This document shows positions 1 to 39,220 of a stretch of 39,220 nucleotides of DNA, one piece after another. The position numbers and the translations under genes are program-made. This DNA is from a virus, in the IMG/VR virus record IMGVR_UViG_3300025276_000071, positions 1-39,220 of that record, one strand, 5' to 3'. How positions within the stretch are numbered: the first letter of the stretch is position 1; each line of letters opens with the position of its first letter. The notes below the pieces were generated by a model. The model made no database searches, was not told where the DNA came from, and was given only the letters and a program-made list of their open reading frames with translations.

Positions 1-10
1 ATCTGGCCCT

Positions 11-36
11 GTGAGGCTGTGAGACTGTGAGGCTGT
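11..36. repeat. 8-bp direct repeats upstream of terS
   Basis: Three consecutive 8-base units (GTGAGGCT, GTGAGACT, GTGAGGCT) are followed by a broken fourth (GTCA...). They lie about 100 bases upstream of the small terminase start. Repeats near terS can be packaging recognition sites, but nothing here proves that. A chance low-complexity stretch is equally possible. Confidence 0.4.
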
Positions 37-64
37 CAACCGATCCTGACAACGCATAAGGGGA

Positions 65-96
65 TTTACCACATTAGGTTGTAAAGGCGTTATAAT
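65..96 (+). promoter_or_regulatory. Putative late-operon promoter with operator-like site
   Basis: A perfect -10 hexamer TATAAT lies at 91-96. No good -35 is visible at 16-18 bp spacing; the region is ACCACA at 68-73, and TTTACC at 65-70 is too far away at 20 bp. The 15-mer ACCACATTAGGTTGT at 68-82 overlaps the -35 area. It closely resembles the 15-bp palindromic sites found at other promoters in this genome, especially the one at 36568-36582. The inference is repressor control of the structural operon and perhaps a need for an activator. Confidence 0.5.
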
Positions 97-130
97 GCGC
101 GTCATTCAATGTTCAACGGAGGCTGGTCAC

Positions 131-511
131 TTGGCAAAGCAAAAGGTTATCGATTACGAAAAGCTCTACAACCTAGCAAAGATAGGGTTGAGCGAGGAGC
201 AGATCGCCACATCACTTGGGATATCTGTCTCGACTATCTCTCGACGCAAACGTGACGATGAGCAGTTTGACCGTACCTTAAAGGCTGGCAAGCAGGCGGG
301 CATCGATGCGGTGACCAACGCCCTGTTCGAAGGCGCAACGGGTGAGAAGCCCAACACATCAGCGCAGATCTTCTTCCTTAAGAACCGCGCAGGCTGGCGT
401 GATAGGCAGGAGGTGGACGCTAACCTCACAGGTTCAGTCGTTGTCGATGTGGATGTGGAGTCGGCCATCCAGCAGCTTAAGGCTGCGGGTATTGACCCTG
501 ATAAGTTATGA
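131..511 (+). CDS. terS: Terminase small subunit (putative)
   Basis: Small terminase subunits bind packaging sites on phage DNA and hand them to the large subunit. Residues about 15-45 form a helix-turn-helix, with the segment EEQIATSLGISVSTISRRK. This is followed by the SAQIFFLKNRAGWRD segment that is typical of phage small terminases. I chose the TTG at 131 because GGAGG at 118-122 sits 8 bases upstream. The in-frame ATG at 95 lies inside the TATAAT box and has no good ribosome site. Position just ahead of terL fits. The stop overlaps a mini-ORF start (ATGA). Assignment rests on HTH plus context. Confidence 0.75.
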   Translation: MAKQKVIDYEKLYNLAKIGLSEEQIATSLGISVSTISRRKRDDEQFDRTLKAGKQAGIDAVTNALFEGATGEKPNTSAQIFFLKNRAGWRDRQEVDANLTGSVVVDVDVESAIQQLKAAGIDPDKL

Positions 512-543
512 GTGGCCCATACCTAATGGCCTTACAAACCTAA
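508..543 (+). other. 11-codon coupling mini-ORF (putative)
   Basis: An ATG at 508 overlaps the terS stop (ATGA), runs 11 codons and ends in TAA at 541-543, which overlaps the next ATG at 543 (TAATG). This may be a translational relay rather than a functional peptide. The evidence is only the two exact stop/start overlaps. Confidence 0.25.
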
Positions 544-707
544 TGAAATCAATGACTTACAGGTGTGATGGGGGTGAAATGGTACGAATTGATCACTTTT
601 TAACCTGTGAGGGGCTTGATTTTGAACCCGATTCGCAAAATCGAGGTACCTGTCTGGGGCCATACGCCCCCACATATCTGAGTACACATAGGGCGACTTT
701 ATTTTGA
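543..707 (+). CDS. Small hypothetical protein linking terS and terL
   Basis: This is a 54-residue frame with two Cys in its first half and a third later, no membrane segment and no recognised domain. It starts at the ATG in a TAATG overlap with the preceding mini-ORF. Internal ATGs at 552 and 579 are alternatives; the latter follows a G-rich ribosome-site-like stretch. Its TGA at 705-707 overlaps the TTG start of terL (TTGA). That overlap would explain why terL uses TTG, and it is the main reason to believe the gene. Without it, this stretch would be an ordinary 190-base spacer. Confidence 0.35.
   Translation: MKSMTYRCDGGEMVRIDHFLTCEGLDFEPDSQNRGTCLGPYAPTYLSTHRATLF
656..670. other. GGGGC/GCCCC hairpin upstream of terL
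   Basis: GGGGC at 656-660 can pair with GCCCC at 666-670 around the loop CATAC. No U-run follows directly, so it is unlikely to be an intrinsic terminator. It could shape translation of terL, whose start is 34 bases downstream. Confidence 0.3.
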
Positions 708-2194
708 CAGAGAAGACTTCAAAAAAAGCGGCTTCAAAAAAGAAAGTACCTGCTCTGACAGCGGCTCAGAAAAAAAAGGCGGCGGAATTAGCAGAGGCCA
801 TGCGTTTGGTAAAAGCGCACAAGGCGCAGAACCGGCTGAAATATTGGCAGCCTTACGGTTGGCAGGAAAAATTCTACAAAGCCGGAAAGGTTAACAAGCA
901 AAGAATGCTGATGGCCGCAAACCGCGTAGGCAAAACTGCTTCGCAGGCCGCTGAGGTTGCGTTCCACTTAACAGGCTTATACCCAGATTGGTGGGAGGGT
1001 GTCCGGTTCAACAGGCCCACCAAGATTTGGTGCTTAGGTGTTTCGGGTGAGCAGTTAAGGGATGTAATCGTTAAAGAACTGATGGGCATGTATATAGGGG
1101 ATGGAAAGTTCGATGGTTCTGGCCTAATACCTCAAAAGCTCATCTTCCAAGTAACCCCCGCAATGGGCACACCAAGATTGCCACGGGATGTGGCGGTGCG
1201 CCATGCGGCGGGTAACACCAGCTCGGTGTCGTTTAAAAGTTATACGCAGGGACAGCACGTCCTGATGGGTAGTTCACAGGACTACATCTGGATTGACGAA
1301 GAGCCAACCGACCCGACCATATACCCCCAATGTTTAACAAGGACGGCGACGGGGAACGATGGTCAGGGTGGATATCTCGTCGGAACTCTAACCCCAGAGA
1401 ACGGGATGACGGAACTAGTGTCCCAGTTCATGGATCACCCGAACAAAGGTCAATATCTACAGAACGTCACGTGGGCTGACGCGCCGCATATAACTGAAGA
1501 AACGAAAGAGCAGTTGCTGGCGGCTATCCCTGAATATCAACGCGATATGCGGAGTAAAGGTATTCCGGTGTTGGGTGAGGGTATGGTCTTTCCAATAGCT
1601 GAAGAGGTTGTTAAATGTGATCCGTTTGAGATACCAGCCCACTACAAAAAACTATGTGCTGTGGATTTCGGGATAACGCACCCCACCACCTGTGTCTGGA
1701 CAGCTTACGATCCTGACAGCGATGTCATATATGTGTACGACGTGTACAAGAAAGAGGGTGAGATCCCTGCGATTCATGCAACGGTTATCAAGAGCCGTGG
1801 GAAGGATATCCCGTGCATATACCCACACGATGGGGATAACACCGAGAAGGGCAGCGGCAGAACACTAGCGGAGATGTACATCGAAGCGGGCGTGTTGATG
1901 ATCGGAAAGTTCACCAACCCCGACGGTACGAATTTTGTCGAGCCAGCCTTGATGGAGATGTTGGAGCGATATAGAACTGGGCGGTTGCGAGTGTTCAGCA
2001 ATCTGGTTCCGTGGTTTGAGGAGTTTAGGCGGTATCACCGCAAGAAGGGCAAGATCCACAAAGAGTTTGACGATTTGATGGATGCAACAAGATACGCAGC
2101 GATCAGTGTGACGCGCTTCGGTCAGAACAAAGTTGAGCGTGAGCAATTAACCAACGGACAATCAAGGTATACCACAAATGAATATAACTTCTGA
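704..2194 (+). CDS. terL: Terminase large subunit
   Basis: This is the packaging motor ATPase and nuclease that fills the prohead through the portal. A Lys-rich N-terminus (about residues 1-30) precedes the ATPase domain. Walker A is AANRVGKT (71-78) and Walker B is YIWIDEE (194-200). A RNase H-like nuclease follows with acidic residues D321 (AVDFG), D375/D377 (HDGD) and D457/D460 (DDLMDATRY). The 496-residue length is normal. The TTG at 704 is the only plausible start before an upstream in-frame TAG, apart from a Met at codon 33. TTG is supported by its overlap with the preceding stop. The C-terminal 17 bases overlap the portal gene. Confidence 0.93.
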   Translation: MTEKTSKKAASKKKVPALTAAQKKKAAELAEAMRLVKAHKAQNRLKYWQPYGWQEKFYKAGKVNKQRMLMAANRVGKTASQAAEVAFHLTGLYPDWWEGVRFNRPTKIWCLGVSGEQLRDVIVKELMGMYIGDGKFDGSGLIPQKLIFQVTPAMGTPRLPRDVAVRHAAGNTSSVSFKSYTQGQHVLMGSSQDYIWIDEEPTDPTIYPQCLTRTATGNDGQGGYLVGTLTPENGMTELVSQFMDHPNKGQYLQNVTWADAPHITEETKEQLLAAIPEYQRDMRSKGIPVLGEGMVFPIAEEVVKCDPFEIPAHYKKLCAVDFGITHPTTCVWTAYDPDSDVIYVYDVYKKEGEIPAIHATVIKSRGKDIPCIYPHDGDNTEKGSGRTLAEMYIEAGVLMIGKFTNPDGTNFVEPALMEMLERYRTGRLRVFSNLVPWFEEFRRYHRKKGKIHKEFDDLMDATRYAAISVTRFGQNKVEREQLTNGQSRYTTNEYNF

Positions 2195-4271
2195 GATTAA
2201 CGAGGGTGAACTACTCGCCTCATTAGAGAGCAACATCAACGCTTCCGATTCATACGCTGAAAGCGAGATCGGTATTCAGCGTGAGAAAGGTTATAAATAT
2301 TACTACGGCCAACCGATGGGTAACGAACGCGCTGGTAGATCACAACACGTCAGCATGGATGTGTTTGATGCGGTTGAGTCTGTAAAGGCTATGCTGATGG
2401 AGACGTTCAGTGCTGATAGAAATATCTGCCGTTTTGATCCTCAAACCGCAGAGGATTTTGTGCCTGCGAAGATGGCGACTGCGTTAGCTAACTATATCTT
2501 CTACCGCGAGAACAAAGGAACCAAGATCCTGCACGACGTTATCCACGACGCACTGGTAGCGAAGACGGGTATCGTGAAGCGTTACTACAAGGACTATTAC
2601 GAGTACGACGAGGAAACCTTTGAGGGTGTTGATGAAGCGAGTTTCAACCAGATAGCGTCTGACCCATCTGTCACCATCACAGAATACGCGGAAGACGCGC
2701 AGATGACACAGGTGCAAGATCCGCAGACAGGACAGATGGTCGAGATGTCTCAGATCATGTACAGCGGTGAGCTTGTTCGAAAGATAGACAAGAGCAAAAT
2801 CTGCATCGAGGTCATACCGCCCGAAGATTTTTTAATAACACCACGCGCCACTGACGAAGAGGATGCAGATTTTTGTTCGCACCGCACAAGCAGAACGCGA
2901 GGCGAGTTATTAAGTGAGGGTTACGATCCTGAGATAGTTGCTAAGTTGGATGAGGATAAAGGCCAACACGAAGATGGTGGTTTAGGCCGTGACTCTGTTG
3001 ACGGTTATGGTCACAACGACATGAGCGACTCTGACCACGATCGTGAGCATGTAACGATCTATGAGTCATATCTGAAGAAGTTCCGTGATGACTTGCAGAA
3101 GTGTGTAGTGCTAAAGGTGCTTCACAGCCGCACAGTCGTATTGGATATCGAGATCGTTAGCGAGAAACCTTTCCGATACTTCACACCGTTCCCATTACCT
3201 CACAGGTTCCACGGTATGAGCCTTGCGGATGTCTTGTTAGATATCCAGAAAACTCAAAGCAGCCTGAAGCGTGGCGTGGTTGATCACACGTTTATGACCA
3301 ACACCTCACGATATGTAGCTAACCTATCGTTAGTTAAGAACCCCCGCGACCTGTTGGATAACAGGGTTGGCGCGATTATCGATGTTAACTCCCCGAACCC
3401 TGAGAATGTGGTTCGTCCGCTGCCGATGCCTAATTTGTCAGGCACTGTGTTCCAAGCGATTGAGAACCTTGAAACTGAGAAGGAAGCGCGTAGTGGTATG
3501 AGCCGTATGGCCCGTGGCATGGACAGTACCGTGGTTAGCAAACAGAACAGTTCTGACCTGATAACTCAGTTTATGAACGCCAGTAACCGCAGAATCATGG
3601 TCATGGCACGTAACCTTGCTGAAAACTTCTTAAAACCGTTGATGCACGATATTTACAGGTTAGCGGTAGAGAACGAGAAGCAGGAAAAGCTGCTTCAGTT
3701 GGATGGTCAGTTTGTACCTGTTAATCCTCAGTTCTTAGGTGATCGCACAGAGATGTCCGTAGCTGTGGCGCTGACACCTGAAGAGCAGGCACAAGAAGCA
3801 CAGATATTGTTGAGCCTAGATCAGCAGTTCACTATGAACCCACAGGATCCCAACCTCGGCGGTATGTACAGCGCGCCACAGCGTCACGCGATGCTCAGCC
3901 GTGCGTTTGATTTATTAAACATAAAGAACGGCGCTTCTTTCTTGTTTGATCCCAACAGCCCTCAGTACCAACAGCAGCAGCAAACGATGCAGGCACAACA
4001 GCAGGAAGCTCAAGCGAAAGCCGCAGAGGTTGAGAAGTTCAACGCCGGTATGACCGCAAGACAGGTCGCTGTGCTTGAAGGCCAGTTGGAACTCGATGTT
4101 ATGAAGGAGCAGAACAAGATGTTGGTTGAGATGGAGAAAATGCAACACGACCAAGAAGAGAAAGAAAGCCGCTTGTTGATGGATGTTGAGAAGCAGAACC
4201 ACGACATTGAAATGGACGATAAAGAGCTTGTGGTCGAGAAAGAACAGAAACGTAACGTGTCGATAGGGTGA
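2178..4271 (+). CDS. Portal protein
   Basis: This 697-residue protein is the dodecameric vertex ring through which DNA enters and leaves the capsid. It is of the large podovirus portal type. Residues 1-60 resemble the usual start of such portals, with a conserved segment near GRSQHVSMDVFDAVESVKAML. The mid-region carries PEDFLITPRA and PFPLPHRFHGMSLAD, typical of this family. The last 110 residues are Gln/Glu/Lys-rich and probably form a coiled coil, with a poly-Gln tract near residue 600. It overlaps terL by 17 bases and sits directly before the scaffold and capsid genes. Confidence 0.88.
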   Translation: MNITSEINEGELLASLESNINASDSYAESEIGIQREKGYKYYYGQPMGNERAGRSQHVSMDVFDAVESVKAMLMETFSADRNICRFDPQTAEDFVPAKMATALANYIFYRENKGTKILHDVIHDALVAKTGIVKRYYKDYYEYDEETFEGVDEASFNQIASDPSVTITEYAEDAQMTQVQDPQTGQMVEMSQIMYSGELVRKIDKSKICIEVIPPEDFLITPRATDEEDADFCSHRTSRTRGELLSEGYDPEIVAKLDEDKGQHEDGGLGRDSVDGYGHNDMSDSDHDREHVTIYESYLKKFRDDLQKCVVLKVLHSRTVVLDIEIVSEKPFRYFTPFPLPHRFHGMSLADVLLDIQKTQSSLKRGVVDHTFMTNTSRYVANLSLVKNPRDLLDNRVGAIIDVNSPNPENVVRPLPMPNLSGTVFQAIENLETEKEARSGMSRMARGMDSTVVSKQNSSDLITQFMNASNRRIMVMARNLAENFLKPLMHDIYRLAVENEKQEKLLQLDGQFVPVNPQFLGDRTEMSVAVALTPEEQAQEAQILLSLDQQFTMNPQDPNLGGMYSAPQRHAMLSRAFDLLNIKNGASFLFDPNSPQYQQQQQTMQAQQQEAQAKAAEVEKFNAGMTARQVAVLEGQLELDVMKEQNKMLVEMEKMQHDQEEKESRLLMDVEKQNHDIEMDDKELVVEKEQKRNVSIG

Positions 4272-4274
4272 TAT

Positions 4275-4472
4275 ATGGCAGACGATAAAGCGATTGAGAC
4301 GTTCATTCAGAAAGCGAACGAGAAGAAGTTCGGCGGTAAGAAGAAGTCGATGAAACAAGTTCTCAGTGATTATAGAAAGTGGAAAGACGGAAAGTTAGAT
4401 AGAGAAACCACGTTACCGAAACGCCCTACAAAGGGCCGAATGGCTAACGCGAAAATTAAACCAACCACATAG
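4275..4472 (+). CDS. Small basic hypothetical protein
   Basis: This is a 65-residue, Lys-rich soluble protein with no recognised domain. It starts 3 bases after the portal stop and lies between portal and scaffold genes. Small proteins at this position in podoviruses are often minor virion or assembly factors; that is an inference from position only. Confidence 0.7.
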   Translation: MADDKAIETFIQKANEKKFGGKKKSMKQVLSDYRKWKDGKLDRETTLPKRPTKGRMANAKIKPTT

Positions 4473-4483
4473 TGGAGTTTTAG

Positions 4484-4738
4484 ATGACTGATCAAGATTT
4501 AGGTGAGATGGCGACCACAGCGGCAGCCGCCAGTGAGATGTTAAACAGTGCAGTGTTCAACAAGGCGTTTGAGCATATGAACCGTGGAATTATCGAGCAA
4601 ATATTAGCAACCCCACCGGAAGCTGATGTTGAGAGGGAGCGCCTGTACTCGATGTTTAAAGCGGGGCAGATGTTCGTTCAGCAGTTTGCTGGATTAATAA
4701 ACAACTATGAATTGGCGACACAAGAAGAAGTTGTGTAA
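4484..4738 (+). CDS. Small hypothetical protein of head module
   Basis: This 84-residue protein is predicted to be largely helical, with an Ala-rich first third and acidic ends. No motif is recognised. It lies 11 bases after the preceding gene and 15 bases before the scaffold gene, so it is surely co-transcribed with the head genes. Related short proteins occur between portal and scaffold genes in other podoviruses as unnamed families, to my knowledge without an assigned function. Confidence 0.7.
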   Translation: MTDQDLGEMATTAAAASEMLNSAVFNKAFEHMNRGIIEQILATPPEADVERERLYSMFKAGQMFVQQFAGLINNYELATQEEVV

Positions 4739-4753
4739 AATAGGAGAATACCC

Positions 4754-5722
4754 ATGTCAGACGAGCAAACCATAGTACCGGACTCAACTGAAGTAGGTGA
4801 TGCAGATATTATCGCTAGACTTACGGCTGTATTGGAATCCGATCAGGACAACCCCGAAACACCTGAAGAAGAGCAAGAGGTGGTTGAAGAAATCACCGAT
4901 GAAGTGATCGAAGAGTCGCAGGACGTTGAAGAAGAGGCTGAAGAATCTGAGGAGGTCGAAGACCCAACCGAGGAGACTGAGGAAGAAACGGAAGACGAAC
5001 CTGATGCTATAACCGAGGGTATGATCGAGGTTGATGGTGAAAAGCTATCAGTCGATGAGATCAAACTCGGCTACATGAGACAGGCCGATTACACTAAGAA
5101 GACGCAGGCTGTCAGCGAACAGCGTAAGGCCGCAGAAGAACAAACTGCCAATTACGAATCCACATTGAATGCACTTCTTACTGCCTCCGGTGCAGACCTG
5201 TCACGTTTTAACGACGTGAATTGGGAGCAAGCGGCGGTAGAAAACCCCGATCAATATAGACAAGCCAAAGCTGTTTACGAGCAAACAAAGCAGACGCACG
5301 ATTTTATTCGCGCACAAGCTGATGAGCATAAACAGCGATCTCAAGCACAGCAACAGGCGACGTTGAAAGAACGCGCAAAAGAAAGCCTGACTGTCTTGAA
5401 ATCTACAATCCCTAATTGGAATAACGATCTCTATTACTCTATTGCTGAGTATGCGTCGGGTTCGTTAGGTGTCAATGCCGATGAGTTCAACGAGGTACAT
5501 GACCACCGAGTAATTACGGCGCTGTATAAGGCTATGCAATTTGATAGGGCAAAAACGGAGACGAAAAAGAAGGTTAAAACGACTCCGAAAAAAACTTTGT
5601 CGGGTAAGAAATCAGAACCCAAAGATTTAGGTAAAAAAGACAACTACCGCAAAGCGCGTGAACGTCTAAAGAAATCTGGATCGATGGATGATGCCGTTCA
5701 AGCCCTCTTGAATAGAACATAA
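4754..5722 (+). CDS. Capsid scaffolding protein (putative)
   Basis: This 322-residue protein would shape the prohead internally and leave before packaging. Residues about 15-85 are extremely acidic (Glu-rich runs), the centre is Gln/Ala-rich helical and the last 70 residues are Lys-rich. Such an acidic helix with a basic capsid-binding tail is the usual design of phage scaffolds. It is placed immediately before the major capsid gene and has a clear ribosome site (AGGAG). Assignment is by composition and position, not by a catalytic motif. No protease signature is seen. Confidence 0.78.
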   Translation: MSDEQTIVPDSTEVGDADIIARLTAVLESDQDNPETPEEEQEVVEEITDEVIEESQDVEEEAEESEEVEDPTEETEEETEDEPDAITEGMIEVDGEKLSVDEIKLGYMRQADYTKKTQAVSEQRKAAEEQTANYESTLNALLTASGADLSRFNDVNWEQAAVENPDQYRQAKAVYEQTKQTHDFIRAQADEHKQRSQAQQQATLKERAKESLTVLKSTIPNWNNDLYYSIAEYASGSLGVNADEFNEVHDHRVITALYKAMQFDRAKTETKKKVKTTPKKTLSGKKSEPKDLGKKDNYRKARERLKKSGSMDDAVQALLNRT

Positions 5723-5737
5723 CTTTAGGAATTTATT

Positions 5738-6637
5738 ATGCCAACCGTATCTAACACCCTTAAAACCTACGATCAGGTAGGTAAGAAAGAAGATATTGAA
5801 GATATCATCTATGACATCAGCCCTACGCTGACCCCATTTACTTCATCTATCGGCTCTAGCACTGCGTCTGCCACGTTACACCAATGGCAACAAAGTGAGC
5901 TTGCTGCGGTAGGCACTAACGCCGCCGTTGAAGGCGCGGACGCTGGTAATGCAGTAAACAACACCACAACCATGAAGGACGCTCACACGCAAATCTTCAC
6001 GAAGGTTGTTCAGTCTTCTGGCACTTCAGAATCCGTTGCAACTTACGGACGTTCTAGTGATCTGCAAATGAACATCGCTATGAAGGGTAAAGAGCTTCGT
6101 CGTGATATCGAGCATGCATTTGTTGGTGCAGACCAAGCAGGTACTGCGGGTAGCGGATCTACTGGTCGTCAGTTGAAATCTGCTAACAAGCAGATCCACG
6201 CTGACACAACTAGCACTGCTGGTTCGAATCGCGCATTTACCGAAGCACTTCTTTTGGGAACGTTGCAGGACGTGTACTCCGAGGGTGGAGATCCTAACCA
6301 AATTCAGGTTACTCCTTCTCACTCTTTGGTCGTTGCGGGTTTCGCTGCTTCGGGTGGTCGTCAACGTGACTTCAACACCGGCACTAAGCTTGTGAATGCT
6401 GTTGATGTATATGTCAGCCCATTCGGTGAGTGTTCAGTTGTACCTAACAGGTTCCTTAAGTCGGATTCTTGTTTGGTTCTGGACACTGAGTATTGGAGCC
6501 GCGCAGTTCTGCGTCCAATGCAAACTATCGTTCTAGCGAAAAATGGTGACTCTGACAAACGTCAAATGCTTACCGAGCAGACTTTAGTCTGTGAAAATGA
6601 TAAGGCTTCCGGTCTTATCGAAAAACTTAACGCCTAA
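5738..6637 (+). CDS. Major capsid protein, SU10/DUF5309-like
   Basis: This 299-residue shell subunit is probably HK97-fold. The start (NTLKTYDQVGKKEDIEDII, then SPTLTPFTS) and the middle (TKVVQSSGTSESVATYGR, AMKGKELRRDIEHAF) are the recognisable pattern of the DUF5309 family, which includes the SU10 capsid. The N-terminus is complete, with no obvious cleaved delta domain. An adaptor gene of the SU10 type follows, supporting the call. The gene ends within an inverted repeat and is followed by a strong hairpin that could separate high-level capsid expression from downstream tail genes. Confidence 0.88.
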   Translation: MPTVSNTLKTYDQVGKKEDIEDIIYDISPTLTPFTSSIGSSTASATLHQWQQSELAAVGTNAAVEGADAGNAVNNTTTMKDAHTQIFTKVVQSSGTSESVATYGRSSDLQMNIAMKGKELRRDIEHAFVGADQAGTAGSGSTGRQLKSANKQIHADTTSTAGSNRAFTEALLLGTLQDVYSEGGDPNQIQVTPSHSLVVAGFAASGGRQRDFNTGTKLVNAVDVYVSPFGECSVVPNRFLKSDSCLVLDTEYWSRAVLRPMQTIVLAKNGDSDKRQMLTEQTLVCENDKASGLIEKLNA

Positions 6638-6646
6638 CAGCGTTAA
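6627..6646 (+). other. TTAACGC/GCGTTAA inverted repeat at capsid stop
   Basis: TTAACGC (6627-6633) pairs with GCGTTAA (6640-6646) around a 6-base loop that includes the capsid stop codon. It lies 4 bases before a stronger hairpin. It may stabilise the 3' end of capsid mRNA, but could be incidental. Confidence 0.35.
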
Positions 6647-6650
6647 AGCA

Positions 6651-6685
6651 GGGTGGCTCTTCGGGGCCACTCTTTTATTTCTTTT
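6651..6685 (+). terminator. Rho-independent terminator after capsid gene
   Basis: GGGTGGCT (6651-6658) pairs with GGCCACTC (6665-6672), with two G-T pairs, around a loop containing CTTCGG. A T-rich run TCTTTTATTTCTTTT follows. It lies between the capsid gene and its downstream neighbour, so it is probably a partial terminator that sets capsid transcripts apart from tail transcripts. The downstream gene has no obvious promoter of its own, so read-through is expected. Confidence 0.75.
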
Positions 6686-6697
6686 CCGAGGGTTCCC

Positions 6698-6997
6698 ATG
6701 TCTGATGAGTTAATCGCAAATCTTCACCACGATGAAGGTGCAGACAAGATGCACATAACACATTCACAAGATGTCAGTGGGATTCTCAAAGCAAACAAAG
6801 AAGCAAGAGATTTAGCTGAAGGTCAAAAGATGGGTGAGATGCAGCGCGTTGCTTCAATACCGTCTGTTTTGGTGGTTGAGTGGATGAACGAGGGTATCAA
6901 CGTGATGGCCCCTACTAAAGAAGACCTCAAACGAATGAAGAAAAAACTAAATTCTCCTGAGTACGCTTATCTGCGTACAGGTGGTGGTCGCCTATGA
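6698..6997 (+). CDS. Hypothetical head-tail region protein
   Basis: This 99-residue soluble protein begins MSDELIANLHHDEG. No domain is recognised. The ATG at 6698 is chosen because GAGGG lies 5 bases upstream. A GTG at 6653 in the same frame is inside the terminator hairpin and is rejected. The stop overlaps the adaptor start (ATGA), so the two are probably translationally coupled. Its place between capsid and adaptor suggests a minor head or connector role. Confidence 0.7.
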   Translation: MSDELIANLHHDEGADKMHITHSQDVSGILKANKEARDLAEGQKMGEMQRVASIPSVLVVEWMNEGINVMAPTKEDLKRMKKKLNSPEYAYLRTGGGRL

Positions 6998-7593
6998 GTA
7001 TGACCAATTACAGTGGCCTCAAAGCCTCAATCGCTAACTGGTTAAATAGAACTGACCTGACAAGCGAGATACCAGATTTTATTTCTCTAGCTGAGACAAG
7101 AATGGCGCATGAGATACGCATTCCAACAATTGAAAAGAAAGTTTTGTTGACCCCAAATTCCGAGGGGTACACCTCAATCCCATCTGACTATTTAGAAGTT
7201 AAAGATGTCTTTTTCAACGATAAACCATTGCAGCGTGTGAGTTTAACGAACATTCACACATACAGTGAAGCGTCTGGGACACCAACATTTTTCGCTAGAG
7301 AAGCCGACAAGATTAAATTTTTTCCAACTCCCACGATGGGAGCAAGCGATACGCTAACCATGATCTATTATTACGGTGTCGATCCGCTATCAGACTCAGC
7401 CCCCACAAACCCCCTCATACAAACCGCACCAGAGCTTTATCTGTACGGCGCACTTGTAGAGGCAGCAAACTTTTTAGGTTCGGATAGTGGTCAGTGGGAG
7501 ATGGGGTATCAGACATCCTACAACCGGATTATGACGCACCTACGATACAGTGAGTTCTCTGGAGCCACTCCACAAATAGACAACGGGTACTAA
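6994..7593 (+). CDS. Head-tail adaptor protein, SU10-like
   Basis: This 199-residue connector would dock beneath the portal. The pattern fits phage adaptor proteins of the SU10/gp6-like group: an N-terminal helical LKASIANWLNRTDLTSEIPDF, then LAETRMAHEIRIP, a central IPSDYLEVKDVFF and FFPTPT strand region, and a C-terminal ALVEAANFLG helix. Such proteins form the ring below the portal in short-tailed phages. The start overlaps the previous stop (ATGA). A second ATG at 7000 is possible. Confidence 0.78.
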   Translation: MSMTNYSGLKASIANWLNRTDLTSEIPDFISLAETRMAHEIRIPTIEKKVLLTPNSEGYTSIPSDYLEVKDVFFNDKPLQRVSLTNIHTYSEASGTPTFFAREADKIKFFPTPTMGASDTLTMIYYYGVDPLSDSAPTNPLIQTAPELYLYGALVEAANFLGSDSGQWEMGYQTSYNRIMTHLRYSEFSGATPQIDNGY

Positions 7594-7595
7594 GT

Positions 7596-10331
7596 ATGAG
7601 TGGTTTTTTCGAGCATATCTCCAACACTACAGCCCAAACACAGTCTGAGTCTGATGCGGCGGCATCTGCGGATGCAGCAGCCGAATCAGCCGAATCAGCA
7701 GCAGAATCAGCAGCAGAAGCGGCTAGTTCTGCCGCTGATGCGGTTATCACGAAGAATGTTGCGGTAAGTGCGAAGGATGACTCTGAAGATGCACGGGATG
7801 ACGCGGAGGCTGCATTAGCATCAGTGTCTTCTGCCATATCAGGGGCGCTTACAAGCTCGAACAACCTATCGGATCTAGCCAACGCAAACACAGCAAGAAC
7901 GAATCTTGGTTTAGGGACTGCTGCCACAACTGCGGTGGGCGACTACGCCACCGCCGCACAAGCTGATCAAGTTGTCTCGTTGTCTGGTGCTGGTGCGACT
8001 ACTATCTCCGGTACATATCCTAACTTCACAATCGATAGTGCGAATAACACATATACTGCTGGGGCCGGTGTCACCCTAACAGGGAATACTTTTGACAACT
8101 CTGCACCGGATCAAACAGTTACTTTAACAGGCGCAGGAACCACTACCGTATCTGGTACATACCCAAACTTTACAGTTACTGGCACGGGTACGACGTATAC
8201 GGCAGGTGATGGTTTATCGTTGACCGGAACTGAGTTTAGTGTGTCGGGTGTGACCGAAGGTAGTCTAACCGTCGAGGGCGATAGTGCTTCAAACTCAAAC
8301 GCTAACCCTGAGATTGTACTCAAAAACCTTGAAACCGCTGTTGTAGGTAGTGACCAATCTCTAGGGATAGTTAAGTTTCAAGGGAAAGATACAAACGATA
8401 ACACAACTGATTACGGCCTTATAACTGGTTATGCTTCAGTGCCAACTGACGGAAGTGAGGATGGTAAAGTCACGATTAGAGTCATGGATGAGGGGAGCTA
8501 CGTTACTCCTTTTAGTGTTAATAAGAACGGAGCGGATGTTAGAGGGCGGCTAAATTTACACAGTGATACTGCTGACCATTTAGACCCTGATTTAGTTTTT
8601 AGTAATATAGAAAACCCATCACCAGTTAATAACGTCTTAGGCCAAATGTGGTTTCAAGGGTACAACAGCGCCGGTACTTATACCGACTTTGCTCAAATTG
8701 AAACACAGTTAAAAGATGTGACAGCGGGTGATGAAGATGCTGCTATCTACTTTAAGGTTGACGGTGATGGTACTAGAAACAATTCTCTAACTGTTGATAA
8801 ACACGGTATTCAAGTCAGCAATAGAGTATTTATAGCTGGATCTGGCGGTAATTCAGACGAAGATAACAATTGGCACGACCCTGATTTAGTTTTTGCAAAC
8901 TATCAGGATGCCGTAAACGGCAACGTTTTAGGCCAGTGTTTATATTATGGCAACGATGATGCTACTACTCCTGCGCGTAAGTTATATGCCTACACTGAAG
9001 CTAGGTCTTCTAGTGTAGTGGGTGGTTCTGAGTATGGAGCTTACAAAGTCTATCTAATGAATGATGGAACTCTTGAAGATACTCTCTCATTACACACAAA
9101 CGGTTCAACACTTAAAAGCCACGCTTTCACCCTTAAGGGTAAATCAAACTCAGCAACTACTAACGCCAACCCTACATTTGTTCTCAGTAACGATGAACCT
9201 TCTGCTAATGACCAGACTCTAGGCATTATCGCCTTTGATGGTAACAACTCTGCGGGTGATGGTAGGTACTACGGCTATATCTCTGGGACTGCTGTTGATC
9301 CTACAGAGAATGTTGAAACAGGTAGAATGGACTTCCACATTAGGAATGGTCAGGGCACTACTGAGAGTATCTTACAGTTAAATCACACAGGCGCATCTCT
9401 CAGTGGTGAATTATTTATTCACGGGCCACATGACTCTACATCAGGCTCAAACCCAACTGTAGTTTTCAGGAATAACGAAACCGCCGCAGACGGCCAACTA
9501 TTAGGTTGTTTAGCCTTTCAAGGAGAAAACTCCATTGGTGGGCAGATGAATTATGGCTTCATTAGTACGATCGCCGAGAATGTCACAACAGGGCAAGAAG
9601 AGTCTCGGGTTACTATAGATGTCCTAGACGGAAGTAATACCGGTCGTGTAGAGAAGCTTAGAATTGATAAGAACGGTATTGAAGTTAATAACAAAATAAA
9701 GATATCCAGTGCCACTGGTAGCGACGTAGAGAATGGCTACAAAGATCCTGATTTACTCTTCACAAACAACCAAACAGGGAGTGATAGTAACATTTTAGGC
9801 CAATGCAATTACCACGGCCGCAACGATGCTAACGAAGACACCCGATTTGCATACACCGAAGCTAGGTCTTCTGCTGTCGCGGATGGTGCTGAGTTTGGCG
9901 AGTATAAAGTCTATCTGAGGGATAACGGGTCATTAGTAGATACTTTGAACCTGAATGCAAATAGCTCAACACTCAAAACCGATGCCCTAAACGTCGAGGG
10001 ATCTATAACTGCTAGTGGCAACATCACCGCTTTCTCCGATAAACGACTCAAAGAAGAAATTCGTCCGATTGATAGCCCTCTTGAAAAGGTGCAAAAAATC
10101 AGCGGCAACACATACAGCCGAAATGATTTAGGCGATCCACACCGACGTTACGCGGGTGTTATCGCGCAAGAGATTGAAGCGGTGTTACCTGAAGCGATAA
10201 GCGAAACAATGCGGGGGATAAAAACTGTTGACTACAGCGGTGTGATTGCGTTGTTAGTTGAATCAGTAAAAGAGCTAAAGTCCGAGGTTGATGAACTGAA
10301 AAGTGAAATGGAAGTTCGGGGGGTTAGCTAG
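7596..10331 (+). CDS. Tail fibre with six tandem repeats and S74 chaperone domain
   Basis: This is a 911-residue trimeric fibre. Residues 1-30 are a likely tail-attachment segment and about 20-85 an Ala/Ser/Asp-rich coiled coil. Two copies of a beta-type repeat follow (about 125-170 and 172-216, each with SGTYPNFT and TYTAG). Six repeats of about 95 residues then start near 237, 330, 428, 525, 619 and 717. Each opens with a (N/D)P-x-(I/L/F/V)-(V/L)-(L/F)-x-N core followed by LG and a glycine-rich turn. Residues 812-911 form a peptidase_S74 intramolecular chaperone: SDKRLKE with the Ser814/Lys816 dyad, then YAGVIAQEIEAVLPEAI and a terminal coiled coil. The chaperone is expected to trimerise the fibre and cut itself off before Ser814. 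Confidence 0.9.
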   Translation: MSGFFEHISNTTAQTQSESDAAASADAAAESAESAAESAAEAASSAADAVITKNVAVSAKDDSEDARDDAEAALASVSSAISGALTSSNNLSDLANANTARTNLGLGTAATTAVGDYATAAQADQVVSLSGAGATTISGTYPNFTIDSANNTYTAGAGVTLTGNTFDNSAPDQTVTLTGAGTTTVSGTYPNFTVTGTGTTYTAGDGLSLTGTEFSVSGVTEGSLTVEGDSASNSNANPEIVLKNLETAVVGSDQSLGIVKFQGKDTNDNTTDYGLITGYASVPTDGSEDGKVTIRVMDEGSYVTPFSVNKNGADVRGRLNLHSDTADHLDPDLVFSNIENPSPVNNVLGQMWFQGYNSAGTYTDFAQIETQLKDVTAGDEDAAIYFKVDGDGTRNNSLTVDKHGIQVSNRVFIAGSGGNSDEDNNWHDPDLVFANYQDAVNGNVLGQCLYYGNDDATTPARKLYAYTEARSSSVVGGSEYGAYKVYLMNDGTLEDTLSLHTNGSTLKSHAFTLKGKSNSATTNANPTFVLSNDEPSANDQTLGIIAFDGNNSAGDGRYYGYISGTAVDPTENVETGRMDFHIRNGQGTTESILQLNHTGASLSGELFIHGPHDSTSGSNPTVVFRNNETAADGQLLGCLAFQGENSIGGQMNYGFISTIAENVTTGQEESRVTIDVLDGSNTGRVEKLRIDKNGIEVNNKIKISSATGSDVENGYKDPDLLFTNNQTGSDSNILGQCNYHGRNDANEDTRFAYTEARSSAVADGAEFGEYKVYLRDNGSLVDTLNLNANSSTLKTDALNVEGSITASGNITAFSDKRLKEEIRPIDSPLEKVQKISGNTYSRNDLGDPHRRYAGVIAQEIEAVLPEAISETMRGIKTVDYSGVIALLVESVKELKSEVDELKSEMEVRGVS

Positions 10332-11393
10332 ATGCCGATTCAATCATCAGGGCCGATTTCGATGCACAGCATTTACGCCGAGCAGAGTGTTTTCACCCAA
10401 TCGGGTAGAGATGATATCTACGATAAAGAGATATCGTTGAGCGACTTACATGTACGATGGGGGCTTGCCCAGAAAGATATCGGAGATCCAATATCATTCA
10501 ACGATCTACGGGGTAAAGGGTCTCGCATAGACGCTCGTGAAGTGACGATTGGAACAGTGTCGTTCACCACAACAGTAAGTAGGTTCATGAGTACCACTAC
10601 CCTCACCCACAAACACGACGGTTATAACAATGGTAGTGGCACTAATGCGAATGCTTTTGGTTCAATAAACCCACCAAATACTGATCGCGGCTCTCAAATA
10701 TACAACCAAGACATTTTGGAGATCTCTTTTCAGAAGAAAGGTAATTTTTACGATATATTTTTAATAATTGATGGGGAATGCCCTAATGTTGGTTTTAACA
10801 ATGGCGGCTGGTTTAGTTTGCGCGTTAACGGGCAAGATTATTTAAGGGGCTCAGCGATTTACATTTATAATGGTACCTACTCAACATGGAGGTGGATTGT
10901 TACCTCATCATCTGACAACCCGTTCATAGACACACCAGAACCTACAACCGGCACATTCAGCAATCTAAGTAGTGGTTCTGTCAGTTCCACTAACGGGGTG
11001 ATTATCCCAAAAGTAAACTTCACCGTTGAGACATCGGGTGAGGTAGAAATTACAGCGGACGTAGTCGGTGCTAATGGTTACATGATGCTATTCGATAGCA
11101 ATAATAACCATATCGAAACTAATGATGACGATCCCGACTACGGCGGTAGTCCGTTTGATGATGCGGCTTACAATCCCGCTATAACACGCACCCTCTCGGC
11201 AGGTGACTACTTTGTCACCATTGGTACGGGGGCTTACAACAACTCAGATGCGTTGCAGGGGTTCCAAGACAATGTTGATGTTGCAAACGTGCTTTTATAC
11301 GGCCATACAGAAGCTACATGGGATATAACGATATCGGGAGATAATGTAGCTGATGAGGTGGTAAGGACGAAAGTGGGGGTGTCGTTCACATGA
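10332..11393 (+). CDS. Tail tip or receptor-binding-like protein
   Basis: This 353-residue protein is rich in Asn, Gly, Ser and Thr and predicted to be mostly beta. An N-terminal segment (1-65) includes LSDLHVRWGLAQKDIGDPISFNDLRGKG, a motif seen in phage structural proteins. The middle (about 140-215) matches the protein encoded at 14792-15313: hydrophobic-DG-x2-PN-x-GF, then VNG, then W-x-V-(T/S)SS-x-NPF-like signals. Residues about 235-310 look like a bacterial PPC-type beta sandwich, with GEVEITADVVG, MMLFDSNN and LSAGDYFVTIGT. It follows the S74 fibre by no spacing. A carbohydrate or surface-binding role is inferred. Confidence 0.65.
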   Translation: MPIQSSGPISMHSIYAEQSVFTQSGRDDIYDKEISLSDLHVRWGLAQKDIGDPISFNDLRGKGSRIDAREVTIGTVSFTTTVSRFMSTTTLTHKHDGYNNGSGTNANAFGSINPPNTDRGSQIYNQDILEISFQKKGNFYDIFLIIDGECPNVGFNNGGWFSLRVNGQDYLRGSAIYIYNGTYSTWRWIVTSSSDNPFIDTPEPTTGTFSNLSSGSVSSTNGVIIPKVNFTVETSGEVEITADVVGANGYMMLFDSNNNHIETNDDDPDYGGSPFDDAAYNPAITRTLSAGDYFVTIGTGAYNNSDALQGFQDNVDVANVLLYGHTEATWDITISGDNVADEVVRTKVGVSFT

Positions 11394-12211
11394 GGGATTA
11401 TGAAGTAAAAGTAGATGGGGATGAGTCGTATGCAACATACAAGACCCCTGATGTGTATCTAGAGGTGTTACAAACAGACGACACCTCAGAGCAGCAAATC
11501 CAAGACCATATAGACAAGGTGTTAATTGAAAACGTTGCTGAAACAAAATTGAATGGCGGCTTAGCTCGAGACGACGTTTATGTGGGTGGGGAGGTAGTTA
11601 GGCAGGATCACAGTCTAGGAACACCTGAAGGTCAGGCTATATTAGACGAGTTAAAGAATGAGTTCCCCGACCTCGACATCGTGGATTTTGAATCGGACAA
11701 ATATAACTGTTTTGGAAAGTTTGATGGGTATAGAGAACCTTATAAAAACGCCAGTATTAGTTTTTACGACCCAAATGCAGAGTTGACTGATTCCATAAAT
11801 TCACACTTCAACCTTCCCAGCAGCGTTCCGCATTTTGCATTTTATGGATTGAAATTTGATCTGGTCACTAAAGACATCGGCATCAAGCTCGTCTTTGATA
11901 AATATGAAGACACTTTGCCTGAGTTGCCTGTTTCGATTTCGCCCATCCTCCCAACATACTACAGTGTGAATTATTCAAAAGAGGGGCTTCTTGGTGATTG
12001 GGTGAGTGTATTCATCCCCGCAACCCCAAAGAGAATTTTGGATTTTTGTGATTTACACGGGATCAAATACCCACTACCTCCAACAACTCACACTGAGTGT
12101 GATCTCGTCATAACTTGGGGGTTTGTATTTAACCGACACAATTTGGAATACGGCCCCTTGAAAGGGTACGCACGATATAACCTTAACGATGAGACGGCAA
12201 CACCACTATGA
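11390..12211 (+). CDS. Hypothetical tail-associated protein
   Basis: This 273-residue soluble protein is not recognised. The first 48 residues (starting MRDYEVKVDGDESYATY, containing YLEV and QQIQDHIDKVL) are clearly similar in order and spacing to the whole of the small protein encoded next at 12208-12375. It therefore appears to be that domain fused to a 220-residue C-terminal part. The start overlaps the previous stop (ATGA) and its own stop overlaps the next start (ATGA), so all three are translated together. A role in fibre assembly or attachment is possible but is based on location only. Confidence 0.65.
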   Translation: MRDYEVKVDGDESYATYKTPDVYLEVLQTDDTSEQQIQDHIDKVLIENVAETKLNGGLARDDVYVGGEVVRQDHSLGTPEGQAILDELKNEFPDLDIVDFESDKYNCFGKFDGYREPYKNASISFYDPNAELTDSINSHFNLPSSVPHFAFYGLKFDLVTKDIGIKLVFDKYEDTLPELPVSISPILPTYYSVNYSKEGLLGDWVSVFIPATPKRILDFCDLHGIKYPLPPTTHTECDLVITWGFVFNRHNLEYGPLKGYARYNLNDETATPL

Positions 12212-12375
12212 GCAGAGAATATGTAATTCGGGAAGAATCAAGTGATATGAAATGGGCGACCCTGACCGTGGATGACACCTACATCGAAGTGCCTTATCGC
12301 GGAACGGAGGAAGAGATTCAGGCAAGAATCGAAAACGCTTTAAAACTTGGATATATGATGAATCCACAGTTGTAG
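12208..12375 (+). CDS. Small protein matching N-terminus of upstream gene product
   Basis: This is a 55-residue acidic protein (MSREYVIREESSDMKWATL...). It aligns along almost its full length with the N-terminus of the preceding protein: R-(D/E)-Y-x-V near the start, A-T, then Y-(L/I)-EV, then (Q/E)-(Q/E)-IQ-x2-I-(D/E). It starts in an ATGA overlap with the preceding stop. It looks like a stand-alone copy of that domain produced by duplication or by fission. Function is unknown. Confidence 0.7.
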   Translation: MSREYVIREESSDMKWATLTVDDTYIEVPYRGTEEEIQARIENALKLGYMMNPQL

Positions 12376-12395
12376 TGTTTTTGCACAGCGGATTT

Positions 12396-12424
12396 TTGGG
12401 TTAATATACAACTTGAGGTAGAAT
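12396..12424 (+). promoter_or_regulatory. Putative promoter and operator for PD-(D/E)XK gene
   Basis: TTGGGT (12396-12401) and TAGAAT (12419-12424) are 17 bp apart. The 15-mer ACAACTTGAGGTAGA (12408-12422) covers the -10 and differs from the right-arm operator pattern ACAACY-N3-GGTTGA by one base in the right half. TTGCAC (12381) with TAATAT (12402) is a less well spaced alternative. This would give the nuclease gene separate, repressor-linked control inside the late operon. Confidence 0.5.
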
Positions 12425-12445
12425 GTACACCCATGAGGTGTGTGC

Positions 12446-12838
12446 ATGGACAATGCTCAAATTGGTCAGGCTGGTGAATACCTAGCCGCAGCCGTGCTAC
12501 AACGCGAATTCCCCGCGATAGCTTTTCCCGATAGACCTTCCGCTTACGATCTACTCATAGAAACCGAAGTAAACACGTTCCTTCGTTGTCAGGTGAAAAC
12601 CAGTGATGTGATCAATTCTGTGAATGGCTGCGATTACTGGAAATTTAACATTCGAAGGACTGCCGGTAATTATAAATCGGGAGATTGCGATTTCTTTGCC
12701 TTTGTTGTGCTTCGCGCCAGAACAGTCGTCTTTGCTAAATCAGATGACGTGACAACGTCTTTCAGGGTAAGGCTAGATGATGCGACCTTTGAGAACGAGG
12801 AGCGCACCCTGAAACAAACATTAGGTGAGTGGTTGTGA
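12446..12838 (+). CDS. PD-(D/E)XK-type nuclease-like protein
   Basis: This 130-residue protein matches the small endonuclease fold used by many phage and intron-encoded nucleases. GQAGEYLAAAVL (about 7-18) fits the first helix, with E11 as a possible ligand. AYDLLIE gives D35, and CQVKTS gives Q49 and K51. Q at this place instead of E is common in this subgroup, with the form D-x13-QxK. The ATG at 12446 is used because GAGGT ends 6 bases upstream; a GTG at 12440 is weaker. It sits between tail and lysis genes, an unusual spot for a replication nuclease, and seems to have its own promoter. Host exclusion, degradation or DNA processing are all possible. Confidence 0.65.
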   Translation: MDNAQIGQAGEYLAAAVLQREFPAIAFPDRPSAYDLLIETEVNTFLRCQVKTSDVINSVNGCDYWKFNIRRTAGNYKSGDCDFFAFVVLRARTVVFAKSDDVTTSFRVRLDDATFENEERTLKQTLGEWL

Positions 12839-13191
12839 CTAGCGATTTCAAATATTTCAACAGGGAAGATTTTGATTGCCAAGAGACGGGTGAGAACCGT
12901 ATGGAAGACGAGTTTATTCACAAGCTCGATCACCTACGCACCGTCTGCGGTTGGCCCTTCATTGTTACCAGCGGTTACCGCGATCCTAGCCATAGTGTTG
13001 AGATTAAAAAAACATCCGGCGGCGGAGTACACACAAAAGGTATCGCCGCCGATATACGGGTTTTAAACGGCAAACACAGACACGAAATTTTAAAAAACGC
13101 GTTTGCACTAGGTTTTACTGGTATCGGTATCGCCAAGACATTCGTACACATTGATATACGGGAGGGGCCGCCTGTCGTATGGAATTATTAG
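12835..13191 (+). CDS. Endolysin, M15-type D-Ala-D-Ala carboxypeptidase/endopeptidase
   Basis: This 118-residue zinc peptidase would cut peptidoglycan cross-links at lysis. The M15 signature is present: SGYRDPSHSVE (46-56), GGVHTKGIAADIR with H66 and D73, and FVHIDIREGPPVVW with H105 as third zinc ligand. No signal peptide or membrane anchor is seen, so it needs the holin to reach the periplasm. I chose the GTG at 12835, which overlaps the upstream TGA (GTGA) and has AGGTGAG about 5 bases upstream. The GTG at 12829 is the alternative. It is followed directly by two holin-like genes. Confidence 0.88.
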   Translation: MTSDFKYFNREDFDCQETGENRMEDEFIHKLDHLRTVCGWPFIVTSGYRDPSHSVEIKKTSGGGVHTKGIAADIRVLNGKHRHEILKNAFALGFTGIGIAKTFVHIDIREGPPVVWNY

Positions 13192-13202
13192 TGGGTAGAA
13201 AG

Positions 13203-13367
13203 ATGACGGAAGAAGCAAAGCATATGGTGGATGTTGCCGCTGCGAGTACAGCTCTTGGAACGATGGTGGCTTGGCTGCCCCCGCTGGCATCTCTTTTCAC
13301 TTGTATATGGATGACGATACGAATTTACGAAAGTGACAGCGTACAAAAGTTGATAGGTAAGCTGTAA
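13203..13367 (+). CDS. Holin-like small membrane protein
   Basis: This is a 54-residue protein with a hydrophobic span near residues 12-37 (ALGTMVAWLPPLASLFTCIWMTI), a central Pro-Pro that may kink or split it, and a charged end. The pattern MTEEAKHM...LGT(M)VAWLPPLASLFT...IRIYE is familiar from podophage holin or holin-like genes next to endolysins. The ATG at 13203 is preferred, because the in-frame ATG at 13179 adds 8 residues overlapping the endolysin. Its stop overlaps the next start (TAATG). It probably permeabilises the inner membrane or helps the second holin. Confidence 0.72.
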   Translation: MTEEAKHMVDVAAASTALGTMVAWLPPLASLFTCIWMTIRIYESDSVQKLIGKL

Positions 13368-13750
13368 TGGATATCTTGGGGTCATTAATTGGCCCAATAA
13401 CTGGTCTTCTTGGGAAGGTCATCAAGGATAAGGATAAAGCGGCAGCGTTGGCACACGATATAGCCACGCTTGCTTCAAAACAAGCACACGAAAGTGCGTT
13501 GGCTCAACTAGAGGTTAATAAGGTTGAGGCGGCACACAAGAATCTTTTTGTTAGTGGGTGGCGGCCAGCGGTCGGATGGTCGTGTTGTTTTGCACTGATC
13601 TACTCAACAATCGCAACCCCAATATTGGGGATATGGTTCACGGTTCCCCCCGTGGATAGTTCACTTCTTACAACAGTTCTTATGGGGATGCTCGGTTTAG
13701 GAACGCTACGCTCTGCTGAAAAGATAAAGGGTGTTAGCCGTAATAGATAA
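13367..13750 (+). CDS. Holin, GTA 3TM family
   Basis: This 127-residue protein resembles the GTA_holin_3TM family. An amphipathic start (MDILGSLIGPITGLLGKVI) and a charged helix precede the diagnostic LFVSGWRPAVGWSCCFALIY (about 60-79). A second span follows (TIATPILGIWF), and a third (SLLTTVLMGMLGLGTLRSAEK). Family members form inner-membrane lesions at lysis. It is translationally coupled to the preceding holin-like gene. Having two holin-type genes back to back suggests a holin with a regulator or antiholin, but which is which cannot be told from the sequence. Confidence 0.82.
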   Translation: MDILGSLIGPITGLLGKVIKDKDKAAALAHDIATLASKQAHESALAQLEVNKVEAAHKNLFVSGWRPAVGWSCCFALIYSTIATPILGIWFTVPPVDSSLLTTVLMGMLGLGTLRSAEKIKGVSRNR

Positions 13751-13767
13751 TTTTGAGGGTAACCTGA

Positions 13768-14790
13768 ATGGCTTTAGAAACTGCGACATATATAAATCAG
13801 TTAGTGATAACAAACCCAACATCATCAGATGGTGTGGGTGATGGTGATAATCATCTTCGTCTGATAAAAACTGCGATAAAACAAACATTTCCAAATCTTA
13901 CTGGGGCTGTCTCAAGCACCCACTCTGCGATTAACAGCGCAGTTGTCACAGCCAACGCTGCGACCAACACCAACACTGCGTCTACGGTTGTTAAACGAGA
14001 TGTTAGTGGAAATTTTTCCGCAGGAACTATCTCTGCGGCTTTGACTGGTGACGTCACTGGTAACGTCACTGGTAACGTCACCGGTAATGTTAGCGGTAAT
14101 GTGAGTGGATCGTCTGGAAGTTGTACGGGTAACGCTGCGACTGCTACTAAGTTAGACACGGCTAGAGACATCGCTTTATCTGGTGACGTGACAGGTAGTG
14201 CGTCTTTTGATGGTTCCGCCAACATCGATATCACGGCAACTGTCGGTGATAACTCTCACGCTCACACAATCGCAAACATAACAGGGTTGCAAACCGCCCT
14301 CGACAATGTGTCGGCGGGTTCAGCCAGCGCACTAACCAACGCGAGAAAAATCGCTTTATCTGGTGACGTGACGGGTAATGCGAATTTTGATGGTTCCGCC
14401 GACATCACCATCGCTGCTGTGGTTGCTAACAACTCTCACACCCACACAATCGCAAACGTTACAGGGTTACAAACAGCATTAGATGGCAAAGTCGCAAGCA
14501 CCAGAGTTTTAAAGGATGTTCCATCAAACGCACTCTTTACGGATAACAACACCACATACAGTGTGGGCGATGGTGGTCTTTCGCAGAAAAACTTCACATC
14601 AACGTTGAAGACCAAACTGGATGGTATCGAATCCGGTGCAAAGGGTGATCAAACAGCCACAGAGATATTAACGTTGTTGAAGACAGTAGACACGAACACA
14701 TCTGGTTTGAACGCAGCTACCGTGGATGGGTTCAGCATATCCACAGCCTCAACAGGTTCTAGCGCAGCCACAATATATTTTAGGACTTAG
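13768..14790 (+). CDS. Second tail fibre protein
   Basis: This 340-residue fibre-like protein opens with a common fibre N-terminus: MALETATYINQLVITNP, then SDGVGDGDNHLRLIK-x2-IKQTFPN. A repetitive GNVTGNVTGNVSGNVSG stretch (about 93-110) follows. Two copies of a 60-residue unit come next (about 135-182 and 195-242), each with IALSGDVTG, a FDGSA(D/N)I motif, NNSHTHTIAN-like His motifs and VTGLQTALD. The end has LNAATVDGFSIST and the terminal YFRT, as in many phage fibres. No S74 chaperone is present. It lies after the lysis genes, separated from the first fibre set. Confidence 0.82.
   Translation: MALETATYINQLVITNPTSSDGVGDGDNHLRLIKTAIKQTFPNLTGAVSSTHSAINSAVVTANAATNTNTASTVVKRDVSGNFSAGTISAALTGDVTGNVTGNVTGNVSGNVSGSSGSCTGNAATATKLDTARDIALSGDVTGSASFDGSANIDITATVGDNSHAHTIANITGLQTALDNVSAGSASALTNARKIALSGDVTGNANFDGSADITIAAVVANNSHTHTIANVTGLQTALDGKVASTRVLKDVPSNALFTDNNTTYSVGDGGLSQKNFTSTLKTKLDGIESGAKGDQTATEILTLLKTVDTNTSGLNAATVDGFSISTASTGSSAATIYFRT
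14047..14106 (+). repeat. 12-bp tandem repeats inside second fibre gene
   Basis: Five consecutive near-identical 12-base units of the form GGTAACGTCACT encode G-N/D-V-T/S. The first three differ by one or two bases and the last two are more diverged. Such tracts can expand or contract by slippage and change fibre length. Confidence 0.75.
14167..14486 (+). repeat. 180-bp imperfect direct repeat in second fibre gene
   Basis: A segment beginning with ATCGCTTTATCTGGTGACGT recurs 180 bases later (about 14170 and 14350). Both copies also share TTTTGATGGTTCCGCC and CACACAATCGCAAAC. They encode the duplicated fibre unit. High DNA identity suggests recent duplication or gene conversion. Confidence 0.8.
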
Positions 14791-14791
14791 T

Positions 14792-15313
14792 ATGCCTATA
14801 AAAATTGGGTCATCAAATATTACCGACATAAAAGTAGGCTCTACCCCTGTTTATCGAGTCGATAAAGGTGGGGTTACGGTGTGGAATCGTGGTTTGGACA
14901 CTCAACGAGTCACTATAGGTTCGGACACGCATGTATCTGTTCCCCCTCCGTTTAATGAACAGATAACGGTTTATTACACGGGTTTTCAAAAGGGCGAGCT
15001 AGCGATTCCAAATTCTGCTTGCGATGACGGAACCTGTAATTGGGCGGGCGGTGTTGATTACGACTGGATAAAATATATTACAAGTTCGCAGTCAACTAGT
15101 GGGTCAGTGTCTTTTCAAGTAGACGGCAACCAACCCAATAGTGGTTTCACCACTATGTACATCAACGGAGTGGCTTTTCAAAAGGCTGATGTGATTTATC
15201 GAAATTACGCTTCAGCCGAAAATTACTTCGTCTCCACATTTAGCTGGTCTGTTAGTTCTAGCCCGTTTGGCACAGCGGCGAATGGAACAAAATTTTGGGT
15301 GTATTTTGTATGA
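14792..15313 (+). CDS. Short tail tip-like protein, paralogue of 10332-11393 product
   Basis: This 173-residue, beta-rich protein begins MPIKIGSSNITDIKVGSTPVY, a compact attachment-like module. Its second half parallels the middle of the protein from 10332-11393: a VDG-x2-PN-x-GF segment, an ING or VNG turn, a Y-rich strand, then (S/T)-x-(S/R)-W-x-V-(S/T)SS before PF. I used the ATG at 14792, just after the previous stop. Reading from 14726 would run inside the upstream gene. It is probably a receptor-binding or fibre-tip accessory protein. Confidence 0.65.
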   Translation: MPIKIGSSNITDIKVGSTPVYRVDKGGVTVWNRGLDTQRVTIGSDTHVSVPPPFNEQITVYYTGFQKGELAIPNSACDDGTCNWAGGVDYDWIKYITSSQSTSGSVSFQVDGNQPNSGFTTMYINGVAFQKADVIYRNYASAENYFVSTFSWSVSSSPFGTAANGTKFWVYFV

Positions 15314-16866
15314 CATATATCCCTTTAAGAAACGTTGGTGCTGGTGGTTTAGTTACCGATCAACAGCCTTACGATCTGGAACTTACACAGTTCCCATCAG
15401 GAAACAATGTCTCGTTCCACGATGGGCGTATTGGTAAATCAATGGGTTATACTGATTTGGTATATACACCCTCAAACCCAACACATGTGCATGGTTGGTT
15501 GTCAGATGGTAATAACACACTTGTTATTGGGGCGCTCAATAAGCTATACCGTTATAACGGGGCAACTGTAACAAACATAACAAAAACGTCAGACGCTACT
15601 AATTATAGTAACTCTGAGCGTTGGCAGTCTGAGCAGTTGGGTGCTGCTTTGATGTTTAACAACGGTTCAGAAACACCACAATACATGTATCCAGCAAACT
15701 CTCGTATGGCTGATTTACCTGCGTGGCCTGCGACCGCGACGACTAAATGCTTAAAACCATTTAGGTCGTTTTTGGTGATGACAGGTTATGAAACATCATC
15801 TAGCGATCACCCTTATACGGTTCGTTGGTCTGATGCCTATGATCCTACAGGGGTTCCATTAGATTACGATATCACCAGCACCACTAATCTTGCGGGTGAG
15901 AACGTGCTATCTGGTGCAAATGGGGTGCTTTTAGATCAGCTAACGTTAAACAGTTCGCACATTATCTATGCGGAACGTGGCGTGTTTGCGATGGATTATG
16001 TGGGCGCACCGTTCGTTTTTAATTTTAGGGAGGTATTTAACGACGACGGGATTATTAACCGTGGTGCGGTAGCTTCTTTCTTCAACAAACATCTTGTTGT
16101 TGGTCACAACGATATTTACATACATGACGGTAGCCAGAAGCAGAGTGTTGTAGATAAACGTGTTCGAAGAACGTTCTTTAATGAGCTAAATGACGCGAGA
16201 AGTGTTTTTTGCCACACGGTTGAAGATCGATCTGAGATTTGGATCTGCTATTCAGATTCTGATGCGGTCAACCCACTATCTGCAAACAGGGGGTTGGTCT
16301 ACAACTGGGCGCAAAATGCTTTTACCTTCATTGACCTACCCGATATAAGGGCGCTTACAATATCCGATACAATTGACCCCACTGGTGGTTGGGATGATGT
16401 GATCGACACATGGAGCAACTCATCAGAGTATTGGTCTACATCCTCAATAAGTAATGCGACCGAAGATTTGAACCTTTTTTCTGCTGGGTATTCAGACTCA
16501 AAGATATTACAAATGTGCAACACGCACGGTGCGGCGGGATCACCTATCAACGCTTTTGTTGAAGCTACCAAGATTGATCTCGATCAAGTTTTAGGTAAAC
16601 CCACAAATAACATCAAGCAGATAAAAGGCATCATGCCTCAGATAGATGGGCAGGGTGTGGTTAATGTGTCCGTCGGCGTGTCAAACTCACCACAAGATGG
16701 TGTGACATGGCAGTCAACGACAGGTTATAATATAGAAACAGATCACAAGATTGATGTGCGATCCTCTGGTAGATATTTCGCCTTACGGATAGAAAGCACT
16801 AGCGCCTCAGATTATTGGAGACTCACGGGTCTTGATATAGATATTGAAGAGGTCGCGGGACGATGA
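15310..16866 (+). CDS. Tail hub/stabilisation-type protein
   Basis: This 518-residue protein fits the podovirus tail proteins often called stabilisation or tail hub proteins. It opens MTYIPLRNVGAGGLVTDQQPYDLELTQFPSGNNVSF, then has blades with GWLSDGNNTLVIGALNKLYRY, TVRWSDAYDP and VVGHNDIYIHDG. A closing sandwich domain ends with RYFALRIES and WRLTGLDIDI. The repeated strand pattern suggests a beta-propeller core. The start overlaps the preceding stop (ATGA) and the stop overlaps the next start (ATGA). In related phages this protein plugs or extends the short tail. Confidence 0.75.
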   Translation: MTYIPLRNVGAGGLVTDQQPYDLELTQFPSGNNVSFHDGRIGKSMGYTDLVYTPSNPTHVHGWLSDGNNTLVIGALNKLYRYNGATVTNITKTSDATNYSNSERWQSEQLGAALMFNNGSETPQYMYPANSRMADLPAWPATATTKCLKPFRSFLVMTGYETSSSDHPYTVRWSDAYDPTGVPLDYDITSTTNLAGENVLSGANGVLLDQLTLNSSHIIYAERGVFAMDYVGAPFVFNFREVFNDDGIINRGAVASFFNKHLVVGHNDIYIHDGSQKQSVVDKRVRRTFFNELNDARSVFCHTVEDRSEIWICYSDSDAVNPLSANRGLVYNWAQNAFTFIDLPDIRALTISDTIDPTGGWDDVIDTWSNSSEYWSTSSISNATEDLNLFSAGYSDSKILQMCNTHGAAGSPINAFVEATKIDLDQVLGKPTNNIKQIKGIMPQIDGQGVVNVSVGVSNSPQDGVTWQSTTGYNIETDHKIDVRSSGRYFALRIESTSASDYWRLTGLDIDIEEVAGR

Positions 16867-17114
16867 GTTTTTTACCTTCGTCTACTTCAGCAACAACCGT
16901 TGCGGATTTGCGTACATGGGTTAGCAACGAACTCAACCGAGTTTCTAACGCTTTCACCACATCGGCGCAAACAACCACACTCCCAGTTCTAACAGTTCCA
17001 CCCGCAAAGCCTCAAATCGGGCAAGTCGTGTTTGCGGATGGCACAGATTGGAATCCCAGTTCAGGCCGAGGGTTGTATTACTACGACAACGGCGGCTGGG
17101 TTCACATAGCATAA
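16863..17114 (+). CDS. Small hypothetical tail protein
   Basis: This 83-residue protein has a helical first half (VADLRTWVSNELNRVSNAF) and a short beta end (GRGLYYYDNGGWVHIA). It resembles small structural proteins in podovirus tail modules, but no named domain can be given. It is coupled to the tail hub gene by an ATGA overlap and lies 10 bases before the next gene. Confidence 0.68.
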   Translation: MSFLPSSTSATTVADLRTWVSNELNRVSNAFTTSAQTTTLPVLTVPPAKPQIGQVVFADGTDWNPSSGRGLYYYDNGGWVHIA

Positions 17115-17124
17115 GGTAAATAAA

Positions 17125-18702
17125 ATGGGTTTTTCTTTTGGTTCTAGTAAGTCGAAAAGCAGGTCAAGTAGTAATGCTAATACCTTTGTCGATCCAAATC
17201 AGCAGCCGTATCTTGATGATATCCGCAGTCAGACGAGGAGTTTATATTATGATGAACCCATGCCTGTTGAGGGTGTTGCGGGTGTTAACAGCACACTTGG
17301 CGATGCGTTAGATGCGGGTAATCAAGCTGGGATTATACAGGGTAACGCAGGCTCCGGTTTAATGGGCGATGGCGCAAACCAAGCTGCGGCTACGGGGGCG
17401 GCGCAAAACTTTGCAAGCAACGCTATGCAGGGTGACGCCATGTCGAACATCGGCACGTCCATCGGGGCAGGGATGGGGTACGCAGGCATCAATAGAAACG
17501 TGCATGCCGCAACGGGTGGTGGTGTTAATCATCGGATGGCTAACGATATGGGTGGTAACGCCTCGAAAATGAATGCGGCATCCAACAACGGCATTAATCT
17601 TGGTCAAGCTCAAGGTATTGGGGGTTTAGCTGCAAACTCACAGGCGGCCTCGGCCAACGGATACAACAGTGGTTTAGCAACTCAGGCGGGTGGTTTGGCA
17701 TCCACAGCGAATGTTGCTCAGAATCAAGGTTTTAATCAAAACAACTTAAACAACTACATCAATAACGATGTTCTCAACAGTCAGATTGATGCTGCTAGTC
17801 GAGATGTCACCCGTAACCTGCAAGAGAACCAGCTTGTTAATATCAATAGCCAAGCCGCTGCGTCTGGAAACATGGGTTCAAGTCGCGCTGGTATCGCAGA
17901 CGGTATCGCGATGCGAGGCGCTCAAGAACAGATCGGTGATATATCTGCACAGTTGAGAGGTAATGCCTACAACACTGCGTTGGGTATTGAAGCGGGCCGC
18001 GCATCAGAAAATGCTCAACTTACGCAGGGTGGTAATCAATTCAACGCCTCGTCTGTAAACAACATGACATCACAAGGTCTGGGGATAGCTGGAGATCAAG
18101 CGGGGATGAACGCTGGGTTTAATCAGCAGACTAATCTATCTAACCAAAATGCTGCAAACAGCATGACGAGTCAGGGTGTTGGTGTTGCGGCGAATACCGC
18201 AAGTCAAAACGCTGATTTTAACCAACAATCTAACGCCGCGAACATGGGCGCACAGAACAGCTTGATCGGTCAAGGTTATGGTATTAGCGCGAACCAGACT
18301 GACGCAAACCTCAACCGATCACAGCAGGCTAACCTCGCAAACCAAAGCGCCTATAACTCGGCCTTGCAATATGGTTCAAATTTAGGCCAGAACGCATACA
18401 ACACTAACCAACAGAACCAACAGTTTGGCGCGGGCATGTCCCAGCAGATTGGTCAGACGGGTGTTAATAACATGCAGGTCGGTCAGAACATGATGAACAC
18501 TGGGATTGGACTGTCTCAGTCTGTTGGTCAGTATGGTCGTGATTATGATCAGCAGCTTCTGGCTAGAGATTACCAAGAAGAGATGGCTCCATACAACTCG
18601 TTGAACTTCTACAACAACGTAGTTGGTGCGCCAAATAATCTCAGCACCGCGAACTCTAAATCACGGGGTAGTAGTAGTAGCTTCAGCTTGGGTATCGGGT
18701 AG
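17125..18702 (+). CDS. Internal virion or tail protein with Asn/Gln-rich repeats
   Basis: This 525-residue protein begins SFGSSKSKSRSSS, a Ser/Lys-rich start seen in a group of podovirus virion proteins. The rest is rich in Asn, Gln, Ala and Gly with few charges. Residues about 218-300 carry the best conserved block, with DAASRDVTRNL, GSSRAGIADGIAMRGAQ and GNAYNTALGIEAGRASENA. Three tandem repeats of about 33 residues follow at 312-344, 345-377 and 378-410, each with a (M/L)-(T/I)-(S/G)-QG-x-G core and a later NQQ or RSQQ. Its position before the large ejection-type proteins suggests an internal virion component, but a tail role is possible. Confidence 0.65.
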   Translation: MGFSFGSSKSKSRSSSNANTFVDPNQQPYLDDIRSQTRSLYYDEPMPVEGVAGVNSTLGDALDAGNQAGIIQGNAGSGLMGDGANQAAATGAAQNFASNAMQGDAMSNIGTSIGAGMGYAGINRNVHAATGGGVNHRMANDMGGNASKMNAASNNGINLGQAQGIGGLAANSQAASANGYNSGLATQAGGLASTANVAQNQGFNQNNLNNYINNDVLNSQIDAASRDVTRNLQENQLVNINSQAAASGNMGSSRAGIADGIAMRGAQEQIGDISAQLRGNAYNTALGIEAGRASENAQLTQGGNQFNASSVNNMTSQGLGIAGDQAGMNAGFNQQTNLSNQNAANSMTSQGVGVAANTASQNADFNQQSNAANMGAQNSLIGQGYGISANQTDANLNRSQQANLANQSAYNSALQYGSNLGQNAYNTNQQNQQFGAGMSQQIGQTGVNNMQVGQNMMNTGIGLSQSVGQYGRDYDQQLLARDYQEEMAPYNSLNFYNNVVGAPNNLSTANSKSRGSSSSFSLGIG

Positions 18703-18712
18703 GGAGTAATTT

Positions 18713-20077
18713 ATGCCAGCAAATGATTATTTTGATTCAGTTTATGATCCAACGACAGAAGGTGTTCTGGAAGACCCACGCTCGAAACAAGATCCGTTTG
18801 TTCGAGATGCGTTGGCGAACCTGCCTGCTATCACCCCAAATAAGAACACCATGCCGTTCTATGAAGCGGCAGGTTTTCAACGCGATCCCAACAACCCAGA
18901 TAATGTAGTCACTCCTAGTAGAGCTTTTGTTGATCACAAAGTTCAACAAGAATATGCCTATCAAGATAAGTTGAGGCAGGACTATGAGAAAACTAAAGGT
19001 AGCGCACTTTTCAAAGTTGGCGACACCCTTGCTGACACAGGGCGTTTGTTCTTGTCACCTTTGTTTTGGTTAGGTGGTGAAGACACGACAAAATACGATC
19101 CCTCGGCGCAACTTGATGCAGGTTATAAACGGGAGATGACTCATTCGAAGACGCTAACTGAGGGTTTGTATGGAAAATTGTTAGCAGCTAGAGATGCCAG
19201 ACAGCTACAAATGCAGAACGTGCAAAAAGACTATCTCACCAGACAAAAAGATGTTTTGGATATGAATAGTGGTAACAGTGCAGACGCAAAAGCGATGTAT
19301 GACTTTGCAGCAAAAACTAATCAGCTAGATATCTACAACCAGAACACGCCAGAGTCTTACGATTTTATCAACAAGCAAAAGTTAGTCGCAACGGGTGAAG
19401 CTTTCGCTGTTGGTAACGACAGAGTAATGATGAAACCCGTGTTTGAAAAACTGACCGCAATCGGCGGCAAGTTTGAGGTTGCCGCTGGGAAAGTTACTGA
19501 GGCTTACTCAGGTTATAAATCGTTAATGGAATCACTCAAAGGCCCAGCGTCAGGTTTTTCAGATATCGCTGCCGTTTTCAGTTTTATGAAAGCGCTCGAC
19601 CCACGATCTGTTGTGCGAGAGGGCGAGTTCAGGATGGCCGCTGGTGCATCGGGTGTGTTTGACAAACTGTTTAACTTAGGGAAGCAAGTTGAAAACGGTG
19701 AATTACTCCCAGCGAAAGCGCGTGACCAAATGATGGAACTTGCTGGCCGTCTGATAGGCCATTGGGAAGATTCATATAGCGGCCTGCGATCAAACTACGA
19801 AAGTAAGATCAACTATCTATCAGATGCTCCTGAAGATATTGATGTCTTCTTAGGCTCTCGTATTGAAATGCCAGATTTTGAGGGGGAGAAAACAGAATAC
19901 CCAGAGGTTAATTCTATCCCTGAATATATTAGAAAGCCGTTAGAGGGTGGTTATCCAGATCAACCTCAACCTCAACCTCAACCTCAACAGAACAACACTG
20001 TCGATTTCACCACACTAGCAAGTGACGAGCTTGATCAGTGGATTTTAGGGCAAGAGGCGTTGAACAATGGAAAATAA
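18713..20077 (+). CDS. Hypothetical internal virion protein
   Basis: This 454-residue, mostly helical protein begins MPANDYFDSVYDPTTEGVLEDP. No catalytic motif is recognised. The C-terminus has a QP-repeat (about 420-430, from five CAACCT-type hexamers near 19960-19990), then an acidic tail. It overlaps the next gene by 11 bases and follows the Asn/Gln-rich protein by 10 bases. Large helical proteins in tandem after the tail genes are typical DNA-ejection proteins of podoviruses, which is the basis for this call. Confidence 0.62.
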   Translation: MPANDYFDSVYDPTTEGVLEDPRSKQDPFVRDALANLPAITPNKNTMPFYEAAGFQRDPNNPDNVVTPSRAFVDHKVQQEYAYQDKLRQDYEKTKGSALFKVGDTLADTGRLFLSPLFWLGGEDTTKYDPSAQLDAGYKREMTHSKTLTEGLYGKLLAARDARQLQMQNVQKDYLTRQKDVLDMNSGNSADAKAMYDFAAKTNQLDIYNQNTPESYDFINKQKLVATGEAFAVGNDRVMMKPVFEKLTAIGGKFEVAAGKVTEAYSGYKSLMESLKGPASGFSDIAAVFSFMKALDPRSVVREGEFRMAAGASGVFDKLFNLGKQVENGELLPAKARDQMMELAGRLIGHWEDSYSGLRSNYESKINYLSDAPEDIDVFLGSRIEMPDFEGEKTEYPEVNSIPEYIRKPLEGGYPDQPQPQPQPQQNNTVDFTTLASDELDQWILGQEALNNGK

Positions 20078-22076
20078 AAACCTAAACCAACCAAAAATGG
20101 ATAGTGCCGCGAAAGCAGATAATCATCAGCTTGCCGCAGCTTACGCCGAGCAAGCAAGAAGGGCATCACCAAATTACAACCCTGCTGCCGCTTCGGATCT
20201 AAGTCAGAAGGGTGCGCCTCTAACAACACGTATGTTGGTTGGTGCTTCGGCTGATCAGGATCGTTTGACAAACCTGCGAAGACATTACCCAGAGGCCATG
20301 CCTGTTGGTGATGACAATTACGCATTCTTTGATCGAGACGAGGGTAGGCCGACGATCTACAACCCAGAGGGGTTGTTGCGGATGGATACGCTAACGGGTG
20401 ATCTAGCCGAAAACCTCGGTGTCGTACCCGAGATGATCGGTGGTGGTCTTGCTGCCGCAGCTACATCGCCAACCGCGATCACTGGCGCACCTATTGTAGC
20501 CGCAGGTGCGGGGGCAACCGCTGCCGGCAAACTATACGACTCTGCTGTGGTTGGTGCGTTAGGCGGCACAGACTCACGAGGTGTAGGGGAACATATGGGT
20601 GATCTAGCCGTGGATATGGTTTGGAACTCGTTGCCTATCCCCGAAGCTGTAAAAAAGGTTGGTGGCAAGATATCACCGGCCCTACGGGATTGGTTCGCAA
20701 CATCAAGTCAGGCTGTGAATGATGTGCTAAACAAATACGATATTAAGCCCACGGCTGGTGTTGTTGGTAACAAAATGTTGGGGGTGCTTGATGCCTACCA
20801 ACAAAAATCAATAGTGACTGTCGACCTTTGGCAAAAACGTTACGACGAAATGCTCGATGGTTTCGGCCGTATGGTTGATGATTTTCAAGGCGCCCTTGGT
20901 GGAAGACAAACACCAACAACGGCGGGGATGCAGTTACTTGATAAAGGTAAAAAGTATCAGCAGCAGTTCATGGAAACCTCAGAGATTTTAGGTAAAGAAC
21001 TTTCTGACGTAATACCAGATGGGACAATGGTAACCGCTGAAGAAACTATCAATCTTCTTCGTCAATACAGTGATGCGTTTTCGCACGATCCAGCATTCCA
21101 AAAGATCATCAAGGATTCATTGCCGCAACTGTTAGCAGATGCGTTTGACGGTCAGAACGGACAGATATCCTATCAAGCCTTAAGTGCGTTACGCACACGC
21201 ATTGGTAACATGATTAAGTCTAACGACAGCATTGGTGATGTTACACAAGGTGAGTTAAAGCAAATTTATAAATCCATGACCGAGGATAAATTCAATGCCG
21301 CGAACAGCATGGGTGATGTGGTCGGTGATCTAGCTCAAAAGTTTAACGATCACTACCGTACAGGCATGGATATTCAAGAAACATTCATCACACCTTACAT
21401 GATGAAAAACGGAAAATGGGTAGACCCATCCGAGGTTCATAAACGTGTATCGGGTCTGGTTAATAAACCTCAAAGCGCAGAGGCTTTGAAGAATTCAGGG
21501 GTGTTGGATGAGGAAGATTTCGCCGCAACAGCGTCTGCGTATTACGACGACATAGGCAAGGCGACTACAGGCAATCAGAACGCTGATGGCAGTCAGTTGT
21601 CACCTTCAAGGGTGTTGGCTCAATCCGGCAAAATGTCTAATGAGGCGGCTGACGTGTTCTTGAACCAAGATGCGAAGACGATACTTGGGGACATGAGAAC
21701 CTTTGCGGAAAACACCCGCGACGTTGAACGCATGGTGAATAACTCGAACTCTGGTTCTTTCGTTCAGGCCGGTGAGGGTTTAGCCACAGGTGGTTCTGTA
21801 ATTGTTAGTGCCGCGCAAGGTGATCCCATGCCTGCACTTATGAGTTCGGGAGCGTTGTTAGTTAATTACCTATCCGCTAAAGGTATTCAATCGGACATGT
21901 TCACCAACTGGTTGCGCAACGCACCAAAAGGTGGAGCTAAGAAAGCTCAAAAAGAATGGTTAAAGGCTGGTAAACGAATCGCTGTGAACGGTGGCGTTCA
22001 GAACGTCTTTGATGCGTGGACAGATGGTTTTGCCGATGTCAGTAAGAATGAGAATAGAGGAGTGTTGGCTGAATGA
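20067..22076 (+). CDS. Hypothetical internal virion (ejection) protein
   Basis: This is a 669-residue protein. Residues about 120-180 contain an Ala/Gly-rich hydrophobic stretch (MIGGGLAAAATSP, IVAAGAGATAAGKL, VVGALGG) that could insert in a membrane. The remainder is helical. A second Ala-rich hydrophobic segment lies near 575-610. The design fits proteins ejected with DNA to cross the cell envelope. No lysozyme or protease motif is seen. The stop overlaps the next start (ATGA). Confidence 0.62.
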   Translation: MENKNLNQPKMDSAAKADNHQLAAAYAEQARRASPNYNPAAASDLSQKGAPLTTRMLVGASADQDRLTNLRRHYPEAMPVGDDNYAFFDRDEGRPTIYNPEGLLRMDTLTGDLAENLGVVPEMIGGGLAAAATSPTAITGAPIVAAGAGATAAGKLYDSAVVGALGGTDSRGVGEHMGDLAVDMVWNSLPIPEAVKKVGGKISPALRDWFATSSQAVNDVLNKYDIKPTAGVVGNKMLGVLDAYQQKSIVTVDLWQKRYDEMLDGFGRMVDDFQGALGGRQTPTTAGMQLLDKGKKYQQQFMETSEILGKELSDVIPDGTMVTAEETINLLRQYSDAFSHDPAFQKIIKDSLPQLLADAFDGQNGQISYQALSALRTRIGNMIKSNDSIGDVTQGELKQIYKSMTEDKFNAANSMGDVVGDLAQKFNDHYRTGMDIQETFITPYMMKNGKWVDPSEVHKRVSGLVNKPQSAEALKNSGVLDEEDFAATASAYYDDIGKATTGNQNADGSQLSPSRVLAQSGKMSNEAADVFLNQDAKTILGDMRTFAENTRDVERMVNNSNSGSFVQAGEGLATGGSVIVSAAQGDPMPALMSSGALLVNYLSAKGIQSDMFTNWLRNAPKGGAKKAQKEWLKAGKRIAVNGGVQNVFDAWTDGFADVSKNENRGVLAE

Positions 22077-22594
22077 GTATTTTAGCGTTGATAGCAGGTG
22101 CAACATCTAAACTAGCAACAGGGATGGGTGCGTTAAAAAGCGCATCAGGTCTGGGTGCATTAAAAGATATGGGTTCAACCCTTGATGCGGCTTACAAAGC
22201 CTCACCATTAGGGGGTATTGAAGACTCTATTTTTTCTGGCGATGTTAATAGTGATTTCAGCTATGGCGGCGGCGGCAAAATGCAACACGCAACACTGGAA
22301 CCCACCGCGCCCGCCCAATATACCGATGCGACAGGTGGCCTTCAAAGTGCTATGTCGCAGGCCGGTATATTAAACCCATCGGCTGGACACCTTAAGGGTG
22401 GTACTGGGGTCGCCCCTGTAACCATGCAACCTTTATCCCCCTACACACCAGAAAAAATTGAGATAGCCCCAGCACCCTCACAGCTATCTGAAGTCGATAG
22501 GATTGAGGCTGAAGCCGACAAGGTCGCCAAACAAAAACGTGGCGCGTTGATGGAAGAAGAAAAAGAACAACCTATTCTTACGATCTCAAACTAA
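22073..22594 (+). CDS. Hypothetical virion protein with hydrophobic N-terminus
   Basis: This 173-residue protein starts MSILALIAGATSKLATGMGALKSASGLGALKDMG, an amphipathic to hydrophobic Gly/Ala-rich segment. A Pro-rich middle and an acidic end (EEEKEQP) follow. It is not recognised as a named family. It is coupled to the preceding gene and lies 10 bases before the zincin-containing gene. It is probably a minor internal virion protein. Confidence 0.62.
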   Translation: MSILALIAGATSKLATGMGALKSASGLGALKDMGSTLDAAYKASPLGGIEDSIFSGDVNSDFSYGGGGKMQHATLEPTAPAQYTDATGGLQSAMSQAGILNPSAGHLKGGTGVAPVTMQPLSPYTPEKIEIAPAPSQLSEVDRIEAEADKVAKQKRGALMEEEKEQPILTISN

Positions 22595-22604
22595 GGTATT
22601 TGAA

Positions 22605-25031
22605 ATGGCTGGTGCATCTTCCATATTCGACCTCGTTGCTACGGGTGTTAAAGCGGGGCGTGATCGTTTAACGGGTTCTGCCGCAACTGCGGTGGGTGTC
22701 GGTTCCGCACTCGCGCCAGAAGAGGCTGAAGCAGGCCCATTGCTGAAAGGCGCAACACGATTACTGGATGCTAGGTTCTCTAACCCAGTGGAAGCATCAA
22801 ACCCACGAAAAGGTGTTCTCGCGAAAACAGAGACTGTACCAACCGGTATTGATCAAAGAGCTATGGATATGGGGGGTGATTTAGACATCTATGATTTTGA
22901 GGGCCACCCGTACATATTGACTCAATCCGATAGGTCTGCGGCAGGTGGAATACTCAACTCGATAAACGATAAAAATATAGATCCTGTAAACCTGAGAGGT
23001 GGGCGGGATTTTATGTTCGACCCCGAATCTGAGGGACAGGTCTGGGCATCATTCCCCTCTGTGGTGGAAGGCCTGCACGGTAGAGCGGGTGAGCTAAAGA
23101 GACAGACAGGTAAGAACCCACTCCTCCTTCCATACGCAATGGCCCCCACTGGAATTGATTTTGCCACCATGCCTTTAGACGCGATGATCAACTATGCGCG
23201 GCAAGGTATGAGTAAAACCAACATTAAGAAACTAGACTCAAAAATCAAAAAGGTGATGCCTGATTGGTTGGGTGTTATGGATCCAAAGTCTAATGCTCAA
23301 TTTAGGGATGTTGTTGGTGATACGAGGAAGGCGGTTTCAAAAATAATTGATCTTCAATTTAGGGATGTGGAAGGTGGATTATCAGTTGGTGAGGCCAGAG
23401 CAGCAACATCCGCCGCAGACCAATACCAAATACCGGATGGTAGCCTGAGAAATGTCGGCATCATCGACCCATCAAAACCCGTGTTATCTGATTCGGGCCA
23501 CCCCACATATGTAGGCGGTCTTCAAGGGGAGGGATTAGGTAGGTTTACAGATTCTATGAACGGAAGAGCCTTTGCCGAGGCCAACGGTAGAGTTATAAAA
23601 AATGAACCAAACGACATACGCGCCTTAAGCATGAACCATGATTTGCAACAGGGTGTTATAGACGAAAAACTATTGAGGTTTATTGAGAAGCATAAGAAGA
23701 AGTTAGGTACTGCGGGCATCTTAACGGCTGGGGGAGCTAACGCATCCGATGCTGAAGCCTCACTGCTTGGTATGGCTAGTAAGTTTGGTCGCAACTCCGA
23801 AGACATGCTGGGTATGGCGAAGAAGATGGAGAACGAGGGTGTTGACTCTGACGACATCTGGCAAATGACGGGGTGGGAGAAGAACGCTGCCGACGGTGAG
23901 TGGCGCACAGAACTCTCCACATCCAAGACTGAAATCAAAATACCCAAAGAGGGTACATTCCCGCTTTCAGAGGTCATCGACAACCCTGATTTGATGAATG
24001 CTTACGACGATACAGATTTAATGCCTATGTTCGATCTTTATGATGAATCTGTTCAAGGTTCAAGAATGAACAAGCCCTTAACCAAAATGGATGTGACTTT
24101 CGATCCTGAGATAAAATCTGGAGAGGGAGAGGTTGTTGGGAACAACATCATTGTTGGCACGAAGGGCTACGACGAAAAAGCCATACGCGACGCAATCCTA
24201 CATGAAACTCAACACGGTATTCAGGATCGTGAGGGTTGGGCTAGAGGTGGTTCACCCGAAGAGTTTGAAAAAGCCGCAGGTGCTTACAACAAGGCTTATC
24301 TATCTAACAACAAAAGGATTCGACAAAAAATAGACGATATCGAAAAGAAGCCTCGTATTGATAGAACGATAACAGAGATGGAAGAGTTAGAAGAGTTAAA
24401 GGAATTCGAGTATCGTATGGAGCGATACAACGACGAGTCGTACCAAAACACATCATCCCCATATGAGATGTACCAGAATATGGTCGGTGAGGTCGAAGCC
24501 AGAAATGCAGCGCGTCGAGATGCGATAGGTCGCGAACGTGGTGATGAAGTGTTGAGACAAGATTCGCCATCGTTGACAGAGATCGAAAATGAACCTGTGC
24601 GGCATAGAGATAGACAGATCCGCAGATTTCAGGGCGACGACAGTGGGGGTTCTTATTTAAAAGCTACAGAACAAAAAACCACTTACGGTTTGGGTAAAAA
24701 AGCCTATGCGAAGGTTATGTCTGAAAGTAAGGCACGGAAGAAGATGACTCGTCGCGAACGGCGAGAAAACCCACCCTCAGCGGCTTTGAGGAAATTCAAT
24801 CGGGCGCAGTTGCTGCCAGCATTAGGCAGCATGGTGCAGGGTGCGGTGCGAGGCTCAGCGGAGACATTTGATATGTTGAACCCAGCGAGGCGCTTAAGCC
24901 CCCGAAGAAATGATCAGGCTCAGAGATTCGTTTCATCAGTTACTCAGCCTATGTTGTTTGATGAAAACGATCCAAAAGCGAAAAAGAAAAAAGAAACAGC
25001 CATGTTCGCGGGTAGTTTGTTCGGACTTTAG
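22605..25031 (+). CDS. Large polyvalent-type ejection protein with zincin motif
   Basis: This is an 808-residue multidomain protein. The N-terminus (1-50) has an Ala/Gly-rich segment. Residues about 75-270 form a conserved-looking block (GGDLDIYDFEGHPYILT, QVWASFPSVVEGLHGR, PYAMAPTGIDFATMPLD) of the kind found in phage polyvalent proteins. Residues 385-440 carry a short motif (MLGMAKKMENEGVDSDDIWQ, then TGWEK). A metallopeptidase-like domain follows: ILHETQHGIQDREGWARGGSPEEF with H533, E534, H537, then GEVEARNAARR (628-638) as a likely third-ligand region. The C-terminus is very basic. It would be packaged and delivered with DNA, then cut host or virion proteins; this is inferred. It ends the structural operon. 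Confidence 0.72.
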   Translation: MAGASSIFDLVATGVKAGRDRLTGSAATAVGVGSALAPEEAEAGPLLKGATRLLDARFSNPVEASNPRKGVLAKTETVPTGIDQRAMDMGGDLDIYDFEGHPYILTQSDRSAAGGILNSINDKNIDPVNLRGGRDFMFDPESEGQVWASFPSVVEGLHGRAGELKRQTGKNPLLLPYAMAPTGIDFATMPLDAMINYARQGMSKTNIKKLDSKIKKVMPDWLGVMDPKSNAQFRDVVGDTRKAVSKIIDLQFRDVEGGLSVGEARAATSAADQYQIPDGSLRNVGIIDPSKPVLSDSGHPTYVGGLQGEGLGRFTDSMNGRAFAEANGRVIKNEPNDIRALSMNHDLQQGVIDEKLLRFIEKHKKKLGTAGILTAGGANASDAEASLLGMASKFGRNSEDMLGMAKKMENEGVDSDDIWQMTGWEKNAADGEWRTELSTSKTEIKIPKEGTFPLSEVIDNPDLMNAYDDTDLMPMFDLYDESVQGSRMNKPLTKMDVTFDPEIKSGEGEVVGNNIIVGTKGYDEKAIRDAILHETQHGIQDREGWARGGSPEEFEKAAGAYNKAYLSNNKRIRQKIDDIEKKPRIDRTITEMEELEELKEFEYRMERYNDESYQNTSSPYEMYQNMVGEVEARNAARRDAIGRERGDEVLRQDSPSLTEIENEPVRHRDRQIRRFQGDDSGGSYLKATEQKTTYGLGKKAYAKVMSESKARKKMTRRERRENPPSAALRKFNRAQLLPALGSMVQGAVRGSAETFDMLNPARRLSPRRNDQAQRFVSSVTQPMLFDENDPKAKKKKETAMFAGSLFGL

Positions 25032-25310
25032 TGTACCACCAGCGCGCCTCATACCGCTAAGTATCTGATTTAAAAGGGCGAGTGCCCGATGATGAATGGT
25101 TCGACCATTCGTGTCGATGCCGGACAGCGATTCGCGCCTCGTTAAATATTCCTACCTTTTCAACCACTTAAGTACATGTTCCGATAAATCCTTTTTTTCG
25201 GAACATGTATTATTCCCCTTACATTTCCTTATACTTCTTCTTGTTACTGTACCAATGGTACAGATTTGACGATAATTAATGTACCAAATGATGAAGTGGA
25301 GTGTACCAAA
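25032..25310. other. Intergenic region, probable attP and integrase control
   Basis: No credible gene lies in these 279 bases. TGTACCA occurs at 25032, 25248, 25280 and 25302, and on the other strand at 25256-25262. The 17-base perfect inverted repeat CTGTACC-AAT-GGTACAG spans 25247-25263. Another inverted repeat, ACATGTTCCGA/TCGGAACATGT, lies at 25174-25184 and 25198-25208 with a T-rich 13-base loop. A GATAAT at 25271-25276 could be the integrase -10. Repeated short sites around an integrase start are typical of arm-type binding sites in attP, which is the basis for this inference. The core crossover sequence cannot be identified without the host attB. Confidence 0.55.
25043..25140. repeat. 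CGCGCCTC direct repeats around a structured element
   Basis: CGCGCCTC at 25043-25050 and again at 25133-25140 flank two hairpins: GGGC-GAGT-GCCC (25076-25087) and ATGAATGG-TTCGA-CCATTCGT (25092-25112, with one G-T pair). No U-run follows, so a simple intrinsic terminator is unlikely. It could be a small structured RNA, part of attP, or the 3' end of the late transcript. Confidence 0.4.
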
Positions 25311-26342
25311 GTGGGGTCTATACAGCAGCGTGGAAGTTCATGGAGAGCGATTGTTAGAAAGGAGGGTGTGAGTGTTACTAAAACTTTCCCGAAGAAAAAA
25401 CTAGCCAGTTCTTGGATCAGAACAACGGAAGAAGGAATCGTTACTGGTAAATATAGACATCTTGATGACACAAACTTTGGCGTGTTATGTAAGCGTGTCC
25501 TGCTTGATATGGTTGAGATAAAAAGAGCAACTAAACAAAGACCTTTGGGGGAGTCTACGGTCAGAACCATTGAGGCTGTGCGGAAGTCACTTGGCGATTA
25601 CAGCTTGGATCAACTAACAAAACAGGTTCTGACCGATTACGGAGTCGGTAGAGGTGTGAAACCTTCAACGGTAGCTCGTGACTTCTCGCATATATCAGTA
25701 GTGCTAGACCATGCCCAGATTCGATTCGATGCAGAACCACTGCTCGGAGAATTTCAACTCGCAAGAAAAACATTGAAAAAACTAGGTGTTATCTCTGAGT
25801 CTGATCAACGGGATCGTAGAGCAACTGATGAAGAGATTGATTTGATCGACGCGCATAAGGGGAGGACATCGTACAACTTGGGTTTGCTTGCTCGTTTTTC
25901 TGTTCTTACCGCTATGCGGGCGGGTGAGCAGATGGGGGTTAAAGGTATTATGTGGTCAGACCTGCACGACAACGGACAGACCGTTTTAATTCGTCAAAGA
26001 AAACACCCGAAGAAAGCGCGAGATGAACTTGTACCTTTGTTGCCAGAGGCGCAGGACATCATCGAAGTAATGCGGATGTTCACAGGTAAGAACAAACAGA
26101 TATTTCCGTTCAGCCCAAACTCAGTAAGTAATCAATGGAGAAAGTCTAGGAACCGTGCGGCAGTGATCGATCTGCGTTGGCACGATCTGAGGCATGAGGG
26201 TGTTAGCCGCCTGTTTGAGCGCGGCTTCGATATTATGGCGGTGTCGAGGTTCTCAGGTCATAAAGATTTAAACACACTGAAGCGATACACCCATGTTAAT
26301 CCGCTCCAGATTTTAGAGTCTAAAGGTTATTTAAAGACTTGA
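25311..26342 (+). CDS. int: Tyrosine recombinase integrase
   Basis: This 343-residue site-specific recombinase would integrate and excise the phage. The N-terminus, GSIQQRGSSWRAIVRKEGV with TKTFPKKKLASSWI, is the arm-binding domain. A core-binding helical domain covers about 55-150. The catalytic domain has R203 (TAMRAGE), a Lys in the RKHPKK region (about 231-235), H291 and R294 (HDLRH), H317 (SGHKD) and nucleophile Y326 (RYTHV). I chose the GTG at 25311, with GGAG 9 bases upstream, because it gives the usual short start before GSIQQRGSSW. A TTG at 25266 would translate through the TGTACCA repeats. It converges with and overlaps DUF3310 by 16 bases. Confidence 0.9.
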   Translation: MGSIQQRGSSWRAIVRKEGVSVTKTFPKKKLASSWIRTTEEGIVTGKYRHLDDTNFGVLCKRVLLDMVEIKRATKQRPLGESTVRTIEAVRKSLGDYSLDQLTKQVLTDYGVGRGVKPSTVARDFSHISVVLDHAQIRFDAEPLLGEFQLARKTLKKLGVISESDQRDRRATDEEIDLIDAHKGRTSYNLGLLARFSVLTAMRAGEQMGVKGIMWSDLHDNGQTVLIRQRKHPKKARDELVPLLPEAQDIIEVMRMFTGKNKQIFPFSPNSVSNQWRKSRNRAAVIDLRWHDLRHEGVSRLFERGFDIMAVSRFSGHKDLNTLKRYTHVNPLQILESKGYLKT

Positions 26343-26620
26343 GTCTCAACTAACTTCCCTAAATACCACGCGGCTTTGCGGAGATCCTCAACCTGCTTGG
26401 TTTTGGATTCGCTTTTATATCTCCACCTGTGAAGATATTTTTTAATATTCCCTTCAAGATAATACTCATAGCCATCGCCGAGATTGTCCTTTAAATAATC
26501 AATGCACTCAATGCTGCCACTGTTGTAGTGGGCGGGGTGGCTTACATCGTCACCGCCCGTCGGCTTTATCGGTTCGGTTGTGGTTTGTGATCTATGCCAT
26601 TGGTTGTTATTTGATTTCAT
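26327..26620 (-). CDS. DUF3310 family protein
   Basis: This 97-residue protein has the DUF3310 hallmark HPAHYNSGSIECIDYLKDNLG, then YLEGNIKKYLHRWRYK and DLRKAAWYLGKL. Members are widespread in phages near replication genes. Some are annotated as nucleotide-kinase-like, but to my knowledge no function is settled. It is the last gene of the leftward operon and its 3' end overlaps the integrase 3' end on the opposite strand. Confidence 0.82.
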   Translation of the reverse strand: MKSNNNQWHRSQTTTEPIKPTGGDDVSHPAHYNSGSIECIDYLKDNLGDGYEYYLEGNIKKYLHRWRYKSESKTKQVEDLRKAAWYLGKLVETQVFK

Positions 26621-26631
26621 AAATTGTAATC

Positions 26632-26838
26632 TCAGTTTTTAGTTGTAAATTTATTGAAGCCTTCAAGTCTTTTCTGTTCAAAGTAGTAACTGACAACTTG
26701 TTTATCAGCCACTCTAAACTTACCGAGTTTGTAGGTTGGAATGGGAAATGTTTCATTATGCAAAGCATTGTGTAAGCCTTTGGTACTCATACTCATAAGC
26801 TCCGCTAACTCAACCATTGTGTAATATGGTTTTTCCAT
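26632..26838 (-). CDS. AlpA/excisionase-like DNA-binding protein
   Basis: This 68-residue protein has a winged-helix-like pattern of the MerR/AlpA type. YYTMVELAELMSMSTKGLHNAL gives a turn-helix, then FPIPTYKLGKFRVADKQVVSYY gives the wing and recognition region. Such proteins act as excisionases or small activators. Its place beside the integrase region and directly after the repressor favours an excisionase or directionality factor. The start overlaps the repressor stop (TAATG), so it is translationally coupled to the repressor, which is odd for an induction-only function. Confidence 0.65.
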   Translation of the reverse strand: MEKPYYTMVELAELMSMSTKGLHNALHNETFPIPTYKLGKFRVADKQVVSYYFEQKRLEGFNKFTTKN

Positions 26839-27542
26839 TATTCGACCCCATCCAAGAATAAAGGTATTTTTTTATTTCCAACCTTCCAGCTTTGGGCGCT
26901 TTTGTTGTATTGTATTTTCAACTTCCAGCTTGCTCCGCTGCGATTACCATGTTGTTTCAGAATGTCGGGTGTGATCCACACAAAGTCATACATCAACGAA
27001 CAGTCAAGCTCGGGGTGTTCATCTTTTAATTCAGGCCATCTGTGAAGAGGCAATGCCCCTATAAGGCTTACGCTGTGGTCTGGCATCGGTACTGTAATGT
27101 TGCCGCATGTACTATTCTCATGTTCAAACACACTTACAGCTAAATTTCTCTGCACACCATGACCTATGGCATGGATATCGGCTCTATCTGCTACGTCATC
27201 GACGAACGCGACGTTGTAATTCCTCCCAATCATGAACGAGATGAGCGCGTGTACAGCCCCGCTATGGTTTGAGTTGATTTTTTTCAAATTAGAGAACTCA
27301 AGCTCAGAAGTGCCAAGTGCTAACCAAACATATTCAACATCTAATAATTTCGATAAACGAATTATCATAGGTTGGCGTGGTTGTGTGTCTCCTGATAACC
27401 ATTTTCGTACCGCCTCCTGACTAACTTTCATTTGTTTAGCTAGTTCGGTTTGTAAGCCTTTCCCGTAATCTGGAATGTCGGGGTGTTCTGCGCATGCCAG
27501 TTGTAATCTCTCAGAAAATGTAGTCACTTTTGAATTTACCAT
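26838..27542 (-). CDS. CI-like XRE-family repressor without S24 domain
   Basis: This is a 234-residue protein with an N-terminal XRE helix-turn-helix: GLQTELAKQMKVSQEAVRKWLSG (about 29-51), then QPRQPMIIRLSKLLDVEYVWLALG, as in lambdoid repressors. The C-terminal 150 residues show no Ala-Gly/Ser/Lys self-cleavage pattern of LexA/S24 repressors and are not recognised. Induction by simple RecA-aided autocleavage is therefore doubtful. It is encoded at the distal end of the replication operon but has its own promoter. A copy of the dispersed 15-bp site covers its start codon, suggesting autoregulation. Confidence 0.8.
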   Translation of the reverse strand: MVNSKVTTFSERLQLACAEHPDIPDYGKGLQTELAKQMKVSQEAVRKWLSGDTQPRQPMIIRLSKLLDVEYVWLALGTSELEFSNLKKINSNHSGAVHALISFMIGRNYNVAFVDDVADRADIHAIGHGVQRNLAVSVFEHENSTCGNITVPMPDHSVSLIGALPLHRWPELKDEHPELDCSLMYDFVWITPDILKQHGNRSGASWKLKIQYNKSAQSWKVGNKKIPLFLDGVE

Positions 27543-27552
27543 TTTTAGTTGT
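27538..27552 (-). promoter_or_regulatory. Operator-like site over repressor start codon
   Basis: The + strand 15-mer ACCATTTTTAGTTGT has the perfect right half AGTTGT and a left half similar to those at 68-82 and 36568-36582 (ACCA start). It spans the repressor start and lies where the transcript would begin. Negative autoregulation is inferred. Confidence 0.45.
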
Positions 27553-27559
27553 AATACAC

Positions 27560-27588
27560 TTTATACCCCTTTACTTCGGTTTTCTCAA
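27560..27588 (-). promoter_or_regulatory. Repressor maintenance promoter (putative)
   Basis: On the minus strand TTGAGA (27588-27583) and TATAAA (27565-27560) are exactly 17 bp apart, each five of six to consensus. The predicted start of transcription is only about 10 bases before the repressor ATG, so the message would be almost leaderless. The promoter overlaps the helicase 3' end. It would let the repressor be made in the lysogen while the replication promoter is off. Confidence 0.65.
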
Positions 27589-28923
27589 GGACTCAACAAC
27601 ATCAAGTAGTAAATCTTGTGTGTCTGTTTTGCACATCAATGCCGACAGCACGTTTTGGTCTGCGGTGTTGTCAGCCAATATATGCAGCACCCGTACAGGT
27701 TTGGTTTGACCCTGCCGGTGAAGTCTCGCGTTAAATTGTTGATAGAGTTCTAAGCTCCATGACAATCCATACCAAACAATGAGACTGCCGCCTTTTTGAA
27801 GATTCAACCCATGCCCTGCCGATGCGGGGTGTGCTAGAAGGATAGGTATTTGACCATCGTTCCATTTGTCCAGAATAGTGTTATCTTTTTCTATGACAAC
27901 AGCCTGTGGAAATTCCCTTTTCAATATTTCTAAATCTGATTTAAAACTATACGCGATGAGAAGCGGCTCATTAGTTGATTCTACAATTTCTCGTAGTGCG
28001 TCAAGTTTTGCGCTGTGGATCTTAATGAAGTCGCGTTCTTCAGTATATAGGTTCCCGTTAGCGATCTGGCAAAGCTTGTTCACTTGCACAGCCGCGTTTA
28101 CAGCAAGGATATCGCCACCATCATAGGCAACTAAAAAATCTCGCTTCATGTCGTCGTAAACTTTTCGCGCTTTAGGTGGTAGAACCACGGGGATGTTTAT
28201 ATCTACGCGCTTCGGAAGGTCGATATAATCATCAGCCTTCATTCGCAGAACAACATCGCTAACAGCTTTGTGAATAGCGTCAGCGCGGTCGGGTTTAACT
28301 ACCCACTGGTTCCATTGTGGGTTGCCGACCAACGTGCAGTATTTTGTCAGGAATTTTCCACGGCTGTTTTCTAATCGCTCACCCCTATCAAGCAAGAACA
28401 TCTGAGGCCATAGTTCCAACAATGCGTTCGGCGCTGGTGTGCCTGTGAGTTGAACCATACGAGAAACTTTACCCAGCACCTTACGCATCGACTTCCATCG
28501 CTTGGAGGTGTGAGCCTTGAATGAACTACTCTCATCAATCACCACGCAATCATAGGGCCAGCGATGATGACCGAAATGTTCAACCAACCACGGTATGTTC
28601 TCTCGATTTATTATGTGCAGGTCGGTGTCTTCATCTAGCGCAGCTAACCTCTTAGATTTTGACTTTCCGGCTATGACTGTGTGACTCAGGGTTATGTGCG
28701 TCCAGTTAGCTATCTCTGCGGGCCATGTATGGGTGGCTACTCTTAGTGGGGCGACGATTAACGTCTTGGTTATTTTCTTATCTTGTTTTAGATCTGTCAG
28801 GGCTGTGAGTGTTGATATGGTTTTACCTAAACCCATGTCGATCCACAGTGCCGCTTTAGGGTTTTCTATAACGAAATCAACAGCGCGTTGTTGGTATCCG
28901 TGCAGGTTCTCTCTGGTCAGCAT
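27571..28923 (-). CDS. SNF2-type SF2 helicase
   Basis: This 450-residue DNA-dependent ATPase is of the phage replication type. Motif Q/I is GYQQRAVDFV then MGLGKT (30-35). Motif II is DESS (130-133), motif III LTGTPAPN (159-166) and motif VI QQFNARLHRQGQTKPV near residue 400. The order VRR-NUC then SNF2 helicase recurs in many phage replication modules with DUF2800, DUF2815 and polymerase A. The start overlaps the VRR-NUC end. It probably remodels or unwinds DNA during replication or recombination. Confidence 0.9.
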   Translation of the reverse strand: MLTRENLHGYQQRAVDFVIENPKAALWIDMGLGKTISTLTALTDLKQDKKITKTLIVAPLRVATHTWPAEIANWTHITLSHTVIAGKSKSKRLAALDEDTDLHIINRENIPWLVEHFGHHRWPYDCVVIDESSSFKAHTSKRWKSMRKVLGKVSRMVQLTGTPAPNALLELWPQMFLLDRGERLENSRGKFLTKYCTLVGNPQWNQWVVKPDRADAIHKAVSDVVLRMKADDYIDLPKRVDINIPVVLPPKARKVYDDMKRDFLVAYDGGDILAVNAAVQVNKLCQIANGNLYTEERDFIKIHSAKLDALREIVESTNEPLLIAYSFKSDLEILKREFPQAVVIEKDNTILDKWNDGQIPILLAHPASAGHGLNLQKGGSLIVWYGLSWSLELYQQFNARLHRQGQTKPVRVLHILADNTADQNVLSALMCKTDTQDLLLDVVESLRKPK

Positions 28924-29180
28924 AGGATTGATTTACCTTCTTCAATGTTGTCTATGATGTGAACTGTCCAACCCACTGCCGCTAATCTGCGGTGAATCGC
29001 TTCTTGGTATGGTGTTGGTTTTTTCTTGGGTGCTTTAAATTCAACGATGATTAACTCACCGCCTTTGAAGTACATACGATCAGGCACACCCCGTTGTGAT
29101 GGTGATACCCATTTGTAAGATAACCAGCCATTAGACTTTGCGGCTTCGGTGACTTTTTTTTCGATATAGGACTCTTTTAT
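28917..29180 (-). CDS. VRR-NUC nuclease with apparent AUA start
   Basis: This 87-residue nuclease-fold protein is clear. E7 (SYIEKKV) is followed by YKWVSPSQRGVPDRM with D34, VEFKAP with E47 and K49, and then PTPYQ. This is the PD-(D/E)XK arrangement of stand-alone VRR-NUC proteins. The open frame has no ATG, GTG or TTG near its start. ATA at 29180-29178 stands where the Met should be, 8 bases after a strong AGAGAGG. It overlaps the polymerase stop TAA as ATAA. A -1 slip at the A run before that stop, giving a fusion with the polymerase, is the alternative. Its stop overlaps the helicase start. Confidence 0.85.
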   Translation of the reverse strand: MKESYIEKKVTEAAKSNGWLSYKWVSPSQRGVPDRMYFKGGELIIVEFKAPKKKPTPYQEAIHRRLAAVGWTVHIIDNIEEGKSILC

Positions 29181-31072
29181 TTTCGATACCTCTCTGACTC
29201 ATAGCCTTCAGCATCGATGGGTATGCCTTTCGCCCATTGCGGTAGAACGCACATTAGTTTTTCAAATTCTTCAAGCGAACCGAATTTGTTCGGCACATCA
29301 GCGACGATTTCATCGTGAACGTGAAGGACAACTGGGTATCCCGATTTCTCTAAACGAAGCACCGCCTCTGCCAGCAGATCTCTGGCAACGGCTTGTGTTA
29401 TCGATTGAACCAGTGAGCCCCCATAGCATTTAATCTCACCCCATTTGTGGGTGTGATTGTTCATCCCGCTGTACACAAGATCCATACCCCTGTCGCCCTG
29501 CACCATCTTGGCTTCTGGGAATGATAAAATTCTTCCACTGGGTAATTTAAAAAGAAGGTCGCCACTAACAAATTTGAAAAAACCCTTAGCCGCAGGAAAC
29601 TCTTTTCCTTTGTAACTAACAGCGTTTCGAGCAGCACGTTCTGTTGCTATCCACAGGTTCTTGATCGGTCTATTAGCGTCACGCCAATCGTTACGAATTT
29701 TTAATGCTTGATCTTCAGACACCTCAACGCCGTAAGCCTCAGACATCTTCTGGAACGCACGAACACCCCCTTGATAACCCAATGCTAATGTCGCGACTTT
29801 TCCGACAAAACGTTGGTCGTAATCCACATCTTCATAACTGACGTTGTACATCTCAGCCGCTGTAAATTTGTAGATGTCTTTACCGTCAGTAAATATCTTC
29901 AGAACTGATTTGTGATCTGCAAGCCAACCCAATACTCTAGCCTCAATCGATGAGTAGTCAGACACGATCAGTCTGGAATCATCTGAAGCTATGAGCATCC
30001 CGCGCAGACAACTCGCTAACGACTCCATCGGTTCACCGTCAATCTTTTCGGGATCACGGTGTTTCATTTGATCAATAACTTCATCGACATCATCGATGGT
30101 TGGACGTGGTAGGTTTTGCGGTTGGAAGTGTCTGCCAGACCAACGACCTGTTGCAGCACCGTGATACATCAACACGCCGTGAGCCCGTCCATCTTTACCC
30201 AATACCTTCTGCATCGAGTCGTATTTTTTAGTGCTGGATTTCGACAAGGCCCGCCTAATTTGCAAAAACCGCTTTACGATGTCTGGGCAACTATCATCGG
30301 CAAGCGCGGCAGCAATGGCTGCTTTGTCGTAACCAGATAGTTGATATCCTTGTGATTCACACCACTGCAACGCTTTAGCGCGTGAGCCAGTGGAATCCAT
30401 AAAACCATCGGTAATATGAGTCACCTGAGCGTTAAGTTTTATAGAGTGTTTTTTGATAATCTCTAGAGCGTTACAGATAGCGTCACGATCAAGCCGAACA
30501 CCACGCCAGTTAATTAGCTGATCGGTTTCCCAGACATCATTCTCTATACCTCTGAGCCTGCGAAGTCTCTGACGGATCTCACGTTCAGCAACCACATCTT
30601 GTAGACAGTAATCGCACAACTCTTTGAATAATTCTGGATCTCTTCTACGCTCCCCTCGATATGGTTTGCAAAGCCGCTGAATCAATAGTTTGCCGCGCTT
30701 TGATTTTGCGGCATCGCCGGTGAGACCTAATGCATCGCCACACTTACCAAGTGCGCGGGGGTAAGCTTGGGCGGCTGCTAGGGCAGCGGTGTCACTCCAC
30801 TGTGATATCGGGACTTCAGGCCAATTCAACACCTGACACCAAATAGACATCTCAAAGAACGAGTTCCACGCCCAGAGCGTTGCGCCGTTGTTGATGTGTT
30901 CAAACAACTCTGTCGGCTTACCCATGTCGGGCGTCCACAGGTGTGGCTTGCCATCATCAACTACCCACGCCAGACATAGAACCTCGGTGGTAGGGTGGTC
31001 GGCGTATGCATACGCGCCCGCCTTAAATATGTCGCACTCACTGTATGTTTCAAAGTCGATAGATATGTTCAT
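29177..31072 (-). CDS. polA: DNA polymerase family A with exonuclease domain
   Basis: This 631-residue replicative polymerase has an N-terminal 3'-5' exonuclease: D6 and E8 in SIDFETYSE, a WAWNSFFE exo II-like region near 67-74, and YCLQD at 155-159. The polymerase domain has motif A VSDYSSIEAR (D372), motif B RFVGKVATLALGYQGG (R421, K425, Y433) and motif C HVHDE (D587, E588). The start at 31072 is chosen because its ATG overlaps the upstream stop (ATGA). The in-frame start 7 codons earlier is inside the upstream gene. It probably copies the phage genome together with the primase-helicase encoded to the right. Confidence 0.92.
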   Translation of the reverse strand: MNISIDFETYSECDIFKAGAYAYADHPTTEVLCLAWVVDDGKPHLWTPDMGKPTELFEHINNGATLWAWNSFFEMSIWCQVLNWPEVPISQWSDTAALAAAQAYPRALGKCGDALGLTGDAAKSKRGKLLIQRLCKPYRGERRRDPELFKELCDYCLQDVVAEREIRQRLRRLRGIENDVWETDQLINWRGVRLDRDAICNALEIIKKHSIKLNAQVTHITDGFMDSTGSRAKALQWCESQGYQLSGYDKAAIAAALADDSCPDIVKRFLQIRRALSKSSTKKYDSMQKVLGKDGRAHGVLMYHGAATGRWSGRHFQPQNLPRPTIDDVDEVIDQMKHRDPEKIDGEPMESLASCLRGMLIASDDSRLIVSDYSSIEARVLGWLADHKSVLKIFTDGKDIYKFTAAEMYNVSYEDVDYDQRFVGKVATLALGYQGGVRAFQKMSEAYGVEVSEDQALKIRNDWRDANRPIKNLWIATERAARNAVSYKGKEFPAAKGFFKFVSGDLLFKLPSGRILSFPEAKMVQGDRGMDLVYSGMNNHTHKWGEIKCYGGSLVQSITQAVARDLLAEAVLRLEKSGYPVVLHVHDEIVADVPNKFGSLEEFEKLMCVLPQWAKGIPIDAEGYESERYRK

Positions 31073-31353
31073 ACGAATGGCCGGCGTAACCATTCACACG
31101 CGAACGTGACATCTTCATCGGCTACTACTCTTCGTCCGAATGGACGTTTTGTGCGTTTTTTCTGGTCGAGGTCTTTATCCTCGATACAGACATCGCTGAG
31201 ATCCAATGCCCGTTTTTTCTTCATCCCCATTCGATTCTTTAATAATTGATAGGGTATCTCCGCAAGGTCTGCGATCTCTTTAACGATCACACGTTTACCT
31301 TTTAGATCTGGATATATATCACCATTGTATTTATAGCTGAGTGTTGCTTTCAT
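31069..31353 (-). CDS. Small hypothetical replication-operon protein
   Basis: This is a 94-residue basic protein. The segment VIVKEIADLAEIPYQLLKNRM (about 22-42) resembles a helix-turn-helix, so DNA binding is possible but unproven. I chose the ATG at 31353, since GAGAGG lies 6 bases upstream. A longer in-frame start would run into the terminator hairpin. It is coupled to the polymerase gene by an ATGA overlap. It is the first gene after an intra-operon terminator. Confidence 0.68.
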   Translation of the reverse strand: MKATLSYKYNGDIYPDLKGKRVIVKEIADLAEIPYQLLKNRMGMKKKRALDLSDVCIEDKDLDQKKRTKRPFGRRVVADEDVTFACEWLRRPFV

Positions 31354-31366
31354 GTTGCACCTCTCG

Positions 31367-31394
31367 AAAAAAAGAGGGGCTGACACGCAGCCCC
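31367..31394 (-). terminator. Intrinsic terminator inside the replication operon
   Basis: On the minus strand GGGGCTG pairs with CAGCCCC (arms 31388-31394 and 31376-31382) around CGTGT, followed by TC and seven T's (31373-31367). It is a textbook Rho-independent terminator sitting between DUF2815 and the small gene before the polymerase. No alternative promoter is obvious between it and that gene. It should lower or gate expression of polymerase, helicase and downstream genes. Confidence 0.85.
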
Positions 31395-31404
31395 ATTAAT
31401 TAAC

Positions 31405-31953
31405 TCAGCTTAAAAAATCATCGTCAGCCGCATCAGCAGCTTGTTCAGAACTAATATCATCAAACACATCGTTCATTTTTACGCCGCCGCCGCCGAACGA
31501 ATCGCCATCTTTTACGAATTGCAGTGCAAGAAGGTTGCAGTTCACACGCTTGCCGAATTGGTTGTTTTGAATCCAGATAGATATAGCAGCGTTGACATAG
31601 CAGCCTGCGTAAATCTTCTCGTCTTCTTCAACCAAAGGTGTGCGGTCACGATCGATAACAGTGGGGCGTTGACGAGTAGAGCAGCTCACAAACATGCTGT
31701 TTTCATAGCCGTCATAGGCTTTATCGTTTCCATCCCCTAAAAAGGTTTTTAAGCCTTTAGGAATCTCACCATTAAAACCAACTGTTGCAGCTTGTTTAAT
31801 AGCTTTCTTCAGCATAGCTATCTGCTCCACATCTGCATCTTTATCGAGCAGCAGGTTGGCGGAGTATTTAGCTGTCTGGCCTTCCATGTACGATTTCGGA
31901 GTCCATAGTTGTGGGAAGGATAAACGAACGTTTTTTAAAGTAATTGTACTCAT
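31405..31953 (-). CDS. DUF2815 family protein, probable ssDNA-binding
   Basis: This 182-residue protein opens ITLKNVRLSFPQLWTPKSYMEG, then KYSANLLLDKDAD. Its centre contains YAGCYVNAAISIWIQNNQFGKRVNCNLLALQFVKDGDSFG, all typical of DUF2815. Family members neighbour DUF2800 and polymerase genes and are thought to bind single-stranded DNA; that function is inferred. The acidic C-terminal tail (DAADDDF) is like that of single-strand binding proteins. The start overlaps the DUF2800 stop (ATGA). Confidence 0.85.
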   Translation of the reverse strand: MSTITLKNVRLSFPQLWTPKSYMEGQTAKYSANLLLDKDADVEQIAMLKKAIKQAATVGFNGEIPKGLKTFLGDGNDKAYDGYENSMFVSCSTRQRPTVIDRDRTPLVEEDEKIYAGCYVNAAISIWIQNNQFGKRVNCNLLALQFVKDGDSFGGGGVKMNDVFDDISSEQAADAADDDFLS

Positions 31954-33098
31954 TGGGACTTTTCCTCATTAGAGATGTCAGTAAAAAAATCAGCCGCTTC
32001 TGGCTTAACAGCCGGACGTGGGTCTGTGTCCGGTGCAAGCTGTGGTCGGCCTTCGGGTTTATGAATGAGATCGATGATCTCTCCATATTTCGCTTTGCCA
32101 AGCGCCTTCTCTGCTTGGGTTGGTGAAATTATTTTTGATGTGAAGGCTTCGCCTCCCAACATCTGAATCAGTGCTTCTTCAGCTACCACTGCGTCTACCC
32201 ATTTGCGCTGACCACGGCCTGCAACAAGTTTGTAATTGGGTAAGATGCCGCCGTTGGTAAGAAGTTTGTGTGCGTGTTTTTGTACGCCTTGCGCCCAACC
32301 GATCAGCGCATCCATTTTCGGCAATAGATGCCCTATCTCTTCAACGTTTAATGTGTGCGGGACTTGCACAAGCAGCGGCTCTTCTAGGTTGTCGAAACTA
32401 GATAGTGTTAGAGAGTAGTTATGCTTCGCTAAAGCGCGGCATGTAGGCTTCGCCTTACAAAAGTGACACGCTTTTTTGCTCGGTTTGTACTCAGGATCTG
32501 GCGATAGTGTTTTCCGCGCCGCAGGTTTCACGACATCCTCTGCCCATCGGAATAGATCCTTTGCTCTCATAGAGTAGGTGTCTATGTGATCTAATCTTGG
32601 CTGCACAATAGTCATACTGACGGTATCAACTTTGTCTGTGAACTCGTAAGCCGCGCCCAGTCCGTACAGCATCAACTGTTGATTCTGATTAGCGAAGACT
32701 TTTAAGCCTTGACCATATTTGAGATCAATAACGTGCAGCACACCATCGTGCAGCGTAACGTAATCTGCTGTGCCGAACCCACCCGCTGCCCACTCAGAGT
32801 AATCAACGCGCAACTCGACGTGCGACTCATCAGCCGGTTGGCTATTACAAAAATCAACATAGGTCGCGACGTGAGACGCCATGACCTCATCAACGACGAA
32901 GCCTTCAAACTCAACACCTATAAAGTGTTCGGGAGGTTTTTGTTTTAGTAGGCACTCTTCAGCAAGTGCGTGGGCCGCCGTACCTTCAGCGGCAAAGAAC
33001 GATTGTTGTTCGTTGGGGATGGTGGCTTCGAGTTGGATTGAGGCTGGACAGGTCATCCAGCGGTGCGCCTTACTCGCACCTAACATTGCATGTTGCAT
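31950..33098 (-). CDS. DUF2800 family, Cas4/RecB-like nuclease
   Basis: This 382-residue protein has GASKAHRWMTCPASIQLE with FFAAEGTAAHALAE at the N-terminus. The nuclease core GFGTADYVTLHDGVLHVIDLKYG has a D then D-x-K. The C-terminal cysteine cluster CHFCKAKPTC resembles the iron-sulfur part of Cas4/AddB nucleases, with a further Cys near the N-terminus. It probably acts in recombination-linked replication. I chose the ATG at 33098, which has AGAGG 9 bases upstream. Reading from 33167 would start upstream of the predicted promoter start site and is rejected. It is the first gene of the leftward operon. Confidence 0.85.
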   Translation of the reverse strand: MQHAMLGASKAHRWMTCPASIQLEATIPNEQQSFFAAEGTAAHALAEECLLKQKPPEHFIGVEFEGFVVDEVMASHVATYVDFCNSQPADESHVELRVDYSEWAAGGFGTADYVTLHDGVLHVIDLKYGQGLKVFANQNQQLMLYGLGAAYEFTDKVDTVSMTIVQPRLDHIDTYSMRAKDLFRWAEDVVKPAARKTLSPDPEYKPSKKACHFCKAKPTCRALAKHNYSLTLSSFDNLEEPLLVQVPHTLNVEEIGHLLPKMDALIGWAQGVQKHAHKLLTNGGILPNYKLVAGRGQRKWVDAVVAEEALIQMLGGEAFTSKIISPTQAEKALGKAKYGEIIDLIHKPEGRPQLAPDTDPRPAVKPEAADFFTDISNEEKSQ

Positions 33099-33147
33099 CA
33101 CTTTATTCCTCTTTAAACATTTTTTATCTAACGATTTCACTCTGTGG

Positions 33148-33176
33148 TTGACACCATAGTGATTCATCCCTACAGT
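33148..33176 (+). promoter_or_regulatory. Rightward early promoter
   Basis: TTGACA (33148-33153) lies 17 bp from TACAGT (33171-33176). The -35 is perfect and the -10 is four of six. It would drive the Cro-like regulator at 33216 and the primase gene. Its -10 overlaps the -35 of the opposing promoter, so the two cannot easily be occupied together. Confidence 0.65.
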
Positions 33177-33181
33177 GTCAA
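33153..33181 (-). promoter_or_regulatory. Leftward replication-operon promoter
   Basis: On the minus strand TTGACA (33181-33176) and TATGGT (33158-33153) are 17 bp apart. It faces the rightward promoter and shares bases with it. The two -35 boxes are parts of a 9-bp inverted repeat (GGTTGACAC at 33146 and GTGTCAACC at 33175). The predicted transcript start near 33146 fits the DUF2800 start at 33098. Confidence 0.65.
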
Positions 33182-33192
33182 CCGAAAGTTGT
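33178..33192. promoter_or_regulatory. Operator at the divergent control region
   Basis: TCAACCGAAAGTTGT matches the WCAACY-N3-RGTTGW pattern in full and overlaps the leftward -35 and the predicted rightward start site. A degenerate copy, TCACTCTGTGGTTGA at 33138-33152, overlaps the rightward -35. The pair would let one repressor shut both promoters. Confidence 0.65.
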
Positions 33193-33215
33193 AAATAACA
33201 TCCAAAGAGGTATAT

Positions 33216-33497
33216 ATGAATTATGTGAGTGAGTACGCCGATGAGGTGAAAGCGGCGATTGATGATGTCGTTTCGTTTACCGGAATTAAGAACTGCAACG
33301 CACTAGCAAGACGGCTGGGGGTGTCTAAGCAAGCGTTATCTAAATGGCGACAGACGGGCATCGTTCCAGCCCATAGAGCGATGCAGATGGAATTGATGAC
33401 CGATGGCAGCGTGTCGTGGAGGGATTTATGCCCCGATATCGTGGTTGATTTTGATAACAGTAGTGACGTGATCTACGAAACCAGCAGGCAAGGCTAA
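33216..33497 (+). CDS. Cro/YdaS-like HTH regulator
   Basis: This 93-residue DNA-binding protein has a helix-turn-helix at about 27-47 (NALARRLGVSKQALSKWRQTG), then IVPAHRAMQMELMTDGSVSWRDLCPDI, the pattern of YdaS/Cro-type regulators that recognise phage operators. It is the first gene rightward from the control region, as Cro is in lambda-like phages, and has an AAGAGG ribosome site. It could compete with the repressor for the 15-bp sites. Confidence 0.82.
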   Translation: MNYVSEYADEVKAAIDDVVSFTGIKNCNALARRLGVSKQALSKWRQTGIVPAHRAMQMELMTDGSVSWRDLCPDIVVDFDNSSDVIYETSRQG

Positions 33498-33528
33498 ACA
33501 CACAAAATGTAAAGTGACGGGGTAACGC

Positions 33529-35799
33529 ATGGCGTTTTTAAAAGAACATGGGCATAGGTTAGTCGATAGAGGCTACGAAATTGTGCCCATAAAAAAGGGG
33601 GCTAAAGCCCCTATGTTGAAAGGTTGGCAAGATATTCGTGCTACCCATATAGATGTGGATAAATGGTTGGGTAATGGTCACGCCGATGGAGGCGTTGGTA
33701 TTCTATGTCGTAACACTATCGCTGTTGATATCGATTGTTTAGACGCGCCTCTGAACCATAAACTTTTGAGGTGGCTCGATGAGAACGTAGGAAAGTCTGC
33801 GATCCGAGTCGGTCAGAAGCCAAAATGTATTCTGCCTTTCAAAGTCGATGGTAAGTTCTCAAAGATTAGAAGCTGTGAGTATGAGGATACGCTCGGGAGC
33901 AAACACGCAGTTGAGGTGTTGGCCGAAGGGCAGCAGTTTGTGGCCTTTGGTATACATCCCGCGACTCAAGAGCCTTATAAGTGGGTGCGTGGTCAAAGCA
34001 TTGTAGATATCTCTCAGTCTGATCTGCCGACTATCAACAGGGAACAGGCAGAGGCGTTCATCACATATTTTGAAGAGTTGGCGCAGCAACAGGAGGGGTG
34101 GGAGTTGGCCCGAAAGGGTGTATCACCTGCTCAGATTGATCTCGATGACCTGTCGATGTTCAGACCCAAAATGGAGGTCGATGAGGTCGGTGTTCGTGAG
34201 CTGCTCCAATCTGTAGATCCCGACAGTCATCACGATGAGTGGGTGAGAGTGGGGATGGCGCTGCATCATCACTTTGATGGTGAGGACACCGGTTGGCAGA
34301 TATGGGATGAGTGGTCATCACAAGGTAGCAAATACCGCGACAACGAATGTGAGCGTCGGTATCAGACGTTCGACAGTAAGGGTCGCGCACCGATTACTCT
34401 CGCGTCTGTTAAAGCAATGGAGAAAGAGGCGGTTGATGCTGTGGTTATCGAGGAACGTCTGCCACGGATGATGCAGGAATGGGCATTCGTACAGGTTGAG
34501 GGTTCTGCTCGTGTCATTCGTGAAGACTTGAATAAGCACAACAACATCGTGCTGTACAAGCTTGAAGATTTGAAGAAAGAACATATGAACTGTCGCGTTC
34601 TATCCGGCGACGAGAAACCCAAACTAATTAATCTTGTAGACATGTGGCTCGAAAGCCCAGATCGCAGAACCTTTGCTGCTGGTCTGACCTTTGCACCAGA
34701 CATGCAGATACTAGAGCGATACAACCTTTGGCGCGGTTGGTCAGTTGAGGGTGTAGAGGGTGACGTTGAGCCTTGGCTCGATTTCGTTACCAATGTTATA
34801 GCTGACGGCAATGAGGCTTACGCCACATATATTATCGCGTGGGCTGCTCAGATGATTCAGAACCCTATGACAAAGGTCGGTGTCGGACTTGTGCTGAGAG
34901 GCCGTAAGGGAACCGGTAAAACGAAGTTTGGTGAGATACTTGGTGGTCTAGTAAAAGCACATCACAAGATTGTTAGCCGCGCCGAACACGTTACGGGTAA
35001 TTTTAACCGACACCTTGAAGATACATTGTTGCTACAGGCTGATGAGGCTTACTGGGCTGGGGCGAAAGCCTCTGAGGGCGCGTTAAAGGATCTGTTAACC
35101 AACCCGAACATCACAATTGAGCGTAAGGGTGTTGATGCGTACACAGCACCAAACTACACACGCATACTGTTTACATCGAACGAGGATTTCGTTGTTCCTG
35201 CGACGCTTGATGAAAGACGGTTTGCAGTGTTTGATGTAGGTGAATGCCGCAAACAAGACAGTGAATATTTCTCTGCTTTGGACAATTGGTATAACGCCTG
35301 CGGTGCATCTGCTCTGCTGCATTATCTACGCAACTTCAATCTGTCGAACATCAACCTACGCCTAGTGCCGCAGACTGATGCGCTCACAGATCAAAAGCTA
35401 GAGGCGCTGGATAACGTCACTGAGTGGCTCTACAACTGCCTGCAAAATGGTGAGATCCGTGAGAATAGGGTGGGCGGCAACGTTGTACAGTTCGGAGAGG
35501 AAACACCGAAGGCTGAGATATACGACATATACGTCAGCAGCTTGAAAGGTAATAAATTTGAGGTGCCGATGAAGTCAGCAGCGTTTTGGAAGAAGCTCAA
35601 AGCCTATGAGGACATGTTTAAAGATGGAGCCTATAAGTCAGAGGCAGGGCATCGTTATCGCACAATAAAGATAAACACTGCGGCGGCATCACGCTTCATC
35701 TTTGAAGCTGTTAACAACTTAGGCAACATCGAGTGGGCCACCCTTGATATGGGTGTTGAAGATTACGATCCTTTTAATCCAGAGAATTGGGAAGACTAA
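33529..35799 (+). CDS. Primase-polymerase / SF3-type helicase
   Basis: This 756-residue protein would prime and unwind DNA at the fork. The N-terminal bifunctional primase-polymerase domain has IPIKKGAKAP-like start residues, DID (D67, D69) and EVLAEGQQFVAFGIHPAT with E129. A PriCT-2-like segment covers about 225-280 (LLQSVDPDSHHDEWVRVGMALH, then WDEWSSQ). The helicase (DUF5906-like) has Walker A GRKGTGKT (457-464), Walker B LLLQADEAYW (500-509) and ILFTSNED (547-553), followed by ERR. It is transcribed right from the early promoter, opposite the polymerase operon. Confidence 0.9.
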   Translation: MAFLKEHGHRLVDRGYEIVPIKKGAKAPMLKGWQDIRATHIDVDKWLGNGHADGGVGILCRNTIAVDIDCLDAPLNHKLLRWLDENVGKSAIRVGQKPKCILPFKVDGKFSKIRSCEYEDTLGSKHAVEVLAEGQQFVAFGIHPATQEPYKWVRGQSIVDISQSDLPTINREQAEAFITYFEELAQQQEGWELARKGVSPAQIDLDDLSMFRPKMEVDEVGVRELLQSVDPDSHHDEWVRVGMALHHHFDGEDTGWQIWDEWSSQGSKYRDNECERRYQTFDSKGRAPITLASVKAMEKEAVDAVVIEERLPRMMQEWAFVQVEGSARVIREDLNKHNNIVLYKLEDLKKEHMNCRVLSGDEKPKLINLVDMWLESPDRRTFAAGLTFAPDMQILERYNLWRGWSVEGVEGDVEPWLDFVTNVIADGNEAYATYIIAWAAQMIQNPMTKVGVGLVLRGRKGTGKTKFGEILGGLVKAHHKIVSRAEHVTGNFNRHLEDTLLLQADEAYWAGAKASEGALKDLLTNPNITIERKGVDAYTAPNYTRILFTSNEDFVVPATLDERRFAVFDVGECRKQDSEYFSALDNWYNACGASALLHYLRNFNLSNINLRLVPQTDALTDQKLEALDNVTEWLYNCLQNGEIRENRVGGNVVQFGEETPKAEIYDIYVSSLKGNKFEVPMKSAAFWKKLKAYEDMFKDGAYKSEAGHRYRTIKINTAAASRFIFEAVNNLGNIEWATLDMGVEDYDPFNPENWED

Positions 35800-35801
35800 T
35801 T

Positions 35802-36044
35802 ATGGGGAAGGGTAGCAAGCAAAGGCCAACAGCGGCTACATTTTACGATAACTGGGACACAATATTCGGAGATAAGAAGACTATGAAATATGAATGCGGA
35901 AAGTGCGGCGACATCGACGTTACCGAGGTACACGAAGAGGTGAGTGTAGACTATGAGCCTATGGGCGACACCGTAGTGCCGAGGCGTGAGGTCTATTTGT
36001 CTTGTGAGCATTGTGGGGGTGATGTTGAGGACATCGTTTATTAA
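35802..36044 (+). CDS. Zinc-ribbon-like small protein
   Basis: This 80-residue protein begins MGKGSKQRP, a start common to many small phage proteins. It contains two Cys pairs, CGKCG (about 32-36) and CEHCGG (about 69-74), 35 residues apart, fitting a zinc ribbon. I chose the ATG at 35802; an in-frame TTG at 35787 would overlap the primase gene and lacks a ribosome site. The cofactor and partner are unknown. Confidence 0.75.
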   Translation: MGKGSKQRPTAATFYDNWDTIFGDKKTMKYECGKCGDIDVTEVHEEVSVDYEPMGDTVVPRREVYLSCEHCGGDVEDIVY

Positions 36045-36055
36045 CCCCAACTTTC

Positions 36056-36076
36056 GCCCCTAATGGGGCTTTTTTT
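36056..36076 (+). terminator. Rightward early terminator
   Basis: GCCCC (36056-36060) and GGGGC (36065-36069) form a stem with loop TAAT, then seven T's. It ends the Cro-like to zinc-ribbon transcript. Confidence 0.9.
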
Positions 36077-36083
36077 GGCCCAT

Positions 36084-36105
36084 AAAAAAGCCGCCCGAAG
36101 GCGGC
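36084..36105 (-). terminator. Leftward terminator for the 36128-36543 genes
   Basis: On the minus strand GCCGCC-TTCG-GGCGGC is followed by six T's (36089-36084). It faces the rightward terminator at 36056 and ends the two-gene leftward unit. Confidence 0.9.
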
Positions 36106-36127
36106 AAGGTAGCGAGGAGTTTTATTA

Positions 36128-36403
36128 TTATTCGTCTTCTTGTTCTATGATCCACTGACTCATCGCAAAGTCATTCTTCATCGCCTCGATTGCACCCAAC
36201 AGCGCGAACTCCGGCATCGTTGAGTGCCACGCATCAACAACCACGCCAGCCGCGTTAATCCCCACAGCGGCAAAACCTTTTATGTTGTGAGCCTCTGCCG
36301 CTGCTGTGAAATCCTCAATGGTGGCTAACAGGTCAGGGTCAATAACCTCTGGTTCTGGCTGCGTACCCTCTATAGCTGTGAGCTTTACGATTTTATCGGT
36401 CAT
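36128..36403 (-). CDS. Hypothetical acidic protein
   Basis: This is a 91-residue protein with Asp/Glu-rich ends and an Ala-rich alpha/beta-like centre (TIEDFTAAAEAHNIKGFAAVGINAAGVVVDAWH). No family is recognised. Its start overlaps the upstream stop (ATGA), so it is coupled to the small membrane protein gene. It is followed by a terminator. Confidence 0.72.
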   Translation of the reverse strand: MTDKIVKLTAIEGTQPEPEVIDPDLLATIEDFTAAAEAHNIKGFAAVGINAAGVVVDAWHSTMPEFALLGAIEAMKNDFAMSQWIIEQEDE

Positions 36404-36543
36404 AGAATCTTATCTATCCAATCTTCAACGCTTAGTATCATCACAACACAGGCGACAATTAAAAAACTGTACACGGCGTCAATGATATGAGCCTTTAAGG
36501 TGTTGCGACGAGTTTCGGGAAGATCTTTAATTTCGTTGTTCAT
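36400..36543 (-). CDS. Small single-pass membrane protein
   Basis: This 47-residue protein has a charged N-terminus (MNNEIKDLPETRRN), one transmembrane span about 24-39 (VYSFLIVACVVMILSV) and an acidic end. I chose the ATG at 36543 with GAGG 7 bases upstream; a longer reading from 36606 crosses the operator region. It is possibly involved in superinfection exclusion or envelope effects, but that is a guess from size and topology. Confidence 0.7.
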   Translation of the reverse strand: MNNEIKDLPETRRNTLKAHIIDAVYSFLIVACVVMILSVEDWIDKIL

Positions 36544-36567
36544 TTTTAACCTCTTAATATTGATGAT

Positions 36568-36582
36568 ACCACAAATGGTTGT
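36568..36582. promoter_or_regulatory. Operator-like site before the leftward small genes
   Basis: ACCACAAATGGTTGT has a perfect right half and the same ACCACA left half as the site at 68-82. On the minus strand a weak promoter could be TTCAGG (36592-36587) and TATCAT (36568-36563), 18 bp apart, which the site would block. Confidence 0.5.
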
Positions 36583-36619
36583 ATGTCCTGAATAAGCGTA
36601 GACCATATAAATTATAAAT

Positions 36620-36659
36620 ACAACCTATGGTTGACGAATCAATTATAAGTTGATATAAT
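36620..36659 (+). promoter_or_regulatory. Promoter with two operator sites (cassette 1)
   Basis: TTGACG (36631-36636) and TATAAT (36654-36659) are 17 bp apart, a near-consensus promoter. Site one, ACAACCTATGGTTGA (36620-36634), overlaps the -35. Site two, TCAATTATAAGTTGA (36639-36653), fills the spacer and abuts the -10. Site centres are 19 bp apart. A repressor bound here would block RNA polymerase. Confidence 0.85.
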
Positions 36660-36692
36660 TCTCCTGAATTAAACAAGTGAGAGGAAAAAACG

Positions 36693-36890
36693 ATGAGCAG
36701 ATTGAATCCAATAGTAGCTGAAGAGAACCGAGTCGCATTTCAAGATGATTTAAAGAAAGCGGCACATAAAAAGGCTCTAACAAAATGGCTGCGTGATAAC
36801 CCAGAGATTGGAGAGTTGAACGGCGGTAAATACTACAAAATGGTCGATAGTGAGGTGGTATACCTCGAAGCACTGAGTGAAGCATCGTAA
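36693..36890 (+). CDS. Small hypothetical protein, accessory cassette 1
   Basis: This 65-residue protein is helical and basic in the middle (DDLKKAAHKKALTKWLRD), ending with YYKMVDSEVVYLEALSE. No family is recognised. It has a strong ribosome site (GAGAGG, 8 bases upstream). The leader up to the start codon is identical to that of the gene at 37355, although the proteins are unrelated. Confidence 0.75.
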   Translation: MSRLNPIVAEENRVAFQDDLKKAAHKKALTKWLRDNPEIGELNGGKYYKMVDSEVVYLEALSEAS

Positions 36891-36898
36891 AACTAACC

Positions 36899-36912
36899 GC
36901 CCCTTCGGGGGC
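36899..36912 (+). other. UUCG hairpin between cassette 1 genes
   Basis: GCCCC-TTCG-GGGGC makes a stable stem with a UUCG tetraloop, followed by CAACCTTTGAGG rather than a clean T-run. The same hairpin and flank occur at 37569-37582. It is likely an attenuator or mRNA-stability element rather than a full terminator. Confidence 0.6.
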
Positions 36913-36933
36913 CAACCTTTGAGGAGAGGTGAT

Positions 36934-37209
36934 ATGAAGAATGAAGTGTTTTACGAGTACGGGTGTGAGTACGTTATGCAGAACGGCGTTTCAGATATCG
37001 ACGATGTGGACTTCAGCACGAGGGCATCAGATATCTGGCCCGCACAGTGGGACTACCCCGATTGCGAACCACGCCTAGTGGCTCGTCGTATGTGGGGTAA
37101 TGATCTACAGGGCGTGTTAGAGGTGGGCTATGCGTACAAAGGCGACACCCACTTCGATACAGGACACAAAGTGCCGGCGCACATGTTCAGGATGCTGAAC
37201 CGCTGTTGA
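36934..37209 (+). CDS. Hypothetical protein, accessory cassette 1
   Basis: This 91-residue protein is rich in Asp, Tyr and Trp (VSDIDDVDFSTRASDIWPAQWDYPDCEP), acidic overall, with no recognised family. It starts at the ATG at 36934 behind GAGGAGAGG. The acidic small-protein character could suit a DNA mimic or inhibitor, but that is speculative. An 8-bp inverted repeat surrounds its stop region. Confidence 0.7.
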   Translation: MKNEVFYEYGCEYVMQNGVSDIDDVDFSTRASDIWPAQWDYPDCEPRLVARRMWGNDLQGVLEVGYAYKGDTHFDTGHKVPAHMFRMLNRC

Positions 37210-37233
37210 CTCTACCCTACTGATCGTCAACAG
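37203..37233. other. CTGTTGAC/GTCAACAG inverted repeat
   Basis: CTGTTGAC (37203-37210) and GTCAACAG (37226-37233) form an 8-bp inverted repeat with a 15-base gap, overlapping the preceding stop. Both arms contain the GTTGA core of the operator, but the spacing does not match the usual 15-bp site. Confidence 0.4.
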
Positions 37234-37241
37234 ATATGTTT

Positions 37242-37269
37242 ACTACTCAATCACCTTCGGGTAGTTTTT
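37242..37269 (+). terminator. Weak terminator before cassette 2
   Basis: ACTAC (37242-37246) can pair with GTAGT (37261-37265), followed by further T's (TTTTTA). The stem is only 5 bp with a 14-base loop, so efficiency is uncertain. It separates cassette 1 from the next promoter. Confidence 0.4.
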
Positions 37270-37281
37270 ACGCTTAAAGAT

Positions 37282-37321
37282 ACAACTAATGGTTGACTAT
37301 ACAGTTATAGGTTGATATAAT
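37282..37321 (+). promoter_or_regulatory. Promoter with two operator sites (cassette 2)
   Basis: TTGACT (37293-37298) and TATAAT (37316-37321) are 17 bp apart. Site one, ACAACTAATGGTTGA (37282-37296), overlaps the -35. Site two, ACAGTTATAGGTTGA (37301-37315), lies between -35 and -10. Centre spacing is again 19 bp, identical to cassette 1. Confidence 0.85.
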
Positions 37322-37354
37322 TCTCCTGAATTAAACAAGTGAGAGGAAAAAACG

Positions 37355-37558
37355 ATGAACATGAAAGAAGCACAAAACGCCGTAGCTAACTTGATCAATC
37401 CAGAGAATGCCAGTGTTTACGCTGCACAAGAAGACAAAATGATTTGGGTTGAAAACAACATAATGCAGCCATCTGGTATTGATGCATCTGGTAACACCGG
37501 TTTCGGTGAGAGATTGTGCAACTGGATAGAAGATCAGCTTGACGAGATGCGTAAGTAA
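37355..37558 (+). CDS. Small hypothetical protein, accessory cassette 2
   Basis: This 67-residue acidic protein begins MNMKEAQNAVANLINPENASVY and ends with CNWIEDQLDEMRK. No family is recognised. The ribosome site and leader are shared base for base with the gene at 36693. The protein is not similar to the one there. Confidence 0.75.
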   Translation: MNMKEAQNAVANLINPENASVYAAQEDKMIWVENNIMQPSGIDASGNTGFGERLCNWIEDQLDEMRK

Positions 37559-37568
37559 AACACTAACC

Positions 37569-37582
37569 GCCCCTTCGGGGGC
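37569..37582 (+). other. UUCG hairpin between cassette 2 genes
   Basis: This GCCCC-TTCG-GGGGC hairpin lies in the same context as the one at 36899 (CTAACC before it, AACCTTTGAGG after it). It is placed between the first and second gene of the cassette. Confidence 0.6.
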
Positions 37583-37603
37583 TAACCTTTGAGGGGAAGT
37601 ACC

Positions 37604-38185
37604 ATGATTAACACTACATACTACAATGTTGACCAGAAAGTTTTTAACTCACCAGAAGGTCTTGGTGTTTGGGGCTGGAGAGCTGGAGCCAATCATCTTG
37701 CAACACCAAGCCGTGAGCAAGCTGAGGAGTTGAAAGAGAAGCAGATGGCAAGCTTTCTTCGCTATGTAGCTCGTGAGCAAGAACGGGTGGGTGAGGATGA
37801 CGCTGAAGTTAATGATCATCTGACCAACCTGCTGTGGAAGTCAGATTGGCGTATAACCTCTGAGGTTAAGAACTACACCCACGCTAGTGAGTTCGGATAT
37901 TCTGACGTTCACGCTTATGAGATCGTGAAGGTGATCAGCGACAAGACCCTTGAAGTACGCCGTATGGACGCTGAGTTCGACATCGGTCACCTAAATCAGG
38001 TTGTTGGCGGTTTCTCAGGACACGTCGAGAACCAGCGCGGTCAGAAGGTGACATACGCATCTAACCCTGATGCAGCAGTCATCCGTATCCGTCGCAGCAG
38101 GAAAGACCACGACCTCTGGGTGTCGAACGGTCGTCAGTTTCTGCTCCAGACCGAGCCTTACGCCTTCCACGACTACAACTTTTAA
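37604..38185 (+). CDS. Hypothetical protein, accessory cassette 2
   Basis: This 193-residue protein begins MINTTYYNVDQKVFNSPEGLG. The middle is charged and helical (SREQAEELKEKQMASFLRY). The second half looks beta-rich, with SDVHAYEIVKVISDKTLEVRRM, then HLNQVVGGFSGHVENQRGQ and VIRIRRSRKDHDLWVS. I have a sense of similar unnamed proteins in phages and plasmids but cannot name a family. I chose the ATG at 37604 behind GAGGGG. It ends at a terminator. Confidence 0.72.
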   Translation: MINTTYYNVDQKVFNSPEGLGVWGWRAGANHLATPSREQAEELKEKQMASFLRYVAREQERVGEDDAEVNDHLTNLLWKSDWRITSEVKNYTHASEFGYSDVHAYEIVKVISDKTLEVRRMDAEFDIGHLNQVVGGFSGHVENQRGQKVTYASNPDAAVIRIRRSRKDHDLWVSNGRQFLLQTEPYAFHDYNF

Positions 38186-38204
38186 TCGACTGGTCTACTC
38201 AACT

Positions 38205-38229
38205 AGCCGCCCTTTCGGGGGCTTCTTTT
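38205..38229 (+). terminator. Terminator after cassette 2
   Basis: AGCCGCCC (38205-38212) pairs with GGGGGCT (38217-38223) with one bulged G and loop TTTC, followed by TTCTTTT. It ends cassette 2 just before the third promoter. Confidence 0.7.
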
Positions 38230-38239
38230 GAGTACAGAT

Positions 38240-38279
38240 ACAACCTTAAGTTGACTATACTCGGGTAAGTTGATAGAAT
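38240..38279 (+). promoter_or_regulatory. Promoter with operator sites (cassette 3)
   Basis: TTGACT (38251-38256) and TAGAAT (38274-38279) are 17 bp apart. Site one, ACAACCTTAAGTTGA (38240-38254), is a good palindrome over the -35. Site two, ACTCGGGTAAGTTGA (38259-38273), keeps only the right half. Spacing equals that of cassettes 1 and 2. Confidence 0.8.
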
Positions 38280-38307
38280 GATCCTGAAATCAATGAGGAG
38301 AAGTGTA

Positions 38308-38874
38308 ATGAGCCATATCAATAACCCCGTAGCCTATGAAGCCGCTGTTAAAGCGAAGATCATTCACAACGCCAACAAAACTTGGTTGCGTAACATCCCC
38401 CGCGCTCAGGAGATTGAGCGTTGGGTTATCTGCAACATGTATAAGAACGACTTCGCCGCTAGTCTGGACATCGCGCTTAACAAATGGGGCAAGCTGTCTG
38501 AGAAGCAGTGTGCCGCTGTGGTGAAGTGCATCGACGGCTTTGATGCTCGTAAGGCTGAGTGGGATGCTGCGCGTGAGGCCGAACACGCCGCTGCCGACCC
38601 CATCGGTGAAGGTCGTCAGGTTGTCACCGGTGAGGTGTTGAGCCTGAAGCTTGTCAGCAGCATGTACGGTGACACTACCAAGATGGTAGTTCGGGACGAC
38701 AGAGGCTTTAAAGTGTACGGCACTGTACCTCAGAGCCTTTGGGATGAGATCTATGAGACTGACACTGGGCTACAGGGTCAGCGTGTATCGTTCACCGCTA
38801 CAGTCTCTCCATCTCCGGATGACGAGAAGTTCGGGTTCTTTAAACGTCCATCGAAGGCCGCCCTCGCGGCCTAA
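38308..38874 (+). CDS. Hypothetical protein, accessory cassette 3
   Basis: This is a 188-residue protein. Residues 1-100 are helical (ARKAEWDAAREAEHAAAD at about 88-105). About 105-185 look like a small beta-barrel: RQVVTGEVLSLKLVSS, TKMVVRDDRGFKVYGTVP, GQRVSFTATVSPS, then FGFFKRPSKA. The second half could be OB-like and bind nucleic acid, but this is a shape argument only. I chose the ATG at 38308 with GAGGAG upstream. An in-frame ATG at 38278 lies in the promoter -10 and is rejected. Confidence 0.75.
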   Translation: MSHINNPVAYEAAVKAKIIHNANKTWLRNIPRAQEIERWVICNMYKNDFAASLDIALNKWGKLSEKQCAAVVKCIDGFDARKAEWDAAREAEHAAADPIGEGRQVVTGEVLSLKLVSSMYGDTTKMVVRDDRGFKVYGTVPQSLWDEIYETDTGLQGQRVSFTATVSPSPDDEKFGFFKRPSKAALAA

Positions 38875-38877
38875 GAT

Positions 38878-38892
38878 ACAACCGTAAGTCGT
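38878..38892. promoter_or_regulatory. Operator-like site before 38912
   Basis: ACAACCGTAAGTCGT keeps a perfect left half and a right half with one change (AGTCGT). No matching promoter is seen. It may be a decayed cassette boundary. Confidence 0.4.
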
Positions 38893-38911
38893 TAAAATAG
38901 GAGAATGTGGT

Positions 38912-39121
38912 ATGAGTAATGATGATGGGTGGGTTCTTAGAGACGAGCTGAACCTCGCCGCAGGTGAGGACGTGCCAGATGTCTTCCTCGCGTTTGTTGA
39001 GGCTAGGGCTGTGCATGACTTCCACCACTGCCGCGTCGACAACAGGTATCAGGACGGCACACGCGAGAGCGCGGCCTACGCTGCCAAGATAGCTGACCTG
39101 ACCGCGAAGATTAACAGATGA
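38912..39121 (+). CDS. Small hypothetical protein, accessory arm
   Basis: This 69-residue acidic protein begins MSNDDGWVLRDELNLAAGEDVP, with a His-rich centre (AVHDFHHCRVDNRY). No family is recognised. The ribosome site TAGGAG lies 9 bases upstream. It follows cassette 3 closely and may be co-transcribed. Confidence 0.68.
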   Translation: MSNDDGWVLRDELNLAAGEDVPDVFLAFVEARAVHDFHHCRVDNRYQDGTRESAAYAAKIADLTAKINR

Positions 39122-39186
39122 GAGAAATATCAGAGGTTTTTGAAACCAAGACCTCACAACAAACCAACAACAGAAGGAGAACACTG

Positions 39187-39220
39187 ATGAGTGCTAATGA
39201 TTTAAGTAACAGAACGATAG
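39187..39220 (+). CDS. Partial small gene cut by window end
   Basis: The ATG at 39187 has a strong AGGAG 7 bases upstream. It opens MSANDLSNRT and runs off the window. An in-frame ATG at 39118 overlaps the previous stop (ATGA) but lacks a ribosome site. If the window were a closed circle, the frame would stop after four more codons. Confidence 0.45.
   Translation, partial: MSANDLSNRTI

Follow-up and report, generated by a model that had tools for sequence, protein, structure and literature searches.

Dispersed 15-bp palindromes as probable operators of a CI-like repressor in a virus genome

Introduction

Similar short palindromes are scattered over the virus genome described here, and the question is whether they are operators and, if so, which protein reads them. 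The window, that is, the whole stretch of DNA analysed, comprises an entire IMG/VR virus record (39,220 bp). It carries genes for an integrase, an Xis-like protein, a CI-like protein, polA/helicase, a Cro/YdaS-like protein and a primase. A preliminary description had listed eleven consensus sites with two weaker copies and attributed them to one repressor or its Cro-like rival. The present comparison makes it highly likely that the sites are operators of the CI-like repressor (26838-27542, minus strand).

The sites in the window

The exact consensus, WCAACYNNNRGTTGW, is matched four times in the window (33178, 36620, 37282 and 38240) against 0.08 expected, and the largest count in 100 shuffles of the window was one. 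When up to two mismatches are allowed, 37 sites are present against 18.5 expected, and thus the weaker sites cannot be judged from the window alone; two-mismatch counting within it was dropped, as the sites were inseparable from chance. An unbiased palindrome scan of the window did not bring the motif to the surface. A near-identity DNA search of the window against phages returned zero matches.

A weight matrix was built from 117 sites of related phages only; it is not independent of the earlier motif idea, because it was seeded with the CAAC-N5-GTTG shape. Its top eight sites in the window are, in that order, 38240, 37282, 36620, 33178, 68, 36568, 38878 and 12408. All eight are intergenic by the curated gene list, while intergenic DNA makes up 4.7% of the window (p = 2e-11). 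The earlier observation is confirmed in part, at its core; of the eleven consensus sites listed before, only four are exact, and among the top eight 68, 36568, 38878 and 12408 carry one or two mismatches. At 68 and 36568 the half-site is CCAC, a form that is itself over-represented among relatives (47 vs 19). Among the lower-scoring members of that list, 36639 ranks 10th, and 37301 and 27538 fall, together with a further site at 26632, between 19th and 25th; 27538 is kept for its conserved position, and 37301 is supported solely by its tandem position, 19 bp beyond 37282. The two weaker copies, 33138 (33137) and 38259, drop out: both lie outside the matrix top 34, the latter despite its tandem place after 38240.

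The motif in related phages

Relatives were collected through Cro (51 loci) and through CI (searches yielding 71 and 68 loci). The first set comprised 21 non-redundant Cro loci (227 kb), from which contigs near-identical to the window were excluded, and the second comprised 37 further non-redundant CI loci (540 kb). WCAAC-N5-GTTGW occurs 48 times in the Cro loci against 1.0 expected, and 70 times in the CI loci against 1.9 expected, where the other spacings from 0 to 20 are far lower. In the Cro set, the next class is the N8 spacing (15 vs 1.4 expected), mostly at cro promoters; in the CI set, it is at most weakly raised (6 vs 2.2). As a separate operator, the N8 class was rejected, since it can be traced to CCAC half-sites and -35 boxes at cro promoters.

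The sites recur at conserved addresses, namely the terminase (terS), the nuclease gene at 12440, Xis/DUF3310, helicase-CI, cro/PL and the right arm. Promoter boxes stand at fixed offsets to the operators across relatives (TATAAT 31 vs 4.0, TTGACA 17 vs 3.6). It might be argued that the motif merely reflects -35 boxes (GTTGAC) and the AT-richness of promoters. Several sites do have GTTGAC as their -35, and overlapping cro promoters give rise to the N8 class; nevertheless, the fixed N5 spacing and the lineage described below, in which -10 boxes are kept while the palindromes are gone, make this explanation very improbable.

Whole genomes of cultured phages were also scanned, without bias, for every 4-mer palindrome. 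The register CAAC-N5-GTTG or TCAA-N7-TTGA came first in SS2019XI, AchV4, PS6, YMC16 and RHph_X2_30, that is, in five of the six phages with a close CI. AH2 has three sites only, and its top palindrome is in a different register. The phage BcepNazgul (L199-L201), which is without CI, has another dispersed palindrome, AAGT-N1-ACTT (18 vs 0.5 expected).

CI or Cro as the reader

What the sequences show by computation is the existence of the sites, a fixed spacing, positions at promoters, conservation and joint occurrence with CI. The six named Casjensviridae with a close CI have 3, 10, 9, 12, 6 and 11 sites, and a reversed-pattern control gave 0. Seven cultured phages without CI have 0, 0, 1, 2, 0, 1 and 0, and four alphaproteobacterial phages with a divergent CI have 0-2. 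A scan for CI in genome contigs, carried out for host assignment, gave four distant matches only.

The alternative reader is the Cro/YdaS-like protein (33216-33497, plus strand), a lytic regulator with a Pfam HTH match, which could bind the sites by itself or compete for them with CI. The HTH domains of the two proteins show a low level of similarity (25% over 53 residues, E 0.046), and the promoter of the Cro-like gene is flanked by sites in most relatives. Three records, G001, G004 and G007, effectively one lineage, bear on the choice. They keep TerL, polA, helicase, Xis-like and Cro at 71-90% identity (TerL 79-90%, helicase 77% and Cro 74% identity to the window), and the Cro helix, SKQALSKW, is identical. 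However, CI is absent between the helicase and the Xis-like gene, and zero sites are found. At the terminase and nuclease promoters of this lineage, the -10 boxes are retained while half-sites are gone. Cro was on these grounds rejected as the binder, and the suggestion of a Cro-like rival is not borne out. The N5 peak is likewise present in the set collected through CI, and the site specificity tracks the CI helix. Thus, a role of Cro in reading the sites is improbable, and it is very probably CI that reads them. The earlier proposal that the single repressor at 26838-27542 reads dispersed operators is strongly supported by this comparison of sequences. In G001 (L057-L058), the integrase is apparently full-length (open frame 27718-28749, 47% identity to that of the window).

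The CI-bearing contigs G023, L142, L146 and L075 have zero exact N5 sites despite the helix SQEAVRKW. For G023 (L257-L259), L142 and L146, this absence refers to the sequence examined; L146 has a near-match 20 bp upstream of CI. A further point against the operator reading is that in SS2019XI and AchV4 together, 8 of 19 sites lie mostly within annotated genes.

Operators, promoters and the proposed mechanism

At the left end, the operator ACCACATTAGGTTGT (68-82, matrix rank 5) is separated by 8 bp from the downstream TATAAT (91-96) of the terminase (late) promoter; an N5 site is also present at this address in G002, G003, G006, G009 and L027. The operator ACAACTTGAGGTAGA (12408-12422, rank 8) overlaps the -10 TAGAAT (12419-12424) of the gene at 12440-12838 (plus strand), and site and address are common to G002, G012 and G003. 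At the same address in the CI-less G001, the -10 is kept and the left half-site is lost. The product of this gene is a probable PD-(D/E)XK nuclease (Pfam PDDEXK_5, E 4e-5, with 24.1 bits, below the cut-off of 26.1), and the idea of a nuclease gene under the operator is therefore plausible at that level.

Around the CI gene, the sites are weaker. An operator-like site at 26632-26646 (rank 25) lies before the DUF3310 gene (26327-26620), an address with sites in many relatives. Another weak operator, at 27538-27552, lies over the CI start codon; L056 and L075 have a site at the equivalent position, with the sequence ACAACACAAAGTGGT, and in many relatives N5 sites precede CI by 10-90 bp. The address after ssb, inside the operon and occupied in several relatives, is empty in the window.

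At the early region, PR (plus strand, TTGACA 33148-33153, TACAGT 33171-33176) and PL (minus strand, TTGACA 33176-33181, TATGGT 33153-33158) are back-to-back with near-complete antiparallel overlap (33148-33181), each -10 touching the -35 of the other. Only a single polymerase could be bound at any one time. A regular-expression search of 22 regions upstream of cro recovered such an overlapping pair in most of them. The operator TCAACCGAAAGTTGT (33178-33192, rank 4), an exact match at a conserved address, lies over the PL -35.

In the right arm, ACCACAAATGGTTGT (36568-36582, rank 6) lies upstream of a minus-strand gene with a likely start at 36543. It is followed by tandem sites: ACAACCTATGGTTGA (36620-36634, exact, rank 3) lies over a -35 (36631-36636), and the second operator (36639-36653) abuts the -10 TATAAT (36654-36659). 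Similarly, ACAACTAATGGTTGA (37282-37296, exact, rank 2) lies over a -35 (37293-37298), and a weak second operator (37301-37315), of low matrix score and within repeat D2, abuts the -10 (37316-37321). In both pairs, the -35 lies under the first operator, while the second occupies the spacer as far as the -10; tandem spacing of 18-21 bp recurs in relatives. The operator ACAACCTTAAGTTGA (38240-38254, exact, rank 1) lies over a -35 (38251-38256), and ACAACCGTAAGTCGT (38878-38892, rank 7) abuts a -10-like TAAAAT (38893-38898) before the gene at 38912. Coverage of the accessory arm and of both early promoters, as described before, holds. A promoter region is repeated in three right-arm cassettes (36613-38293), between which a terminator-like hairpin, CCGCCCCTTCGGGGGC, recurs.

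We infer binding, repression, dimerisation and cooperativity of CI, and the following scheme is proposed. A CI dimer would presumably read both CAAC half-sites (palindrome positions 2-5), which are spaced by roughly one turn of the helix. Lying over -35, spacer or -10 elements, it would shut promoters in lysogeny, its targets being the late (terminase), nuclease, overlapping PL/PR and right-arm promoters as well as its own gene, where the site over the start codon (27538) would allow autoregulation. The tandem sites of the right-arm promoters, with a spacing of about 19 bp, suggest two CI dimers side by side. Since the operators cover these promoter elements, a block of polymerase binding is the most likely action.

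By analogy with L5, the sites might instead be mainly stoperators, at which bound repressor halts an elongating polymerase within operons. The site just after ssb in several relatives would fit, as would SS2019XI, where sites lie between structural genes. Against this stand the eight best sites of the window, which are at promoters or before genes, the fixed promoter offsets across relatives and the symmetry of the sites, which makes orientation with transcription impossible. Stoperator action as the main role is therefore unlikely, and promoter occlusion by CI is preferred, while the sites within relatives' operons leave room for some roadblock action.

The CI protein and known systems

CI has an N-terminal HTH_3 domain (Pfam). 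In an AF2 model from 42 rows (pLDDT 88.7), this HTH aligns with P22 c2 (Z 10.8) and 434 Cro (Z 9.1). Residues 84-234 have a PD-(D/E)XK fold in the model, matching I-Ssp6803I (Z 11.9, 124 residues aligned) and Hjc (Z 9.6). D122 is present in 37 of the 42 rows; a conserved (D/E)-x-K is missing from the next strand, so the catalytic D...(D/E)-x-K signature is not found. The list of Pfam matches for CI contains zero S24 entries, which is an absence from a list, and the C-domain aligns with PD-(D/E)XK structures. Kinship of this domain with the window's own nuclease was considered and rejected, as BLASTP gave no similarity. We infer from the model a degenerate nuclease fold that may serve dimerisation. 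Were such a retired domain to stand in place of a self-cleaving one, induction would not proceed via RecA-stimulated self-cleavage.

Dispersed operators of a single repressor are known from other phages. In phage P1, 22 C1 operators are dispersed over the genome (PMC8546580); the window resembles it in having one repressor, here the putative CI, with many genome-wide operators and proposed autoregulation, but P1 operators are asymmetric and 17 bp, unlike the 15-bp palindromes of the window. In cluster A mycobacteriophages (L5/Bxb1), dispersed repressor sites drift in sequence with the repressor (PMC6550527), as they appear to do here among relatives. The analogy drawn earlier with L5 stoperators stands for the logic of many dispersed sites; it fails in that stoperators are oriented, asymmetric 13-bp sequences that lie mostly away from promoters, whereas those of the window are palindromic and for the most part linked to promoters.

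A further likeness is to the Casjensviridae lysogeny module, with its helicase, CI-like and excisionase order and homologous CI (AH2 gp70, AchV4 gp78). The window has the same order, with CI directly downstream of the helicase and upstream of the Xis-like gene. Both homologues were published as CI-like only (PMC3483164, PMC7996906), and a word search of the two papers found no description of operators. At least one cultured member, AchV4, showed lytic behaviour under laboratory conditions although it carries a lysogeny module (PMC7996906). From sequence, the pair of site and repressor appears to run through the whole cultured family; a published description was not found, and as literature coverage was partial, its novelty is provisional. 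An operator map and a likely repressor are thus supplied for Casjensviridae, the cultured members of which have Pseudomonas, Klebsiella, Achromobacter and Burkholderia as hosts, and immunity groups and CI-less derivatives become predictable from sequence.

Recognition helix and half-site sequence

The HTH fold of CI is close to that of P22 c2, and the half-site ACAA resembles the ACAA of 434. In 434, Gln at helix position 2 contacts the outer A. Unlike the window, with its dispersed 15-bp sites, 434 and P22 have 14-bp sites in two operator clusters, and their LexA-type C-domain was not found in the window's CI by Pfam.

Among 67 phages, Gln at position 2 of the CI helix pairs with outer A (permutation p ~1e-5), the outer base being A or T in 163/114 sites in Gln phages and 9/140 in the others. 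On the tree, this correlation amounts to about three independent changes, one of them on supported branches; a reading as many independent events was thus rejected, and with so few changes the correlation is support, not proof. Within that limit, it suggests that the bases of the half-site change in step with the recognition helix of CI. Taken together with the model of CI, a broader proposal is put forward tentatively, as one that may or may not hold: Casjensviridae and their uncultured relatives would share a family-wide palindromic-operator lysogeny system, in which the half-site code shifts with the helix, the 15-bp geometry stays fixed and a retired PD-(D/E)XK domain dimerises the repressor instead of self-cleavage. 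Such phages form a natural series for testing the joint change of repressor and operator.

In RcCWillis, one of the four alphaproteobacterial phages above, which has a divergent CI with the helix TAETVRKW, the unbiased scan found 15 TCAC-N7-GTGA sites, the geometry being unchanged. Many of these 15 sites (L185-L188) have the form TCACRTNNNAYGTGA, and one of the 15 precedes the CI gene by about 70 bp.
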